Below, one piece after another: positions 1-60,929 of a stretch of 60,929 bases of DNA (position 1 is its first letter; every line of letters starts with the position of its first letter). The DNA lies in the NCBI GenBank assembly GCA_018821785.1, contig JAHJLI010000100.1, forward strand, positions 1 through 60,929, in the 5' to 3' direction. This stretch comes from Pseudomonadota bacterium. GTDB taxonomy: Bacteria > Desulfobacterota > Desulfobulbia > Desulfobulbales > Desulfocapsaceae. Below the pieces are notes generated by a model that was not told the DNA's origin, did no database searches, and worked only from the letters and a program-made list of their open reading frames with translations. A program made the position numbers and the translations under genes.

Positions 1-423
1 CTTGAAGGTCACCCAGGGGTGGAGAGCGTCCAATATCTCGGGCTGAAGAACCACCCGCTACACGATCTGGCATCCCGGTATATGTGGCTGGTCGACGCCG
101 AATACGACGACCAATATAACCAGCCGGTCAACCGTTACGGCCATCTCCTGTCTTTCTGCGTCAAAGGCGGGGTGGAAAAAACCCGAAAGGTGTTCGACAA
201 CCTGCAGCGCATCTGGCGGGCCACCGATCTTGGCCGCATCAAGAGTGTCGCCACCATCCCGGCTATCTCCACCCACCAGCAGCAAGGCGAGGAAGGAAGG
301 GCCCTGGCCGGTATCCCCGGCAACATGATCCGTCTCTCGGTCGGCGCCGAACATCCTGCCGATATCATCGCCGATCTGGACCAGGCCTTTCAAGTAGCCA
401 AAAGGAAAGGAGGGAAGCCGTGA
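1..423 (+). CDS. Cys/Met-metabolism PLP enzyme (O-acetylhomoserine sulfhydrylase type), C-terminal part
   Basis: The reading frame is open from the first base of the window and ends at TGA 421-423, so only the C-terminal ~140 residues are visible. The segment resembles the small C-terminal domain of the Cys/Met-metabolism PLP-dependent family: a conserved LLSFCVKGG strand, then a region ending in IRLSVGAEHPADIIADLDQAF, typical of O-acetylhomoserine/O-succinylhomoserine sulfhydrylases. The active-site lysine would lie upstream and is not seen. The family makes homocysteine or related thioethers from activated homoserine in the cytoplasm. The next gene is convergent. A decayed second copy of this same 3' end lies at 3211-3342. 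The exact substrate cannot be told from this fragment. Confidence 0.85.
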   Translation, partial: LEGHPGVESVQYLGLKNHPLHDLASRYMWLVDAEYDDQYNQPVNRYGHLLSFCVKGGVEKTRKVFDNLQRIWRATDLGRIKSVATIPAISTHQQQGEEGRALAGIPGNMIRLSVGAEHPADIIADLDQAFQVAKRKGGKP

Positions 424-501
424 TGAAGGTCTCCACACCCCATATACAGGTTTTTACCATTCAGGGCAGGTCCCAAGGGCTGACTCCCAGATGAGCGTTG
501 T

Positions 502-1956
502 CTACCGTGCCTTTTGAATGTATTTTTTCACCGTGCGACGGTCTAGTTGGGTCCTTTGGGCCACCGCTTCATAGGTCCCAAAACGGTCGTAAAGAATACG
601 ACAGTAGTCGGACAACATCTCCTGGGCAGTCATCGAGCCGTTCTCTGCCCCTTGTGAAATCCTGGAGATAGCATTGCCGGAAGACTCATGTCGAGGCCAG
701 TCATAGGCGTTTTTCAAAAGCACACGCCTGACGCATTGCTCCAACTCCCTGACATTCCCAGGCCATGCATAGTTTTTCGGCTGGTTACCATCGAGAAAAT
801 CCTTCACCATTTTTACAATTTTTGTCGATGCTTGGCCAAGGATGCGCTTGATGATAAAAATGAGGATCTCGTCGATCTCGGTCGGATCCTCGGCCAGGCG
901 GCGGCGAAGAGGCGGGACCTCTATGATGTCAGAACAGAGCCGGTAATAGAAATCATCCCGAAATTCTTTCTGATGCCGCAGTTTTCCGATGTTTTTATTG
1001 GTTGCGGCAATAACACGACCTTGGAACCGCTCGAGTTTATGACAGCCGACTGGGGAATAGACTCTTTCCTGCAGTACCTGAAGGAGTTTGATCTGGACAG
1101 GAATGGCGACATCGCCGATCTCATCGAGGAATATCGCCCCGTATGGACTGCAGCGGGAGAAGATGCCGCTATGGGCCTCGACCGCACCGGTGAAGGCCCC
1201 TTTCGTATGGCCGAAAAGCTCGGATTCGATCAGTTGTTCCGAGTATTGGGAAAGATTAATCGAGACAAAGGCCTGGGTGAAGCTTTCGCTGAAGGTGCCA
1301 ATCTTTTGGTTGAAGGGAATAAAACCCGACCTCCCGATGGCCGCCGCTGCCAAACCCTTGCCGGACCCTGTCTCTCCAAGGAGCAACGTCGAGAAGTCTT
1401 CCATCCGATTCCATAGGAACTGGTCGTAGAGTGTGATATCCTTGGTGAAGATATTTTCCCACAGACTGCTCCGAAAATTCCGGATGCACTGGCTGCTGCC
1501 CGCGATGCCACTAATAAAATAGAAGGCCCTCCGCATTTGAAAAAACAGCGCAAAATATCGCAGACCCTCCTGCCGGGAAAACCCAAAATTAGAAAATTTC
1601 TGCAAGACATCTGCTGCGAAAACAACTCGGCAAGGTGTTGCTCCGACCCGAATTTGTTCCTCGATCAAACGATCATAGGCATGACAGGAGGTGTGGAAAA
1701 GAGAAAAGAGGATGCCATACCGAAGAAGCAACCTGTCCTGTTCGGAAAGACCTGACATTCCGGCTGGCTTATCTTTAATCACTGTTCTGATCTTTTCCGC
1801 CACCTTGGCCTCAAGGGCAGCGAGAATCTCTATATTCGGTGTGCCGGCATTCAGTCTTGTCAGCTCAAGATCGATGCTCCTCCGCTCTTCCCCAAACGGA
1901 TTTGAGAAGGCAGCCTGTTTGATTTTTGTAAAAAACTCCCTCTCTTCTACGTTCAT
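502..1956 (-). CDS. Sigma-54-dependent transcriptional activator (AAA+ with HTH)
   Basis: 484 residues. An N-terminal region of about 185 residues is not a receiver, PAS or GAF domain that I can recognise. It is followed by a full sigma-54 activator AAA+ domain: Walker A GETGSGKG at 194-201, the sigma-54 contact loop GAFTGA at 253-258, Walker B GAIFLDEIGD at about 273-282, and an arginine-rich FRDDFYYRL segment at about 332-340. The C-terminus (about 452-480) has a Fis-type helix-turn-helix ending RRTVKKYIQKAR. Such proteins bind upstream of -24/-12 promoters and hydrolyse ATP to open sigma-54 holoenzyme complexes. The gene is divergent from a PEP-CTERM gene that has an exact sigma-54 promoter, so it is probably its activator (inference). 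The signal sensed by the N-terminal region is unknown. Confidence 0.93.
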   Translation of the reverse strand: MNVEEREFFTKIKQAAFSNPFGEERRSIDLELTRLNAGTPNIEILAALEAKVAEKIRTVIKDKPAGMSGLSEQDRLLLRYGILFSLFHTSCHAYDRLIEEQIRVGATPCRVVFAADVLQKFSNFGFSRQEGLRYFALFFQMRRAFYFISGIAGSSQCIRNFRSSLWENIFTKDITLYDQFLWNRMEDFSTLLLGETGSGKGLAAAAIGRSGFIPFNQKIGTFSESFTQAFVSINLSQYSEQLIESELFGHTKGAFTGAVEAHSGIFSRCSPYGAIFLDEIGDVAIPVQIKLLQVLQERVYSPVGCHKLERFQGRVIAATNKNIGKLRHQKEFRDDFYYRLCSDIIEVPPLRRRLAEDPTEIDEILIFIIKRILGQASTKIVKMVKDFLDGNQPKNYAWPGNVRELEQCVRRVLLKNAYDWPRHESSGNAISRISQGAENGSMTAQEMLSDYCRILYDRFGTYEAVAQRTQLDRRTVKKYIQKAR

Positions 1957-1983
1957 TCATTGCCCCCTATGTTAATCAATATA

Positions 1984-2043
1984 TGTACGTGTATTGTGCA
2001 AAAAATGTCAACTCCCTTTTGTGTCGTGCGCAAATATACGTCA
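1984..2043. promoter_or_regulatory. Candidate upstream activator site: inverted pair of ~17-bp boxes
   Basis: Two related boxes face each other: TGTACGTGTATTGTGCA at 1984-2000 and TGCGCAAATATACGTCA at 2027-2043. The second is close to the reverse complement of the first, with a few differences and one small shift. They lie about 150-210 bases upstream of the expected start of the sigma-54 promoter at 2168-2183, the usual range for enhancer sites of sigma-54 activators. They also lie just upstream of the activator gene, so they could serve autoregulation. No binding data can be inferred from sequence alone. Confidence 0.45.
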
Positions 2044-2167
2044 GGCGTGAGTGAGCATTATTTTAATATCTTATTGTTCCTCGCCGGTATGTTCCTGGCC
2101 TGATTAGTTGGAGACAAGCCGTTGTCATACGCATACCAAAGCAGTCTTTTACCTACCCTCGACAACT

Positions 2168-2183
2168 TGGCACACCTCTTGCT
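2168..2183 (+). promoter_or_regulatory. Sigma-54 (-24/-12) promoter of the PEP-CTERM gene
   Basis: TGGCAC-ACCTC-TTGCT matches the sigma-54 consensus TGGCAC-N5-TTGCW at every defined position. The invariant GG (2169-2170) and GC (2181-2182) are 12 bases apart. The predicted start is near 2194, about 64 bases before the TTG start codon at 2258. A sigma-54 activator is encoded divergently next door. Confidence 0.85.
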
Positions 2184-2257
2184 CGCAGATATGACTGAAA
2201 AACCGTGGCGTGTCGTCTATTTCACAATCCATCTCTCTTCAACAAGGAGCATAGAAC

Positions 2258-3148
2258 TTGAAACACATACATCTTTTCACAATAGCTGGTTTGGCCATCA
2301 TCGCTTCTGCCCAATCTGCTCAGGCCTTGATCGTTGATTATGAATATGTTCAGAGTCACAATTTCAGTCAGGAAACCTATGATAAGATAGGCAAGCAGAC
2401 ATGGTTGTTCACGCATGCTTCTGTCGGTGGCAATATGATTGGGGGGATGAACACTTTACATTCAACCACACCAAACACATATCAGTTAAGCACTCAGTCA
2501 ATACCGTACGACCGTAACAAAATCCCGCCTGATCCGCCCCCTAGCCCACCTGCTTTGTTGACAGAGGGGAAAGTGTACGAAATAAATCGCGGGAATCCCG
2601 GATCAGAACTTAAATACGATTTCTTCGAGGCTACCTTGGAGAGCGGTTGGGGAAACAGTGTGGACTTTGTAATGGACAAGCTCTGTTATATTGATCAGGG
2701 AGCAAATGTTATCAATTACCTGCAAATGATGGAGGACTTGGACTCCAGATATTCCGCAACTTTTGTCTATACAACCATGCCACTCACGAACAGCACTGAT
2801 TCCAACAATGTGCTGCGCAATAATTATAATAACGCGGTGCGGGCCTATGCATTAGACCATGACAAGCTCCTTTACGATATAGCCGACCTTGAGGCCCATG
2901 ATGCCAGCGGTCGAGAGATTACCTTTATGAATGCCAGTGGAATTGAAATGCAAATGCTCTCCTCCGACTGGACCGTTGATGGTGGTCACCTTGACCCAGT
3001 TGGCCGTCTGATGATGGCAAAAGCATGGTACGCTGTTGCTGCCAGCCAAGAATCCGGCAACGACCCAGTTCCAGAGCCAGCCACAATGTTCCTTATGGGC
3101 ACCGGTTTGGTTGGACTTATTGCAGCACGCAAGCGGAAAAAATGCTGA
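2258..3148 (+). CDS. PEP-CTERM-anchored SGNH-hydrolase-like secreted protein
   Basis: 296 residues from a TTG start chosen because AAGGAG lies at 2244-2249. A signal peptide (about 1-23) ends SAQA. The mature part opens with WLFTHASVGGNM near residue 50, resembling the H-x-S-V-G-x-N segment of an SGNH-like family, and closes with DGGHLDPVGR near 245-254, which could supply the catalytic Asp/His pair. The C-terminus (271-296) is a PEP-CTERM signal: VPEPATMFLMGTGLVG followed by ARKRKKC. PEP-CTERM proteins are known to be processed by exosortase and often associate with exopolysaccharide. No exosortase is in this window. It is a single-gene unit with its own sigma-54 promoter and terminator. Hydrolase activity is inferred and its substrate unknown. 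Confidence 0.85.
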   Translation: MKHIHLFTIAGLAIIASAQSAQALIVDYEYVQSHNFSQETYDKIGKQTWLFTHASVGGNMIGGMNTLHSTTPNTYQLSTQSIPYDRNKIPPDPPPSPPALLTEGKVYEINRGNPGSELKYDFFEATLESGWGNSVDFVMDKLCYIDQGANVINYLQMMEDLDSRYSATFVYTTMPLTNSTDSNNVLRNNYNNAVRAYALDHDKLLYDIADLEAHDASGREITFMNASGIEMQMLSSDWTVDGGHLDPVGRLMMAKAWYAVAASQESGNDPVPEPATMFLMGTGLVGLIAARKRKKC

Positions 3149-3174
3149 TATTCAATCCAATATAGCAGTACACC

Positions 3175-3208
3175 AAAGCAGGGTCATGAATTTGGCTCTG
3201 CCTTTTTA
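3175..3208 (+). terminator. Rho-independent terminator of the PEP-CTERM gene
   Basis: AAAGCAGGGTC at 3175-3185 pairs with GGCTCTGCCTT at 3194-3204 (11 positions, one mismatch, two G-U pairs) around a loop of about 8 bases. The T-run begins inside the 3' arm. The hairpin lies about 30 bases after the stop codon at 3146-3148. Confidence 0.75.
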
Positions 3209-3210
3209 TT

Positions 3211-3342
3211 GGCTATGGATATCTTCTGTCTTTCAGTGTCAGAGGTGGCATGGGAAAAACCTGAAAGGTCTTCGATAATCTCCAGCTTATCTGGCTGGAC
3301 CAGGATCAGGCATTCCATGCGGCCAAACGAAAAGGAGGATAA
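3211..3342 (+). pseudogene. Decayed, internally deleted copy of the 3' end of the PLP enzyme
   Basis: Reading from 3211, the sequence gives GYGYLLSFSVRGGMGKT, then an in-frame stop, then KVFDNLQLIW, then LDQDQAFHAAKRKGG and a final TAA at 3340-3342. This matches the gene at 1-423 (RYGHLLSFCVKGGVEKT, RKVFDNLQRIW, DLDQAFQVAKRKGG) in the same order. About 50 residues between the two last blocks are missing, and one stop interrupts the frame. Nucleotide similarity is obvious by eye. It cannot encode a functional enzyme. The following stretch (3343-3505) shows nothing I can name. Confidence 0.85.
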
Positions 3343-3505
3343 TAATTCTGACGATGACCGCTACTCGACGCGACCGGGCCGGAACACACCGAACACAACA
3401 GAGAAATCATCCCAGACCCTAACCCCGAGGAAAAAGGTGACTGTTCAAGGCGGCCCTGATGGTTACGGTTAAGTCGCTATGTGATATGAGCGGAGGTCCA
3501 GTCTG

Positions 3506-5569
3506 CTATTGTTCCAGAGCATGTTCAGTGTCTCCTGAGAGAGATTTTTTGAAGGTGAGTTGCAGAGCATGGGCAAGTTCTGCCATGCTATAGGGTTTTT
3601 TAAGAAAGGTGGCGACACCCAGCTGCATGGCCGCCCGTATATCGTCGTTGACGGCATATCCACTTACAATCATAGCCTTCTGTCCTGGATGTATTTGGAC
3701 AATCTGTTCATAGGTCTCCCTGCCGTTAATACCCGGCTCCATGACCATGTCAAGAATAACCGCGTCCACTGCATTGCTTCTCAGGTATTCGATAGCCTTT
3801 TCGCCGGAAGAAACAGTGACAACCCGGTAACCGAGCTCGCCAAGCATCCGTTCGGCTATGCGGAGAAGCAAGGGCTCATCGTCGACAACAAGTAATTTTT
3901 CATTATTTCCCTGTAAGTAGCTGCTGAGGTTTTTTTCTGCAGGAAGATTGTCTGTCTCAGTAGCGCAGGGGAAATACAGTCTAAAACAGGTTCCCGCAGA
4001 ATTGCTGTCGACGGTTACCCAGCCATTGTGTTCCTGCATGGTATTCCATACAACCGCCAGGCCAAGACCTGAGCCGCTCATTCCCATCTGCTTGGTGGTG
4101 TAAAATGGCTCGAATATGCGTTCGAGATCTCTTGCTGATATTCCCGTTCCGCTATCGGCAACCGACACAACAACATACCTGGTATCCACGCCGTCAGGTT
4201 CTTCTCCATGTTTTATTTTGTTAGAAATTGAAACTGTTATTACTCCTGAATGACCAGTTGCTTCAACAGCGTTTGTGACAAGGTTCATCAGGCATTTTTT
4301 AACATGAACGGGCGAACATGCTATTATCTCTATACTTGCTTCACAGTGGAAATCTATACGGACCTGCGGATAGAGTTTTTGCAGCTGTCTATATTCCAGC
4401 GAATTGAAATATTCCTCGACAAGTTTTTTGACATTATGAGTAAAAAGAACTGTTGCGGTACTTCTAGCAATTGTCAGTAAGTCGGCAACAACCGCAGCGG
4501 CTCTTTTGCCAGCACCATGGATATCGACAAGCGGTTGATACAACTCGCTGCCTGGGTCAGTTTTGAGCAAAAGCAGCTCTGGGTAACTGACTATTCCAGC
4601 AAGAATATTGTTGAGATCGTGAGCGACACCACTTGCCAGCACTCCAAGGGCCTCCATTTTTTCGGCCCGGTGCAGCTTCAAGGCGATGAGTTCCCGCTCT
4701 TCTTCCGCCTTTTTTCGCTCTTCAAATTCCTTTAACAGATTTTCATTGGCCTCGACTAGTTCGGCAGTTCGTTGCCGTATGGTCTCCTCCAACAAGTTTT
4801 TATGGTCATGCAACATTTCTTCTACATGTATTCTTTCATCGATTTCATTCTGCAATTTTTCATTGATCTCTTCCAGCTCTTTGGAGTACCTGACTGTCCG
4901 TTCATTCATCTCTTCAAGTTCATCGAAGGCTGACGCGAGTGACAGTCTGGTCTGCTCCAGGCTCTTGCCCATCATCCCCATTTCGTCGCGCTGATCCCAG
5001 GCGAAAGGTGTATCCAGCTGTTTTTTTGCCAACCTTTCCGATTGACTGATGAGAATTTCTAAGGGCTGGATAATTTTCCTCCGCAACAGGAGAAAAAGAA
5101 TGAGTGTGCTGCAAAGAAAAGGTATCAGAAAAACGAGGAGGTCACGTGTTGTCTTGGTCTTAAGTGTCGTTTGCAAATAGCTTCTATCCATGGCTACGGT
5201 TACCGTCCCGATTTCCTTGCCGTGGTAGTATACTTTTTTGCGACGTTCAAGACTTTCATGGTTGGGTCCATATTCATTGTTTCTTTCTATAAAAACATCG
5301 TCTGCTGAATCAATTCTGATTCGGGTAATCCGCTTATCAGCCATGATAGCATTTACCAGAGGGATTCCGGCCTCGGGATAGAGGGACCAGAGAGATTCCT
5401 GTATGCCTAAAACAAGTATCTCAATGATACGGCCATGCTCCTTGTCCAGCTCGTTGAGCAAGATGGTGCGTTGATCACGGAGTGTCTGCCAACCAGCAAA
5501 AAGGACTGGGAGAAGAAAGCTCAACAAGAGGACAATGGCTATCGCCAGTCGGAGTCTGATATTGCGCAT
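3506..5569 (-). CDS. Membrane hybrid sensor histidine kinase with C-terminal receiver
   Basis: 687 residues. There are two membrane segments (about 8-27 and 143-163) flanking a periplasmic sensor region, a HAMP linker (about 164-218), a long coiled-coil (about 215-300), and a HisKA domain with the phosphorylated histidine at H317 in SGVAHDLNN. The HATPase domain has an N-box near 429-436, DSGTG at about 472-476 and a GSGLGL box at 499-504. The receiver domain (about 557-675) has phospho-acceptor D607 in VILDMVM and a conserved KKPY lysine near 657. The gene directly follows a periplasmic solute-binding protein (17-base gap), so the binding protein probably presents its ligand to this sensor. 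The receiver has no output domain, so a partner elsewhere is needed. The stimulus is unknown. Confidence 0.92.
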   Translation of the reverse strand: MRNIRLRLAIAIVLLLSFLLPVLFAGWQTLRDQRTILLNELDKEHGRIIEILVLGIQESLWSLYPEAGIPLVNAIMADKRITRIRIDSADDVFIERNNEYGPNHESLERRKKVYYHGKEIGTVTVAMDRSYLQTTLKTKTTRDLLVFLIPFLCSTLILFLLLRRKIIQPLEILISQSERLAKKQLDTPFAWDQRDEMGMMGKSLEQTRLSLASAFDELEEMNERTVRYSKELEEINEKLQNEIDERIHVEEMLHDHKNLLEETIRQRTAELVEANENLLKEFEERKKAEEERELIALKLHRAEKMEALGVLASGVAHDLNNILAGIVSYPELLLLKTDPGSELYQPLVDIHGAGKRAAAVVADLLTIARSTATVLFTHNVKKLVEEYFNSLEYRQLQKLYPQVRIDFHCEASIEIIACSPVHVKKCLMNLVTNAVEATGHSGVITVSISNKIKHGEEPDGVDTRYVVVSVADSGTGISARDLERIFEPFYTTKQMGMSGSGLGLAVVWNTMQEHNGWVTVDSNSAGTCFRLYFPCATETDNLPAEKNLSSYLQGNNEKLLVVDDEPLLLRIAERMLGELGYRVVTVSSGEKAIEYLRSNAVDAVILDMVMEPGINGRETYEQIVQIHPGQKAMIVSGYAVNDDIRAAMQLGVATFLKKPYSMAELAHALQLTFKKSLSGDTEHALEQ

Positions 5570-5586
5570 TTTACAAGTAGCAGGTC

Positions 5587-6384
5587 TTAGCGGAGGCCGT
5601 ATTCAGTGGCTATTTTATTATAATTGCCTGTATCCTTCAGATTTTTGATACAGCTGTCCAGGCTGTCAAGAAACTTTTCCGGTGAAGCAATACGAGGCGA
5701 TTTTTTTGAGATAGTGACATAATAGGTACTAGTTTTGATATCGAAATCAAGAATCTTGATCTGATCATAGACTCCTGCCTTTTTGGCCCGCCACAATATT
5801 GTATCACTGGTGTCGACAAAAACATCTACTATATCTTCCAACAGCATTCTCAGTGGAGCTTCTCCCATGGTTGTGGTGATCAGTGATCCTTCAGCCTGAC
5901 GCTTCTGAACATATTCGAAAAAATCGGCCGAATATTTCAACCCGGCTAAATGACCGAGGCGCAGTTTGTCAAAGTCCTTCAGTGAGTTGATTGTGATGTT
6001 GGAGCTTGCCAGAACAACTGGACGGTAACCGGAAACAAAGAGTGGTTCCTTGCCATAGGTAACAAAGGCTTCTCTCTCTTTGTTTTGGGAAAAGATTGCA
6101 ACATCGATCTGGCCGTTTTGGATATATGAATACATCCTCTTTACCGGCAAAAACTCATACACAGGCTGTAAGCCGGATTTGGGGATGCAAATATCCAGCA
6201 ACTCTCTGACAAATCCAGGCTCACTCCCCGGTGAATTGCCGAAATAGTAGGGTGGCCAGTCGTTTTCGACAACAATGACCGTATTTGGTGACTCTGCATC
6301 CGCTAGAGAGTCCTGGAGGGTGAAGAATGGCAGCAGCAGCAGACACAGCAGCGGCCAGGCAATTTCTTTATTTGAATATCTCAT
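5587..6384 (-). CDS. Periplasmic solute-binding protein, family 3 type
   Basis: 265 residues with a signal peptide of about 28 residues (hydrophobic core WPLLCLLLLPFFTL, cleavage near ADA). The mature protein starts VIVVENDWPPYYF, the usual first strand of bacterial extracellular solute-binding family 3, and has the later IDVAIFSQNKERE segment seen in this fold. No amino-acid permease or ATPase genes accompany it. It is the first gene of a two-gene unit with the sensor kinase, so it more likely acts as a ligand-sensing subunit than as a transporter component (inference). The ligand cannot be predicted. Confidence 0.85.
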   Translation of the reverse strand: MRYSNKEIAWPLLCLLLLPFFTLQDSLADAESPNTVIVVENDWPPYYFGNSPGSEPGFVRELLDICIPKSGLQPVYEFLPVKRMYSYIQNGQIDVAIFSQNKEREAFVTYGKEPLFVSGYRPVVLASSNITINSLKDFDKLRLGHLAGLKYSADFFEYVQKRQAEGSLITTTMGEAPLRMLLEDIVDVFVDTSDTILWRAKKAGVYDQIKILDFDIKTSTYYVTISKKSPRIASPEKFLDSLDSCIKNLKDTGNYNKIATEYGLR

Positions 6385-6738
6385 GGAAAGAAGACATGTG
6401 TTGGTGATTAATAAAAAATAAAAACAAATATGATTATATCAGAAATTCTTGATTTTGAAGAAATATTTTTATCAGGAGTCCTTACCCATACAACGATACA
6501 TGTTCCTGGCTACCTGCTGCCTTTTTTTCTTCCGATGTGATAAATAGACGCGGCACTTTCGGTATTGAAGCCACGCAACGGCAGTACGGTTTTCAATAGC
6601 AGCCTAAGCTGTGAGGTCGAAATAACTGATGCCATTTTTTGCCAATCTGATTTTAAGGTGCCAGATAAAGAAATAACCGAGCATTCAGGTCAAAATATGG
6701 TAATGCCAACCTGGAAATTTTCGCATCTTCTATTGACG
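6385..6738. other. Intergenic spacer with no recognised feature
   Basis: 354 bases between the efflux ATPase stop and the binding-protein start. The left part is AT-rich and could hold the promoter of the binding protein/sensor pair. I find no convincing -35/-10, sigma-54 site, hairpin terminator or small gene. Confidence 0.5.
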
Positions 6739-7416
6739 TTACCCACCGACCACTCGGCTGTCGACGATATGAATTGACCTGGTGGCTTCTGCAACCATTT
6801 CAAGATCATGGGAGACATAAATAATGGTCATGCCGTCCGCTGCAAGTTCTTTGAGCATGGCGATAATTGCTTTCCCCGTTGCCCTGTCAAGGTTACCGGT
6901 AGGCTCGTCCGCCAGCAAAATTTTAGGCTTGCTGACAATGGCCCTGGCAATGGCCACTCTCTGTTTTTCTCCCCCTGAAAGCTCATTAGGGTGGTGGCTG
7001 ACACGCGCTGCCAACCCAACCCTCGTCAGGACATCAAGGGCCCTGGCTTTTCTTTTCCGACCAGCTATTCCGGCGTATATAAGTGGAAGCTCGACATTTT
7101 TCAGCGCCGAGGCCCTTGGTAGCAAATTGAAGTTCTGAAAGACAAAGCCTATTGTGGAATTCCTGATTTGTGCCATCTGACTTGCCGTCCTGCCTGCCAC
7201 CTCCTCAGCCAAAAGACAATACCCACCACTGGTCGGTGTCAACATACAGCCCAGAATATGCATGAGGGTGCTCTTGCCGGATCCGGATGGTCCTGATATT
7301 GCCACAAATTCTCCAGAGCCAATGGACAACGAAATATTCTGCAGGGCAAACACTTGTTTTCCCCCACCATAGGTGTAACAGATATTGTCCAGCTCTATGA
7401 CAGCTGACTTATTCAT
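6739..7416 (-). CDS. ABC transporter ATPase of MacB/LolD type
   Basis: 225 residues, the usual size for this family. It has Walker A GPSGSGKST, Q-loop segment FVFQNFNLLPRASALKNVELP, signature LSGGEKQRVAIARA, Walker B ILLADEPTGNLD and an H-loop in YVSHD. This is the stand-alone ATPase form of the MacB/LolD group, which powers a membrane FtsX-like permease. It overlaps the permease stop by 8 bases, so the two are translationally coupled. It forms a four-gene pump with the permease, HlyD-type adaptor and TolC-type channel upstream, all on the minus strand. Its substrate is probably the product of the biosynthetic genes preceding it (inference). Confidence 0.93.
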   Translation of the reverse strand: MNKSAVIELDNICYTYGGGKQVFALQNISLSIGSGEFVAISGPSGSGKSTLMHILGCMLTPTSGGYCLLAEEVAGRTASQMAQIRNSTIGFVFQNFNLLPRASALKNVELPLIYAGIAGRKRKARALDVLTRVGLAARVSHHPNELSGGEKQRVAIARAIVSKPKILLADEPTGNLDRATGKAIIAMLKELAADGMTIIYVSHDLEMVAEATRSIHIVDSRVVGG

Positions 7417-8647
7417 AGCTCAGGGCCTTACTCGGATCTATATTCGCCGCCTTCATGGCCGGATAAAGTCCAAAAACCACCCCTATAAAAACAGAAAAAA
7501 AGACAGCCAGCATGATGGCCTTGTTCGAAATAATACAGGCAACCTGATTATCCAGATACGTAGCAATGGCAAAGGAAAGGAATCTGCCACCCTGAATACC
7601 CGATACGATTCCGAGAATTCCACCAAGCAAACTGAGGCTCATGGCCTCGAACAAAAAGAGCAGGAAGATATCAATATTTTTTGCACCCACTGCTTTGTGA
7701 ATTCCAACCTCTCTGGTCCTTTCCGTTACAGAAACCAACATAAGGTTCATAATGCCTATGCCTCCCACTACAAGAACGATCAGGGTAATGGATCCGAAGG
7801 AGAACCGCATCAGCATTGACGCACGCTCAAGACTGTTTATCACCTCAACCTGGGAATGGATGACAATGCTGTCCGGATTGACATGGCGACTTTGTATGGC
7901 TTTTTCGATCTGGTCCCTTACTATCGAAACGGAGGCCATTTTATCTGCCTTCACCAGTATCTGTGTATAATTTGTTTGTCCGGTAATGCGTTTTTCCACA
8001 GTATCAACGGGCAAAAGTATCAGCTTATTGAGCCACCTACCCGCCTCAAAATTTCTCTCAACCATGAGGCCGACAACCGTGAACTCATCATTTCTGAAGT
8101 GTATTTTTTTGCCAATTGGGTCTTGATCGGCGAAGAGATTATGCCTTACCTCTGAGCCAATCACACAAATATTACTAGCATAATCAAGATCCACACGAGT
8201 GAGAAATCGGCCACGTTCAACCTGCCAATCTCTGATTTCACCATAAAACTGGTTTGTGCCATACACCTGGCCTTCAAAGCGAAGATCAGCAAAAAACACC
8301 ATTCCAGGCACATGGATAACAGGCGAGATACTCATAATCAAACTGCTTGCCTGGGACAAGAGGGTCATGTCCTCCCTGGTGAGTTTATCTTTTTGAATAT
8401 TATCGCGGTCCTGATCGTTCATCGCGCCACCACGCAATTCAACGGATATAACTCCGGTCCCGCCTATCCTCTCCATGTCATCTATGACTTTCTGGCGGGT
8501 GCCTTCTCCAATACCCATCATGGCAATCAAGGCAGCTATCCCTATTGCAATTCCGGAGATGGTGAGGAGGGTTCGCAGAGGATGAATAAACAACTGCTTA
8601 AAAGCGCTCAGCAAAGCTTCGCCGAGTACCACATTGTTTACAAACAT
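7409..8647 (-). CDS. MacB/FtsX-type ABC transporter permease
   Basis: 412 residues. It begins with a cytoplasmic segment and a first membrane helix (LLTISGIAIGIAALIAMMGIGEG), then a periplasmic MacB-type domain of about 230 residues. Three C-terminal membrane helices surround the conserved ERTREVGIHKAVGAKN loop near residue 310. These are hallmarks of MacB mechanotransmission permeases, which take substrate from the periplasm and drive it through TolC. It is the partner of the adjacent ATPase. A 53-bp repeat (8676-8728) lies between this gene and the adaptor upstream. Confidence 0.92.
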   Translation of the reverse strand: MFVNNVVLGEALLSAFKQLFIHPLRTLLTISGIAIGIAALIAMMGIGEGTRQKVIDDMERIGGTGVISVELRGGAMNDQDRDNIQKDKLTREDMTLLSQASSLIMSISPVIHVPGMVFFADLRFEGQVYGTNQFYGEIRDWQVERGRFLTRVDLDYASNICVIGSEVRHNLFADQDPIGKKIHFRNDEFTVVGLMVERNFEAGRWLNKLILLPVDTVEKRITGQTNYTQILVKADKMASVSIVRDQIEKAIQSRHVNPDSIVIHSQVEVINSLERASMLMRFSFGSITLIVLVVGGIGIMNLMLVSVTERTREVGIHKAVGAKNIDIFLLFLFEAMSLSLLGGILGIVSGIQGGRFLSFAIATYLDNQVACIISNKAIMLAVFFSVFIGVVFGLYPAMKAANIDPSKALSYE

Positions 8648-8675
8648 AAGCCCGGGTCCGTCAGTAATTCCTGTA

Positions 8676-8728
8676 TATACCGCAAGGGCATAAGTTTCGT
8701 TTGAGCAGACAAGCTGCTCAACTCAGCT
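8676..8728. repeat. 53-bp dispersed repeat, copy 1
   Basis: This matches 26777-26829 at 52 of 53 bases in the same orientation. It contains an 8-bp inverted repeat TTGAGCAG / CTGCTCAA separated by ACAAG. This copy sits in the gap between the adaptor stop and the permease start inside the pump genes. Confidence 0.85.
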
Positions 8729-8753
8729 ATATTGTTAGAGGTAACATACATAA

Positions 8754-9968
8754 TTAATTGAATATTTTCTCAATCCAGCTCCTACCCTCTTTCTGTCTTG
8801 CCAGCGCCTGCTGCTCCATGACAATAAAAGGCTCAGAACAGATGGTATCGCCCTCTTTCAGGCCTGCCAAAACCTCAATAAGATCATCACTGACAATGCC
8901 TGCTGTGACCGACATCTTGTCAATTGAAGACCCGGACAGGGCAAAAACATACTCCCCCTGCTCATCCTTTATAATTGCTTTCACCGGCGCCAACAGTGCA
9001 TTTTCCCGGTGGCCCACCTCTATCGACACCCGGCAGGAGAGTCCCTGTTTCAGCTCCGGCCCCGTATCGACCATCCGTATCTGTGTCAGATAATTGCTCA
9101 GGTCCCTCTGATCCTCCCTTCTCTCTTTCCTGGAGATCGATGCAACATTTGCGATCTTGTCAACGACCCCTCTGTAGGTCTTTTCCGGGAAGGAGTCGAA
9201 GACAAGGCTCACCGCCTGATCGACTTTGACTTTGCCGAGATCGATCTCACTGACATCGTACTCGACAATATAGGCACTGAGGTCTGCGAGAATCAGAATA
9301 GTACCCCCGTTCGACTCAGGGGATTGCGGGTCGGGCATCATAACGGTGTCACCCTCCTTTTTATATATCTGCATCACTGTTCCGGCAAAGGGTGCCTTGA
9401 CACAGCTGTCATCGAGGGTTTTACCGTCATCCGGAGAGATGAAACCACCCGCCGTCTTCCCCAGTTTATTTTCAAAGACCTTGATTTTCTTGGTCAATAT
9501 TTTCTTTTGTGTTTCCAGCTGGCTCAATTGTCTTTGAGTGTCCTTGACTGCCTTTAACGGCAGAAAGCCCTCTTCGTAGAGCTTTTCCTGCTCCTTCAGG
9601 TTGTTTTTAAGGTCTTGAATATTCTGCTCATTGGTGATGGCACCCCACCTGGCATTATACAGCTCAAGATCATATTGGGAGTCTGCCTCAATCATCGCCA
9701 GACAGCTTCCACTCTCCACAGAGTCGCCCTCTTTAACCAACATCTTCACGACCCTGCTATTGCCTTTGCCTTGAATCTGGGCGAATCGATTCGTGGTCAG
9801 CTTTCCACGGCCCGATATTGTGGTTGCAATATTTCCGGTTTCGACCTTCACCGTCTGACAGAAAGGAGGGGCAATTCTATTACCGGAGGAGAGCTCAGAG
9901 TTTTTCCAGAAGAAGAACAGGACAAAACACATGATGCCAAGTAATAAAAAGACAATGACTTTCTTCAA
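8754..9968 (-). CDS. HlyD/MacA-family periplasmic adaptor
   Basis: 404 residues from a TTG start supported by GAGGAA about 8 bases upstream. One N-terminal membrane anchor (VIVFLLLGIMCFVLFFFW) is followed by a split lipoyl/barrel-sandwich domain, with SRVVKMLVKEGDSVESGSCLAMIE near 73-95 and its second half near 190-215 (KAPFAGTVMQIYKKEGD). A coiled-coil hairpin (about 110-180) and beta-barrel/membrane-proximal domains complete it. It should bridge the MacB-type permease and the TolC-type channel. Position and order match macA-macB-tolC style operons. Confidence 0.92.
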   Translation of the reverse strand: MKKVIVFLLLGIMCFVLFFFWKNSELSSGNRIAPPFCQTVKVETGNIATTISGRGKLTTNRFAQIQGKGNSRVVKMLVKEGDSVESGSCLAMIEADSQYDLELYNARWGAITNEQNIQDLKNNLKEQEKLYEEGFLPLKAVKDTQRQLSQLETQKKILTKKIKVFENKLGKTAGGFISPDDGKTLDDSCVKAPFAGTVMQIYKKEGDTVMMPDPQSPESNGGTILILADLSAYIVEYDVSEIDLGKVKVDQAVSLVFDSFPEKTYRGVVDKIANVASISRKERREDQRDLSNYLTQIRMVDTGPELKQGLSCRVSIEVGHRENALLAPVKAIIKDEQGEYVFALSGSSIDKMSVTAGIVSDDLIEVLAGLKEGDTICSEPFIVMEQQALARQKEGRSWIEKIFN

Positions 9969-9994
9969 TTCAAAATTCCTCGCTAGTATTACCT

Positions 9995-11407
9995 TTAGTT
10001 AGAAAGATTTACCGCTGGCTCCCGTTTCAGCCACCCCGGTGTTCTATCCAGGAGAGCGTCAGAGGATATTTCTCCGGCATTCAGCTTGAGAGATAATTCA
10101 GCCATCACATACCTTGACTGGGATTCGGCATACCGATATTCACTTTTTTGGGCCGAGTCGCGACTCTGCAACATCTCGGTAAACGAGGTCAAACCCAGCT
10201 CATAACTCCGTTGGGCGAGTTCTGCCAATTTCATATCCTGTTCTGCTTGTTTGCGAAACTGCTGAACTTCCAACCCGGCATGATGAAATTTCATCAAGAG
10301 CAACTCAAGGCTTCTCAGGTACTTGCTTCGCAATGCGGTGAGATCTGACTCGAGGGTTTTCATTTCAAGTTCCATTATCTCGCCCTTTCTGTTGGTTATA
10401 CCGTAGTCATACAGGGACTGGGTGAGGGTGAGACGGAGGCCATAGGTGTCCTGATCCTTTGTGCCGTTCCAGGAACCGCCTTCACCGAAAAACGCTGCCA
10501 CGGAAACCGTTGGCCAGTTGATCCGCTTGACCAGCTCTCTGAACTTTGGCAGCTCTCCGAGTACCCGGTCATACACAGCAAGCTCGGTGTTATTCTTTTT
10601 GACATATTCTTTTAAAGTATCAAATTCCACAGTATAGAGATCAGCTTCCTGCAGATCCTCGGTTGTGATTTTTGTTCCCCTGGGCAGGTTTAAAACTGTG
10701 ATAAACTCCACTTCGGCATAGTCTAACTCATTTTCTGCGGCAAGGTGCTTCATTGATGAATAGGAGAAATTTGTCTCGGCCCGAACCACGTCAACCTTGG
10801 CAATGAGCCCCTTGGCAAACTTTTCTTTCGACTCTTGCAGATCTTTATGGCTTTTCTCGAACGATTTTCCTTCCTGATCGTATTTCAGCCGAGCGAGAAG
10901 AAGTTTGTAATATTTTGCCGCCACCTCCAGATACAGATCACGCTTTGCTGTTGACACCTTGACCTCAGCAGCCATTTTTTTCGTCATTGCCGACCACTTC
11001 TTTTCGTACTGTGCATCCACCTTGCCAAAAAGATCCTGGGTGAGGTTCAGATAGGGTATCAACCGTCCATATTCATATTGATCAAGGGTGACATCACCAA
11101 TCTCATAGGCGACAGAGGCACTCAGCGCTGGCCACTTTTCAAGGTCGGCATTTTTACTGGTTAACTGCGCTGCAAGCGTTTCGAGGGGAAGGTTTTTAAT
11201 GAAAGGGGAATTGCTTGCAGACACTTCAAAACTTTTCGCGAGGGAATATTTCTCTGCCGGTTGCTCTGAGGCAGCCCCAGCGCCATCGACAGGAAGGCTA
11301 ACAAAAGACAGGATTACCATGAGGGCGCCGACCAGGCCGGATATTTTTTTACTCCGTCGCAACCGCATCCAGCAGTCTCGCCGGTCTTGTATTTCTACAT
11401 CGCCCAT
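9995..11407 (-). CDS. TolC-family outer-membrane efflux channel
   Basis: 470 residues. The ATG at 11407 is preceded by AAAAGGAAAAG. A hydrophobic export signal lies at about 22-43 after a basic N-terminal stretch. The mature protein shows two long helical repeats typical of TolC-type outer membrane factors, with paired 'AxNxLDYAEVEFITVLNLP' and 'SYELGLTSFTEMLQSRDS' type segments. It has no obvious lipobox. It lies just downstream of a radical SAM gene and 26 bases upstream of the adaptor, so pump and biosynthetic genes appear co-transcribed. Confidence 0.9.
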   Translation of the reverse strand: MGDVEIQDRRDCWMRLRRSKKISGLVGALMVILSFVSLPVDGAGAASEQPAEKYSLAKSFEVSASNSPFIKNLPLETLAAQLTSKNADLEKWPALSASVAYEIGDVTLDQYEYGRLIPYLNLTQDLFGKVDAQYEKKWSAMTKKMAAEVKVSTAKRDLYLEVAAKYYKLLLARLKYDQEGKSFEKSHKDLQESKEKFAKGLIAKVDVVRAETNFSYSSMKHLAAENELDYAEVEFITVLNLPRGTKITTEDLQEADLYTVEFDTLKEYVKKNNTELAVYDRVLGELPKFRELVKRINWPTVSVAAFFGEGGSWNGTKDQDTYGLRLTLTQSLYDYGITNRKGEIMELEMKTLESDLTALRSKYLRSLELLLMKFHHAGLEVQQFRKQAEQDMKLAELAQRSYELGLTSFTEMLQSRDSAQKSEYRYAESQSRYVMAELSLKLNAGEISSDALLDRTPGWLKREPAVNLSN

Positions 11408-11434
11408 CTTTTCCTTTTCTTCTGCTGAGTTGAC

Positions 11435-12661
11435 TCAAAACAGTTTCGCTACCCTGATCAAGAGTTTCTTAAACAGGTTCAGGTCGGCCATTTTCTCATG
11501 GACCGACATATTAAGACCGAGATTGTCGCAGCATTTCATGCAGCCCTGATCCCTGGTCATCATATCATTACCCATGGATTTCAAGTAGACATCGTTTACG
11601 TCAAAATCTATGGTGTGGTTTCTGAATTCCTGTTGTTTCTCACCAAACCAGATTTCAGGAAAACCGGACTGAAGAATATTGCCCACGGGGATTTTAAAGG
11701 ATTTCAAACAGGAATTAACCTCTCCCGTCGCCAATATTCTTGCAAAAGACCAGCCGGCGTAACACGAGGGCATGGCGCTGAGAAGCTCACCATCGTAGTT
11801 GGCCTCATCGGCTGTGCTGCTGCTGATTCTTTGCTTAAAAACGGCGAGATTGGCAAACACTACTTCGTGGTTGTATTGCTCCTGAAATTCCTCCTTCTTC
11901 ATCGGCAGCAGTTCGAGCTGCCCGGAGAGTTCTTTTCTCTGTTCAATGTTCAGGCTAAGACTGTCGGTCTTGCCGGGCATTGTGTCAACCGGCACATAGC
12001 TTATATCGTTCATCCGGTGCTTGTGGGCATACTCGAGCATATCTGTCACTTCCTGATAGCTTCGCGAGGTGATGACGTTGTACATCCCCAGGGCCGGTTT
12101 TATCGTCCTTTTTTCAGCCTTTTTCTCATTTATAAAATCTATAATCTCCGTCATTTTTATGAAGGTTTCTTCATTTTTGTTCGGGTGAAGGTCGGAATAG
12201 ACTTCAGGAGAGGCGGCCCAGAGACTGAGATTCAGATGGTCAACTTCAATTTCCACAAGCTGTTCGGCGATCTCCCGGGTAACAAGAGTGAAGTTGGTAC
12301 TCATATCGAGCCGCATTCCCTTGGCCTTAATATGACGCATTATCTCAAGAATTTCCGGGTGCATGAACGGTTCACCGCCACCGGTGAAATAGAGATCTCG
12401 CACGCCAAGCGAAGCAAGATCATCCACCAGTTTGATGACGACATCAAAGGGCAGATATTTATCTCTGATCTCTTCCTTCATGGCCTTATCGCCCAGCAGG
12501 GGTGAATTACACCAGCAGGCAATACAATCGTTATTGCATTTATTGGTCAGATCTATCTGGACATGCCAGGGACCGGTGTACACTTTTCTATCGAGTATGC
12601 CGCAGGCAATTTTTGCCTGCTGTATCGCGTCCTTAAACAGCAGCTTTTTTGAACCCTTCAT
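11435..12661 (-). CDS. Radical SAM enzyme with SPASM-like C-terminus (paralogue 4)
   Basis: 408 residues with GGGGAGAG before the ATG. The radical SAM cluster motif is CNNDCIACW (CX3CX2C) near residue 42, in the context QIDLTNKCNNDCIACW. A GGGEPFMHPEI SAM-binding motif follows near residue 94-104. The C-terminal third carries CYAGWSFARILATGEV, then SCLK and a final GCMKCCDN, a SPASM-like set of auxiliary-cluster cysteines. It is closely related to the proteins at 23035, 24173 and to the second half of 13685-16429. SPASM enzymes modify peptides, proteins or small molecules by radical chemistry. No RiPP precursor is visible, so the substrate is unknown. Confidence 0.9.
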   Translation of the reverse strand: MKGSKKLLFKDAIQQAKIACGILDRKVYTGPWHVQIDLTNKCNNDCIACWCNSPLLGDKAMKEEIRDKYLPFDVVIKLVDDLASLGVRDLYFTGGGEPFMHPEILEIMRHIKAKGMRLDMSTNFTLVTREIAEQLVEIEVDHLNLSLWAASPEVYSDLHPNKNEETFIKMTEIIDFINEKKAEKRTIKPALGMYNVITSRSYQEVTDMLEYAHKHRMNDISYVPVDTMPGKTDSLSLNIEQRKELSGQLELLPMKKEEFQEQYNHEVVFANLAVFKQRISSSTADEANYDGELLSAMPSCYAGWSFARILATGEVNSCLKSFKIPVGNILQSGFPEIWFGEKQQEFRNHTIDFDVNDVYLKSMGNDMMTRDQGCMKCCDNLGLNMSVHEKMADLNLFKKLLIRVAKLF

Positions 12662-12674
12662 CTCTCCCCTTAAC

Positions 12675-13688
12675 CTATTGACTGAGTGCCGCAGGCATCT
12701 CCTCGCTCATGTTTTTTTCTCTCGTTGTAGCGCTGGCTGGCAATCCGGCACCGGCAGGTCTGATTCCGAGAAGACCCGGTATCTCCGCTGCCAGGGCCCG
12801 GGCAATTATTTTGCTTCCCTCCCAGTTGTAGTGCACGAAGTCCTCTTCAGGTTCAAGAAACAAGTCCCTTTTCCCAGAAAATTCCTTTATCGGATCCAAA
12901 AGGGGAAGATTGCCCTTCCGGGCAATATCCCGGACAATGTCGTTGTAGCTTTCATGCAGCCGCAATAAGCCTTCCGGCAGCACATAAAAAGGCGCCGTCA
13001 TCAACAGGAGCCGGATGTTATTCTGCCGGCAAATGTCGGCAAAAGATTGTAGGTTCAGGCGGTAATCATCCAGCCCCACCCGCAAGGTTTTCCCTTCTGC
13101 CTTCCGGTAATGTACCTGCCCCTTTTTCAGGATCATCGAATAGACCAGCCGGACACTTCTTAAAAAATCAAGCCGTGCGAGAAAACTGAGCCCACCGGAT
13201 TTTTGCAGCTTATCCGGCAAACCATTATTGCTCTGCCAGTGATCATTCCAACCAAAACAAAGGACGACCAGGTCCGGCCTGTAGGCGAGCAATTCTTGTG
13301 TGAAATATTTTAAGCCCTGAAAGGTGGTGTAGCCCGGCACTCCGCCGTTGAACACCTCAATCCCTGCTCCCGGAAACTTCTCCGTCAGGTACTCGGCCAG
13401 CAGATTCGGATATCCCGCTCCCTGATACATAACAGAGACGGAATCCGTTAAGCACATTATTTTTTTAGCACCCGGAGTAAATTCTGGCCGCACATCTTTC
13501 AGTCGCCAGAAGAGCTGTTCATCATATTGCCCCAGCAACTCCCCGCTGACGTTGAGACGTATTATGTCGAACGGCGAATCCGGGTCAATCCGCAATGCCA
13601 TGAGAATGAGCTCAATCAGACCAACTGACAGCACCACCATGCAGGTTATGATAAACCCCTGTTTTAAAACTCTGGAAATCCACTTCAT
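12675..13688 (-). CDS. SGNH/GDSL-type hydrolase with N-terminal membrane anchor
   Basis: The start is placed at ATG 13688 because it makes an ATGA overlap with the stop of the preceding gene; a longer reading adds six residues. It has one N-terminal membrane helix (GFIITCMVVLSVGLIELILMAL), so the enzyme probably faces the periplasm. Catalytic blocks of the SGNH fold are visible: CLTDSVS with the nucleophile Ser, a Gly in the second block (NGGVPGYT), GWNDHW with the Asn, and DFVHYNWEG giving the D-x-x-H pair. Members act as esterases, acyl- or deacetylases on glycans and lipids. The substrate is probably an ester on the product made by the neighbouring radical SAM genes (inference). Confidence 0.85.
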   Translation of the reverse strand: MKWISRVLKQGFIITCMVVLSVGLIELILMALRIDPDSPFDIIRLNVSGELLGQYDEQLFWRLKDVRPEFTPGAKKIMCLTDSVSVMYQGAGYPNLLAEYLTEKFPGAGIEVFNGGVPGYTTFQGLKYFTQELLAYRPDLVVLCFGWNDHWQSNNGLPDKLQKSGGLSFLARLDFLRSVRLVYSMILKKGQVHYRKAEGKTLRVGLDDYRLNLQSFADICRQNNIRLLLMTAPFYVLPEGLLRLHESYNDIVRDIARKGNLPLLDPIKEFSGKRDLFLEPEEDFVHYNWEGSKIIARALAAEIPGLLGIRPAGAGLPASATTREKNMSEEMPAALSQ

Positions 13689-16429
13689 TTTTTCAAAACA
13701 CGCCACTGTGAGAGCTTAAAGGATACCCAACTGAACAGCCTGGTTGAAAACAGAAACTTGTCATGCATAACGGTATTATGCATGACATTGTCACAATTTA
13801 CACAGCCCGGCACCCCCGAATTATCATCGCTCATTACCGAAAAATAGGCTGCCGACTTGTCCATAAATCTGCCATTATTCCGGAACTGGCAATAGGCTGG
13901 ACTGTTCCAGATTCGTTTGAAATCATCTTTGTGGAGGTTGCCCATGCCAAGCCGATGTCCCTTGCAGCAGGGTACCACCCGGCCATCCGCCATAATCCTT
14001 GTATAAAGCCAACCGATGTAGCAGGGAATGGCATTCAAGGCCTTGTGGTCGTAGACCCCCTTTTCAACATCTGATTGCATAAGTTTGTCACAGAATTCAT
14101 GGAAATTTGTGACGCGTATCCTGCGTCCTGTGGCAGACTCGCTATACTCGTTGTACTGGTCTACGTCTCTTCTGATTCGCGCACAGCTCTTCTTGAGGAG
14201 CCCATGCTGCTCCTCGGTGAGCAACAGACTTTCCGTTTTGCCGGGGACGGTATCCACCAAGGTGAAGTGGACCTCGTCAGCTCCAATGTCAAGGGCGAGT
14301 CGCAACATTTCCTCCATTTCGTGATAATTACAATTCATAAGGACATTGTGCACAAAGATACGCGGCGGTCCGTTTTTCCTCCTTTTGACAATTGCCTTGA
14401 GGAGATCAACGATTTTCTGAAAGGTCTTTTCACTCTGATTGGGATGGGTGAACACATAGGTCTCAGGCGTTGCCGCCCACAGGCTTACGGTGAGAAGATT
14501 AATTTCTGCAAGCACCAAAGTCTCAATGAATTTCTCCGTCAAAAGGGTGCCGTTGGTGTTGATATCAATCTCGACAAAGCGATTCCTGCTGCGAATGTAT
14601 CGCAGAATATCAATAAACCTCGGATGCATAGCCGGCTCACCCCCACCACTCAACTTCAGTGACTGCATGCCGCCCAGGTCCATCAAATCATCTATCAGCC
14701 CAGTAACCATTTCATAGGAAAGGGTTTCGGATAAAGAGGAAACGCCATCGTCGCTGCGAACTAAAGGAGAGCGATCCCAGCAACCTATGCAATTCAAATT
14801 ACAGCGATTGGTCAGATCAAGGTGGACAACTTCCGGCCCTGATAAGGCCCTGCGGCCATCTTCAACACCCTGGAGTGCCAGTATATCACTCTCTTCAATT
14901 TCGCAGGCGGGGACCACACTCATCACCAGGCTCCGGATGTGCCTGGCAGTGAAGGTAAGGCCGCGGGGATGCCAGGGCTCATTGGCAAACTGCTGGGGGT
15001 CAAAGAATCGCATCCGCCAGGCCTCAAGCCGCGACACCTCCCAGGGTTGTCCCAGCAGGGTATTGCCACATTCCTTGCCCGCGTGTTTGGCCTGTCGAAC
15101 CAGCTCTTTAATGCGACGTTTTCTAAGGACGAAGGTGTTACCCGTATCGCTGTGCCATTCATTCACCGCTATCGGATCTTCCAACCGGATACCCTTTTCT
15201 TCGGCCATATGCGCCAGGGTTGTCCCAGGTCTCGGAGCATAGGGAATCACCGACAGTACCTGGGAGATGTTTGCAAGATTTTTCTCTAAAAACTGGGAAG
15301 TTTCAGAAAAATCCTTAAAGCTTTCATCGGGGAAGCCAACCAAAAAGCGAACCACCGTTCTGATCCCGGCTTGACGGGCCAAAAGCAGGTTGAGTTCAAT
15401 TGTTGCAGCTTTCGCCCCGGAAAAATAATCGTCAAGAATCCGATCCGATCCGGATATCGCACAAAAACCGAGGGTATGACACCCTGCCGCCCGCATCCTC
15501 ACAAACAATTCGGCGGGCACAACCATCCATGGTACCAGCTCTGCGGCCCAGCGTATATCCGGAAACCTCTTTACAATCTCATCACAAATTTCTTCAAGCT
15601 GCCCATGATTGTTGACAGGACTGGCATGGAAATAGAAATTTTTGACGTTCAGCCGATCAGTGTAATACTCCAGTTCGGCCAGAATACTCTGTAGGGGTTT
15701 TTCCCAATAGCTTGGGAACGCTCTCTTTTCAGGACAATAGAGGCCGCCATTCGGACATCCCGTTGCCAAATGCATCGCCAGAGAGTTTCGATAGCTGTCG
15801 AGTTGCACACCCTCATAGAGGGGAAAGTCATTTTCCGGGGAAGAGCTCTGCCCCATTGGCGAGGCCTCGATATCCTTCTTCTCGGTTCTGCCGTCCCTGT
15901 TCCCTTTTCCCGAACTGGTTAAAAATGACAGTAGACTCAATTCGGTGGGCGCCGAAAGAAAGTGACTGATGCCTTTTCCCGATTCCTGCTCAAGGGAGTG
16001 TCTCTGTTCCTCCGTATGGGTGCTGGGACCACCGGCAAGTACCATGAGACTTTCTGTAATTCTTGTGATTTCGGCAATAAGCCTGCACGCGAATATCTCG
16101 TTGGGATAGGTGAAATCGATATATATTGCCCGAGGAGTTCTCTTTTTTATCTGGGCAGCAAGAAAGGTGAGATGACGGTTGAGAATCGGCAGAGGCCCAC
16201 CCTGTCGCGTTTTTTCATGCCAATGGTAGTTGTTTATTTCATGCCAGAACATCCGCTGCTCCGGTTTTGCACGGCGAAACAGCGCCAGATTCACGTCGTA
16301 GGTTTCGACCTCAAACCCTTTTTCTTTCAGGACTGATTGGAGATGGGCACTGTCTGCCGGTGGATAATGGACCGCCCTCGGCGGACAGGATAGGATTAAC
16401 AGCTCTGGGGAAGACGTGGATTGCTTCAT
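13685..16429 (-). CDS. Double radical SAM protein: degenerate B12-type half fused to SPASM-type half
   Basis: 914 residues. Residues ~8-165 resemble a B12-binding-like Rossmann domain (LLILSCPPRAVHYPPADSAHL, then LAGGPSTHTEEQ). Residues ~215-440 are a radical SAM barrel related to the genes at 21545 and 43868, but the cluster motif reads C225-PNG-G229-LY-C232: the middle cysteine is glycine (codon GGC). The second half (~520-914) begins VEDGRRALSGPEVVHLDLTNRC and has an intact C543/C547/C550 motif, a GGGEPAMHP motif, and SPASM-like cysteines in CYIGWLYTRI, PCCKG and GCVNCDN. The first half is therefore probably a non-catalytic or recognition module and the second half the active enzyme (inference). 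It is coupled by ATGA overlap to the SGNH gene. Confidence 0.88.
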   Translation of the reverse strand: MKQSTSSPELLILSCPPRAVHYPPADSAHLQSVLKEKGFEVETYDVNLALFRRAKPEQRMFWHEINNYHWHEKTRQGGPLPILNRHLTFLAAQIKKRTPRAIYIDFTYPNEIFACRLIAEITRITESLMVLAGGPSTHTEEQRHSLEQESGKGISHFLSAPTELSLLSFLTSSGKGNRDGRTEKKDIEASPMGQSSSPENDFPLYEGVQLDSYRNSLAMHLATGCPNGGLYCPEKRAFPSYWEKPLQSILAELEYYTDRLNVKNFYFHASPVNNHGQLEEICDEIVKRFPDIRWAAELVPWMVVPAELFVRMRAAGCHTLGFCAISGSDRILDDYFSGAKAATIELNLLLARQAGIRTVVRFLVGFPDESFKDFSETSQFLEKNLANISQVLSVIPYAPRPGTTLAHMAEEKGIRLEDPIAVNEWHSDTGNTFVLRKRRIKELVRQAKHAGKECGNTLLGQPWEVSRLEAWRMRFFDPQQFANEPWHPRGLTFTARHIRSLVMSVVPACEIEESDILALQGVEDGRRALSGPEVVHLDLTNRCNLNCIGCWDRSPLVRSDDGVSSLSETLSYEMVTGLIDDLMDLGGMQSLKLSGGGEPAMHPRFIDILRYIRSRNRFVEIDINTNGTLLTEKFIETLVLAEINLLTVSLWAATPETYVFTHPNQSEKTFQKIVDLLKAIVKRRKNGPPRIFVHNVLMNCNYHEMEEMLRLALDIGADEVHFTLVDTVPGKTESLLLTEEQHGLLKKSCARIRRDVDQYNEYSESATGRRIRVTNFHEFCDKLMQSDVEKGVYDHKALNAIPCYIGWLYTRIMADGRVVPCCKGHRLGMGNLHKDDFKRIWNSPAYCQFRNNGRFMDKSAAYFSVMSDDNSGVPGCVNCDNVMHNTVMHDKFLFSTRLFSWVSFKLSQWRVLKK

Positions 16430-16484
16430 GCCAGCCTATGCTTTCCGGCATATTTCTGCCGTTTGAAAGAAAATTTGCACTACC

Positions 16485-17360
16485 TCAGTTCTTTTCGGCA
16501 TAAAAAATTCCATAATTGCCGAGGTTGAACTTCAGGACAAGGTACTGAAAAAACGCTCCGAGAAGGTTATCATTCTGAATCTTAGACCTCTTCCCCATAA
16601 CTTCAGCAAGTTGGGCCAGAGGCCAGGCAATGATAGCAAGGCCAAAAAGCCGCCGGGAAGAAGGCGTTACATTTTCAGTAATATCTTCGTAGTCAATATT
16701 CACAAAACCGGTCTCATGGAGATGATCCCTGAATACTGATAACGATTCCAAAGCATCAACAGCCCATTTTTTTACCCAGAGATCAAAAATCCTTCTTTCA
16801 AAAGGAGTATAGCTAGCCTTGATCTCAAAGCCATCTGCAACCAGCAGCCGCCCACCCTTTTTTAAAATGCGGAACGCCTCGCGGATAAAGGTTTTTTTGC
16901 ACGGGGCGTAGCATGAACTTTCAAGAGCCCAGACCACATCGAACGACTCGTCAGCAAAACCGGTACTGGAAAAATCCATAACCTGAAAAGCCGTTAACCC
17001 GTGCACCTCCCTCTCCTCTGCCAATCGCCTCGCCGACCGGGCCTGCTTATGGCTCAAGGTAATTCCAACGACCTTGCAGCCGCTACTCCCAGCAAGGTAA
17101 ATGGAGCTGCCACCGACCCCACAACCAGCATCTAAAACCAGGTCCGCTGCGGTTATTTTACCCTTGATGCGCATTACCTCATTTTGTCGCACCAGGGCCT
17201 CTGCGAGGGTTTTGGTCGTTTCATCCCAGTGGCCGATGTGCATTGCCAGACATTCGTCGAGATGCCAGTTTGTCCGGTAATCGATTTCACAGGAATCGTA
17301 ATAATCAACAATCCTCTTTCTTCTCGCGTCTCCCTGATCTTCTGGTCTTTGGAGTGTCAT
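16485..17360 (-). CDS. SAM-dependent class I methyltransferase
   Basis: 291 residues with AAGGTAAGAG before the ATG. The SAM-binding motif I is VLDAGCGVGGSSIYLA near residue 75-90. The ITLSHKQARSARRLA segment and FDVVWALESSCYAPCKKTFIREAFRILKKGG region are typical of small-molecule methyltransferases of the tocopherol/sterol/glycine-sarcosine type. A hydrophobic stretch near 235-250 (RLFGLAIIAWPLAQLAEV) suggests membrane association or a lipid-like substrate. It lies between the double radical SAM gene and the FAD oxidase. Methylation of an isoprenoid or lipid intermediate is plausible but inferred. Confidence 0.88.
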   Translation of the reverse strand: MTLQRPEDQGDARRKRIVDYYDSCEIDYRTNWHLDECLAMHIGHWDETTKTLAEALVRQNEVMRIKGKITAADLVLDAGCGVGGSSIYLAGSSGCKVVGITLSHKQARSARRLAEEREVHGLTAFQVMDFSSTGFADESFDVVWALESSCYAPCKKTFIREAFRILKKGGRLLVADGFEIKASYTPFERRIFDLWVKKWAVDALESLSVFRDHLHETGFVNIDYEDITENVTPSSRRLFGLAIIAWPLAQLAEVMGKRSKIQNDNLLGAFFQYLVLKFNLGNYGIFYAEKN

Positions 17361-17406
17361 CTCTTACCTTGGAAATTTTTTCTGCAAGTTTTTTACCCTT
17401 CGGGGG

Positions 17407-18885
17407 CTAGACGTTTTCGACAAACACTCCAGGATTAAGGATATTTTGAGGATCATACTGTTTTTTTAACGCTTTCAGTTTCAGATAGTCGGCACCATAA
17501 AACTGCTTTTTCTGTTCTTCACTCAGTCCATGCCAGCCATAGAGATAGGGTCTGCCCTTAAGGTCCAGACAGTTGCGCATATATTGCTTGTGGTGGTCCT
17601 CGGCAGTTTGGAGTTGCTTTTTGTCTCCATACTTCACCATATAGTAAAATCCCACACTGTAGACCATTTTACTGGTGCTGCCATAGGTTGGTGAAAAAGG
17701 AATTCCCCCGGTCTCTGCAGTATCGCAGGCGACAATATAGAGAGCCGGCAAAATATTCTGAAAATGGCTGATCTTAGTTGTCGTTATCGCCCGATTGAGA
17801 AATTCCTCCAATTCTTCAATGCCGAAGATATAATCCTCCCAGATATGATGGGAAATACCATATCTCTCTACCCAGTTCTCTCTCACCTTATGCAGATAGA
17901 GGTGATAGTCCTTAATAACCGCGTTCTTGTAAAATGCGATCTGAGACTGAACTTTCTTTTTCAGAGCCTCCTGCTCAGTTTTGTTCTCTTCGGAAAAGGA
18001 TTTGCCAATTTCAATGATAAAACTGCCATTCAACCAGTAGGAAGAGAAATGGTCTATCTCCCGGATAAAATCGGGATGGAGAATGGCCTTAACCCCCTTG
18101 ATAAAATCTTTGACGCTGGTGCAGAGAACATAAAAAACCGAGGTGAACTGCCGGTATTGTATCGGTTTGATTTTGACCTTACTGATAAAACCCAGCTGGC
18201 CCAGACCGCACAAGGAGTATCTGAAAAGATCACTGTTCTCCTGAGGTGAACAGCGCATTCGACTCCCATCCGGCAGGAGCAGTTCCAGTTCGCTGATATT
18301 GTCAACCTGAGCACCATACTGGAAAGATCGCAGGCCATAGCCACCAACGGAGAGCGTTCCACCAAGGGTCAAATTAAGATAATCAGTGAGGACAGGGCTG
18401 GTGAGGCCCTGCTCGTTCAATTTTCTCTCAAGTGCAAACCATTGTGTTGATGAGTGGACGGATACCTGGTCACCTTCCATAGCGATATCCGGGTTCTCTC
18501 GGTTATTGACGAGCAGGATACCGCCATCGGAGAGAGACTGGCCATAGCAGGTATGACCGGCGCCGCGGAGTGACACGGGTACCTGGTATTTCTCGGCCAC
18601 CTGGAAAATGATGCGGATGTCCTCATCATTTTCCGGCACTACAATGAGCCGAGGTTCCTTGTGAATGGTCCGGCCAAAGTCTGTCTTGAATTCCTCAACA
18701 AGCAGGTGGTCCTTCACTAATCTGCCTTTTATTCGCTGTTTGAGGATATCACCCACCATTTCGGGGGTAGCCGAATCCTTGAATTTGAATAAGGCACCCA
18801 TATCTCCTACGGCCAAACTGCCACCTGCAAAGGAGAGATATCTGAGAAAGTCTCTTCGTGAAGTAACTGGAGGTTGCCTGCTCAT
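17407..18885 (-). CDS. Tat-exported FAD-linked oxidase (BBE/cytokinin-dehydrogenase type)
   Basis: 492 residues; CGAGGATTATA precedes the ATG. The N-terminus has a twin-arginine motif, SRRDFLRYLSFAGG, so the folded flavoprotein is probably exported. The PCMH-type FAD domain follows (about 60-240), with PVSLRGAGHTCYGQS where the His is in the position used for covalent FAD in this family, and LTLGGTLSVGGYG. The C-terminus has a BBE-like ending (KKQYDPQNILNPGVFV). Family members oxidise alcohols, amines or sugars. Export separates it from the cytoplasmic radical SAM steps, suggesting a late oxidation of the product (inference). Confidence 0.87.
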   Translation of the reverse strand: MSRQPPVTSRRDFLRYLSFAGGSLAVGDMGALFKFKDSATPEMVGDILKQRIKGRLVKDHLLVEEFKTDFGRTIHKEPRLIVVPENDEDIRIIFQVAEKYQVPVSLRGAGHTCYGQSLSDGGILLVNNRENPDIAMEGDQVSVHSSTQWFALERKLNEQGLTSPVLTDYLNLTLGGTLSVGGYGLRSFQYGAQVDNISELELLLPDGSRMRCSPQENSDLFRYSLCGLGQLGFISKVKIKPIQYRQFTSVFYVLCTSVKDFIKGVKAILHPDFIREIDHFSSYWLNGSFIIEIGKSFSEENKTEQEALKKKVQSQIAFYKNAVIKDYHLYLHKVRENWVERYGISHHIWEDYIFGIEELEEFLNRAITTTKISHFQNILPALYIVACDTAETGGIPFSPTYGSTSKMVYSVGFYYMVKYGDKKQLQTAEDHHKQYMRNCLDLKGRPYLYGWHGLSEEQKKQFYGADYLKLKALKKQYDPQNILNPGVFVENV

Positions 18886-18902
18886 TATAATCCTCGTTCC
18901 GA

Positions 18903-20081
18903 TTAACGGGTAATGCCGTGGTGAATATGAAGTGCCTTATGGTAGGCCTCGACCAGGGTTTCAGCACTTTTGCTCCAGGAGTAGTATTGCTCCGCCCGCT
19001 CCCTGGCTTTTTTGCCGAGCCGATTCCGTTCCTCGTCATCGTCGAGCAGGGCGTCTAGAGCGGCAGCAATTTCCAGAAAGCTGTCAGGTGCAACGAGTTT
19101 ACCGCAATCTCCCAGCATTTCCGACAAATCTCCTACCCTGCTGGCGACAATTGCCTTACCCGAGGCCATATATTCTTTTACTTTGAGGGGACTCTTGCAA
19201 CGAACCTGTTTATTGTCTTCAAAGCAGGCCACGGCCACATCCGCCGCTGCGATGAACTGTGGCACCATCTCGTGTGGAACCTTATCGGTAAAGAAGAGCC
19301 CAGCAGTTACTCCAAGACTTCCTGCAAGCTCCTGAGCATCGGCGAGTTTATCTCCTCCCCCGACGATGACAAAATCGACATCATCCCGTTTGCCAAGAAT
19401 TATCTGGGCTGCCCTGATAAAAAGATGTACATAATTTGCCCCGCTTATCTGTCCTTGATAGATGACCAGCTTTTTCCGCCAGCCATATCGTTGTCTGACC
19501 TCCCTGCCTGATACGGACGGTTGGAAGACCTGAAGATCTGCGCCAACCGGAATGGAAAAAGTCCGTTCTTTTGGAAACCTCAGCTTTTCACAGAGCTCTC
19601 TCAGTCCCGAACTGGCGACGCTGACGGTATCGGCCAGCCTGAGAAGATGCTTTTCCATCTGTTGAAAATAGATCCAGGAGGCAATCGGATTATTGTTGTC
19701 CTGCTCGTAAATTGCCTGTTCCCAATCATCCCAGTCGTAGTGAAGCGGTCGCCCCTGGTAGAAGGCGGCCGCAACAGCTGGCAGGGCCGCATAGTTGGAA
19801 CATTTTTGAAAATGAACGACATCCGCCCACCAGGCGACTTTCTCCAGCTTACCGGCATTGCGGAAAATATGGAAAGGATGCCTTTGAAAAGGGATGGTCT
19901 CAAAGGGAAAGCTACGATCGGTGACCTCCGCTCTTTTCCCATCCGGAGAACGATATTCATGGTAGACCACCTTCACTTCATGCCCTGCCCGCACCAGTTC
20001 CTGTGCCAGGTAGGTTATCCTTACCGTCCAGGGCTCCAGGTCGTGATAGAGATCATGTGGATGCACCATAACAATTTTCAT
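18903..20081 (-). CDS. GT4-type glycosyltransferase
   Basis: The start is set at ATG 20081, which gives MKIVMVHPHDLYHDLEPW and an ATGA overlap with the preceding gene's stop; an upstream GTG-type start would add 12 residues. The protein has the GT-B layout of family GT4: an N-terminal Rossmann half with YDWDDWEQ, and a C-terminal half with KLVIYQGQISGANYVH, VGGGDKL and an E-x7-E-type region (SPLKVKEYMASGKAIVASRVGDLSEM). It transfers a sugar from a nucleotide donor in the cytoplasm. It is adjacent to a second glycosyltransferase, so the product of this cluster probably carries at least two sugars. Confidence 0.9.
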   Translation of the reverse strand: MKIVMVHPHDLYHDLEPWTVRITYLAQELVRAGHEVKVVYHEYRSPDGKRAEVTDRSFPFETIPFQRHPFHIFRNAGKLEKVAWWADVVHFQKCSNYAALPAVAAAFYQGRPLHYDWDDWEQAIYEQDNNNPIASWIYFQQMEKHLLRLADTVSVASSGLRELCEKLRFPKERTFSIPVGADLQVFQPSVSGREVRQRYGWRKKLVIYQGQISGANYVHLFIRAAQIILGKRDDVDFVIVGGGDKLADAQELAGSLGVTAGLFFTDKVPHEMVPQFIAAADVAVACFEDNKQVRCKSPLKVKEYMASGKAIVASRVGDLSEMLGDCGKLVAPDSFLEIAAALDALLDDDEERNRLGKKARERAEQYYSWSKSAETLVEAYHKALHIHHGITR

Positions 20082-21544
20082 AGCCGTCCCAACCTCTCTC
20101 GCAGCACGTGGAGACAATGACCGGCAAGCGTCAAAAGTGTCAGGTAACCCAGAAGGGGAATCCCAAACATCGTCCTGCGCAGACTCTGCACCAGGCGCTG
20201 CGGATTATAGAGCAGCGCCAAGCCCCGCGCCTTTCTCTGCACCCTCCACATCAACTCCTTTTCAACTTCGATGCAATGGACCCTTTTCTTCTGGTCCTCC
20301 ATATACCTGTCTCGCTGCTGCAGCAGATGCTGCAACTTCTCCGACAATTGCTGATAGTAGAAATACCTTGTACTTAAGGAAGACGATGCCCTGTTGAACC
20401 GGGGCATTCGACAAAACCGATCAAGCGGTTCGATGGTTTTATCCCACATAAATCGATCGGCAAATAATTTTCGGGCATTATCCCGGTAGACACTCAGTTC
20501 TTCCGCACCTATTCCGGTAATTTGCTCGATTACCTGCTGCAACTGGGCATAATTATTTTCTTCAATAACCCAACCTGCCTGGTACTTCCCGATGAGCTGG
20601 GCCAATTCACCATAGCCTGAGATGATCACCGGGAGCCCCGCCCAGAGATAGGCAACACCCCTTGAAGGGACTGCCAGCTCCCTCTCCGGATTACGCTGCC
20701 ATAGATCGACAGCAACAGAGGCCCGGCAAAGTGCTTTGGTCAGTGTGGTAAAATCGACGGGATCATGTTTGACGAGACATTTACCGCCTACAGCCTGGGC
20801 CTGCCCCTTGGCATCCGTTGAAGAATCTTCATTGTCAAAAATATCCACATAGGGTGAGGCCGATGAATAGACATGGAGTGTGCCCTTCTCACTTTTCTCA
20901 AGTTCATCGCAGACCGTTCGAATATAGTCACCGCCATCCAACCACGGCCAATCATACCCGGCGAGGATAAATCGTAGAGGCAGAAAAGAGTCGTGCCGGG
21001 GTACATCCGGCGAGAGGGAAAAGGGCACGACGCCGATGGCAATGTTCTCGGGCTTGACACCGGCAAGAAGACACCAGGAGGTGAGATAGTTCTTCTGGCC
21101 CAGGGAGCCGGCGATGAGGAAATCTGCCTTCGCCACCGCCTCAATCTTCGCCAGTGAGTCCTCAAGCACCTTCCCTCTTTTGCGGTAATAATTTTCCAGA
21201 ACCAGAGAGCCATTCATATCAATTGCCACGGGAACACTGCACTCAAGGGCCTCGACCGCAAGGCCCCAGTTGCAAAACAGCACAATATCCGCGGCGGTTT
21301 TTTTCACGACGTTCTCAAGGTCCTTGACGTTGTGAGCAAACTCTCGCCTTGGATCATCGGCGCCGTCGTCCGGGTTGCAACACTTCAAGGGAATGGAGTA
21401 ATACACCCTATGGCCGCATCCCTCAAGTGCTTGGCCGAGGGCGTAGGCCCGTATCGCTCCGCCGGTTGCCGGTTTGCCTTCCTCAGGTAATGGCTGACTG
21501 GTAACGATTAAAATTTTCTTTGCTGATCCGTGCATGGAAGTCAA
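20078..21544 (-). CDS. GT4-like glycosyltransferase
   Basis: 488 residues from a TTG; an ATG nine bases further in (21535) is the alternative start. The N-terminus (KKILIVTSQPLPEEGKPATGG) and middle part resemble GT-B glycosyltransferases, with PSRGVAYLWAGLPVIISGYGELAQLI corresponding to the donor-binding region of GT4 enzymes. A C-terminal extension of ~110 residues has a coiled-coil-like stretch (YYQQLSEKLQHLLQQRDRYMEDQKK) and a hydrophobic tail (PLLGYLTLLTLAGHCLHVL) that may attach it to the membrane. It lies two bases from the preceding radical SAM gene and overlaps the next gene by ATGA, showing tight coupling. Donor and acceptor are unknown. Confidence 0.82.
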   Translation of the reverse strand: MTSMHGSAKKILIVTSQPLPEEGKPATGGAIRAYALGQALEGCGHRVYYSIPLKCCNPDDGADDPRREFAHNVKDLENVVKKTAADIVLFCNWGLAVEALECSVPVAIDMNGSLVLENYYRKRGKVLEDSLAKIEAVAKADFLIAGSLGQKNYLTSWCLLAGVKPENIAIGVVPFSLSPDVPRHDSFLPLRFILAGYDWPWLDGGDYIRTVCDELEKSEKGTLHVYSSASPYVDIFDNEDSSTDAKGQAQAVGGKCLVKHDPVDFTTLTKALCRASVAVDLWQRNPERELAVPSRGVAYLWAGLPVIISGYGELAQLIGKYQAGWVIEENNYAQLQQVIEQITGIGAEELSVYRDNARKLFADRFMWDKTIEPLDRFCRMPRFNRASSSLSTRYFYYQQLSEKLQHLLQQRDRYMEDQKKRVHCIEVEKELMWRVQRKARGLALLYNPQRLVQSLRRTMFGIPLLGYLTLLTLAGHCLHVLRERLGRL

Positions 21545-23038
21545 TTACCCCTTTATGCCAATCCCCGTCTTAAGCTTTTGCCAAAGCTGCGAAAGTATCC
21601 GCTGGTCCCTGCCACTCTCTTTTGTCCTCCGATTTTCATTCAAAAAAGTCCTGCCTATTTCAAACCCTTCCTCTCCCGCCACGGTGAGTATGGTCTGCAA
21701 TCTTTGCTGGCGAATTTCGTAGGTGTTGCTCTCATCGCGACTCCGCCATTTGTCATGGGGTTCAACGTCCGGCAGCACAAGGTCGAAGTCTTGTATCCTC
21801 GCAGCAAGGGGTGTGTCGGTGACAATCTGCAAGGTTGACACACTGTCGATCCGATCAATAAAACGGGCATGACGACGCAGAAAATCCACCGTCATCTGCA
21901 GATCCTCCTCCGTTTCACCGGGAAAACCGACAAGGATGTTCACTGCGACCTTAATCCCTGCCTTGTGGGTGCGACGGATGACTTCGCCTGCATCTCGGCT
22001 ATTGCTGAGTTTCCCCATCGAAGTGAGGACCCTGTCGGATCCCGATTCGATGCCGTAGACGAGGGTGTGGCACCCGGCCCGACGCATTTTGGACAACAGC
22101 TGTTCCGTCAGACTCTTCAGGGCAATTGCCTCGCCCGACCAGGTAATATCGAGAGAATCTGCGATAATAGCCTCACAGATAGCCTCAAGATGTTTGGGGT
22201 TGCCGTTGATTGCCGAGTCATACACCACAAAATTGCGTGCAGCGTACCGTGAGACATAGAAGTGGAGTTCATCAACAATGGCTGCCACCGATCGACAGCG
22301 ATATCTTCCCCACAGGGCCTTCTCCTTACAATAGAGGCACCTGCCGATACACCCCCTGCTCCACATGACGGCCAAACTCTCGCCACTGTAGAGCAGCATA
22401 TCAAACTCTTCAAAGGAGGGCGAAACAATCGACTCAAGATCTACCTGGGGAATGGTATTCCTTTGCTGCGACTCGTCACCTGCGGGTATTACCTGGGAGA
22501 GGCTTGTCACCTCGCCACCACGTTTTTTCCACAGCAAAAATTCCGCCAGAACTCTCTCGCCTTCACCGACAAAAAAGTAATCTATGGCGCCTGCAGACTC
22601 TCGGCTCAAAAATTCCCTCTGCCCCTGGGCCTCACACCCCGGACCACCGGCAAGCACAAGCAGTTGCGGGATTCTTTCCTTGAGCAGTTTAATAAAACGG
22701 CAGGTGAAAAACTCATTGGGGTCAATTACGGTAAAGCCTACCACCGAGACCCCGGAGGTAACTATTTTTTGAGCGAGGCTACCCACGGCTGCCTGCCACT
22801 GGAAAAACAGATTATCCACCTGCTCTGCCTTGCGCCAAAAATTATCATTTTTCAGCAACCAGAGTCCCTTTTCGTCCAGAGTGGCCTGCGTGTGCAACTG
22901 GGCGTTGATATCAAGAACGTCGACGAACAGGCCCTTTTGTTTGAGGTTGGCAGCCAGATAAGCGGGACCAAGCGGCGGATTAACCACACCCCAGGGCGGA
23001 CAAATTAATAACAGGATGTCCGGTTGGTTAAAGATCAT
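21545..23038 (-). CDS. B12-binding-type radical SAM enzyme
   Basis: 497 residues. The N-terminal ~190 residues form a B12-binding-like Rossmann domain starting PDILLLICPPWGVVNPP, with LAGGPGCEAQGQREFLSRE and IDYFFVGEGERVL. I do not see the D-x-H-x-x-G base-off motif. The radical SAM motif is RGCIGRCLYCKEKALWG (CX3CX2C), followed by YGIESGSDRVL and NILVGFPGETEEDL, all typical of the BchE-like group. Such enzymes carry out methylations, cyclisations and C-C rearrangements. It shares a common ancestor with 43868-45337 and with the degraded first half of 13685-16429. Its ATG overlaps the preceding gene's stop. Confidence 0.9.
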   Translation of the reverse strand: MIFNQPDILLLICPPWGVVNPPLGPAYLAANLKQKGLFVDVLDINAQLHTQATLDEKGLWLLKNDNFWRKAEQVDNLFFQWQAAVGSLAQKIVTSGVSVVGFTVIDPNEFFTCRFIKLLKERIPQLLVLAGGPGCEAQGQREFLSRESAGAIDYFFVGEGERVLAEFLLWKKRGGEVTSLSQVIPAGDESQQRNTIPQVDLESIVSPSFEEFDMLLYSGESLAVMWSRGCIGRCLYCKEKALWGRYRCRSVAAIVDELHFYVSRYAARNFVVYDSAINGNPKHLEAICEAIIADSLDITWSGEAIALKSLTEQLLSKMRRAGCHTLVYGIESGSDRVLTSMGKLSNSRDAGEVIRRTHKAGIKVAVNILVGFPGETEEDLQMTVDFLRRHARFIDRIDSVSTLQIVTDTPLAARIQDFDLVLPDVEPHDKWRSRDESNTYEIRQQRLQTILTVAGEEGFEIGRTFLNENRRTKESGRDQRILSQLWQKLKTGIGIKG

Positions 23039-24195
23039 GGCGTGAATAAACGCTGTTGCAGTTCCTGGTTATGCATATGGTTGTCACAGGTCGTTCCGCA
23101 ACCGATATTTTTAAACCAGGAGTTCCGTTTATTAAGATTTTTGGCCATGAAACGGAAGCCATTGTATTTTTCAGAATTCCAGATTTCAGAAAAGGAGGCC
23201 TCGTGCAAATTTCCCATGGGCAAATGGACCCCACGGCAACAGGGCGCAACCTCGCCACTGGCCAATATCCGGCAAAAAATCCAGCCAATATAGCAAGGAA
23301 GGGCATCGACCTCATCAAAATCGTAGTTCCCCTCGCCCGCTCCCTCCGCGGCAATTCTCTGACGAAAGCCTGAAAAGTTATCAAGAAATATTTTTTTATT
23401 GTGCGCCATTCGAGCGTTTCGTCGCTCTATGTTTTCACAGGCCATCCGCACCTGGAATCGTTCCTCTTCCCCTAGTAACAGTGAGTCGGTACTGCCAGGA
23501 ACGGGATCGACCACGGCAAAATAGACAGACTCAGCCCTGACCCGCAGGGCATAATCGTACATCTGTTCAACGTGCGCACAATTGACGCGGGAGATAACAT
23601 TCAAGATGTTCACCCGCGGGGTGGTCTGCCTGGAGGTTTTCAAGAACGGCAGACGGATCCGGCGGGATTTTTTTGCAGCAATAGCCTGCAATACCTCGGT
23701 AATTGCCAAGAACGTCTTTGCCGTTTTATTGGGGTGGGTCAAGACATAGTCAGTTGCGTTGGCTGCCCACAGACTTACCGATATTTCGTCCAACCCCGAC
23801 TGGAGTAATTCCTCCACGTCGTCCTTGCCGACCATGTTCAGACTGGTGGTGACGGCACAGAATATATTTTTCTTTTTCACCGCTCGGATAAGGGTATAAA
23901 TGTCCGGATGGAGAAAGGGTTCTCCGCCACCGGTAAAACGTATTATCGAGGTCCCCATCCGGGCGAGATCGTCAATCAGTTGCAGTACCAGCTCGGTTTC
24001 CAACTGCTGTTTGTGCCAGTCCTTGTCGGGAGAATTATCACCAAGAAGGGGCGATCTTGTCCAGCAGGCGATGCAGTTATTATTGCACCTGTTGGTCAAG
24101 TCGATGACGACGTGCTCGGGGCCGACAAAGGCCTTGCGGCCATCGACAACACCCTTGCGAATCAGCTCGTCTCTATCCATTCTTTCGGAGCCCAT
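23035..24195 (-). CDS. Radical SAM enzyme with SPASM-like C-terminus (paralogue 2)
   Basis: 386 residues; an alternative ATG lies at 24180. The radical SAM motif is IDLTNRCNNNCIACW near residue 31-45, with TGGGEPFLHPDI after it. The C-terminal region contains CYIGWIFCRILASGEVAPCCRG and GCGTTCDNHMHN, the same cysteine layout as the other SPASM-like paralogues here. The residues NCIACWTRSPLLGD are nearly the same in the neighbouring protein, indicating recent tandem duplication. It overlaps the genes on both sides. The reaction is unknown; divergence between copies suggests sequential modification of one scaffold (inference). Confidence 0.9.
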   Translation of the reverse strand: MGSERMDRDELIRKGVVDGRKAFVGPEHVVIDLTNRCNNNCIACWTRSPLLGDNSPDKDWHKQQLETELVLQLIDDLARMGTSIIRFTGGGEPFLHPDIYTLIRAVKKKNIFCAVTTSLNMVGKDDVEELLQSGLDEISVSLWAANATDYVLTHPNKTAKTFLAITEVLQAIAAKKSRRIRLPFLKTSRQTTPRVNILNVISRVNCAHVEQMYDYALRVRAESVYFAVVDPVPGSTDSLLLGEEERFQVRMACENIERRNARMAHNKKIFLDNFSGFRQRIAAEGAGEGNYDFDEVDALPCYIGWIFCRILASGEVAPCCRGVHLPMGNLHEASFSEIWNSEKYNGFRFMAKNLNKRNSWFKNIGCGTTCDNHMHNQELQQRLFTP

Positions 24196-25402
24196 TTTGA
24201 GTAAGGCGATAATAATAGCCAGCCCCCTTGAGAAGAAGTTTCTCGGAGCAGCTCAGGTTCAGAAGCCTCCGCCACAACCTCCGGTTCCGCTCAATATCGT
24301 CGCATCCTCTGTGACAGCCGATCTGGGACGACTCAGCATTGCCGATACCCGCAAAAAAGGGATCACCGGCGTTGCCTTCCCTAGTCTTTCTTCGAAACTC
24401 TCGTTGTTTTGCGGAATTCCAGATTTCCCGAAAAGAAGACTCATGGATATTCCCGACCGGGATACGGTGTGCCTTCAGACAGGCATTGATATTGCCATCG
24501 GCTAGTACTCGGGAAAAGTTCCAGCCGATAAAGCAGGGGATGTCGGTGAGCATTACGGTATCATACTCGCCACTGTCTGCACCTGTCCCAGAGATTCGGC
24601 GCATAAATTCCTTATAATATACTTCCGCTCTGAAATCTCCCTGTTGGCTGAACAGTTCCAGTTGCGCGCATGCCTCCAACACTTCACTTCGCTGCTCCGC
24701 AGTCAGCAGTAATTCATCAGTGAAACCAGGAATAACATCGGCAACGGTATATTCGACAGCGTCAACCCCCACCTCTTCTGCCAATTTTGCCATCGCCACA
24801 ATTTCCCGATAATTGCGGTTCATAATGACATTGTAGAGCTTTATGTGCGGGCCACCATTTTCTTTCAATTCAACGAGATATTTCAGGGTATCGATAATTT
24901 CCAGGAAGGTGTCTCTGTTCTGATTGGAGTGACAGTCCACATAGGTCTGTGGTGTGGCAGCCCAGAGACTTACAATCAAATTATCAACACCCATCTCCTT
25001 CAGGTCTCGGGCTTTTCCCTTATCAACCAGGGTGAAATTGGTGTTCACATGGCAGCGAAAACCAAGCGCTTTGATGTGACTGACGATATCCATGATTCCC
25101 GGATGCATGAAGGGCTCACCGCCACCGGCAAGATAGATATCCGTCGTGCCCATTTTCGCACAGTCATCAAGGGTCTGCTTCACCAGAGCAAAGGGAAGTT
25201 GCTGACTGCCTACCTCCCCTGAAATGACACGATTACCGAGCAGGGGGGAGCGACACCAGCAGGCTATACAGTTGTTGTTGCAGGAATTGGTTACATCGAT
25301 CTGCAGGAGCTCCGGACCGCAGAAGGCGAACTCTCCATCCATCACACCGGCAAGATCTCTGTTGTGACGGAGAAAACCTGCAGGTTTTTTACCATTGGTC
25401 AT
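24173..25402 (-). CDS. Radical SAM enzyme with SPASM-like C-terminus (paralogue 1)
   Basis: 409 residues. It has QIDVTNSCNNNCIACWCRSPLLGN with the CX3CX2C motif, AGGGEPFMHPGI, then the family-specific CFIGWNFSRVLADGNINACLKAH and GCHRGCDDIERN in the C-terminal third. It is the first of the four SPASM-like units after the prenyl synthase. The gene overlaps the next by 23 bases. SPASM members bind extra Fe-S clusters at the C-terminal cysteines. The set lacks recognisable peptide-precursor genes, so a small-molecule or lipid substrate is more likely than a RiPP, but this is inference. Confidence 0.9.
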   Translation of the reverse strand: MTNGKKPAGFLRHNRDLAGVMDGEFAFCGPELLQIDVTNSCNNNCIACWCRSPLLGNRVISGEVGSQQLPFALVKQTLDDCAKMGTTDIYLAGGGEPFMHPGIMDIVSHIKALGFRCHVNTNFTLVDKGKARDLKEMGVDNLIVSLWAATPQTYVDCHSNQNRDTFLEIIDTLKYLVELKENGGPHIKLYNVIMNRNYREIVAMAKLAEEVGVDAVEYTVADVIPGFTDELLLTAEQRSEVLEACAQLELFSQQGDFRAEVYYKEFMRRISGTGADSGEYDTVMLTDIPCFIGWNFSRVLADGNINACLKAHRIPVGNIHESSFREIWNSAKQREFRRKTREGNAGDPFFAGIGNAESSQIGCHRGCDDIERNRRLWRRLLNLSCSEKLLLKGAGYYYRLTQNGLRKNG

Positions 25403-25568
25403 AACAACAGCACTGTTGGGGGCTTCAAATTTTTCATCTCAAAGCAAATACGCAATGGGATGATCATAGCAGGAAACATACTCCGGCTGAGGCGATTGCC
25501 GGGCGAAATGACGGTTTTGCAGGATAAATATGGATATATAAATCGCATCTCCAGAGCCGAGACCACCC

Positions 25569-26474
25569 TCAGGTGACAAACAAAATCCCATCAGGTGTGA
25601 CTGCCTCACGGAAGTAGCCAAGATTTCCTAAATAGCTCATCATTTCCATGATTACCTTGTCAATGTTCAACTTTCTGGCAAGATGCATAAAAGTCAGATA
25701 GTTTTCATTCCATACATCTATAATATCCCGAACAGGCAAGATATGAAAAATATTCTGATACTGGCCATCCTTGTTTTTGTCCATAAAATCATCATAGATC
25801 TGAAACAACAGGCCAAACAGGCCGCCGCAGGCCATGGCCTCAGGCAGATGCTTGTGTGCGACAAAGGGTAAACCGAAGGACAACTGAAAAAGAGCTCCTG
25901 TTTTTAGATCGGCCATCTCCAGATAGCGTTGCAGAGTAGGTTCTTTAGGCATGACTTTCTGCTCGATGACCAAGCCGGTGACCAGTTTTTTGATGGCCCC
26001 AACCATCAATTTTATGACTTCATTGCTATGATTGAAATCAAGGGCGAAGTCAATAACCGAACACATCATAAAATCACCGATCAACACAGCGTGAGCATTG
26101 GTGAAGGTGTCGTTCAGGGTTGGGCAACCTCTCCGGTACTGATCTGCATCAATAACATCATCATGAATGAGGGAAGAATAATGAAGGAGCTCAATGGTTA
26201 TCCCATATTTAAAACAGGTTTCGCGATCGAAGCCATTTGCATCGGCAATCAGGACAGGAAGAAAGCTTCTGGTTCTTTTCGCATCTGAGCTAAGGAGAAT
26301 GTCATGAGCAGTCTTCAGATACTCCTGCAACGCGGGATGATTTTTCGAATCATCGGCAAAGGCCCTGAGTTTATCATTCACCTGTTGCTTTACGATCTCT
26401 ATCCTGCACCCTCCTGTTGCGCTGACCACGGGTGCCTTTTGACTGCGGATGCTGCCCTCACATTCTTTTAACAT
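25569..26474 (-). CDS. Polyprenyl (isoprenyl) diphosphate synthase
   Basis: About 300 residues. ATG 26474 is preferred to GTG 26480 because GAAGGTGG precedes it at proper spacing. The first aspartate-rich motif is HDDVIDAD near 106-113 with the following RRG (FARM), and the second is YDDFMDKNKD near 229-238 (SARM). KTGALFQLSFGLP is the usual intermediate segment. These condense isopentenyl diphosphate with an allylic diphosphate. Residues before the first motif are LLHYSSLI, so chain-length prediction is not secure. The location just upstream of the radical SAM genes suggests it supplies an isoprenoid chain to the pathway, or an undecaprenyl-type carrier (inference). Confidence 0.93.
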   Translation of the reverse strand: MLKECEGSIRSQKAPVVSATGGCRIEIVKQQVNDKLRAFADDSKNHPALQEYLKTAHDILLSSDAKRTRSFLPVLIADANGFDRETCFKYGITIELLHYSSLIHDDVIDADQYRRGCPTLNDTFTNAHAVLIGDFMMCSVIDFALDFNHSNEVIKLMVGAIKKLVTGLVIEQKVMPKEPTLQRYLEMADLKTGALFQLSFGLPFVAHKHLPEAMACGGLFGLLFQIYDDFMDKNKDGQYQNIFHILPVRDIIDVWNENYLTFMHLARKLNIDKVIMEMMSYLGNLGYFREAVTPDGILFVT

Positions 26475-26818
26475 ATCCACCTTCTCTCATTACCTGCCTA
26501 AAATTTATTTTTCTGGTGGCATCGAAAAAACCTCCAGCTGGCTATCAGAAAACTCACAAAACAGCATACTCCAATAATACCAAAGGGTTTAAGATGATAA
26601 AGGATACCAAGTAAGCCCTTAGGAAACAACTAAAAAAGCCAGCCCTGGAATCGACAGACCGTGCGACTCTCACCAAATATTCTCTTGAAATGGCTGACAA
26701 ACCATGTACAGCAAACCAGACCAAGTCTGGATAGATTGTTTTGCCCTGGTTTTTAAACATGTTTTTAATTTCTTCTTATACCGCAAGGACATAAGTTTCG
26801 TTTGAGCAGACAAGCTGC
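26475..26818. other. Intergenic region between sulfatase and prenyl synthase
   Basis: About 340 bases. The right end contains most of copy 2 of the 53-bp repeat. Near 26613-26640 the words CCCTTAGGAAACAACTA and AAAAAAGCC faintly recall the start of the 105-bp repeat family, but similarity is too low to call. A promoter for the minus-strand biosynthetic unit could lie here; no convincing one was identified. Confidence 0.45.
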
Positions 26819-26829
26819 TCAACTCAGCT
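26777..26829. repeat. 53-bp dispersed repeat, copy 2
   Basis: This is 52/53 identical to 8676-8728, in the same orientation. Its right end overlaps the last codons of the Ser-type sulfatase, and the sulfatase stop TGA (26821-26819) lies within the hairpin arm TTGAGCAG when read on the minus strand. The 8-bp inverted repeat is intact. Confidence 0.85.
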
Positions 26830-28231
26830 TTAACTGTTCAATAAAGGAGTTGCATCGCTGTCTCAGTGCGATCAGGTGGGACTCGCACCCCTTCTCCATG
26901 GCTCGGTTTGTTGCTTCCATCGGATCTGTACTGAGGTTATACAGCTCTTCGTATCCGGCGAATTCGGGATATCTTATATATTTCCAGTCTCGGGTTCGAA
27001 CCATCTCACTTTTCGGAATCTCAGGGTGATTATAGAGATGTTCAGCGAAAACCTCCCGGCGCCAGTCTGTTGCTGAGCGATGCAGCAGGGCCCACAGGCT
27101 TGTACCCTGCATTAACTCCGGCACCGCAATTCCCGCATAATCCAAAAGAGTCGGCGCGATATCGACATTCAAAACCATATCTTCAGCGATCTGCCCCCGG
27201 GCTGGAACCGGCGACCTTGGGTCCATAATGAGCAAAGGGATTCTGACAGACGGTTCATACATCAACCACTTGCCGGCAAAACCACGCTCGCCAAGAAAAT
27301 AGCCATTGTCACTCATAAAGATCACTACCGTGTTTTTTGCCAGCTGCAAACTCTCAAGTGCACCGATTATTCTTCCTAAACCATTATCAATGCCGGTTAT
27401 CATCCGGTAATAGCCCTTCACCATCTCCTGATACTTCGTGGGGGTATCGAATCGCCAGTGGTAACGTTTTCTGGCGAGGGATTCCTGCAAAAACCTGGGG
27501 GCTGCTGCATAGATATCTGCGACCAGATCTCCAGGCGGAGGAATCTGACTGTCACGATAAAGGTGCTCCGTTGCATGGGGCCAGATATATTGCCGAGGAT
27601 CTGTATCTTCTGCATGGGGCGCATTAAAGCTGACGGAGAGGCAGAACGGACGATTTTTATCCCTTTTTTCCAGAAAAGCAATTGTCTCATCGGTTGTAAT
27701 GTCGGTCAGATGGACATCCTGCTCTCCCCTCTTTTTAAAATAAGGATTGCTCTCCAGTGGGCGAAAGATATCGAACATTCTGTCAATGTCATTGGCATCG
27801 GGATCGGTAAAAACTCCAAGTTTTCCTACAAACCCAGTGTAATAGCCAGCCTTTCGCAGAAGAGCTGGATAGCTCATCTCAATGTGCTCCCTGGCAAGTA
27901 AAGGCGTGCCAAAGTTGTGACCATGGGTACGTTCATACAAGCCTGTGAGGATGCTGGTTCTGCTCGCGCAGGAGATAGGACTGGTCACAAACGCATTGGT
28001 AAAACGCGTTCCCCGTGCAGCCAGACTATCCATATTCGGCGTATGGATGATGGCGTTTTTGCCTGCACAGCCCATCGCGTCCCACCTCTGGTCATCGGTG
28101 ACTATCAAAAGAATATTCGGAGGATCGGGTTGGTTGCCGGCGATGCCACACCCCTCAAGCCCCAGGGTTGACATTGCGCCCAGGCCATAGAGCGAGGATT
28201 GAATAAATTGCCTGCGACTGAGTTTCACCAT
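26819..28231 (-). CDS. Exported S1-family sulfatase, Ser-type active site
   Basis: 470 residues. A twin-arginine-like N-terminus (SRRQFIQSSLYGLG) is followed by a possible lipobox (LEGC near 25-28). Metal ligands D46/D47 occur in IVTDDQRWD, and SDNGYFLGERG supplies the later Asp/Asn pair. The active-site motif is S87-C-A-S-R91 with T96-G97: the residue at the formylglycine position is serine, fitting S-x-A-x-R, and not the neighbouring Cys, which would be one residue out of register. Ser-type sulfatases are converted to formylglycine by the radical SAM maturase anSME. It lies immediately downstream of the rhamnosidase, so it may desulfate a rhamnose- or hexosamine-containing glycan. The stop lies in a repeat. 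Confidence 0.88.
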   Translation of the reverse strand: MVKLSRRQFIQSSLYGLGAMSTLGLEGCGIAGNQPDPPNILLIVTDDQRWDAMGCAGKNAIIHTPNMDSLAARGTRFTNAFVTSPISCASRTSILTGLYERTHGHNFGTPLLAREHIEMSYPALLRKAGYYTGFVGKLGVFTDPDANDIDRMFDIFRPLESNPYFKKRGEQDVHLTDITTDETIAFLEKRDKNRPFCLSVSFNAPHAEDTDPRQYIWPHATEHLYRDSQIPPPGDLVADIYAAAPRFLQESLARKRYHWRFDTPTKYQEMVKGYYRMITGIDNGLGRIIGALESLQLAKNTVVIFMSDNGYFLGERGFAGKWLMYEPSVRIPLLIMDPRSPVPARGQIAEDMVLNVDIAPTLLDYAGIAVPELMQGTSLWALLHRSATDWRREVFAEHLYNHPEIPKSEMVRTRDWKYIRYPEFAGYEELYNLSTDPMEATNRAMEKGCESHLIALRQRCNSFIEQLKLS

Positions 28232-28248
28232 TACATTATAATCACTTG

Positions 28249-31026
28249 TTACTGGCTGATTTTTGTGCGAAAGCTGTAGAGCCCGGAGGGCACCTGCAGC
28301 ACAAGCGCACGCGGCTCAAGGCTTTTAAGCTGTATACCCCTCACCTTAGAAAGGGGTTTTCCACCTTCGCTGACCTGGCTCACGCCACCTGCCGGCAGAC
28401 GAACCAGGGCGCTGGTGTTGGCAGGGATCCTGAGCTGCAGGGAGAAAAAATTATCCGCCTCAATCTGCCACGAAGATTCTATCCTGCCGTACATCGATTC
28501 ATAGGCCGCAGAGACCTGCCTGATGGAAAGATCGCCTACCTGGGGACTGACAAGAATTTCCTTGTAGCCAGGCGCAGCGGCGTCTATTCCGGCCAGAGAG
28601 GCAAAGAGCCATTCAAGAACGGAACCAAAGGCATAGTGGTTAAAAGAATTCATCCCGGGATTGGCAAAACCGTCTGCGTAAGTGTAACTGTTCCAGCGTT
28701 CCCAGACGGTTGTGGCGCCATTGATTATCGGGTACCCCCATGACGGATAGGTCTTCTGCAGCAACAGCTTCATTGCAATATCGGAGGCATCCATCGCCGA
28801 CAAGGCAGGCAAGAGATGTTTGATCCCAAGAAAACCCGTAGATAAATGATAGTCACGGCTTTTTATCAGTTCGATAAGCCGATCTGCAGCCTTTGCCCGC
28901 ATCTTCTCACTGAGCAGATCCATATCGAGAGCCATGGCGTAGGCGGTTTGCGAGTCACCTCGTATCCGGCCGCTTTGATCGACAAAGGCCTCCTGGAATG
29001 CCTTCCTTATTTTTTCCGATAATTGAGCATAGTGCCGGGCATCTTCGGTGTTTCCTATAGCCATGGCCATTTCACTCATCAGCCTCGCATCATAGGCGAA
29101 ATAGGCGGTAGCGATCACCTCCGCCGGGGTGTCTGCATCGATTGACTGCCAGTCTCCCCAATTATTTCCCTGTGGACTTCTGAGCAAGCCAGTGCTGTTC
29201 TCCTCGAGATAGTCCATAAATCTTTTCATCGCCCCAAAGTATCTCCGGATAGCATCGGTATCACCATAGGCCCGATAAAGGGCATAAGGGCAGATGATAC
29301 CGGCATCCATCCAGCCGGGAGACGGCTCGAACAGCAGAAACGGCAGTGGGGCAAAATCCGGCAATGCGCCACTCGGCCGCTGGTCATCAAAAAGATTCAT
29401 CAGCCACTTTTTAAAAAATGGCCCAAGCTGCATATTGTAGAGGGCGGATTTAATGAAGACCTGGGCATCTCCAGTCCAGCCAAGTCGTTCATCTCGCTGG
29501 GGACAATCTGTAGGAATATCAAAAAAATTGGATCTCTGGGTCCAGAGAATATTCTCGTAGAGTTTATTGACCAGTGGCTCTGAAGAGTTGAACTCACTTG
29601 CAATGGGAGCTGCGGAATGCAGAACCGTAGCGATAAGGTCTATCGGCTCGGATATCGCCCCAGAGGTAGTCATCTCGACATACCGAAAACCATGATAGGT
29701 AAAAGCCGGTTCCCATTCTTCAGTGGTACCGCCCCCTTTCAGTATATAGGTATCGGTTGCCCGAGCGGTCCGAAGGTTCTCCGTCATGATACGGCCATCT
29801 TCATGGAGCATTTCTGCGAACCGCAGCTTGACCACCGAACCTTGCGCGCCTTTCGCCTTCAAACGCACCCGACCAGCAAAGTTCTGCCCAAAATCATAGA
29901 CAAGGACATTTTTCCGCCGTTCGGTAATTGTCACAGGGGACAGCCTCTGCTGCTCCCGCACCGGACTCCCGGGATAGGCGCCAATCTCGACATCCTTATC
30001 CACCGCGACAACGTCCACTCCCTCCCATGAAGAATCATCATAGCCAGCGCGGTCCCAGCCACTCCGCTCAAGCCGCGCATCATATCGTTCTCCCATCTGG
30101 ATATCAGCGGACCGTATGGGGCCAGTGGCACCTTTCCAGGTTGCATCGGTCCCAACGACCTCCTTTCTTCCATCTTCATAGACAAGCTCGAGTTGCAACA
30201 GCAATGCTGGTTTGTCGCCGTAGATAGAGTGGTTTTTCATGGGTTGCAGATGGGGCGGAATGAAGCCCACATAGCCGGCATACCAGCCGCTGGCCAAGAC
30301 CGCAGCCAACACATTTTCCCCTGCCTGCAGTTGGCTGGTAACATCGTATGTCAGATAAAAGACCCGTTTGTTGTAGTTCGACCACCCTGGAACAAAGGAG
30401 TCCTTCCCCACCCGCTCGCCGTTTATGGACACTTCAAACAAACCAAGGGCTGAAGCGTAGAGCGTTGCTTTTATAATTTTCCCTGCTGGCGCAAAAACCT
30501 TCCTGAGAAGAGGCGGAGGCGGGAGGTACAGCTCTCTGTCTTCATTTTCGCCAGCGGTGTCAAAACTGATCCAGCGTGAACGCCAATCCTCCTTGGCCAG
30601 CAGCCCCATCGTCCATTTTGCCGGCGCACTCCAGGCGGAGGAGATACCGTCCTGGTCCCAGGTCATGACCTTCCAAAAACAATCCATAGCCGACCGCAAT
30701 GGCTTGCCCTGGTATTCGATCTGTATGGAACGGTCGTTCTGCACCTTGCCGCTGTCCCAGAGGTCCGCCTGACCTGCCTCCAGCCTCTCCTTCTTTGTTG
30801 CAACAAGGATTCGATAGGCCGCCTGCCGCCTTCCCCTTTGCTCACTCTCCATTATCCAGCTGAGGCGCGGCTTGGGGTCATCGATGCCAAGCGGCTCTCC
30901 TCTGTATTCACAGAGCAACCGAGTCGTGACATGGGGGGCCGCAGCCATGGAAGCTCCCGGCCATATGGCACAGAGATTAACCAACAGGGTCAGAAAAAAT
31001 AATCTATAACAATTAAGTTGAACCAT
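28249..31026 (-). CDS. Alpha-L-rhamnosidase, family GH78
   Basis: About 925 residues from ATG 31026, chosen because it begins a signal peptide (MVQLNCYRLFFLTLLVNLCAI, cleavage near SMAAA); a TTG ten codons upstream is possible. Domains in order are an N-terminal Ig-like domain starting LLCEYRGEPLGIDDPKPRLSW, a beta-sandwich domain with LFEVSINGERVG, the (alpha/alpha)6 catalytic domain with TDCPQRDERLGWTGDAQ carrying the candidate general acid Glu, and GATTVWERW near the general base. The C-terminal domain follows. It releases terminal alpha-L-rhamnose from glycans or glycolipids outside the cytoplasm. Its place beside two sulfatase genes suggests catabolism or trimming of a sulfated rhamnosyl glycan. 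Confidence 0.93.
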   Translation of the reverse strand: MVQLNCYRLFFLTLLVNLCAIWPGASMAAAPHVTTRLLCEYRGEPLGIDDPKPRLSWIMESEQRGRRQAAYRILVATKKERLEAGQADLWDSGKVQNDRSIQIEYQGKPLRSAMDCFWKVMTWDQDGISSAWSAPAKWTMGLLAKEDWRSRWISFDTAGENEDRELYLPPPPLLRKVFAPAGKIIKATLYASALGLFEVSINGERVGKDSFVPGWSNYNKRVFYLTYDVTSQLQAGENVLAAVLASGWYAGYVGFIPPHLQPMKNHSIYGDKPALLLQLELVYEDGRKEVVGTDATWKGATGPIRSADIQMGERYDARLERSGWDRAGYDDSSWEGVDVVAVDKDVEIGAYPGSPVREQQRLSPVTITERRKNVLVYDFGQNFAGRVRLKAKGAQGSVVKLRFAEMLHEDGRIMTENLRTARATDTYILKGGGTTEEWEPAFTYHGFRYVEMTTSGAISEPIDLIATVLHSAAPIASEFNSSEPLVNKLYENILWTQRSNFFDIPTDCPQRDERLGWTGDAQVFIKSALYNMQLGPFFKKWLMNLFDDQRPSGALPDFAPLPFLLFEPSPGWMDAGIICPYALYRAYGDTDAIRRYFGAMKRFMDYLEENSTGLLRSPQGNNWGDWQSIDADTPAEVIATAYFAYDARLMSEMAMAIGNTEDARHYAQLSEKIRKAFQEAFVDQSGRIRGDSQTAYAMALDMDLLSEKMRAKAADRLIELIKSRDYHLSTGFLGIKHLLPALSAMDASDIAMKLLLQKTYPSWGYPIINGATTVWERWNSYTYADGFANPGMNSFNHYAFGSVLEWLFASLAGIDAAAPGYKEILVSPQVGDLSIRQVSAAYESMYGRIESSWQIEADNFFSLQLRIPANTSALVRLPAGGVSQVSEGGKPLSKVRGIQLKSLEPRALVLQVPSGLYSFRTKISQ

Positions 31027-31073
31027 ATCTATGCCAACCAAAGACTCATCCGTCAAAAAGAAAGTATCAATAC

Positions 31074-32657
31074 TTACCAGTATCCTGTCTTTTTAATTCT
31101 CTCCTGGGTGGTGGAATCAATGTTTGGGGCAAACTGATATTTCTTATCGGTAAAGTCAGGCAGAGAGTCCAGGTGTTGTTTTAATTTTGCCCGCAACTCC
31201 TTGTGAACGAGTGGAAACTGTTCCTTGGCATTGTTCAGCTCATCGGGATCGTCTGTCAGGTGGAAGAGCATATCCGAGAGCGACGAACCTTCCTGCAGCT
31301 CTTTCCGCTCAATAATGAGTTTCCACTGCCGTGAACGGATATAGCAACGCTCGTAGTTTTCACCGTATACATATTCCCTCCGAGCCGAATCGTCCTTGCC
31401 GACGATAATGGGCATTAAGCTTTTCCCATGAATGTAATAGGGGTTTTGCACACCGGCCACATCAAGAATTGTAGGCATGATATCAATGCTTTGAACCATA
31501 TCTTCAAATTCCTTTTTGGTCGATTGCCCCGGCAGCTTAACGACCAGCGGCACATGAATCTGCTGCTCATAAAATTGAGTACCGTGGCCGAGAACACCAT
31601 GTTCTCCATGCGCTTCTCCATGGTCTCCGGTGATTATTATCAATGTTTTATCGAAGAGCTTTTCCCTCTTTAAAACGTCGACAACGGGTCGAACAATCTC
31701 CTGGTCTGTGGCAAGAATGCAGGCATCGTAGAGTGAGATGAAATAATCCAGATTTTCTTTGCTGGATGTATTGACCGATTCGTTGTAGTTCTTCATCATT
31801 AAACTGCCCAGTTTATGCCGCTGGTCGAGAATGATCTGGTCTTCCATCAGGGAAAATTTTTCAGGATTGTACGAACCGTCAAACATATCTTTATTCTTCT
31901 CGATGAAACTTCTTTCAAACAGCCCGGTAAACTCGGGGTCAGACTCTTCTATGCCCTTGAGAATGATTGCATAGACCTTCCTTTCCAGCTCCTGATAATT
32001 TTCGATCAATGGACCTTTTTCGCCACTCTTGAACGTCTGTCGGTATTTATCGAGGGGGAAATAGGGCACATGCGTGTGCCTGATGTTCATCGCGACAAAA
32101 AAGGGCTTCTCCTTGTTTTTCTCGATCCACTCGGGAATTGCCTCCTTACCGTTCAGCTGCATATCAACGACCTTTTTAGAATCAAAGCCTCGACCAAATC
32201 CCGCATCCAGGGCTAGATGGGGATCCTCCAAAACCGCAAACCAGGCAGTTTGGTAACCAAAAATACTCATCAGCTCGGGAAGAGTTTTAACGTTTGCCGA
32301 GAGCTTATCCTTAAAAGCCAAATAGACTTTATGTGAGTCGGGATAGACAGAGGTCAGAATGGAGATCATATTCGGAAAGGTATAACCGGCCTGGGCAAAG
32401 GCATTCTTAAAGACAGAGGCTTTTTCTGCCAGTTCATCTATAGCGGGAGTGGTTTTTCGACCATACCCGTAACAGCTCACGTGATCCGCCCTAAGGACAT
32501 TGATCGTTATAAGAACCACATTAAAACTGTCTTTATCCACACCTGAAGCCAATGTTTCCGCGGAGAAGGATTCCCCTTTGGCAAAAAAAATAAGGAAAAT
32601 CAGGGCTGCCAGATACATTTTCCACATTCCTTTCTTCATATTCTTTTTCTCATTCAT
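31074..32657 (-). CDS. Sulfatase-like (alkaline phosphatase superfamily) protein with altered metal site
   Basis: 527 residues with an N-terminal signal (MYLAALIFLIFFAKG). It has the S1 sulfatase/phosphodiesterase fold signature, but the first metal-binding position is Asn53 (LITINVLRADHVSCYGYG) where relatives have Asp. The nucleophile position is Thr93 (YTFPNMISILTS), so it cannot be a formylglycine sulfatase. The second metal pair is intact in ITGDHGEAHGEHG near 345. It ends IKKTGYW, an ending also seen at 39768-41369 and 42186-43871. It may be a phosphoester- or glycan-modifying enzyme or a pseudoenzyme. It lies upstream of the rhamnosidase in the same direction. Confidence 0.85.
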   Translation of the reverse strand: MNEKKNMKKGMWKMYLAALIFLIFFAKGESFSAETLASGVDKDSFNVVLITINVLRADHVSCYGYGRKTTPAIDELAEKASVFKNAFAQAGYTFPNMISILTSVYPDSHKVYLAFKDKLSANVKTLPELMSIFGYQTAWFAVLEDPHLALDAGFGRGFDSKKVVDMQLNGKEAIPEWIEKNKEKPFFVAMNIRHTHVPYFPLDKYRQTFKSGEKGPLIENYQELERKVYAIILKGIEESDPEFTGLFERSFIEKNKDMFDGSYNPEKFSLMEDQIILDQRHKLGSLMMKNYNESVNTSSKENLDYFISLYDACILATDQEIVRPVVDVLKREKLFDKTLIIITGDHGEAHGEHGVLGHGTQFYEQQIHVPLVVKLPGQSTKKEFEDMVQSIDIMPTILDVAGVQNPYYIHGKSLMPIIVGKDDSARREYVYGENYERCYIRSRQWKLIIERKELQEGSSLSDMLFHLTDDPDELNNAKEQFPLVHKELRAKLKQHLDSLPDFTDKKYQFAPNIDSTTQERIKKTGYW

Positions 32658-32773
32658 AACTGATCATTTTATAAAGAAGAGACAGTTCTCTCCTTTCTCC
32701 TAGCCCCTGTAAAAGGGATAAGTCACTTATAAAAAAATCTTGGCGAAAAACGTGCAACATATTTTGTAAATGA

Positions 32774-34060
32774 CTAACAAGCAATGGTTTGCATTATCTG
32801 AAAAATTGCAAAACAGACATAAGAATAGCCGCCCACGACCAGGAAAACAAGCAAAGTTGCCGGCAGGTTGAAGGGATACATGGTCCCAAGTCTTCTCTCA
32901 GCTTTCATCATAACACATGAAGAGACAAAGGTTCCGATACTTCCAATGGTCATTACCCCATACGAGGCGTAGAGCAGTGTGCCCGCCGTGGGCATGGAAG
33001 TCTGCAAAAAACTCAAGGAGGAAATGAGTTGCCCAAGGGGTGATACCCCCTGGATTTCATCGAGGACCAAGGCGATATGAAAAGAGATAAGCAGGGGCAC
33101 CAGGCTTCGCAGCTGCAGCAGGAAGAATGGTTGCCCCCAAGGAGCAAAGCGAGCGGACATTCGATAAAGGCCGATATGCACTACAGCAAAAAAGAGACAT
33201 CCTGCGAGGATCATGCCTATGATAACCGTTGAAAATGAAAGAGGTATCAGTTTCGAAGCCATGTTATACAGCTGAATGGAATAATTACTTTTCAGCATTA
33301 CCGAGATAAACAGGGCCATCAGGACTATTGCAGGGGCAAAATCCTCAAGGAGGGTAGTACCTCGATGCTCATCGTCACTGCAAGGCTGTTGCAGAGTCAA
33401 CTGCACAGAATGACTTTTGCATCTTTTCAAACACTCCACCCGATGGCGCCAGTCCCTCTTTCTAGCGATCTCCTTCGTATTTTTCCCGCCGAACAGAGGC
33501 TTCGCTTGCTCCCAACTCGTTCTCCTGCATTTTCCGCACACTTCTTCCTTGCCAGCGAGCCTGAAAAAAGAAAACCGGCGATACACCCTGACAAATAAAC
33601 CAACCGGACATCCGGCCAGACAAAAGGCCTTGTAGCCAAAAAGGATGACCATGGTAATCATCAAGGCAAACAATGAACTGATAAACAGCAGAGAGTACAA
33701 GGGGTTTTGCTCAAGGCCGAAGATTGCATCAAGGCCGATTACCGCAAGATAAGTCAGGAGGGAGGCGGCCAGCCCATTTCGCTCCAGCCACCCCCATGAA
33801 CAAAGACGGTAGGGCAACAGTCTATTTAAGGCAACAGCGATCGCTGAATAGGGACAGATCGAGCACCAGAAGCTGCCAAAAAAGAGGATAAGAAAGGGAA
33901 TAAACGGCCACCAGACATGCCAGAAAACCATCATCCCGACGTTTATCGAAGAGAAAGTAGCTTTTTCAGAAAGGTCATAGAGAATCAGGCAAAACAGAGT
34001 GAGCGTGACCAGCTGGAAGAAGAAAGGATAAATTTTTATCCGTTTGAGAAAAAAAAGCAT
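32774..34060 (-). CDS. Multi-pass membrane protein with Fe-S-type Cys motifs (NapH/polyferredoxin-like)
   Basis: 428 residues with about ten membrane helices. Two paired cysteine motifs in loops resemble those of membrane polyferredoxins: FWCSICPYSA near 64-73 and FCLAGCPVGLF near 147-157. These are followed by CGKCRR and ECLKRCKSH in a soluble loop, i.e. remnants of a ferredoxin-like segment with fewer cysteines than a standard 2[4Fe-4S] domain. Family members pass electrons across or at the cytoplasmic membrane. It lies between a B12-type radical SAM gene and a sulfatase-like gene, so it could donate electrons to radical SAM enzymes (inference). The true cofactor state is uncertain. Confidence 0.72.
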   Translation of the reverse strand: MLFFLKRIKIYPFFFQLVTLTLFCLILYDLSEKATFSSINVGMMVFWHVWWPFIPFLILFFGSFWCSICPYSAIAVALNRLLPYRLCSWGWLERNGLAASLLTYLAVIGLDAIFGLEQNPLYSLLFISSLFALMITMVILFGYKAFCLAGCPVGLFVRVYRRFSFFRLAGKEEVCGKCRRTSWEQAKPLFGGKNTKEIARKRDWRHRVECLKRCKSHSVQLTLQQPCSDDEHRGTTLLEDFAPAIVLMALFISVMLKSNYSIQLYNMASKLIPLSFSTVIIGMILAGCLFFAVVHIGLYRMSARFAPWGQPFFLLQLRSLVPLLISFHIALVLDEIQGVSPLGQLISSLSFLQTSMPTAGTLLYASYGVMTIGSIGTFVSSCVMMKAERRLGTMYPFNLPATLLVFLVVGGYSYVCFAIFQIMQTIAC

Positions 34061-34105
34061 AATCTTAAAAAAGCTCGCTCAGAGAAAAATCAAAATTTCA
34101 GCAAT

Positions 34106-35602
34106 TTACATCATCCTTCTCATCTGTTTCCAGGCCGCTATCGGATTGCGGCAGTATCGAGGCAACATCTTTGCCACACCGATCAGGTGCGACGCAGTCA
34201 ATCCCTTGAAGGCCTTATGTTTTACCCAGCTTCTCCAGGCATACCGCACCGCCTCTTCGAGATCATCAGCGCTCATACTTTCTGTTCTCACCACCGAGGA
34301 AAAATAACCATCCAGCTGTTCCCAATCGGTAACTTTGAGATGCCCACATTCGAGCAGTTCATCATAAATCCTGGTGCCCGGAAGGGGCGTCATTATAGAA
34401 AACTGTACCGATTCAGGATTGAGTCTTTTGGCTAGTTGCACGGTTTTCTCAACACTTGCTCTGGTTTCACCTGGGATGCCAAACATGAAGGTCAGATGAA
34501 TTTTAATACCCAATGATTTGGTAATCCGTATATTTTCTATCACCAGATTGAGATCCAGCTTTTTCCCCACCCTGGCAAGAAGATCCGGTTCAGCCGATTC
34601 CACGCCATACTTGACAGCCTTGAGTCCGGAGGCCGCCATTGCCTCAAGAATCTCCCTATCCATTAAGTCGGCCCTGGCCATTATAGCCCATGGCAGATCC
34701 AGGCCACGGCGGTTTTTTTCCCTGCAGAAGGCCAGCATCCGCCCCTTGCCTATATTGAAGGTGTCATCGTCAAAATAGATTGATTTATGTCCGTAAACTG
34801 AACAGACCTGTTCAATTTCATCGAGAATTTTCTCAGGTTGCCTTGGTCGATAGCTGTTGCCGTCCATCAGTTGCGGCCAAATACAGTAGCTACACGAATA
34901 GGGGCATCCTCTGCTGGCCCACATCTGCAAAGCGGGCTCCGGGATGTTTCCGGGATTATCAAAATAATTATCCATGGGCAGGAAATGTCTGGCAGGCCAG
35001 GGAAAGGCATCCGCGTCGCGTACGATCTGCGCCTTGCCGGTGGGGACAGCCTTGCCAGCCTGATCCCGATATATCAAGCCAGGCACCTCCAGCAAAGATT
35101 TGTCCTCGGCAAGAACCTTCACCATGTTCAACAATGTCAGCTCATATTCCCCAAGCAAAACGATGTCCACATCCAAATGTCTTTCAATGAACTCGGGATC
35201 CCCCATCGGGGCATGGGGACCACAAAAGACGAGCCGGGCAGGTTTATAGAGCTCCTGCACAATTTTATCGGCAATCTTGAGATCAGCAGTCAATGAAGGA
35301 GTCGAAACCTCTAGAACAATTATATCCGGACGAAAGTCATTTATTTTTTCGATGAACTGCGTATCGGAAAGGTGCGCGGCAATACCATCAACGAGAAGCA
35401 CTTCGAACTTTTCCTGCTCAAGAAAGGCAGTGGCATAGGCAAGCTGAAACGGAAAAGGCATGTAGCGGTTATTATCCACTTCAAAGTGTGGCCAGCGAGA
35501 ACCGGCTCTTACACCGTAAAATCCAGGCTTCTTCCATGGCGCATTTCCAAGAAAAATTTTCACAGGGACCATCTCTTTGTTAAATTGGACATCCACAGCC
35601 AT
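34106..35602 (-). CDS. B12-binding-type radical SAM enzyme
   Basis: 498 residues, with an alternative ATG about 10 codons in (MVPVKIFLGNAPW). The N-terminal domain is B12-binding-like (FEVLLVDGIAAHLSD, IIVLEVSTPSL, GDPEFIERHLDVDIVLLGEYELTL). The radical SAM motif is RGCPYSCSYCIWPQ, followed by KYGVESAEPDLL and FMFGIPGETRASVEKT. It differs from the 21545/43868 pair and is closer in look to hopanoid/BchE-type anaerobic modification enzymes. It sits directly after Wzt and before the membrane Fe-S protein. It likely modifies a lipid or glycolipid (inference). Confidence 0.9.
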   Translation of the reverse strand: MAVDVQFNKEMVPVKIFLGNAPWKKPGFYGVRAGSRWPHFEVDNNRYMPFPFQLAYATAFLEQEKFEVLLVDGIAAHLSDTQFIEKINDFRPDIIVLEVSTPSLTADLKIADKIVQELYKPARLVFCGPHAPMGDPEFIERHLDVDIVLLGEYELTLLNMVKVLAEDKSLLEVPGLIYRDQAGKAVPTGKAQIVRDADAFPWPARHFLPMDNYFDNPGNIPEPALQMWASRGCPYSCSYCIWPQLMDGNSYRPRQPEKILDEIEQVCSVYGHKSIYFDDDTFNIGKGRMLAFCREKNRRGLDLPWAIMARADLMDREILEAMAASGLKAVKYGVESAEPDLLARVGKKLDLNLVIENIRITKSLGIKIHLTFMFGIPGETRASVEKTVQLAKRLNPESVQFSIMTPLPGTRIYDELLECGHLKVTDWEQLDGYFSSVVRTESMSADDLEEAVRYAWRSWVKHKAFKGLTASHLIGVAKMLPRYCRNPIAAWKQMRRMM

Positions 35603-35668
35603 TTAAAGCTTTCATCCGCTCAACAGATCCGGATGGAGCAGTCGAGATACACAACTGTTTTTTATAAA

Positions 35669-36925
35669 CTACTTCCCGCCAAGATGCCAGGAAAACGGGC
35701 TAAAGGCGATCCCGCCGCCATCTTCCCGCCTGCTCTTCATGTGTATAACATACGACCACTGATGACAGTCGTAGGCGATATCGGTAAAAGAGCTGCGATA
35801 TTCATCAGGCCAGATACCAACAGTAATATAATAGTCGCCCTCCAGAAGATTCATTTTCTCATAGTGCAAAATGATCTCACCGTCTCCCTCCAGTTCGCCG
35901 AGATCGATACTTGCCCGGGAGGTGTTTGTTCCATGAACCCACAGCCCATCATTACGGAAAAACTGAACACGAAAGAGAGGGTTAGCAACTTTCCTGCTGC
36001 ACTGGAACCTGATCCGCACCTGCACCGCCTCCCCGGTATTAAAAGTGTCCTGCTGAAGACCGTCCCCGTCCAGCAAATCAACGCGGCGGATTGCAATCTC
36101 TTTGGTGTCGGTTCCATAAACATTTTCAGGATTAAAGGGATGGAGCGCCCTGGGTATCTTGTTCTGCTCACGTTCACAGATATCCCAGTAATCCTTGAGA
36201 ACCGTCTCTGTCTTGCCATCGTGCTGCACCCGACCACTTTTCAAAAAAATGACTCGCTGACAGATCGCCGAAACATCGCCCAGGTTGTGGGTGGCAATTA
36301 TGATGGTCTTGCCCTGACTCATAAAGCTTTTTACCTTGCCAAGACACTGCCGCTGAAAGACAATATCGCCAACCGAGAGGATTTCATCCATAAGGAGGAT
36401 ATCAAAATCCATATGCATGGCGATGGCAAAACCCAGTCGAATAACCATGCCCGTGGAGTAGGTATTCAGCGGATGATCTATATAATCACCGAGGCCGGAG
36501 AATGATATTATCTGATCAAGACGTTTCTTGATCTCCCTTTTGCGAAGACCATACAGGGCCCCCTTCAAAAAGATGTTCTGTCTGCCGGTCATTCGAGGAT
36601 GGAGGCCGCTCTGGATATCCAGCACCGCAGAGATACGCCCCCGCATCTCCACCGCGCCGTGACTGGGGCTGACGATGCCGGCCAGGATCCTCAGAAGAGT
36701 ACTCTTGCCGGAACCGTTCCTGCCAATCAGGCCCAGACACTCTCCCTCGGTGACATCAAAGGTGATATCATCCAGGGCAGTGCTCCTTTTTTCCTCCGAC
36801 GCATCACCAGCAGATCGACGGAAGAAGCTGGAGAGAACGGATGCACGGGAATTATACGCCCGGTAGGACTTGGAAATATTTTTTACGACTACCTGTACCT
36901 TGGTTGCATCCACAATTTCTCTCAC
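35669..36925 (-). CDS. Polysaccharide ABC exporter ATPase with Wzt C-terminal domain
   Basis: 418 residues from a GTG at 36925 (a second GTG lies four codons on). The ATPase half has Walker A GRNGSGKST, the Wzt-style signature TYSTGMVIRLGFA, Walker B ILLMDEILSVGD and a His in IATHN. The C-terminal ~150 residues form a Wzt carbohydrate-binding-type beta domain (FNTGEAVQVRIRFQCS, WVHGTNTSRASID). In known systems this domain recognises the modified non-reducing end of the chain before export. Together with the next-upstream permease it would export an undecaprenyl-linked glycan across the inner membrane. Confidence 0.94.
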   Translation of the reverse strand: MREIVDATKVQVVVKNISKSYRAYNSRASVLSSFFRRSAGDASEEKRSTALDDITFDVTEGECLGLIGRNGSGKSTLLRILAGIVSPSHGAVEMRGRISAVLDIQSGLHPRMTGRQNIFLKGALYGLRKREIKKRLDQIISFSGLGDYIDHPLNTYSTGMVIRLGFAIAMHMDFDILLMDEILSVGDIVFQRQCLGKVKSFMSQGKTIIIATHNLGDVSAICQRVIFLKSGRVQHDGKTETVLKDYWDICEREQNKIPRALHPFNPENVYGTDTKEIAIRRVDLLDGDGLQQDTFNTGEAVQVRIRFQCSRKVANPLFRVQFFRNDGLWVHGTNTSRASIDLGELEGDGEIILHYEKMNLLEGDYYITVGIWPDEYRSSFTDIAYDCHQWSYVIHMKSRREDGGGIAFSPFSWHLGGK

Positions 36926-36945
36926 ATATCTCTCAGATGGAGGGG

Positions 36946-37758
36946 CTACACCCAGTCAACGACTTCTTTGTATGTCCTCTGGTAAAACACAGTCCCGGCA
37001 GCCAGTACAACAAGCGTATGAAGAGAAAAAAATATGATATCAACCAGGTGGGGTATCCTTTGAAAAAGCAGTAAATCTCTATAGATGGCAGTAAGACTGA
37101 CAAGAGGGTTCAACCAGGGCAGCGTCAAATACCAGGGAAGGTTATCAACCGCAAACACGATCGGAGAGGCAAAAAACCAGATCGTCAACATAGCCATTGT
37201 CAAATGTGAAATGTCCCGGATAAAGACATTCGCAGTTGAAATAAGCATGGCAAGTCCCCAGCAGAAGAGGATCTGTGCCGGCAGAGCGAATACAATGAGC
37301 AGAAAGAAAGGATTAATCTCATGGACAAAAAACAGCTTCACCGCCATGAAGACGATGATCGCGTAAAGACCCGAGACAGTGGCAGAAATTACGATATGAA
37401 GGGGAAGAATATGCAGTGGTATATTATGATGTCTCACCAGATGAGCCTGATCGAGAAGGACCGTTGAGCCCCGCTGCACCGACTCCTGGATGACAAACCA
37501 AGGCAACATCCCGGCGAATACATACAGGCCAAATTGAGAAGTGCTGCCGGCACTGCCATTTTCCGGTGGAATAACCGAGGAAAAGATAAGTACGTATATC
37601 CCGGCCATGACAAGCGGCTTTATCATGGCCCAGAGAAAACCGAGCATTGAGCCGAGATACTGACTTCGAAAATCATAAACGGATAGCGTCCAGATAAGAA
37701 AACGGCTTTCCAGTAATTCTTTCAGTATATGCACAAACCTACCTCTGCGCTGCCGCAC
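36946..37758 (-). CDS. ABC-2 type polysaccharide exporter permease (Wzm-like)
   Basis: 270 residues from GTG 37758; a GTG eight codons on (37734) has a better Shine-Dalgarno (GAGGTAGG) and may be the real start. It has the family-typical opening VYDFRSQYLGSMLGFLWAMIKPL and six predicted membrane helices. It is the membrane partner of the ATPase 20 bases downstream. The gene begins 7 bases after the sulfotransferase stop, so modification and export are probably expressed together. Confidence 0.92.
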   Translation of the reverse strand: MRQRRGRFVHILKELLESRFLIWTLSVYDFRSQYLGSMLGFLWAMIKPLVMAGIYVLIFSSVIPPENGSAGSTSQFGLYVFAGMLPWFVIQESVQRGSTVLLDQAHLVRHHNIPLHILPLHIVISATVSGLYAIIVFMAVKLFFVHEINPFFLLIVFALPAQILFCWGLAMLISTANVFIRDISHLTMAMLTIWFFASPIVFAVDNLPWYLTLPWLNPLVSLTAIYRDLLLFQRIPHLVDIIFFSLHTLVVLAAGTVFYQRTYKEVVDWV

Positions 37759-37765
37759 CGCTCCA

Positions 37766-38605
37766 TCAATATAAGTCCGTCATTTTCCCCTCGTACAACT
37801 GAGTCATGAGAGGCTCCATTTTTGCCTTCTGGGCAAAGTCAAAAAAAACCGGTGCATTGCGGTAGTTGTACCTCCTGCCTCTGTTGATCATTGCCGGCGC
37901 AGCATTAAGCCCGGCGGTTGCAGAAACGCCCAGATACTCTGCAAGACAAACTATTGAGTCTTGCGGATTTCCCAGGAGGTCTTCATAAAACAGCTCGTGT
38001 ATATCTACATCATTCTTTGCATATGCCATAGCCCTTTTCACATAACATTTCCATAACATCAGACACCCTTCCAGCTCCTGGCAGAGGGGCGAATAGTGTG
38101 GATGCAAGGAACCTTCAGGTCGGGTCGTTTCCCTCTTCCACAAACTTACCGCGACATCGATGCCGTTTCGAATGACATGAACGACCCTGGCCCCTGGAAA
38201 GAGCTCGAGAAAAATCGGCAGAGTAAAGGTATTTCTGGGGTCTTTGAAGCCCCACCCCTGTACCGCAGGAACCAACGAGACTTCCTGTTCCATCCCTGAA
38301 TCGCCCCAAAACAACTGGATAAATCTCTCATCGACGATCGATTCAACAATTCTCGCGGCCCGCCACCTCCGGTGTTCATCACCCAGGAAAGAGCTGAGGC
38401 GATCCACATCATCCCAGCGACAGTTATCCTGCAAGAACAGCTGCTCATTGAGCACCTGAAAACATAAGGATTCATTGTTGTCATCCTTGACGCTCCCCCA
38501 GAAAAACCCCATCTTCTCAAGAAGACGACTCACCAGACTGGTGCCGGAACGATGCATGCCTATTATTATCACCGGTGGTGAAACTACTCTCTTTATCATG
38601 GGCAT
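37766..38605 (-). CDS. PAPS-dependent sulfotransferase
   Basis: 279 residues. The 5'-phosphosulfate-binding loop is IIIGMHRSGTSLVSRLLEKM near 13-32, and the 3'-phosphate-binding segment is VHVIRNGIDVAVSLWKR in the middle. Later residues match the Sulfotransfer_1/3 fold. It would transfer sulfate from PAPS to a glycan or lipid hydroxyl in the cytoplasm. The open frame continues upstream without a start codon into the 105-bp repeat, and the chosen ATG has no clear ribosome site. APS kinase encoded at 41454 could supply PAPS. Confidence 0.88.
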   Translation of the reverse strand: MPMIKRVVSPPVIIIGMHRSGTSLVSRLLEKMGFFWGSVKDDNNESLCFQVLNEQLFLQDNCRWDDVDRLSSFLGDEHRRWRAARIVESIVDERFIQLFWGDSGMEQEVSLVPAVQGWGFKDPRNTFTLPIFLELFPGARVVHVIRNGIDVAVSLWKRETTRPEGSLHPHYSPLCQELEGCLMLWKCYVKRAMAYAKNDVDIHELFYEDLLGNPQDSIVCLAEYLGVSATAGLNAAPAMINRGRRYNYRNAPVFFDFAQKAKMEPLMTQLYEGKMTDLY

Positions 38606-38704
38606 GAAAGCGTCATTGCGGCTATCGTCTTCCTCGATGTTGCATGTCCATCCCCCTCCGTCAACCTCTCTGCCAGACTGCAGATCAGCATCGATTCCTC
38701 CACC

Positions 38705-38809
38705 TAGGAGCCGTTAGGAAATAACTAGGCCATTTATAACCATTTCCTTATGGTTCCTTATGCCGTTCCAAGCATTTCTCCGGCCATGTTATTTTTTTAC
38801 AACGGTTTA
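38705..38809. repeat. 105-bp hairpin repeat, copy A
   Basis: Same length as copy B (47554-47658) and matching it at about 80 of 105 ungapped positions. It begins TAGGAGCCGTTAGGAAAT and has the partly complementary ATTTCCTTATGGTTCCT about 20 bases on, forming a hairpin. The right end AACGGTTTA includes the stop codon (38809-38807) of the MORN gene when read on the minus strand. It lies in the gap before the sulfotransferase gene. Confidence 0.8.
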
Positions 38810-39535
38810 TTTTGCCTCTTTAACAATATTTCCTTTCTCTACTTTTCCACAGACTTCACTGCCGTCCCGATGAATTTCACAGCCCACTCCAGTCAGCACA
38901 CCATTGTCCCAGAAACCGGTTATTACGTTTTTATCAGGTAAAACCATGGTCCCTTTGCCCTGAAATTTTCCCATTTTCCACTCGCCCGAATACCGGCGTC
39001 CGTCCGGCCAGGCCATTGTGCCATTCCCTTCAAAGGATTCTTCGGCGAACTCTCCGACATATATCTGACCATCCGGTGTGGTCATGGTGCCATAATTCCC
39101 TACTTTACCATTTTCGAAACTGCCTATGAAGGAACCTCCTTCCTTAAATACCATTTTTCCCTTCCCGCTGGGTACCCCATCAACGAATTGCCCTGTGAAA
39201 ACATCGCCATTGGGGGTTGTAATGGTCCCTTCGCCGTTGTATTTGCTGAGACTGAATTGACCAATATATATCCGGCCGTCTGGGTAAACCTCAACCCCAC
39301 AGCCGTTCCATGCTCCTTCGGCAAACTCTCCTATGTATTTATTGCCATTTGGTAAATGGGCAATGCCATAGCCATTTGGTTTCCCTTCCTTCCAGGTGCC
39401 TTGGTACTTATGCCCGTCCGGCATTTCAAACTTACCAAAGCCGTCCTCACAGTTCCCTTCAATGCATTCTGCATGGGATAACAGGGGCATCAAGACAACC
39501 AGCGCCAGTATGGCCAACCCTTTCAATATTCTCAT
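38807..39535 (-). CDS. Exported MORN-repeat protein
   Basis: 242 residues; AGGAGG lies just before the ATG. A signal peptide ends LLSHA. The rest is eight regular ~23-residue MORN repeats of the form Y-x-G-x-(F/W)-x5-G-x-G-x-M-x-x-P-(D/N)-G, for example KYIGEFAEGAWNGCG, with a partial repeat at the N-terminus. MORN repeats form an elongated beta sheet and often mediate binding to lipids or proteins. A periplasmic scaffold or glycan-binding role is possible; no enzyme motif is present. It is the first gene of the long minus-strand series. Confidence 0.9.
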   Translation of the reverse strand: MRILKGLAILALVVLMPLLSHAECIEGNCEDGFGKFEMPDGHKYQGTWKEGKPNGYGIAHLPNGNKYIGEFAEGAWNGCGVEVYPDGRIYIGQFSLSKYNGEGTITTPNGDVFTGQFVDGVPSGKGKMVFKEGGSFIGSFENGKVGNYGTMTTPDGQIYVGEFAEESFEGNGTMAWPDGRRYSGEWKMGKFQGKGTMVLPDKNVITGFWDNGVLTGVGCEIHRDGSEVCGKVEKGNIVKEAK

Positions 39536-39767
39536 TCTGTATCCTCCTGTTCTACATGTTATTAGATATCAGGTTATGCTAACATACCCACCTGAAATTT
39601 CGATTTGTTTTAGTAATTATTTCCACATTCTTTCTCAGTTGCCTTTACAGTTCTACAATTGTTTCTATTGTTTTCAGGCGGTTTGCCTGATACTCTGACC
39701 GTGCAGGGCGGTGATAATATTTGACCCCGGCGATTTTCTTTAACCGCAAAACCCGAAACCAAAGCAT

Positions 39768-41369
39768 ATGTCGACTCTACGTTTCCATACCCTTTCCGTT
39801 GCTCTAGCCATTCTTCTCCGGCTGTTTTTCTCTGACCATTGCCTGGCAGCGCCCGAAGCGGTAAACACAAACCAGGAAAGACCCAATATCGTTTTCATCT
39901 GGATCGATACCCTCAGGGCCGACAGTCTCGGCTGTTATGGTTACGAAAGAGACACCTCCCCGCATATCGATCAGCTAGCCAAGGAGTCGACTCTTTTTTT
40001 CAACAATTTTACGCCCCACACCGTAACTCTCTCCAGTTTCATGTCAATTATCACTGGACTCTACCCTTTTTCCCACGGAGTATTGCATATCGCCAAGGAC
40101 TTTCTTTCTCCCAAAGTGAAAACACTGGCTGAAATTCTCAAGATGAATGGCTACACAACATTCTGGTATGGCCCAAATGGTGATCCCCACCTGGATCCGG
40201 CGGTTGGTTTCGGCCGGGGTTTTGATGTCCTGGGTGTATTTGACAATAATCTCTCTGTGGGAAGAGCAAAGATTTTGAGGGTAATTGAGCAGCATAAAAA
40301 CGAGAATTTCTTCATCAACTTCCACTCGTATTTTGTTCATGCCCCCTATATCCCTTCAGCACAGTACAAATATCGTTTTACCAAACAAAAATCCGTCGGG
40401 TTGACGGAAAGTTACGAAGAACTCGAAAAAGCCACGGTTGAGGTAATCAAAAAGGGGGTCTTTAATCAAGAAAAATTCGCCTATACAATTTTGGGGGCTG
40501 AGTTGAGCCAGGAAATGGCAACAGCCAATCTCTTCGATCCTGACTACGAAATTGCAACCAGGAAAGTAAAAAGCTTTCTTCAGAGAAAAAACGAAGTCCA
40601 CAAGTACGATAATATCTTCAGTCAGGTATATGAACTGGGCATCAAACCCAGAGACAAGGAGAATATCACCTACGCCAAAAGCCTTTACGATGCAGGAATC
40701 CTAGAATTCGACACCGAAATTGTCGGCCCGGTCATTAACAAACTCAAGGAGCTCGGTCTCTACGAAAACACCATGATCATCATCTGCGCCGACCATGGCG
40801 AAGAATTCGGAGAACACGGTGGCTCAGGTCATGGAAGGAGTCTCTACGAGGAAGTCACCCGGGTCCCTCTAATAATTAAGACGACAGGTAAGACGAAAGC
40901 AAAAATTATCAGAGAACTCAGTCAAACAGTTGATATCCTGCCGACCATTTTAGGCCTTTTGCACATCGACCCTCCATATAACAGCCAGGGGGTCAACTTC
41001 GCTCCGCTTATAAATGAAACTGGTCCGTTGGTGTCGAGAAAGTACATCTATGGCCAGATGCCTTACTACAGTTCAATCCGCACCGACACATGGAAGATGC
41101 ATATCTTTAAGGGATATCAATCTTTTCCCTTGCTACCAGTCTCCCTGAAAACCCTGATTTTCGGCAGAAAAGAGCTGTTTAACCTGCAAAAGGACCCGGG
41201 GGAAACGAACAACCTCTATTACCGGCAGAACGATATCAGGGATGAACTCTCCATGCAGTTCGAGGAGTGGGAACAAGGGCTTAAGGACTATCAAGACAAA
41301 AACTATTACTTCAAACCCAATATTGACGAGAGAACGAAGGCGAAAATTAAAAAGACCGGCTATTGGTGA
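39768..41369 (+). CDS. Sulfatase-like hydrolase with Thr nucleophile position
   Basis: 533 residues with a signal peptide (about 1-27). It keeps the first metal Asp: D47 in IWIDTLRADSLGCYGY. The nucleophile position is Thr87 (TLSSFMSIITG), and CADHGEEFGEHGGSGHG gives the later Asp-His pair and following His. It is thus the most intact member of the Thr-type group here and could act as a phosphoesterase or transferase; a formylglycine sulfatase is unlikely without Cys/Ser at that position. It ends KIKKTGYW. The upstream region lacks an obvious Shine-Dalgarno. It precedes the APS kinase gene on the same strand. Confidence 0.87.
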   Translation: MSTLRFHTLSVALAILLRLFFSDHCLAAPEAVNTNQERPNIVFIWIDTLRADSLGCYGYERDTSPHIDQLAKESTLFFNNFTPHTVTLSSFMSIITGLYPFSHGVLHIAKDFLSPKVKTLAEILKMNGYTTFWYGPNGDPHLDPAVGFGRGFDVLGVFDNNLSVGRAKILRVIEQHKNENFFINFHSYFVHAPYIPSAQYKYRFTKQKSVGLTESYEELEKATVEVIKKGVFNQEKFAYTILGAELSQEMATANLFDPDYEIATRKVKSFLQRKNEVHKYDNIFSQVYELGIKPRDKENITYAKSLYDAGILEFDTEIVGPVINKLKELGLYENTMIIICADHGEEFGEHGGSGHGRSLYEEVTRVPLIIKTTGKTKAKIIRELSQTVDILPTILGLLHIDPPYNSQGVNFAPLINETGPLVSRKYIYGQMPYYSSIRTDTWKMHIFKGYQSFPLLPVSLKTLIFGRKELFNLQKDPGETNNLYYRQNDIRDELSMQFEEWEQGLKDYQDKNYYFKPNIDERTKAKIKKTGYW

Positions 41370-41392
41370 TGCTCCATTAAATCGTAGTAATG

Positions 41393-41423
41393 CTTTCGTT
41401 GCACCAACGAAGGTTTGTGCAAC
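41393..41423 (+). promoter_or_regulatory. Overlapping alternative hairpins before the APS kinase gene
   Basis: CTTTCGTTG pairs with CAACGAAGG (41393-41413, one G-U pair). Alternatively, GTTGCAC pairs with GTGCAAC (41398-41423). The two share bases, so only one can form. An AT-rich stretch with a T-run follows at about 41437. This could be a terminator or attenuator between the sulfatase-like gene and cysC; function is inferred. Confidence 0.35.
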
Positions 41424-41453
41424 TGATTTATAAATATTTTTTGTGATAATTCC

Positions 41454-42059
41454 ATGAATAGTAGCTCAGAAAGTACGCACATTTTTTGGCACCATGCTAC
41501 AGTGACAAGACCACGTCGGGAAAGTCTCAATAGACATAAGGGCGTTGTGCTATGGTTTACTGGTTTACCGGGGTCTGGTAAATCAACGCTGGCACATACT
41601 GTGGAGGAGACACTTCATGGACAGGGATGTAGAACCTTTGTCCTTGACGGTGACAATATTAGACATGGTTTGTGTCAAGATTTAAATTTTTCCGACAAAG
41701 ACCGATCAGAAAATAACCGTCGAGTTGGTGAAGTATGCAAACTTTTCGTTAATGCCGGAGTAATAGTTTTAGCAGCTTTTGTGTCACCATTCAAAAAAGA
41801 TAGGCTTTTCATACGTAACTTAATTGGATGTGATGATTTTATAGAAATTTTCTGTGATTGCTCAGTTAAAATTTGTGAGCAAAGAGATAGCAAAGGGTTA
41901 TACAAAAAAGCTCGAAAGGGTCTGATCCCAAACTTCACAGGTGTCTCATCTCGGTATGAAACGCCAACTGCAGAATTAATTATTGACACAGGTAACGAAA
42001 CTTTGAGTGGCTGTGCTGATAAGGTTTGTAATTATTTAAAGATGCGCAATATAGTTTGA
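41454..42059 (+). CDS. cysC: Adenylylsulfate (APS) kinase
   Basis: 201 residues, full length for CysC. It opens IFWHHATVTRPRRESLNRHKG like other APS kinases. The P-loop is GLPGSGKST, followed by VLDGDNIRHGL and DLNFSDKDRSENNRR, the APS-binding signature. It phosphorylates APS to PAPS, the sulfate donor for the sulfotransferase at 37766-38605. There is no sulfate adenylyltransferase gene in the window, so APS must come from elsewhere (in a sulfate reducer it is already abundant). The gene is visibly richer in A+T than its neighbours, and the start lacks a clear Shine-Dalgarno, suggesting separate acquisition. Confidence 0.96.
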   Translation: MNSSSESTHIFWHHATVTRPRRESLNRHKGVVLWFTGLPGSGKSTLAHTVEETLHGQGCRTFVLDGDNIRHGLCQDLNFSDKDRSENNRRVGEVCKLFVNAGVIVLAAFVSPFKKDRLFIRNLIGCDDFIEIFCDCSVKICEQRDSKGLYKKARKGLIPNFTGVSSRYETPTAELIIDTGNETLSGCADKVCNYLKMRNIV

Positions 42060-42070
42060 GATACATTCAA

Positions 42071-42088
42071 TCGAGATAGCTATCTCGA
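42071..42088. repeat. 18-bp perfect palindrome between convergent genes
   Basis: TCGAGATAGCTATCTCGA reads the same on both strands and lies 12 bases after the cysC stop, between convergent genes. It could form a 7-bp hairpin with a 4-base loop, but no T-run follows on either side, so terminator function is uncertain. Its core ATAGCTAT also occurs twice before the gene at 53432. Confidence 0.5.
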
Positions 42089-42185
42089 CTCCTATGCGGA
42101 CAGGCTCATCTGACCCACTCAGGTTCCCACATAGGTGGCCATACTCAGGTTCTCATGGACCTCGGCCTGGGCCTTGAAAGCGAAA

Positions 42186-43871
42186 TCACCAATACCCCGT
42201 CTCCTTGATCCTCTTTCTTGTCTTTTCGTCGACACTCGGCAGAAACTGGTATTCCTTGTCTATAAATTTAGGTGTCGAATCCAGATGGCCAAAGAGCTGT
42301 TCGATCATAGTTTTCAGGACGACATGCTCGGTCTCGCAAACGCTCTGCCTCTCTCCGGGATCGGCCACAATATTATAGAGCCTCGCCCATGAACATATCT
42401 CCTGCTCCTTATCACGGTCAAGATCAACAACCAGCTTCCAGTTGTCCGAACGGACATACGCCTGACTTCGTTTCTGGCCGAAAACATAGTCGTGAATTTG
42501 TCCTGAGGTGTTGTCTTCGAGCAGGGGAACAAGACTTTTACCCTGGGTGTGGAAAGGCTGGGTTATGTTCAGCAGGTCAAGTATTGTCGGCATGATATCG
42601 GTACTCTGCGCCAGAGCACCAATATTAACTCGCGCCTTCAAGTCCGGATGTCGTATCAACAGGGGCACGTGGATGAGCTGTTCATAGAAATGCAAATTAT
42701 GACCTACGTAATTATGTTCACCAAGGGACTCACCATGGTCCCCTGTGACAATAATGATGGTGTTGTCGTAGACTCCTGACTCTTTCAGTTCCTGAACTAT
42801 TGGCTTGATCAGTTTTTGGTCAATGCCGAGTACACAGCCGTCATAGAGGGAAATGGCGTATTCCATACTCTCCCGGTCCTGGGGATTGATCATGGAACTG
42901 AAAGTCAGGATATGGGTGAAACCGAAACGAATTTTTTTGTCTTCCGGGATAAGCTCCTGAATTTTAAACAGTTTCCCCCTCGTAAACTCACCATTAAAGA
43001 CCTCCTGATTGTCGGCAACCGTCTTCTTGTCAATCACTTCGTACATGCAGCTGCCCGGAGTCTTCATCAATTCGAGGATCTTGTGATACCAGGCCTTTTT
43101 AAATTCCTCTTCCGTCGTCGCAATACTGCCTTTGCTGCCGCCGGCAAAAAACGCATCCTTGTATTCCGGCGGCGGCATATAGGGCGGATGGATGCTCCGC
43201 GAATTTATGCCAACAAAAAAGCTCTCATCTTTGTTTTCTTTGATCCAGTTGATTACGCTGTCGACATTCGAGTGATCCCTGTGGAGTTGCACTACTTTAT
43301 CGTAGCCCCGGCCAAAACCGACATTGGCATCGAGATGGGGCATCTGTAGCGCATACCAGGAAGATTTGTACCCGGACAAATGAAGTACTTCGGCAAGGGT
43401 TCGTACTCTGGGGGAGAGCTCGTCCTTGAAGGCATCAAACACACCGTGGGCAACCGGATAGAGAGCGGTGATAACCGACATCATATTGGGCATGGTGTAG
43501 TCGGAATTTGTGAACATGTTGTTGAACATAAACGATTCTTTGGCCAGCTCATCCAAGGCAGGTGTGGTTTTTCGGCCATAGCCATAGGCACTCACATGGT
43601 CTACCCTCAGGATGTTGACAGTGATGAGGACGACGTTGTATTTGCCGCTTTTTTTCTGCCAAAGGTGTTTCGTCACAGCAGTTGTTTCATTCCATTTGAG
43701 TGTTGCCTTGCTGGTCGAGTCAATCCAGTTCTCTTCAGCGGGCGCGGGATCTTTCCTGATGATTGCCCAGACGCCCGCAAGAGAAAGTACCAGGACAGCT
43801 GCTATGGACAGCCGAAGTATGTTTCTCGTCGGATGCTTTTTCTTCCTCTCTCTGTCACTGGTATTGATCAA
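42186..43871 (-). CDS. Membrane-anchored sulfatase-like protein with altered metal site
   Basis: 561 residues. One N-terminal membrane helix (LRLSIAAVLVLSLAGVWAII, about 19-38) is followed by the sulfatase-like domain. As in 31074-32657, the first metal Asp is Asn (N86 in ITVNILRVDHVSAYGYG) and the nucleophile position is Thr126 (YTMPNMMSVITA). GDHGESLGEHNYVGHN is present downstream. It ends IKETGYW. Similarity to 31074-32657 is extensive, so these are paralogues. It overlaps the next radical SAM gene by four bases, pointing to joint expression. Catalysis is doubtful. Confidence 0.85.
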   Translation of the reverse strand: MINTSDRERKKKHPTRNILRLSIAAVLVLSLAGVWAIIRKDPAPAEENWIDSTSKATLKWNETTAVTKHLWQKKSGKYNVVLITVNILRVDHVSAYGYGRKTTPALDELAKESFMFNNMFTNSDYTMPNMMSVITALYPVAHGVFDAFKDELSPRVRTLAEVLHLSGYKSSWYALQMPHLDANVGFGRGYDKVVQLHRDHSNVDSVINWIKENKDESFFVGINSRSIHPPYMPPPEYKDAFFAGGSKGSIATTEEEFKKAWYHKILELMKTPGSCMYEVIDKKTVADNQEVFNGEFTRGKLFKIQELIPEDKKIRFGFTHILTFSSMINPQDRESMEYAISLYDGCVLGIDQKLIKPIVQELKESGVYDNTIIIVTGDHGESLGEHNYVGHNLHFYEQLIHVPLLIRHPDLKARVNIGALAQSTDIMPTILDLLNITQPFHTQGKSLVPLLEDNTSGQIHDYVFGQKRSQAYVRSDNWKLVVDLDRDKEQEICSWARLYNIVADPGERQSVCETEHVVLKTMIEQLFGHLDSTPKFIDKEYQFLPSVDEKTRKRIKETGYW

Positions 43872-45337
43872 TGCTCACCCTCGATCGTTTCGCCTTCATA
43901 AAGATTATGTTCCTGCACCGGCAGCCCCAGCTCCTCTGCCAGCTTCAGAAGACTTCGCGCCCTGGCAAGCCGCTGTGGATAGTCATTTAAGCCATCACTG
44001 CTGGACCAGCGATAATACCAGGAGTCCTCAGGCAGGACCAGGCCAAACCTGTCCTCTGCGTGATCATAGAGATCGGTGCCATGCACCAGATGCAGGGTGT
44101 TGATCGACTTGATCAGGTCGATATGGCTGCGGTTACGCCTCAGAAAATCAGCGGTTTTTAGAAACTCCCGGTCATTGTCACCGGGCAATCCGACAATAAT
44201 GAATATCTCGTTTTTAATACCCGCCCTATGGGAGTTACTGAGGACTTCTTCAACATCGGTAATCGTAAAAATCTTTCCCTTGCTGACATTCATCAGCAGG
44301 GTATCGGAACCACTTTCAAGTCCCCACTGCATCTTGGTACAACCGGCCTGTTTCATCTTTCTCAGCAGACCCTGGGTCATCCTGCGGTAGGGAATCCCCT
44401 GCCCTTCCCAGGTTATCTCCAACCCTTTGTCGATCAGCTGGTCGCACAATCTTTCCAACTCGGCGATATTGCCGTTGAGAAGGTTATCGCAGACGACGAA
44501 ATGATCAAAGCCATAGCGTTTCACCAGGTAGAGAAGCTCTGAGACAATATGATCGGCCTTTTTCATCCGATAGGGACCAAGCAGATGCCTACCCTTGCAA
44601 TAGGCGCAGGAGCTGATGCAACCTCGCGACCATTCCACAAAAAAACCTCCACCGTCATAGAGGGTGAAGTCAAATTCCTGGTAGCTTGGGTATGGAATAC
44701 TGTCGAGGTCGGCAATCGGTTTACTAACGACGAGGGGCGAGTCCTTTTGTTTTGCGGCGCGGGATGCCCAATTATCTCTTTTGTATTGCACCATGATTTC
44801 AAGGAGCATTTCCTCTCCCGGACCCTCTACAAAATAATCGATCGCGCCACCGAGCTGCTTGATGAAAATCTGCCGCTGCTCTTTTGTGGAAATTGCCGGA
44901 CCACCCATGATAATTTTTTTTGATGGATCTCTCAGGAGAATTCGCCGGACGAGCTCTATGGTCATCCGTTCTTTGGGGTCCACCACCGAAAACCCTAAAA
45001 TCGGGGCACGAAAGGACAATATCTTTTCCACCAGCCAGTCAATGTGGCCGGGAAATTCCACCAGAAAAAAGCCAAACTTCTGCTTCGTTCCCCACCAGTT
45101 CTTGTATTCCGGCAGCCAGAGCTTATGCCATTTCGGGTCTATTCTTCTGTAAAACTCTATATTTCCATCGAAGACGGTTGCCTGGATGCCATTGTGCTGC
45201 AGATATGAGGAAAGATACGCCAGGCCGGTGGGAGGATTATGGGTGCCCCAAGGCGGCGAGGTCAGCAGCAGGATATCGAGATCCGGCTTGCTCTTCTTGC
45301 CTTTCCAAGAAGTGAAAATATTTTTGAATCCGCTCAT
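43868..45337 (-). CDS. B12-binding-type radical SAM enzyme
   Basis: About 490 residues; ATG 45337 is preferred to a TTG five codons upstream. The N-terminal domain reads DILLLTSPPWGTHNPPTGLAYL, then MGGPAISTKEQRQIF and IDYFVEGPGEEML, as in the gene at 21545. The radical SAM motif RGCISSCAYCKGRHLLG is intact, with WGLESGSDTLL and FIIVGLPGDNDREF following. It is thus a paralogue of 21545-23038, 20 kb away. It lies between the membrane-anchored sulfatase-like gene and two epimerases, suggesting work on a sugar or glycolipid. It is the first gene of a unit continuing into the sulfatase-like gene (stop and start overlap). Confidence 0.9.
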   Translation of the reverse strand: MSGFKNIFTSWKGKKSKPDLDILLLTSPPWGTHNPPTGLAYLSSYLQHNGIQATVFDGNIEFYRRIDPKWHKLWLPEYKNWWGTKQKFGFFLVEFPGHIDWLVEKILSFRAPILGFSVVDPKERMTIELVRRILLRDPSKKIIMGGPAISTKEQRQIFIKQLGGAIDYFVEGPGEEMLLEIMVQYKRDNWASRAAKQKDSPLVVSKPIADLDSIPYPSYQEFDFTLYDGGGFFVEWSRGCISSCAYCKGRHLLGPYRMKKADHIVSELLYLVKRYGFDHFVVCDNLLNGNIAELERLCDQLIDKGLEITWEGQGIPYRRMTQGLLRKMKQAGCTKMQWGLESGSDTLLMNVSKGKIFTITDVEEVLSNSHRAGIKNEIFIIVGLPGDNDREFLKTADFLRRNRSHIDLIKSINTLHLVHGTDLYDHAEDRFGLVLPEDSWYYRWSSSDGLNDYPQRLARARSLLKLAEELGLPVQEHNLYEGETIEGEH

Positions 45338-45379
45338 CACTCTGACCCCCAATCTATCCCAGCCTGCCAGTAGACTGCC

Positions 45380-46447
45380 CTACCGCATTCTATCGGTTGT
45401 TGCAGCGAGTATCTCTGTAATAATTTTTTCTATGGTGTAGGTCATTTTCCACTTGGGAAAATGGTCCTGAAATTTTCTGATATCGCTGATCCACCAGATA
45501 TGATCGCCGATGCGATTTTCCATGGAGAATGCATGGTTCAACTCCCTGCCGGTAAGTTGCTGGATTATCTCAATGGCCTCAAGAATTGAACAGTTGCTGT
45601 ACCGTCCGCCGCCGATATTATAGACTTCACCCGGTCTGGGATTTTCAATGACCTGCCAAAAAGCCGCAACTAGATCGCTTGAGTGAATATTGTCGCGAAC
45701 CTGCTTACCCTTATACCCAAGAATTGTGTAGGGTGTGCTGCTCACTGCACATTTGACAAGATAGGCTAGAAAACCGTGGAGCATAGCGCCCGAGTGGGCG
45801 GGACCGGTCAGGCAGCCGCCCCGGAAGGTGACGGTGTTCATATGGAAATACCGACCGTATTCCTGAACCATAATGTCGGCGGCAACCTTCGAGGCACCAA
45901 ACACGCTGTGGGTGCATTGGTCAAGCGACATCTTTTCATCGATACCAAACTGAAAGTAGGGATGGGCCTCATCAAGCTCCCAGCGCAGCTCCTTTTCAAC
46001 CAGGGGCAAACTGTTTGGTCTGTCGCCGTAGACTTTATTGGTGCTGGTAAAAACAAAGACGGCTTCCGGGCAAAATAGCCGGGTTACCTCAAGGAGATTA
46101 AGCGTGCCCGTGGCATTAACCGCAAAATCGGTGTGCGGTTCTTTTGCCGCCCAATCGTGTGACGGCTGTGCTGCACAATGGATAACCGCCTTAACGTTTT
46201 TTCCATATCTTTTGAATATCTGCGTCAGCTCGTCATTATCCCTGATATCCACCTCGTAGTGGCTGTAGTGGCGAAGCCCTGCCTGGAGCTGCTTTTTCTG
46301 CCAGAGGGTGGAGCCGTCCTCTCCAAAGAAGTAGGCCCTGAGGTTATTATCAATGCCGACAATTTCAAAGCCCAATTCATGAAAGTATTTGGCAGATTCG
46401 CTGCCGATCAAACCGGCGGCACCGGTTACAATAATTACATCCTGCAT
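45380..46447 (-). CDS. NAD-dependent nucleotide-sugar epimerase (CDP-paratose 2-epimerase-like)
   Basis: 355 residues of the extended SDR family. The NAD motif is [11 protein letters not shown] near 8-18, followed by [19 protein letters not shown], which resembles the CDP-paratose/tyvelose epimerase group. The usual catalytic Y-x-x-x-K is F-G-A-S-K here ([12 protein letters not shown], codon TTT), so the general-base Tyr is replaced by Phe. This may be a feature of the subgroup or a changed reaction. It should act on a nucleotide sugar in the cytoplasm, feeding the glycosyltransferases. It is 24 bases from a second epimerase gene. Confidence 0.85.
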
Positions 46448-46471
46448 CGGGTCTTCTGCCTTGTGGTAAGA

Positions 46472-47536
46472 TTAGAGTATTTCTTCGAGCTGGGAACTGT
46501 TCCGCTTCAACCAGTCATGGATATCCGTGACTATATCACTGACACATTTCTCCGGTTGCCAGCCGAACACCGACTGGGCCAGGGAATTATCGCTCACATA
46601 GTAGGGGATATCAACAGCACTGGTTTCAGCAACCGAGGTGATATCAATCGTCTTGCCGGTCACTTCCCGGCAAATATCAGTATATTCACAGAGGGATACC
46701 GAGTTGCCGAGCCCGCCGCCGACATTGAAGACCTCTCCGGCATGTTTTGCCAAAACGGCAGATTGTTTGTTTATAAGGGTAAAGAGATCATATGGATGCA
46801 GCAGATCCCTGACCTGCTTGCCTTCACCGCCAAATCCGGTAAACTTGAGTTTTCTGCCAAAAAAGTGGTTGGCCACCCACAGGGAAAATACCCCCTGATC
46901 GGTTTTTCCCCACTGTCCGGGGCCGGAGATAACGCCGCAGCGATTAATCAGGGCTTTGAGCTTAAAGGAGTTGCTGTACTCCTGGATCAGAAGCTCAGAG
47001 GCAAGCTTTGTTGCACCGTAGAGCGATCGGTATCTTGAAACATTAAACTTCTCGCTGATGCCAAGAGCACTCAAGCCAACGGGCAGTTGTTCCTGGTCGG
47101 CAATTGCCAGCCGGCTTTTCTCTTCAACCAGCGGCACACTCAGCAAATCCGGTATCGAATATACCCTTGAGGTGGAGATGAACACCATGGCCTCGCAGTG
47201 TTTCCTTGCAAATTCCAGGCAGTGGAAGGTACCCCGCAGGTTGGTGTCAAAGAGGTAGTTGCAGTCCCCGCCGGTTCCGGCATGAACGGACGGCTCGGCA
47301 GAGGCCTCGATAAACAGGTCAAAGGAGCCGTCAAGGGCAGTAAAATCTGCCTGGCAACGGATATCGCCATGGACAAATTCAATGCCTTCTTTCTTGAACA
47401 AGGCAAGATTCAGTTCAGAGCCCCGCCTTTTGAGGTTATCAAAGACGACAATCCGACTCTCTGGCATGTGAGCCCTGAATAATCGGGCAAGACTGCTGCC
47501 GACAAAGCCAGCTCCACCGGTAATCAGTATTTTCAT
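46472..47536 (-). CDS. NAD-dependent nucleotide-sugar epimerase/dehydratase
   Basis: 354 residues of the extended SDR family. It begins MKILITGGAGFVGSSLARLF, then VVFDNLKRRGSELNLALF and VHGDIR, a pattern close to tyvelose epimerase-like proteins. The catalytic motif is intact as YGATK (SLYGATKLASELL). With the neighbouring epimerase it probably makes one activated sugar in two steps (inference). GGGGGAGC precedes the start. A 105-bp repeat separates it from the phosphodiesterase gene upstream. Confidence 0.88.
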   Translation of the reverse strand: MKILITGGAGFVGSSLARLFRAHMPESRIVVFDNLKRRGSELNLALFKKEGIEFVHGDIRCQADFTALDGSFDLFIEASAEPSVHAGTGGDCNYLFDTNLRGTFHCLEFARKHCEAMVFISTSRVYSIPDLLSVPLVEEKSRLAIADQEQLPVGLSALGISEKFNVSRYRSLYGATKLASELLIQEYSNSFKLKALINRCGVISGPGQWGKTDQGVFSLWVANHFFGRKLKFTGFGGEGKQVRDLLHPYDLFTLINKQSAVLAKHAGEVFNVGGGLGNSVSLCEYTDICREVTGKTIDITSVAETSAVDIPYYVSDNSLAQSVFGWQPEKCVSDIVTDIHDWLKRNSSQLEEIL

Positions 47537-47553
47537 GCTGCTGCTCCCCCGCT

Positions 47554-47658
47554 TAGGAGCCGTTACAAAATAACCTGGCCACTTATACCCATTTTGTTAC
47601 GGCTCCTTATGCCGTTCTGGGCATGTAGTTAATCGTGTTATTTATTGACAACGGCTTA
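47554..47658. repeat. 105-bp hairpin repeat, copy B
   Basis: Same length as copy A (38705-38809), about 76% identical. Its arm AGGAGCCGTTACAAAAT pairs with ATTTTGTTACGGCTCCT with one mismatch. A second short inverted pair is GCCGTT...AACGGC. The right end ACGGCTTA contains the stop codon (47658-47656) of the phosphodiesterase gene on the minus strand, as copy A does for the MORN gene. Confidence 0.8.
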
Positions 47659-49761
47659 CTCGAAAATTTCTTCTACTGTTTTCCCTTCGACAAACGGAGG
47701 GACCTTCTGTCCCAGACATTTCATCAGAGTCGGATACTGGTCAATGTGGCTGATCACCTTTGACAGTTGATAATTTTTCTTCACCCCGGGACCGGTTATT
47801 ACAAAAGGCGTCAGCATCGCGTCTTCTGTCTCGGGTAAAATAGCCTGTTTATAACCACTTTTCAGCGATTTTTTAAATATTTCCAGATCCTGAGATATAT
47901 CTTCGATCCAGCCATAGGTTGGCTTATTGGCGATAACCAGATCTCCAACCCTGTCCGGAGGCAGACTCAAGACCTTTTCCGCATCCTCCCACTTGACGAT
48001 TTTTGCCACCGGACTGACACCTTTTTCGTCTTTCAGTCCCTCCAGAATCTCTATGACCTGCTGACGAAGTTTTTCATAAGCCTCACCGGACGAACGGGAA
48101 TAGTTGCCGCCCAAGCCATCGGGGTTGATATAGACATTGTCCATCTTAAGAAAGATCACCTTCGTTCTCGCCCAGTCTATTTCATACTCGCCGGTGCTTT
48201 CATCAAAATGGTGAAAGAGCAGTCCATGTTTGGCGAAGAGGTTGTTTAACCGAACCTCCTTATCAAGGGGCACTATCCCATGATCAGAACTCAGCACTAT
48301 ATAGGTATCCGGATCAGCCTTCTGCATAACCTCGCCCAGGGTAGCGTCAATCATCTCGTACATCTCTTTGACTTCCTTCCACAAAATATCCCTCTGCGAC
48401 TCATCGATATCATCATATCTGGAGCTTTTCGGATCGAGATAGCCCATCCACCACCGATTGGTCAGCATCTGATTAGGCGTGTAGACATCATGAACAATAA
48501 CGTCGGTTTTGATACTTTCGACGCTGTATGCCGCCATATGCTGATGCCACTTGAGCGACATCATGGCCTCTTCAAGAAAGGTCTTTTTATCTTCTTTGAA
48601 ATAAATGAGTTGGGGTGGATAATTATCAACAAAATCGACCATCGGCTCGAGGGCATCGTTTATCTCTTCGGCCATTGACGATGGTTTAGCGAGATAGTTG
48701 TTGAGGTTGTTATAGACAAAACGAATCCGGAAAAATCCAGGCTCGCCAAGCTTGATAACACAAATTTTCACACTCGTTTCGACCGGTACGGAAGACAGCG
48801 CACTTTCCCAGGACATCTTCTTTGGCGTAGCAATGTTATAATCATTTTGCACCTCCCAGAAGAGTTTGACCTTCTGCCAATCCGACCAGGAACCCTCTTT
48901 GACATCAGCCAGGATGGTTTTCTTGTCCACTGAGAAAATGACCCCATCGTAAAGCGTTTCTCCATCATCAAGGGAATCATAGAGATAGCCAAAAACGGTC
49001 AGGCCCCAGTTTTTCATAACCAGCTCCTGGGCAGAACTGTAACTCTTCGGCAGATCGATCTCCCAGCCTGCGGCCGGGGTGCTGCTGATGAACTGGGTCA
49101 ACTCCGACCCATAGTTGAACACCCTTCGGCCAAGGCCCAGTTCATGCCGGAGGTCTCTGTCACCGGCAGAATGAAAAATCGTTGCGGGAAAGTCGACCCC
49201 CCAGCCACCCCACCTGCCGCGAACCACGATACCCTGGTCAAGCTCCGGAGGCGTTGAACCCGGCATGGAAATGAGTGTCACATGCAGATCGTTTTCTTCA
49301 AGAGTATACCAGATCGGCGGAACTTTCTTGGCAACAGAACTAAAACCGCCTTTCGATACCATCTTGAGAGGATATCCTTCAATATGCATGGGCCCGTCGG
49401 CTATACCGTGGACCTTAGGAGTTGCGCCGGTGACGAGGGTGGCAAAATTGGTCGGGGTATGTCCAGGGAAGACCGGGCGGGAATAACCAAAGGCGCCGGT
49501 TTCCATCATTTTTTTAATGTTCGGCAAATCCCCCTGGCGTGCCCACTCAAATACTTTAAAAACAAGCGGATCGCAGCGCAGCCCATCGGGGATGAACCAG
49601 TAGAGCTTTAATTTTCTGGAAGATGCGGAGGCCGGCCCCTGCATTTCGCCCCTGTCACTGGAAAAATAGAGTGATAATGCAGCACAAAATGTTACGGTGA
49701 TCAGCAGAAATGACAATAAAAGTTTTGTTTTTTGTACCTTCAAAATATTCCCCAGCTCCAC
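47656..49761 (-). CDS. Type I phosphodiesterase/nucleotide pyrophosphatase family protein
   Basis: About 700 residues. GTG 49761 is preferred because AAGGA precedes it; TTG starts at 49782 and 49743 are alternatives. An N-terminal membrane/signal segment (LLLSFLLITVTFCAALSLYF) places it outside the cytoplasm. The catalytic Thr lies in PGHTPTNFATLVTGATP, and metal ligands in VLSSDHGIVPLD and FVITGPGV regions fit the NPP branch of the alkaline phosphatase superfamily. It would cleave phosphodiester or pyrophosphate bonds. Its stop codon is part of the 105-bp repeat. Context suggests turnover of nucleotide-sugar or lipid-phosphate intermediates (inference). Confidence 0.85.
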   Translation of the reverse strand: MELGNILKVQKTKLLLSFLLITVTFCAALSLYFSSDRGEMQGPASASSRKLKLYWFIPDGLRCDPLVFKVFEWARQGDLPNIKKMMETGAFGYSRPVFPGHTPTNFATLVTGATPKVHGIADGPMHIEGYPLKMVSKGGFSSVAKKVPPIWYTLEENDLHVTLISMPGSTPPELDQGIVVRGRWGGWGVDFPATIFHSAGDRDLRHELGLGRRVFNYGSELTQFISSTPAAGWEIDLPKSYSSAQELVMKNWGLTVFGYLYDSLDDGETLYDGVIFSVDKKTILADVKEGSWSDWQKVKLFWEVQNDYNIATPKKMSWESALSSVPVETSVKICVIKLGEPGFFRIRFVYNNLNNYLAKPSSMAEEINDALEPMVDFVDNYPPQLIYFKEDKKTFLEEAMMSLKWHQHMAAYSVESIKTDVIVHDVYTPNQMLTNRWWMGYLDPKSSRYDDIDESQRDILWKEVKEMYEMIDATLGEVMQKADPDTYIVLSSDHGIVPLDKEVRLNNLFAKHGLLFHHFDESTGEYEIDWARTKVIFLKMDNVYINPDGLGGNYSRSSGEAYEKLRQQVIEILEGLKDEKGVSPVAKIVKWEDAEKVLSLPPDRVGDLVIANKPTYGWIEDISQDLEIFKKSLKSGYKQAILPETEDAMLTPFVITGPGVKKNYQLSKVISHIDQYPTLMKCLGQKVPPFVEGKTVEEIFE

Positions 49762-49885
49762 ATCATCCTTTTGGCAGTGCAAAAGAAAATGAGAATGACT
49801 TTTCGAAGTTGGCAGCCTAGTCGAAAAAAGTCATTTTTTCGTACGTTACATACATTAATACTCCACTTCATAATACTCAGAGTAC

Positions 49886-50821
49886 ATGATCAAGCTATTC
49901 GGACTTCCAGTATTTATCGCAATTTTTGCCGGCATCTCCTTCCCCTACTTCGCCCTCTCTCTCATGCCTTTCGGGGTGGTTTTTCTCTTCATGCTCATGC
50001 TCTGGTCGGGAATCTCCATAGACTGGAGGAGAATTTCCTCGGTAATGAAGCGTCCACTTGATATCACCCTGGGACTGTTTTTCCTGTTTTTCTTTTTCCC
50101 GCTGCTGCAGCTGCTCCTCGCCAAGATTTTGATAACAGACAAACAGCTTCTCCTGGGGCTCATTTTCTCATCGCTTACCCCAGCTGCCATCGTCGCCCCC
50201 CTCTTCTCAAACACGGTGGACGGTGACGAGGAATTATCTTTTATCCTGCTGCTGCTCTCAATGACCCTCTCCCCACTGATAATTCCACTCTTGCTGAAAT
50301 TTTTTGCCCAATCCATCCTGCCGATAGACTTTTTTCCGCTGTTCAAAATTATGCTGCTTCTTGTAACATTACCTTTAATTATCAGCTATCTGGTCGCGAG
50401 GTTTATGCCGGGCATAAAGCTGCTCATCTCCTCCAACCTGGCACTTCTCAACATGCTTACCCTGAGTGCCCTCATTTTCATCCTGTTCGGCACAGCGGTC
50501 GGTCGTCTAAACCTGCACTATGAACAACCAACGGAGATATTCTACCTCCTCCTTCTGGCTTTTGTTCAGGATTTCGGTGTTCTCTTTCTTGCCAGGCTGC
50601 TCCTTCCCTGGTTTTTTACCGCCTCAACCGCCAACACCCTTATCGTCACCCTTTCCATGAAAAATGTTGCCATCGCCGCGGGCATTCTTCTCTTTTATGA
50701 CCCCAAGGCCTCTCTTGCTCCAGCCCTGGGTTTTGTCGCCCACGCCTTTCTCTTCAGCTTCATACCCATCTTTAAAAAATGGCTCATCGTTAAGGAAAAA
50801 GTCGGATCAATACAGCAATGA
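49886..50821 (+). CDS. Bile acid:sodium symporter (BASS)-family transporter
   Basis: 311 residues and about nine to ten hydrophobic helices, the usual size for BASS proteins. Characteristic segments are LTPAAIVAPLF near the first crossover and MKNVAIAAGILLF near the second. The family imports organic anions with sodium. It is convergent with the sulfonate/nitrate-type ABC genes, with only 8 bases between stops. The substrate is unknown; an organic acid or sulfonated compound would suit the surroundings. Confidence 0.82.
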   Translation: MIKLFGLPVFIAIFAGISFPYFALSLMPFGVVFLFMLMLWSGISIDWRRISSVMKRPLDITLGLFFLFFFFPLLQLLLAKILITDKQLLLGLIFSSLTPAAIVAPLFSNTVDGDEELSFILLLLSMTLSPLIIPLLLKFFAQSILPIDFFPLFKIMLLLVTLPLIISYLVARFMPGIKLLISSNLALLNMLTLSALIFILFGTAVGRLNLHYEQPTEIFYLLLLAFVQDFGVLFLARLLLPWFFTASTANTLIVTLSMKNVAIAAGILLFYDPKASLAPALGFVAHAFLFSFIPIFKKWLIVKEKVGSIQQ

Positions 50822-50829
50822 CCTTCTCG

Positions 50830-51504
50830 TTAGAGGGCCGGCATTTCAACGATCTCAACAATCCTTGTGGGTTTTCCGGCCGACAGCTTTACTTCGCGAT
50901 GGGCAAGACTCTGTAAATCTTTGGAATCGTGGGTGATAAGCAGAATAGTGGTCTTTGTCTTCTCCCAGATCAGCCGCAGATCTCTATAGAGGTCGTACTT
51001 GAGATTTGAATCAAGGGATGAAAATGATTCATCGAGGATGAGGAGCTTGGGATTTATGGCCAGACCTCTGGCCAGGGCCAACCGTTTCTTCATTCCCCCG
51101 GAGAGCTGATTAGGATAGTATTTTTCGAATCCGCTCAGCTTCACCAGGGATATGAGTTCTTTCGCCCTGGATGTATCTGCTTTTTGCAGGGCAAAGAGGA
51201 TTTGTTTCTCAACCTTTAACCAGGGAAAGAGGTCCAACTCCTGATGAATGAGCGCCACTGCCCTGCTGGGCGTACTGGTAAGATTCCTGCCATCCACCAG
51301 CACCTCACCCCTGCTTGGCGTGACAAAACCTGCACCGATCTGGGCAAGCGTGCTCTTGCCGCATCCGGAAGGCCCGGTGAGCCCGACGCATTCGCCTTCC
51401 CTGATTTCAAACGATATGTCCTCCAGAACGAGGGCACCGGCATTTTCGCCAAATGTATGACTTACCTTCCGGAATTCAAACACAGTCAACCTTGAAACTG
51501 CCAT
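50830..51504 (-). CDS. ABC importer ATPase, nitrate/sulfonate/taurine type
   Basis: 224 residues. It has Walker A GPSGCGKST, signature LSGGMKKRLALARGL, Walker B LLILDESFSSLD and H-loop LITHD, the set seen in TauB/SsuB-like ATPases. It follows the permease gene by 3 bases and the binding protein by about 0.7 kb in one minus-strand unit. It energises uptake of the ligand bound by 52164-53156. Confidence 0.9.
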   Translation of the reverse strand: MAVSRLTVFEFRKVSHTFGENAGALVLEDISFEIREGECVGLTGPSGCGKSTLAQIGAGFVTPSRGEVLVDGRNLTSTPSRAVALIHQELDLFPWLKVEKQILFALQKADTSRAKELISLVKLSGFEKYYPNQLSGGMKKRLALARGLAINPKLLILDESFSSLDSNLKYDLYRDLRLIWEKTKTTILLITHDSKDLQSLAHREVKLSAGKPTRIVEIVEMPAL

Positions 51505-51507
51505 TTT

Positions 51508-52143
51508 TCACATCGTCACTTCATGCCAAGGTATGATTTTTTTCTGCAGAAAAACAATCGTTTCAAACAGGAGAAAACCGATAAGACCGATAAGAACAAT
51601 ATCCACCGTCATTAAATCATATTGCATATTCAACCGATTGATCTGGATTGAATAGCCAAGCCCGGACTGGCCGCTTATCATCTCTGCGGCAATAACAGAC
51701 ATCCATCCCATGCCGACACCCACCCTGATCCCGGTGAATATCTGGGGTAAGGCAGCTGGAAATATGATCTTCCACAGATACCGAAGTCCCTTTATTTCCA
51801 TGCCCCTTGCAATATTGCGAATCACCATGGGAACCGATTCCGCTCCCTCGTAGGTACTGGTAAATATCGGCGAGAAGGCACCAATAAACACTATGACGTA
51901 GGCGGATATTTCCCCAATGCCGAAAAAGAGAATGACAAAAGGTATCCATGCTATGGGGGGCGGGAACTTGGGTGCCTCAAAGAGCAGTTTAATGAGTTTG
52001 TTGCCCTTCACCTTCCTTGGCAACATACTCCGCAACAAGCCTATCGAAATGCCAAAGACTGTGGCCATCAAGACACCAACCAGTACCCTCTCAATACTAT
52101 ACAGACAATTCAGCGCAACTGTGGTCAGATCATAATATTCCAT
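51508..52143 (-). CDS. ABC importer permease, nitrate/sulfonate/taurine type
   Basis: 211 residues, slightly short for the family (usually ~250) because the N-terminal first helix region is reduced. The EAA-like coupling loop is AEMISGQSGLGYSIQ with the preceding AARGMEIKGLRYLWKIIFPAALPQIFTGIRVG, characteristic of SsuC/TauC. It is a membrane subunit working with the neighbouring ATPase and binding protein. Confidence 0.9.
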   Translation of the reverse strand: MEYYDLTTVALNCLYSIERVLVGVLMATVFGISIGLLRSMLPRKVKGNKLIKLLFEAPKFPPPIAWIPFVILFFGIGEISAYVIVFIGAFSPIFTSTYEGAESVPMVIRNIARGMEIKGLRYLWKIIFPAALPQIFTGIRVGVGMGWMSVIAAEMISGQSGLGYSIQINRLNMQYDLMTVDIVLIGLIGFLLFETIVFLQKKIIPWHEVTM

Positions 52144-52163
52144 TTATTTCCGGGAATTGGTGT

Positions 52164-53156
52164 TTATCGTGCCTTTTCAGCATACTTGTTGGTGACATAT
52201 TTTCGCATATCCACCTGTTTTTTAATCTTCGGTGCCATAAACTCAGCAGCACCATCGAGGATTTTATAGTCATCCTCACTCAGGGTCACCCGTATTTCGC
52301 TTCTGGATTTGGCCCAGACATTCGGCTCAATCGACGCAGCGACATTGCAGGCCTTCTGGTTTGCCTCCTTGAGCCCTGCCTCTTTCATAAACCAGGTGTT
52401 AGCCTGCTCTATATTCTGCCGATAGAAGTCGTAGGCATCGAAGAAAGCCTGCATAAGTTTTTCGGCAACCCCTTCATTCTTGCTGATAAAATTTTCATTC
52501 ATCAGTACCAGTGAACAGACCTTGCCCACATCAAGGACACGAATCACACCCTGAGCTTCAAAAATTGCAGGGGTCGGGTCAAAACCGCTCAGGGCATCCA
52601 TACTGTCCCATTTTGCCGAATCTCCACCTTTCAGAACCAACGGACCCTGCTCCAGAATCCCCAGATTGACAATAGTAACGTCTTTTTTTGGATCAAGGCC
52701 TGCACGTTCGAGGGCAGCCACGGTAATTCTTTCGGCCGCCGCACCAATCGGAATACCGATAGTTTTGCCCCTCAAGTCCGCAAGAGTCTGCACCGGTGAG
52801 TTCGGCGGCACATAGGTCAGCGTTCTGTTATACATCAACTTGCCAATGCCCATCCACCCTTTGTCCTTGGAAAATAAGGCTGCCGCAGGCTGATCTGCGG
52901 TGAGAACAACATCGATGCCATCGGCAAGGGCGATCTCGTTCAGCATAGGTCCGTAGGTCCGTCCGACAAATTCTGCACTCAAGCCGTTTTTTTCCAGAAT
53001 ATCGGTATTTTTCAGTATCTGGACAAGTTGTCCCTGGGTGGCCCAGGGTACCTGCCAACCAATTCGAAGATGTATCTTCTCGGCTGCAAAGGCACTGGAG
53101 CCCACAAACATTCCCATAATAACCACGAGAGCACTTATAAACCTTGCTGTTTTCAT
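52164..53156 (-). CDS. ABC importer periplasmic binding protein, sulfonate/nitrate type
   Basis: 330 residues with GGAGGAG before the ATG and a signal peptide ending SSAFA. Mature start IHLRIGWQVPWATQGQL and the ADLRGKTIGIPIGAAAERITVAALERAGLDP segment match the NMT1/SsuA/TauA-like family. It captures a ligand for the adjacent permease and ATPase. A sulfonate would link to the sulfated chemistry around it, but the family also binds nitrate, thiamine precursors and other ligands. Confidence 0.88.
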   Translation of the reverse strand: MKTARFISALVVIMGMFVGSSAFAAEKIHLRIGWQVPWATQGQLVQILKNTDILEKNGLSAEFVGRTYGPMLNEIALADGIDVVLTADQPAAALFSKDKGWMGIGKLMYNRTLTYVPPNSPVQTLADLRGKTIGIPIGAAAERITVAALERAGLDPKKDVTIVNLGILEQGPLVLKGGDSAKWDSMDALSGFDPTPAIFEAQGVIRVLDVGKVCSLVLMNENFISKNEGVAEKLMQAFFDAYDFYRQNIEQANTWFMKEAGLKEANQKACNVAASIEPNVWAKSRSEIRVTLSEDDYKILDGAAEFMAPKIKKQVDMRKYVTNKYAEKAR

Positions 53157-53386
53157 TTCTCCTCCGATTTGAAATATTTAATTTTCGACTCAGGTTGCCG
53201 AGTCAATCGATTTTTCTACCGTAATGATTTTTATAAGGCAATAATAATTCAAAAAAGTCTGAAGCCTGCTTTGGCCCAGCCAAGAATAATCCAGCCAAAA
53301 AAGTATTGCAAAGACTCTATTAATGGCATACAAAAACGATGGAATCAAGAGAAACAAGAGCACATATATTATAAAAAATCAAATAA

Positions 53387-53408
53387 ATAGCTATAAAGGC
53401 ATAGCTAT
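53387..53408. promoter_or_regulatory. Paired ATAGCTAT palindromes before the lipoprotein gene
   Basis: ATAGCTAT occurs at 53387-53394 and again at 53401-53408, 14 bases apart start to start, in the AT-rich divergent gap (53157-53431). They lie 24-45 bases before the ATG at 53432 and may be a repressor operator. Nothing else in this gap is recognised. Confidence 0.35.
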
Positions 53409-53431
53409 CTTATACAACAAGGTTGGTGTAA

Positions 53432-55387
53432 ATGAATGTCACACGGGTTCCCCGCATCCTTTTCCTCTCTCTTTTCCTTTTCATTACCCTTGCCTCATGC
53501 AAAAGCAATAAGATACCAACACTTGCCGATCTCACTGATACAACGGGCATAAACTTTCCAAGCGCTGACGGATTTGTCATGCTGAAGGATATCAGTCGTC
53601 AGGGTAAAACCGGCACCTTCCGGACAATCAAGGCAGCAAGAGGACAGGATCAACTCAAGATCGAAATCATCTCTCCCATTGATCTTACGGATGTTCGAAA
53701 AAACATTGAGGAACGATTCAATATTATCAACTCCCTTTACACCAATCTACCATCGCCTTATCCCGGCATGGTAACCAAGAATATAGAGTATCCCGAAGAA
53801 CTGCGCCCGGAATACCAGCTGATTGACACCCCGAGCCAAACGCTACCCCTCTATTTCCTGGCAAGCAACGATCGCTATATTTACGGGGCGATGGCGGAAG
53901 AGTTGATTACCTTCAAAGGGTTCCTGACCTTTATCTACAATCCTGCAAACAAATCACTGGCACGTCTCGACTTTTTTACGCCTAAGGCGCAATTCAGCAA
54001 GGAACAGGCGCTTCGTTTCGTGCAAGGCATAACCTTCACCAAAGACATTAAAAAAATTAACCTTGCCGAAGCAGCACCCAGAGACCCGGCAACCACCGTC
54101 GAGGTTGCAAAACCTCTAGCCCAGGTGGAAAACGCACGACAACTTCAAGATAATCTTAATGTTATAGTGATTGGCTTTGAACCGCTCGGCTCCAACCACA
54201 TCGGCTGTTACGGCTATGCAAAAAACACCACACCCTCCCTGGACGCCTTTGCCAAGGATGCATTTCTCTTTGAAAGGGTAATCAGTCCATCCAGCTGGAC
54301 CTTACCGGTTTTCATGAGCTGGTTCACCTCGCTCTATCCCAGCCAGCACAAAATTACCAATAAATATTGGGAAATAACCAAAACAGAGCAGAAGATTTCC
54401 ACCCTCTCCGAGCAGTCTCCAAACGTTGTGACTCTCGCCGAGGTGTTAAAAAGCTACGGCTATCAAACTGCCGGTTTCACCGGAAGCGCTGGTGTTTCAA
54501 GCGATTTTGGCTATGCCAGAGGCTTTGACACCTATTACGACAAGAAGACCTTTGCGGGTTTTGATGAAACCATGCCCATGGCCCTTGAATGGTTGAAGAA
54601 CAAAGGCAGCAAAAAATTCTTCCTCTTTGTCCAGGGATACGATGTCCATGGCAGATTTCCCATGAATGAGGAGGGAAAGGCAAAATTTTTATATAAAGGA
54701 TACCAGGGGCCGTTGCAGGGAACCGTCGATGAATACTGGGATCTGCGAAATAAGAATATTGATCAGGGAAGTGTTGACCTCTCTCCAGACGATATCAAGT
54801 TTCTGGAGTCAGTTTATGACGCAAAAATATCTGCAGCGGACAAACGATTCGGTCAATTCATCCAGCAATTAAAGGAGATGAACCTCCTTGAAAACAGCAT
54901 CATCGTCATATCCTCCGGCTCCGGCAATGAATATTATGAACATAAACGAATTGATCATGGCTTCAGCCTCTACAACGAACTGATCCGTGTCCCCCTTATT
55001 ATCCGAATGCCGGAGAGGAGAGGGTCGACGAAGGACCTGGCCAGCACCATTGATATCATGCCGACAATTCTTGATATTCTTAAAATAAACGACCCGAAGG
55101 CAGAGAAACAGATGCAGGGCGTCAGCCTCCAGCCACTCACGGCGGGTAAGAGCTCGACCCTCGACGGTTTTTCCGAAACTGATTATCTGATGCAAAGCTT
55201 CAAACGGGCGATCACCACCAACGACGACTGGAAATTTATCATCTCCCTCGATACCGATGCACGGGAACTCTACGACCTGAAAAAAGATCCCCTGGAGACA
55301 ACCAATGTCATCGAGCAAAACGGTAAGATTGGGTACGAACTGGAGCAGAAACTCTTCAAGCACCTCCAGGTTATTTCGGGGAAATAG
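53432..55387 (+). CDS. Lipoprotein with degenerate sulfatase-like domain
   Basis: 651 residues. A lipoprotein signal ends LASC23. An N-terminal domain (about 30-215) of unknown fold is followed by a sulfatase-like domain (about 240-650). Active-site positions are changed: Glu250 (VIGFEPLGSNHIGCYGY) at the first metal position, Thr290 (TLPVFMSWFTS) at the nucleophile, and SSGSGNEYYEH near 494-504 where relatives have S/C-ADHGE, so the Asp-His metal pair is missing. IDHGF and IRVPLIIRMP remain. It is probably a pseudoenzyme or a binding protein at the membrane (inference). It is convergent with the GT2 gene that follows. Confidence 0.87.
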   Translation: MNVTRVPRILFLSLFLFITLASCKSNKIPTLADLTDTTGINFPSADGFVMLKDISRQGKTGTFRTIKAARGQDQLKIEIISPIDLTDVRKNIEERFNIINSLYTNLPSPYPGMVTKNIEYPEELRPEYQLIDTPSQTLPLYFLASNDRYIYGAMAEELITFKGFLTFIYNPANKSLARLDFFTPKAQFSKEQALRFVQGITFTKDIKKINLAEAAPRDPATTVEVAKPLAQVENARQLQDNLNVIVIGFEPLGSNHIGCYGYAKNTTPSLDAFAKDAFLFERVISPSSWTLPVFMSWFTSLYPSQHKITNKYWEITKTEQKISTLSEQSPNVVTLAEVLKSYGYQTAGFTGSAGVSSDFGYARGFDTYYDKKTFAGFDETMPMALEWLKNKGSKKFFLFVQGYDVHGRFPMNEEGKAKFLYKGYQGPLQGTVDEYWDLRNKNIDQGSVDLSPDDIKFLESVYDAKISAADKRFGQFIQQLKEMNLLENSIIVISSGSGNEYYEHKRIDHGFSLYNELIRVPLIIRMPERRGSTKDLASTIDIMPTILDILKINDPKAEKQMQGVSLQPLTAGKSSTLDGFSETDYLMQSFKRAITTNDDWKFIISLDTDARELYDLKKDPLETTNVIEQNGKIGYELEQKLFKHLQVISGK

Positions 55388-55411
55388 GACGGTTCCCCGT
55401 TCTCTGTTCTC

Positions 55412-56974
55412 CTATTTTTCGACTCTGGTCCTTTTCGGCAAGAGCCAAAATGAGATGATCGCGTTCAGGGGATAAATGACCGCCAGCACCGAATAAACCG
55501 TGGCAATTGCCACAAAGCCATTCAACCCGGCCCAGCAGACCACCAGGATACTGTAGAGGGCCATCAGCCACTCGACACCATTTATCCTGCCCAGGATGAC
55601 GATGCTGGTTCCTGCGGTAATGGTTCCTTTCCTCCCCTCTTTTTTTCGCCCCACCTTGCCTGTCCGGTCACGATGCACCACAGCGCCACTCAATCCCTCA
55701 ATCAAACCATAGGAAAGGGTCACAAACAGGGCGGTCATGAGCGCGAAGGCAAAAAGTGGCTCTTTTCCCGGCAGGCTGGATCTGGTCTGGTCCGCCGTTT
55801 CTGGATTTCCCATGCGTACGGCGATAAAAGGGATGTGGGTCAAGGCGAGAATGAGTGGAAGTGCCAGAACAAGCCCATGAAATATCCAGGCTTCCCCTAT
55901 ACTGCTCCAGAAGTAGTAGGCCGGAATCAGGGTCAGGTGGGATACCACCATAAACATCGACTGAAGGGAAAAAACCAAAAAGAACTCCAGCGCCAGCAGC
56001 TTTTGAAAAAAACCCAGCCGGGACGAGCCTAACACCCCGCCCAGCTGTTTGCGCATCACCTCCATGATACCCTTCATCCAGGAGCGCTGTTGCAGCTTAA
56101 AATCATTGTAACTGGAGGGCAACACGCAGCTGCAGGATACAAGATCCGTATAGACAATCTTCCAGCCCTTTGCCTGGGCAGCGAAGCTGAGGTCGACATC
56201 TTCAATCTGGGTGTCCCCCTGCCAGAACCCGCAGTCGCGGATGAGCCGATAGCGCAGACTACCAGCGGACCCTTTAAAGGTAGTGAGGTGGCCGCTCACA
56301 CTCCTGCCGGTAAAATCAATCCGGTGCAGGTTTTCCTGAAAAACTGCCGCTGCCCTGGTCAACGCACTGTCATTCCTGTTGGCGAAATCCATGTCTGCCT
56401 GCACTGCACCGACGCTGGGGTCGTCAAAGTAGCCAACGGTGTAACGCAGATACTCGTCTGGAATCAAGAAATCAGCATCGAAAATGGAGACAATGCTCTG
56501 GTCAAGCTCAGCCTCGCCCTTATCCGGGAAGCTTTTCCTTACCTCGCCAAGACCAAAATTCAAGTTGCCAGCCTTATAATTCGACCGGTCGGATCGGTGC
56601 AGATAATGCAGCTGCACCCCGGGAACCTGGCTCTTTTTTAAATCAACATACTCTTTCAGTGCCAGAGAAATGCTTTCCTGGTCCGAATCATCAAGCAGCT
56701 GAATGATCACCTTCTCCCTCGGATACCACACACCGCAGGCAGAATCGATCAGCGCCTTGACCATGTCCACGTCTTCATTAAAAACAGGGAGCTGGATGAT
56801 CTGCAGTGGCAGACGCTCTTTATCATAGATCTGAAGTGTCTCTTTTTTACCGGCGTTTTTTCTGCGGCAGGCAAAGATGAGATAGAGAAAGAAAGGCGGA
56901 TGCAAGAGAAAACCCAGCACGGAAAGAACAAAACAGACAAAGAACGGCAAGAGTAACAGTTCAGATATTCCCAT
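55412..56974 (-). CDS. Membrane GT2 glycosyltransferase (cellulose-synthase-like)
   Basis: About 520 residues. ATG 56974 gives a TGATG overlap with the preceding gene and has GGAAAAAG before it. Two N-terminal and about four C-terminal membrane helices flank a GT2 domain: LPVFNEDVDMVKALI, LLDDSDQES, SIFDADFLIPDEY (DxD), TQIEDVDLSF and LQQRSWMKG. This is the layout of beta-glycan synthases and glucosylceramide-like synthases such as CsbB/CESA-like proteins. It would add or polymerise sugars at the inner membrane. It follows the second GT2 gene and the SxtJ/carbamoyltransferase genes. Confidence 0.88.
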   Translation of the reverse strand: MGISELLLLPFFVCFVLSVLGFLLHPPFFLYLIFACRRKNAGKKETLQIYDKERLPLQIIQLPVFNEDVDMVKALIDSACGVWYPREKVIIQLLDDSDQESISLALKEYVDLKKSQVPGVQLHYLHRSDRSNYKAGNLNFGLGEVRKSFPDKGEAELDQSIVSIFDADFLIPDEYLRYTVGYFDDPSVGAVQADMDFANRNDSALTRAAAVFQENLHRIDFTGRSVSGHLTTFKGSAGSLRYRLIRDCGFWQGDTQIEDVDLSFAAQAKGWKIVYTDLVSCSCVLPSSYNDFKLQQRSWMKGIMEVMRKQLGGVLGSSRLGFFQKLLALEFFLVFSLQSMFMVVSHLTLIPAYYFWSSIGEAWIFHGLVLALPLILALTHIPFIAVRMGNPETADQTRSSLPGKEPLFAFALMTALFVTLSYGLIEGLSGAVVHRDRTGKVGRKKEGRKGTITAGTSIVILGRINGVEWLMALYSILVVCWAGLNGFVAIATVYSVLAVIYPLNAIISFWLLPKRTRVEK

Positions 56975-57897
56975 CACTTTTTCCAATGTCCTTCCCACTC
57001 AAAGTTCTTGACTGTACCCTGGACACCAGCAAGTTTTGCAGCTTCGACGGGGTCGGTTTTTCTCGCGGCGACAAAGGCCCTGAGGATAATGAAATGAAGC
57101 CGCAGAGAGAGAGCGGCAAACGCCAGGTTACCACTTAAAAGTCCGTCAAGAAAGAGCTGTCGCAAAAAGATTCCGGCGCTTTGACTGAGAGAAATCTTGT
57201 TCTGGTTGCAGTGGTTTTTTTTCTGGGCAATAAACCCCCAGAAACAGTGGCGAAAAGTCATCCTCCTTATGGTCTCACTAGAGTCTTCGCGCAGGTGATA
57301 GACAAGGGCTTTGGGAGTGTAGGCCAGACGATACCCCATCTTGCGAATCCGGTAGGAGATATCCATATCCTCGCCGCTTATACGGAACAATTCATCAAAC
57401 CCGCCGACTTCTTCCAGGGTCTTTTTGCGGTAGGCGGCGCACATGCCAAAGAGGAAATACACCTCTTCACGGTGAGCATTTCCCCACTCTTGAAAAAGCA
57501 CCTCCTTTCGCCATTTGTCGTAGATGGTTTTCTGCACGGACTCAATGGCACGGCCATTCACTCCGGCAACATCGTCCCCGGAAAAACCAGCCACCATCTC
57601 CTCGATATATTGCGGAGAAGCAAGGGCGTCAGCATCGAGAAAAACAATAATATCACCGGAAGCGTGCTTTATAGCGCTGTTTCTGGCCGCGGCGATTCCC
57701 TTGTTGCTGTCGTGACATATCAGGCGATTGGGGAACTGGCTGACTATCTTTCTTGTGTCATCGCTTGAACCGTCGTCGACAATGATAATCTCATCCGGTT
57801 GCCGGGTCTGAGCCACGATTGATTCAAGGACCTGACCGATAAATAGTTCTGCATTGAAACAGGGAATAGCCAGAGTTACCGTGAATTTTTCTGCCAT
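56974..57897 (-). CDS. GT2 glycosyltransferase
   Basis: 307 residues from ATG 57897, chosen because AGAGGATAC precedes it and the sequence starts MAEKFTVTLAIPCFNAELF; an upstream start would add 14 residues. GT-A motifs are PCFNAELFIGQVLESI, IIIVDDGSSDDT, FLDADA and ISGEDMDISYR. It uses a nucleotide sugar in the cytoplasm. Its stop overlaps the start of the membrane GT2, so the two are made together. Acceptor and sugar are unknown. Confidence 0.92.
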   Translation of the reverse strand: MAEKFTVTLAIPCFNAELFIGQVLESIVAQTRQPDEIIIVDDGSSDDTRKIVSQFPNRLICHDSNKGIAAARNSAIKHASGDIIVFLDADALASPQYIEEMVAGFSGDDVAGVNGRAIESVQKTIYDKWRKEVLFQEWGNAHREEVYFLFGMCAAYRKKTLEEVGGFDELFRISGEDMDISYRIRKMGYRLAYTPKALVYHLREDSSETIRRMTFRHCFWGFIAQKKNHCNQNKISLSQSAGIFLRQLFLDGLLSGNLAFAALSLRLHFIILRAFVAARKTDPVEAAKLAGVQGTVKNFEWEGHWKK

Positions 57898-57978
57898 GCT
57901 GTATCCTCTATAAAAGGGATGTGTTCCCTGTCGGAGCATAACGAGCTGCAGTGCTCAACACACCGCAGTCAGTTGAAT

Positions 57979-58179
57979 CTAAAACAAGGTGTAAATGAAT
58001 GGTGCAGCTCCTGTCCCGGCCAGGGCAAGTAATAATCCAAAGAAGGAGAACACAATCAATATCGGAATAAGCCAATATTTCTTGTTTTCCCTGAGAAAGG
58101 ACCATGCCTCCGCCAACAGCCCGATGTCGGCTCCATTTTCCAGACTGTCGTTCTGGTCCCGTTTTTGCTTTTGCTGCAT
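57979..58179 (-). CDS. DUF5989 family small membrane protein
   Basis: 66 residues. A polar N-terminus precedes AWSFLRENKKYWLIPILIV, a single membrane helix and the closing APFIYTLF, the pattern I associate with DUF5989. This family is habitually found next to SxtJ and a carbamoyltransferase, as here: SxtJ begins upstream by 9 bases. Function unknown; possibly a small subunit of the carbamoyl-transfer or export step. Confidence 0.8.
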   Translation of the reverse strand: MQQKQKRDQNDSLENGADIGLLAEAWSFLRENKKYWLIPILIVFSFFGLLLALAGTGAAPFIYTLF

Positions 58180-58188
58180 GCCCCCTCC

Positions 58189-58635
58189 TCAATACTGTCT
58201 GAGATACGATTGCGTCGACCGCCCGGGAGGACGCCTGCACCAGTAACTCTCTCTGTTTTCCAGTTTCTTCAACACCAGGGGATCACGACCGGTCAATAGG
58301 CGCAGAAGCAGCGCAAAGGGGCTGAAAAGCGCGTAGAAGAAGAGAAGAAAACAGAGGTTGGAAATAACCATGCCAAGCGAGCAGGAGAGGAAATACCATA
58401 GAAGGTAGAAGGGCCATGCCAGCGGGGGCAGGAGAATGGCGAGAAGACCAAGCCCGAAGCCGAAGGCAAAAATCCATGCTACTATCCCAACAGCCTCAGC
58501 CATGGGCATGACAGCACATCGGATCGCCAGTAATGTCGCAGAAATAATGGTAAAGCCAATGACCAGGGTGACACCAAACCGCCTCAATTCCGAGGAGCCT
58601 GGCCTCCAATTGACCTCTTGAAAGGGGTTAATCAT
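58189..58635 (-). CDS. SxtJ-family membrane protein
   Basis: 148 residues with about three to four membrane helices, beginning MINPFQEVNWRPGSSELRRFG, which matches the SxtJ family start. SxtJ was named from the saxitoxin cluster, and its biochemical role is not known; it commonly accompanies carbamoyltransferases. The ATG follows the carbamoyltransferase stop by 3 bases (TGAGCGATG). Confidence 0.82.
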   Translation of the reverse strand: MINPFQEVNWRPGSSELRRFGVTLVIGFTIISATLLAIRCAVMPMAEAVGIVAWIFAFGFGLGLLAILLPPLAWPFYLLWYFLSCSLGMVISNLCFLLFFYALFSPFALLLRLLTGRDPLVLKKLENRESYWCRRPPGRSTQSYLRQY

Positions 58636-58638
58636 CGC

Positions 58639-60474
58639 TCAATCCAATGGTACTGAATTTTTAAATTTTTCCACTTCCGCCTCGGACTGTTGCTGCTGAT
58701 CCGTTTTCAACACGACGAAGTTTTGCATAACCAGGATATCCATCTCGGTATTCATGAAGCAGGTGAAGGCATCTTTTGGTGAACAGACAATCGGTTCCCC
58801 TCTGACGTTAAAGCTGGTGTTGATGATCACCGGGCAGCCTGTTTTTTCTTTGAATGCTTGCAGCAACCGGTAGAAACGTCCATTATATTGATTATCCACA
58901 GTTTGTACACGGGCCGAATAGTCGATATGGGTGACAGCAGGAATGACCGAGCGAGCAGTATGGACCTGTTTCAATACATCAGAATCCGCCGGAACCATAA
59001 CTTCCTGCTCATCTCTGCAACCAAGCCGCTTTCTTTCAGCAACCGGAGCGACAATGAGCATATACGGCGACTCTTGGTCAAGATCAAAATATTCAGCCAC
59101 ATCCTCAAGCAGGACCGAAGGCGCAAAGGGGCGAAAAGATTCCCGGTATTTAATCTTGAGGTTCATGGTCGATTGCATTGTCCTGCTCCTGGCATCGCCG
59201 ATAATCGAGCGAGAACCAAGCGCCCGCGGCCCATACTCCATACGACCGTTAAACCAGCCAATGACCTTCCCCGTGGCAATGTACTCCGCAACCAGTGAGA
59301 TACAACTCTCATCGTCATACCGCCTGTATTTGGCGTTTACTGAATCGAGGAACTCCTGAATCTGCGCGCCGCTGTATTCGATACCAAGAAGAGACACTTT
59401 TTGGCTGTTCTTACTTGGAGTACGAGGCTTTCCAAGGAGCTGATACCAGGTGATCAAGGCAGCCCCAAGGGCACCTCCCGCGTCGCCCGCCGCCGGCTGA
59501 ATCCAGATATTGTCAAATATCTTCTCTCTCAGAATTCTGCCGTTAGCTACGCAGTTGAGCGCAACCCCTCCGGCCAAACAGAGATTTCTCATGCCCGTTT
59601 CTTTAGCAGCAAAACGAGCCATTTTCACCATTATTTCTTCAGTCACCGCCTGGATTGATGCGGCTTCATCCATCTGTTTCTGGTTGATTTCATCCTGGGG
59701 ATTGCGTGGCGTACCATTAAACAGCGCATGGAATTTCTTGGAGGTCATGGTCAAGCCCTGGCAATAGTTGAAATAGCTCATGTCCATCCACAGGGAGCCA
59801 TCCTCCTTAATGTCAACCATCTTTTTAATTTTATCGACATAGAGCGGTTTGCCATAAGGTGCCAGGCCCATAAGCTTATACTCTCCGGAGTTTATCTTGA
59901 ATCCTGTATAGGAGGTAAATGCCGAATAGAGGAGGCCGAGAGAATGGGGGAAGCGCAACTCATAGAGCAGTTCGATTCTGTTCCCTTTTCCCACACCGAC
60001 ACTTGCCGTTGCCCACTCCCCTACCCCATCCACGGTGAGTATTGCCGCCTCATCGAAAGGCGAAGGGAAGAACCCGCTCGCTGCATGTGACTCATGGTGT
60101 TCCGGAAAGACAATTTTTCCATGAAAATCGGTGCCCAGTTGTTTACGGATTTCCCTGCGGATATTAACTTTTTCTTTCAGCCAAAGAGGAATTGCCCGCA
60201 TAAAAGAGCGAAATCCCCGCGGGGCAAACGCCACATATGTTTCAACAATTCGATCAAACTTCAGCAATGGTTTGTCGTAGAAAACAACATAATCGAGGTC
60301 GGAAACCTTCAGTTTCGCATAGTCCAGGCAAAAGTGCAGGCTCTTTTCAGGAAACCGATGGTCGTGCTTTACTCTGGTAAAACGCTCTTCCTGAGCCGCA
60401 GCAACTATTTCACCATCAATGACAAGAGCAGCAGCTGAATCATGATACAAGGCTGAAATCCCGAGGATATTCAA
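58639..60474 (-). CDS. Carbamoyltransferase, NodU/CmcH family
   Basis: 611 residues from the TTG at 60474, which gives LNILGISALYHDSAA as in NodU-type starts; another TTG lies four codons upstream (60486). The N-terminal ATP/carbamoyl-adenylate domain has EERFTRVKHDHRFP, the His-rich PEHHESHAASGFF and GVGEWATASVG. LAGGVALNCVANG and EYGPRALGSRSI follow in the second half, and CPVIINTSFNVRGEPIVCSP closes the C-terminal domain. The family transfers carbamoyl from carbamoyl phosphate to a hydroxyl, here probably of a sugar in the exported glycan (inference). It starts the trio with SxtJ and DUF5989. Confidence 0.93.
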   Translation of the reverse strand: MNILGISALYHDSAAALVIDGEIVAAAQEERFTRVKHDHRFPEKSLHFCLDYAKLKVSDLDYVVFYDKPLLKFDRIVETYVAFAPRGFRSFMRAIPLWLKEKVNIRREIRKQLGTDFHGKIVFPEHHESHAASGFFPSPFDEAAILTVDGVGEWATASVGVGKGNRIELLYELRFPHSLGLLYSAFTSYTGFKINSGEYKLMGLAPYGKPLYVDKIKKMVDIKEDGSLWMDMSYFNYCQGLTMTSKKFHALFNGTPRNPQDEINQKQMDEAASIQAVTEEIMVKMARFAAKETGMRNLCLAGGVALNCVANGRILREKIFDNIWIQPAAGDAGGALGAALITWYQLLGKPRTPSKNSQKVSLLGIEYSGAQIQEFLDSVNAKYRRYDDESCISLVAEYIATGKVIGWFNGRMEYGPRALGSRSIIGDARSRTMQSTMNLKIKYRESFRPFAPSVLLEDVAEYFDLDQESPYMLIVAPVAERKRLGCRDEQEVMVPADSDVLKQVHTARSVIPAVTHIDYSARVQTVDNQYNGRFYRLLQAFKEKTGCPVIINTSFNVRGEPIVCSPKDAFTCFMNTEMDILVMQNFVVLKTDQQQQSEAEVEKFKNSVPLD

Positions 60475-60929
60475 TGAAAACCCCAATAAATACTCATACT
60501 AAGAACCAGGGAACTCTACTCTGAATGCACATGCCGTAGAGACCAGGAATGGATAAAAGTCTGAAATATTACAATGCAGGGTGTCGAATATCAATTCAAT
60601 TCATTTTTTGTGGACAGGATAGGGAGGGTGAAGTCGGTCGTTATTAAGACAAAACCTGATTAGCCGACATTGGATTTGAAATCACTACAGTCATCTTACT
60701 GAATTTACTAGAATTAGAATCGCGTTCAATGTCGAACGTTCGGCGTACGGATTAATAATAGGGGATAGCAAACATCTCTGTTGTCTTATTTTTGTATACT
60801 CAGGAAGAAGCTCAGCTATGCTCTCTCACGGCAGAGGTAAAGGTTGTCATGGACTCCGCGTAACAAACTCTGTTTTTTCATTTATTATTATATTGTTACA
60901 TGCATTATTTTTTCATGTTTTAAGTAAAA
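60475..60929. other. Non-coding flank upstream of the carbamoyltransferase
   Basis: About 450 bases of AT-rich DNA with no plausible gene. It presumably holds the promoter for the minus-strand carbamoyltransferase unit. I see no sigma-54 match, riboswitch or terminator that I would support. Confidence 0.4.

Follow-up and report, generated by a model that had tools for sequence, protein, structure and literature searches.

A large gene cluster with four twitch-type radical SAM paralogues, probably for an exported surface polysaccharide

Radical SAM enzymes that act on sugars are, to our knowledge, known mainly from antibiotic pathways. DesII and BlsE, for example, act there on soluble sugar nucleotides. 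SPASM enzymes often act on peptides, and a full SPASM domain, with two auxiliary clusters, has seven cysteines. The butirosin enzyme BtrN, a twitch radical SAM dehydrogenase, is described in PMC9012708 as oxidizing an aminocyclitol and as having, besides the radical cluster, one auxiliary cluster whose ligands are four Cys.

The window (the whole stretch of 60,929 nucleotides that was analyzed) contained a run of closely spaced genes for four radical SAM paralogues, one B12-type radical SAM protein, glycosyltransferases, a methyltransferase, an FAD oxidase, an SGNH protein and a prenyl synthase. All had been named in an earlier note on this DNA, and the sequence and Pfam matches confirmed their presence on the minus strand and their close spacing. 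The gene unit extended past both 11435 and 26474. TolC, MacA, MacB and an ABC ATPase lay past 11435, and Wzm, Wzt with a Wzt_C domain, a sulfotransferase, two epimerases, a GT2 pair and two B12 radical SAM genes lay upstream of the run. The radical run is one part of a far larger gene cluster of about 50 kb, which contains eight radical-SAM-related domains (four twitch, B12a to B12c and a degenerate half). The features are as follows.

6739..7416, minus strand: ABC ATPase of the MacB system (PF00005)
7409..8647, minus strand: MacB-type ABC permease (PF12704, PF02687)
8754..9968, minus strand: MacA/HlyD-type adaptor (PF16576, PF13437)
9995..11407, minus strand: TolC-type outer membrane efflux protein (PF02321)
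11.4-26.5 kb, minus strand: radical-enzyme run
11435..12661, minus strand: SPD, twitch-type radical SAM enzyme (Pfam)
12675..13706, minus strand: SGNH/GDSL hydrolase-like protein (PF13472, 64.1 bits)
13685..16429, minus strand: fusion of a B12-radical-SAM-like half and then SPC (Pfam, NCBIfam scan, motif comparison)
Second half of 13685..16429, minus strand: SPC, twitch radical SAM half (Pfam)
16485..17360, minus strand: SAM-dependent (non-radical) methyltransferase (PF08241, 73.9 bits)
17407..18885, minus strand: FAD-dependent oxidase of cytokinin-dehydrogenase/BBE type (Pfam FAD_binding_4; PDB sequence search)
18903..20117, minus strand: GT4 glycosyltransferase (Pfam)
20078..21544, minus strand: GTx, probable glycosyltransferase (weak PF00534; homologue)
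21545..23038, minus strand: B12a, B12-binding radical SAM protein (PF02310, 35.6 bits; PF04055, 70.1 bits)
23035..24195, minus strand: SPB, twitch-type radical SAM enzyme in tandem with SPA (Pfam)
24173..25402, minus strand: SPA, twitch-type radical SAM enzyme (Pfam, tree, AF2 model, Foldseek)
25569..26480, minus strand: PPS, divergent trans-prenyl diphosphate synthase (PF00348, polyprenyl_synt, 116.9 bits)
26819..32657, minus strand: block of sulfatase, alpha-L-rhamnosidase (GH78) and sulfatase, within the locus and also in G484
34106..35602, minus strand: B12b, B12-binding radical SAM protein, the commonest partner of the subfamily (PF02310, 44.0 bits)
35669..36925, minus strand: Wzt, ABC ATPase with C-terminal Wzt_C (PF00005, PF14524)
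36946..37758, minus strand: Wzm, ABC-2 type export permease (PF01061)
37766..38605, minus strand: sulfotransferase (PF13469)
43868..45352, minus strand: B12c, radical SAM protein (PF04055; PF02310, 29.0 bits)
45380..46447, minus strand: NAD-dependent sugar epimerase/dehydratase (PF01370, 141.9 bits)
46472..47536, minus strand: second NAD-dependent sugar epimerase/dehydratase (PF01370, 92.4 bits)
55412..57939, minus strand: two overlapping GT2 glycosyltransferases (PF13632, PF00535)

This content resembled that of Wzm/Wzt loci for O-antigen or capsule, which likewise hold an ABC2 permease, a Wzt with Wzt_C, glycosyltransferases, sugar epimerases and a sulfotransferase. Unlike these, the window added the eight radical-SAM-related domains, PPS, the Tat-type FAD oxidase and MacAB-TolC. 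The TolC, adaptor, MacB permease and ATPase genes followed one another in order, as in MacAB-TolC exporters; MacB was rarely linked to the subfamily, in one of 80 relative loci (L077; best 80 of 166).

The methyltransferase and the SGNH hydrolase of the earlier note were borne out by Pfam (PF08241; PF13472/GDSL), and the latter showed a hydrophobic segment at its N-terminus (by eye). For the oxidase, which had been called Tat-exported, the enzyme type was supported by FAD_binding_4, and export was suggested by a Tat-like motif, SRRDFLR, seen by eye at the N-terminus. Two GT4 enzymes had also been claimed. The one at 18903..20117 was recognized by Pfam. GTx scored 22.5 bits against a cut-off of 26.4, and is a probable glycosyltransferase, as its homologue L049 passed the Glyco_trans_1_2 cut-off. 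The C-terminus of GTx contained a hydrophobic stretch (by eye), and GTx was kept in the related genomes Madre3 and G484.

The B12-type gene reported within the run had B12-binding and Radical_SAM domains, as expected (B12a). B12a, B12b and B12c all contained CxxxCxxC; B12a and B12b exceeded the PF02310 cut-off of 32.1 bits and B12c fell below it. The first half of 13685..16429 was a B12 radical SAM relative with the cluster motif CPNGGLYC, in which the second Cys was missing, and gave no PF02310 match at 0.001. Its Madre3 homologue reads CPHQCSFC.

SPA, SPB, SPC and SPD each gave Radical_SAM and SPASM matches in Pfam. The other three shared 41, 37 and 41% identity with the first, the radical motif was present in all four, and a search of their own genome returned the paralogues at E values of 6e-97 to 2e-77. 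These results established them as true paralogues, as had been noted. The motif CYIGWxxxRI, supposedly common to the four, was exact in SPB and SPC, but read CFIGWNFSRV in SPA and CYAGWSFARI in SPD.

Conserved cysteines were examined in an alignment of 103 rows, after 15 of 118 rows (divergent or long-branch) had been left out. The three cysteines of the radical cluster CxxxCxxC (C41, C45 and C48) and four auxiliary ones (C290, C308, C363 and C367) were invariant in every row, and past position 290 no further column had Cys in more than 30% of the rows. With only four auxiliary cysteines conserved, the domains are of the one-cluster twitch type rather than the SPASM type claimed earlier, which requires the two-cluster set. 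The four would bind a single auxiliary cluster, as in BtrN.

The AF2 model of SPA (pLDDT 95.2) gave SuiB, a peptide enzyme, as the first Foldseek match, and also matched DesII, BlsE and BtrN. Since SuiB was on top and the best query TM was only 0.61 among the 50 matches listed, the fold did not settle the substrate. DesII and BlsE (query TM 0.61 and 0.60) were among the best matches, at 12-15% identity. BtrN (target TM 0.67) was 13-14% identical in the fold alignment, and its match in the PDB sequence search spanned the C-terminal domain; MoaA, BlsE and DesII were also among the sequence matches. Relative to BtrN, a glycan and export neighborhood and, in some relatives, fusion to GT4 are features of the present subfamily.

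A quick tree of 118 rows divided the paralogues among four groups, and every group included relatives from other phyla; SPC had a long branch in this tree, and support was weak at many forks. A recent local duplication of the four genes was therefore rejected. No other locus in the tree combined all four twitch lineages as the window did, relatives being viewed within 10-kb flanks. The order SPA then SPB recurred in 19 loci, window included.

SPA fell in a clade of SPASM domains that elsewhere occur as fusions with GT4. GT4 and a SPASM enzyme formed one open frame in eight of the best 80 of 166 relatives, and all such fusions were inside the subclade holding SPA (support 89, unstarred). Several twitch domains were joined in 18 of the same best 80. 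A fusion of B12 radical SAM and GT2 was also observed, and one chain of 1930 aa consisted of a B12-type radical SAM protein and three twitch domains. Fusions were found in several of the bacterial groups that possess the subfamily.

The neighborhoods were compared in the longer loci (54, each at least 11.4 kb, Madre3 and G484 among them) of the best 80 of 166 relatives. The unit counted was the locus, and a few genomes contributed two. Window proteins were the only queries for the co-occurrence figures, with E<=1e-10 for Wzm at any identity. The controls, hand-picked from search listings, comprised two sets of 20: loci of similar length in the window's family, and radical SAM loci of the 12 Omnitrophota genomes in which 12 of the family loci lie; an earlier set of 22 loci was set aside because of its average length of 3.8 kb.

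Of these 54 loci, 41 had B12b (above 40% identity), 34 had GT4 (above 40%) and 22 had Wzm (any identity), and none was found in either control set (0/20 and 0/20 for each). At any identity, GT4 was present in 36 of the 54 and absent in 18. The window Wzm found no match in 32, and the window Wzt matched in only three. A PNPT-type query from L075, a family locus, matched in ten of the 54 (best 80 of 166); the carbamoyltransferase, PNPT, GT2, amine oxidase, Wzm2 and Wzt2 queries came from family loci and were not relied on. The ABC ATPase of the Omnitrophota locus L070 gave no Wzt_C match at 0.001. Among the rows of the SPD clade, several on short contigs, GT4 was within 6 kb in 1/13 and Wzm within 12 kb in 0/13. 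Nine more distant loci of the same phylum showed a weak neighborhood pattern, with B12b near 50% identity in one (L168).

Madre3 kept the gene content and most of the gene order on one contig. In G484 the shared genes were spread over three blocks of a single contig, with about 10-20 kb between blocks; the separation means that they need not form one pathway. G484 lacked SPA, SPB, B12a and the fusion, and kept the export genes. Its SPD was 79.5% identical and was the sole subfamily member there at E<=1e-30.

We interpreted the locus as one that builds, decorates and exports an unusual sulfated, ABC-exported surface polysaccharide akin to an O-antigen or capsule, with sugars altered by radical enzymes partnered with glycosyltransferases. 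We regard this as probable. Wzm, Wzt with Wzt_C, the sulfotransferase, two epimerases and the GT2 pair share the window in support of it. On the other hand, a Wzm/Wzt pathway offers no clear role for PPS, the FAD oxidase or MacAB-TolC, and no initiating sugar-phosphate transferase was found among the 40 window proteins scanned, although one may be encoded outside the window.

The earlier note had proposed a pathway on an isoprenoid or glycolipid. In its fullest form, PPS would make the chain of a secreted product, which radical SAM and B12 enzymes would functionalize, glycosyltransferases glycosylate, the FAD oxidase oxidize in the periplasm and MacAB-TolC export, with Wzm/Wzt and the sulfatases as a neighboring unit. 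The prenyl synthase it named was confirmed by its PF00348 score and by Foldseek matches to prenyl synthases, using a model of moderate confidence (pLDDT 70.8; three sequences). PPS keeps both DDxxD motifs. The GKxxGxD stretch after the second is present in the two other prenyl synthases of the genome and missing in all three cluster copies. In the window as in Madre3 and G484, this extra, divergent synthase lies next to radical genes, and in G484 the run PPS-GTx-GT4-FAD-MT-SPD-TolC-MacA-MacB-ATPase is contiguous, some 35 kb from Wzm/Wzt, which favors such a product. Yet the linkage of homologues to a prenyl synthase, whose absence was to refute that proposal, was nearly, though not wholly, absent: PPS was linked in only two relative loci plus the window (2/80; best 80 of 166), and was rejected as a general core member. 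The cluster-type PPS occurred in 1/395 of the phylum sample, the window's own genome, and no prenyltransferase or cyclase was found among the 40 window proteins scanned. Because the recurrent neighbors were B12b, GT4 and Wzm, because relatives of SPA are fused to a glycosyltransferase in eight loci (8/80; best 80 of 166), and because the window also encodes Wzm/Wzt, sugar epimerases and a sulfotransferase, the view that the main substrate is an isoprenoid was not supported, and we consider such a product unlikely. The glycolipid half of the proposal survives as a lipid-linked glycan, and the earlier interpretation was, overall, partly supported.

Other readings fared less well. The sulfatase/rhamnosidase block, which G484 shares with the window and which is inside the locus in each, might point to degradation of sulfated algal polysaccharide, the radical enzymes being sulfatase maturases or incidental; Wzm/Wzt export, the sulfotransferase and the glycosyltransferases are biosynthetic, and GT4 (36/54, any identity) and Wzm (22/54) recur in the relatives (best 80 of 166), so that this is highly improbable. 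Modification of a peptide (RiPP) with an unrecognized precursor would suit the usual role of SPASM enzymes and the top match to SuiB. The two gaps listed do contain small ORFs without annotation, but no obvious precursor was among them, in agreement with the earlier note. No RiPP model passed its NCBIfam cut-off (best 25 models per protein), the recurrent neighbors were B12b, GT4 and Wzm, and the domains are four-Cys twitch rather than two-cluster SPASM; we give this reading very little credence. Maturation of a metalloenzyme or cofactor seemed the most far-fetched. It was hinted at by TIGR04317 (tungsten oxidoreductase maturase), the best NCBIfam match of all four twitch domains, yet the scores (94.7-116 bits) were far under the curated cut-off of 380, and no partner tungsten oxidoreductase was among the 40 window proteins scanned. 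Of the ten proteins scanned against NCBIfam, not one passed the cut-off of any of its best 25 models, consistent with the remark in the note that the cluster was not a recognized one.

For the surface polysaccharide, we infer reactions, substrates, step order and product from gene content, synteny, open-frame fusions, conserved cysteines, predicted fold and co-occurrence. The epimerases would supply nucleotide sugars, and GT2, GTx and GT4 would assemble the glycan on a membrane lipid, for which the extra PPS may provide a dedicated carrier or anchor. Sugar residues would be modified by the twitch enzymes during the transfer stage, SPA probably together with GT4, as their fusion elsewhere suggests. 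The 5'-deoxyadenosyl radical would abstract a hydrogen atom from one of the carbons of the sugar. The residue would then be epimerized, or oxidized by passing an electron to the auxiliary cluster with its four cysteines, a route proposed for BtrN. The B12 radical SAM enzymes most likely put on C-methyl groups, and the methyltransferase and sulfotransferase may add further decoration. The finished chain would be recognized by Wzt_C and exported by Wzm/Wzt. Periplasmic remodeling could involve the Tat-type FAD oxidase, the SGNH protein and the sulfatases, and MacAB-TolC may carry a product outwards.

A broader reading is a wide-spread, so far undescribed radical assembly line for glycans, in which glycosyltransferases, twitch and B12 radical SAM enzymes form physical and at times single-chain machines that edit sugar carbons residue by residue. 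We hold this tentatively and would lean against it at present. If it is true, radical chemistry would be a regular tool for building surface glycans in lineages that have almost no cultured models, the GT4-SPASM fusion would be a ready-made enzyme pair, and the many radical SAM genes of Omnitrophota might be partly accounted for.

Besides the window's phylum, the subfamily is present in Omnitrophota, Myxococcota, Wallbacteria and archaea, a spread drawn mostly from MAGs, with two loci in an archaeal record titled chromosome (CP010425). A plasmid search gave 38 records, every one below 60% identity. The 12 Omnitrophota genomes (1.2-3.1 Mb) each contained 33-76 radical SAM matches at E<=1e-8.

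The claim of the earlier note that four SPASM-type radical SAM units, a B12-type radical SAM protein and a prenyl synthase lie in one run was borne out on the complete contig of 60,929 bases (G000:C139) that constitutes the window. The four units (SPA to SPD) are paralogues, and SPB, SPC and SPD are 41, 37 and 41% identical to SPA. They were the top matches to one another in their own genome (2e-77 or better), and the next match scored 7e-11. The run itself was real, but its extent had been drawn too small, as an export and glycan gene set lies upstream. The features are:

26,480 to 6,739, minus strand: prenyl synthase (PPS), SPA, SPB, B12-type radical SAM protein B12a, probable glycosyltransferase GTx, glycosyltransferase GT4, Tat-type FAD oxidase, methyltransferase, fusion of a B12-like half with SPC, SGNH protein, SPD, TolC, MacA, MacB and the ATPase of MacB
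26,819-32,657: sulfatase-rhamnosidase-sulfatase block, between the PPS-SPD run and the upstream genes
34,106-35,602, minus strand: B12-type radical SAM protein B12b, upstream of the run
upstream, minus strand: Wzt with a Wzt_C domain, Wzm, sulfotransferase, B12-type radical SAM protein B12c, two NAD-dependent sugar epimerases and a GT2 pair

The upstream set is the content expected for an ABC-exported, sulfated surface polysaccharide. In the fusion (13685-16429), the second cysteine of the radical cluster motif is missing from the B12-like half (CPNGGLYC). This half may be a pseudo-enzyme, or the sequence may contain an assembly error; the homologue in Desulfobulbaceae bacterium Madre3 is intact (CPHQCSFC).

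Relatives were collected by a scan with the four-protein alignment, one genome per species, and the best 80 of 166 loci were retained. By title, 48 of these 80 are from Omnitrophota (one titled Saelkia) and 13 are archaeal. Two member loci (L088 and L098) lie in a record titled as a chromosome (Archaeon GW2011_AR15, CP010425), and the archaeal presence therefore does not come solely from small MAG contigs. Of 395 genomes sampled from the phylum of the window, 9 (counting the window's own) had a member at E<=1e-60, and only the window's had four. Two of 93 genomes of the window's family had a close member, its own and that of Madre3.

In a quick maximum-likelihood tree of 118 domains, with a group taken as the largest set containing one window row and no second, SPA, SPB, SPC and SPD fell into distinct groups of 64, 33, 4 and 13 rows; some of these forks were weak, and no deep branching order is claimed. 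By their titles, ten of the SPD group's 13 rows come from archaea. An A-then-B tandem, with B starting at most 310 bases from the end of A, was present in 19 loci (window and Madre3 counted), and in four further loci the B row lay several kb upstream. All four groups occurred together only in the window, the relatives being viewed with flanks of at most 10 kb.

The neighbourhoods of 54 family loci, each 11.4 kb or longer, were searched with window proteins (E<=1e-10, 60% coverage). At above 40% identity, 41 loci matched B12b and 34 matched GT4, the latter rising to 36 without an identity limit. Wzm was matched in 22 loci with no identity limit; Wzt was matched in 3, PPS in 2, and the FAD oxidase and MacB in 1 each. 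At matching thresholds, none of these seven was found in 20 other SPASM-type loci of the window's family or in a second set of 20 radical SAM loci, drawn from 12 Omnitrophota genomes (0/20 and 0/20); at any identity, the latter gave B12-type matches in up to 5 of 20 and GT4 in 1. Of the 30 SPA-clade rows flanked by 6 kb or more on each side, 26 had a B12-type radical SAM gene at most 5 kb away, 23 had GT4 at most 6 kb away, and 19 had both.

Against this pattern stand the low count of Wzt, the poor GT4 and Wzm linkage in the SPD group, and the Omnitrophota ATPase scanned (L070), which gave no Wzt_C match. The pattern was also weak in nine more distant member loci of the window's phylum: L168 alone had B12b near 50% identity, and other matches reached at most about 36%.

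The twelve Omnitrophota genomes (G493-G504; 1.2-3.1 Mb) have a high density of radical SAM matches, 33-76 each at E<=1e-8. Their loci are L033, L035, L056, L058, L059, L060, L063, L065, L071, L072, L075 and L102. One match (G503:C13:38578-39063) lies inside a 13,857-residue open frame, possibly a giant protein.

The contig of Madre3 (G068/G485, QZLB01000113.1, 46,143), a member of the window's family, had homologues at 40% identity or more for 24 of 43 window genes compared, paralogue second hits left out. These included the sulfotransferase (47%), Wzm (52%), Wzt (66%), B12b (71%), PPS (51%), SPA (66%), SPB (58%), B12a (53%), GTx (51%) and GT4 (68%). The fusion (32%) directly follows GT4, with neither FAD oxidase nor methyltransferase between, and the contig stops within it.

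On a 94-kb contig of Proteobacteria bacterium Modern_marine_rock_biofilm.mb.12 (G484, locus L077), a single run contained PPS (70%), GTx (61%), GT4 (76%), the FAD oxidase (75%), the methyltransferase (77%), SPD (80%) and four export genes (55-81%). Directly ahead of it and in two other blocks were Wzm (75%), Wzt (74%), B12b (80%), the sulfotransferase (57%), sulfatase/rhamnosidase genes (63-69%), the epimerases (77 and 80%) and the GT2 pair (64 and 67%). No orthologue of SPA, SPB, B12a, B12c, the fusion, the SGNH protein or the phosphodiesterase was found on this contig, and SPD is the sole subfamily member in that genome at E<=1e-30. A MORN-repeat protein (38807-39535 in the window) is near the sulfotransferase in both genomes too. 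The order of a phosphodiesterase-like protein, an SBF-family transporter and an NMT1-like ABC transporter set (47656-53156) is preserved in Madre3; the set is not on the G484 contig.

The earlier note had proposed an unrecognised pathway on an isoprenoid or glycolipid. Its first half agreed with the NCBIfam scan, in which none of ten run proteins (B12b and B12c left out) exceeded the cut-off among the best 25 models per protein. An isoprenoid as the main substrate was not supported, PPS being present in only those two of 54 loci, and the interpretation was borne out only in part. PPS is an extra, divergent copy, and two other synthases in the genome score higher for the family. It has both DDxxD motifs, all three cluster copies lack the GKxxGxD stretch present in the two other synthases of the host, and the PPS model (pLDDT 70.8) matched prenyl synthases. 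Among 395 phylum genomes, cluster-type PPS (E<=1e-45) and the FAD oxidase (E<=1e-40) were each found in the window's own only. PPS may produce a special lipid that serves as carrier or anchor, or may perform no chain elongation.

Of the 118 rows, 15 that were divergent or on long branches were set aside. In an alignment of the other 103, seven cysteines were invariant throughout, three belonging to the radical cluster and four lying in the C-terminal domain. By sequence, this set is that of a predicted twitch domain with one fully cysteine-ligated auxiliary cluster. According to a review (PMC9012708), a twitch domain accommodates a single auxiliary cluster, which in BtrN has four cysteine ligands. 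The review gives the BtrN reaction as a two-electron oxidation of an aminocyclitol, and notes that no direct evidence of electron transfer to the auxiliary cluster had been reported. The AlphaFold2 model of SPA (mean pLDDT 95.2) gave SuiB, DesII, SkfB and anSME as first Foldseek matches in the PDB, with BlsE at rank 16 and BtrN at rank 23 (TM by target length 0.73 and 0.67). The query TM reached at most 0.61 among the 50 matches listed. The modelled fold class is firm, and the substrate is not readable from it.

The arrangement was not described in the titles and abstract beginnings found by searches of the open-access PMC literature; its novelty is provisional, because subscription journals and preprints are mostly outside that scope. 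The locus joins a probable polysaccharide export locus, of a known kind, to a radical SAM toolkit, whose tie to glycan assembly was not found in that literature.

In 8 of 80 loci (L029, L048, L049, L066, L073, L076, L080 and L104), GT4 and a SPASM domain were encoded as one continuous frame, 818-934 residues between stops, and all eight fall within the 13-row subclade containing the window's SPA (support 89); L129 had one additional frame (816 residues). L104 also joined a B12-type radical SAM protein to a GT2, L049 had a 2191 aa frame with four radical SAM matches, and L059 a 1930 aa frame with B12-binding, four radical SAM and three SPASM matches. Frames with at least two subfamily domains (each at least 150 bits) were present in 18 of 80 loci. 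These fusions are predicted open frames from MAGs.

Proteins merged into one chain usually act successively on a common substrate. The GT4-SPASM chains therefore point to the sugar handled by GT4 as the most likely substrate of SPA, modified shortly before or after its transfer to a lipid-linked acceptor. By analogy with BtrN, dehydrogenation would be the favoured reaction; the other option would be epimerisation, as performed by NeoN on neomycin C (PMC10991966).

Export would proceed via Wzm/Wzt, judging from the protein family. Many B12 radical SAM proteins are C-methyltransferases. The FAD oxidase matched cytokinin dehydrogenases and, more weakly, oligosaccharide oxidases; from their families and signal-like sequences seen by eye, it and the SGNH protein would remodel the product in the periplasm. 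The GH78 rhamnosidase and two sulfatases sit within the biosynthetic locus and may remodel the cell's own sulfated glycan.
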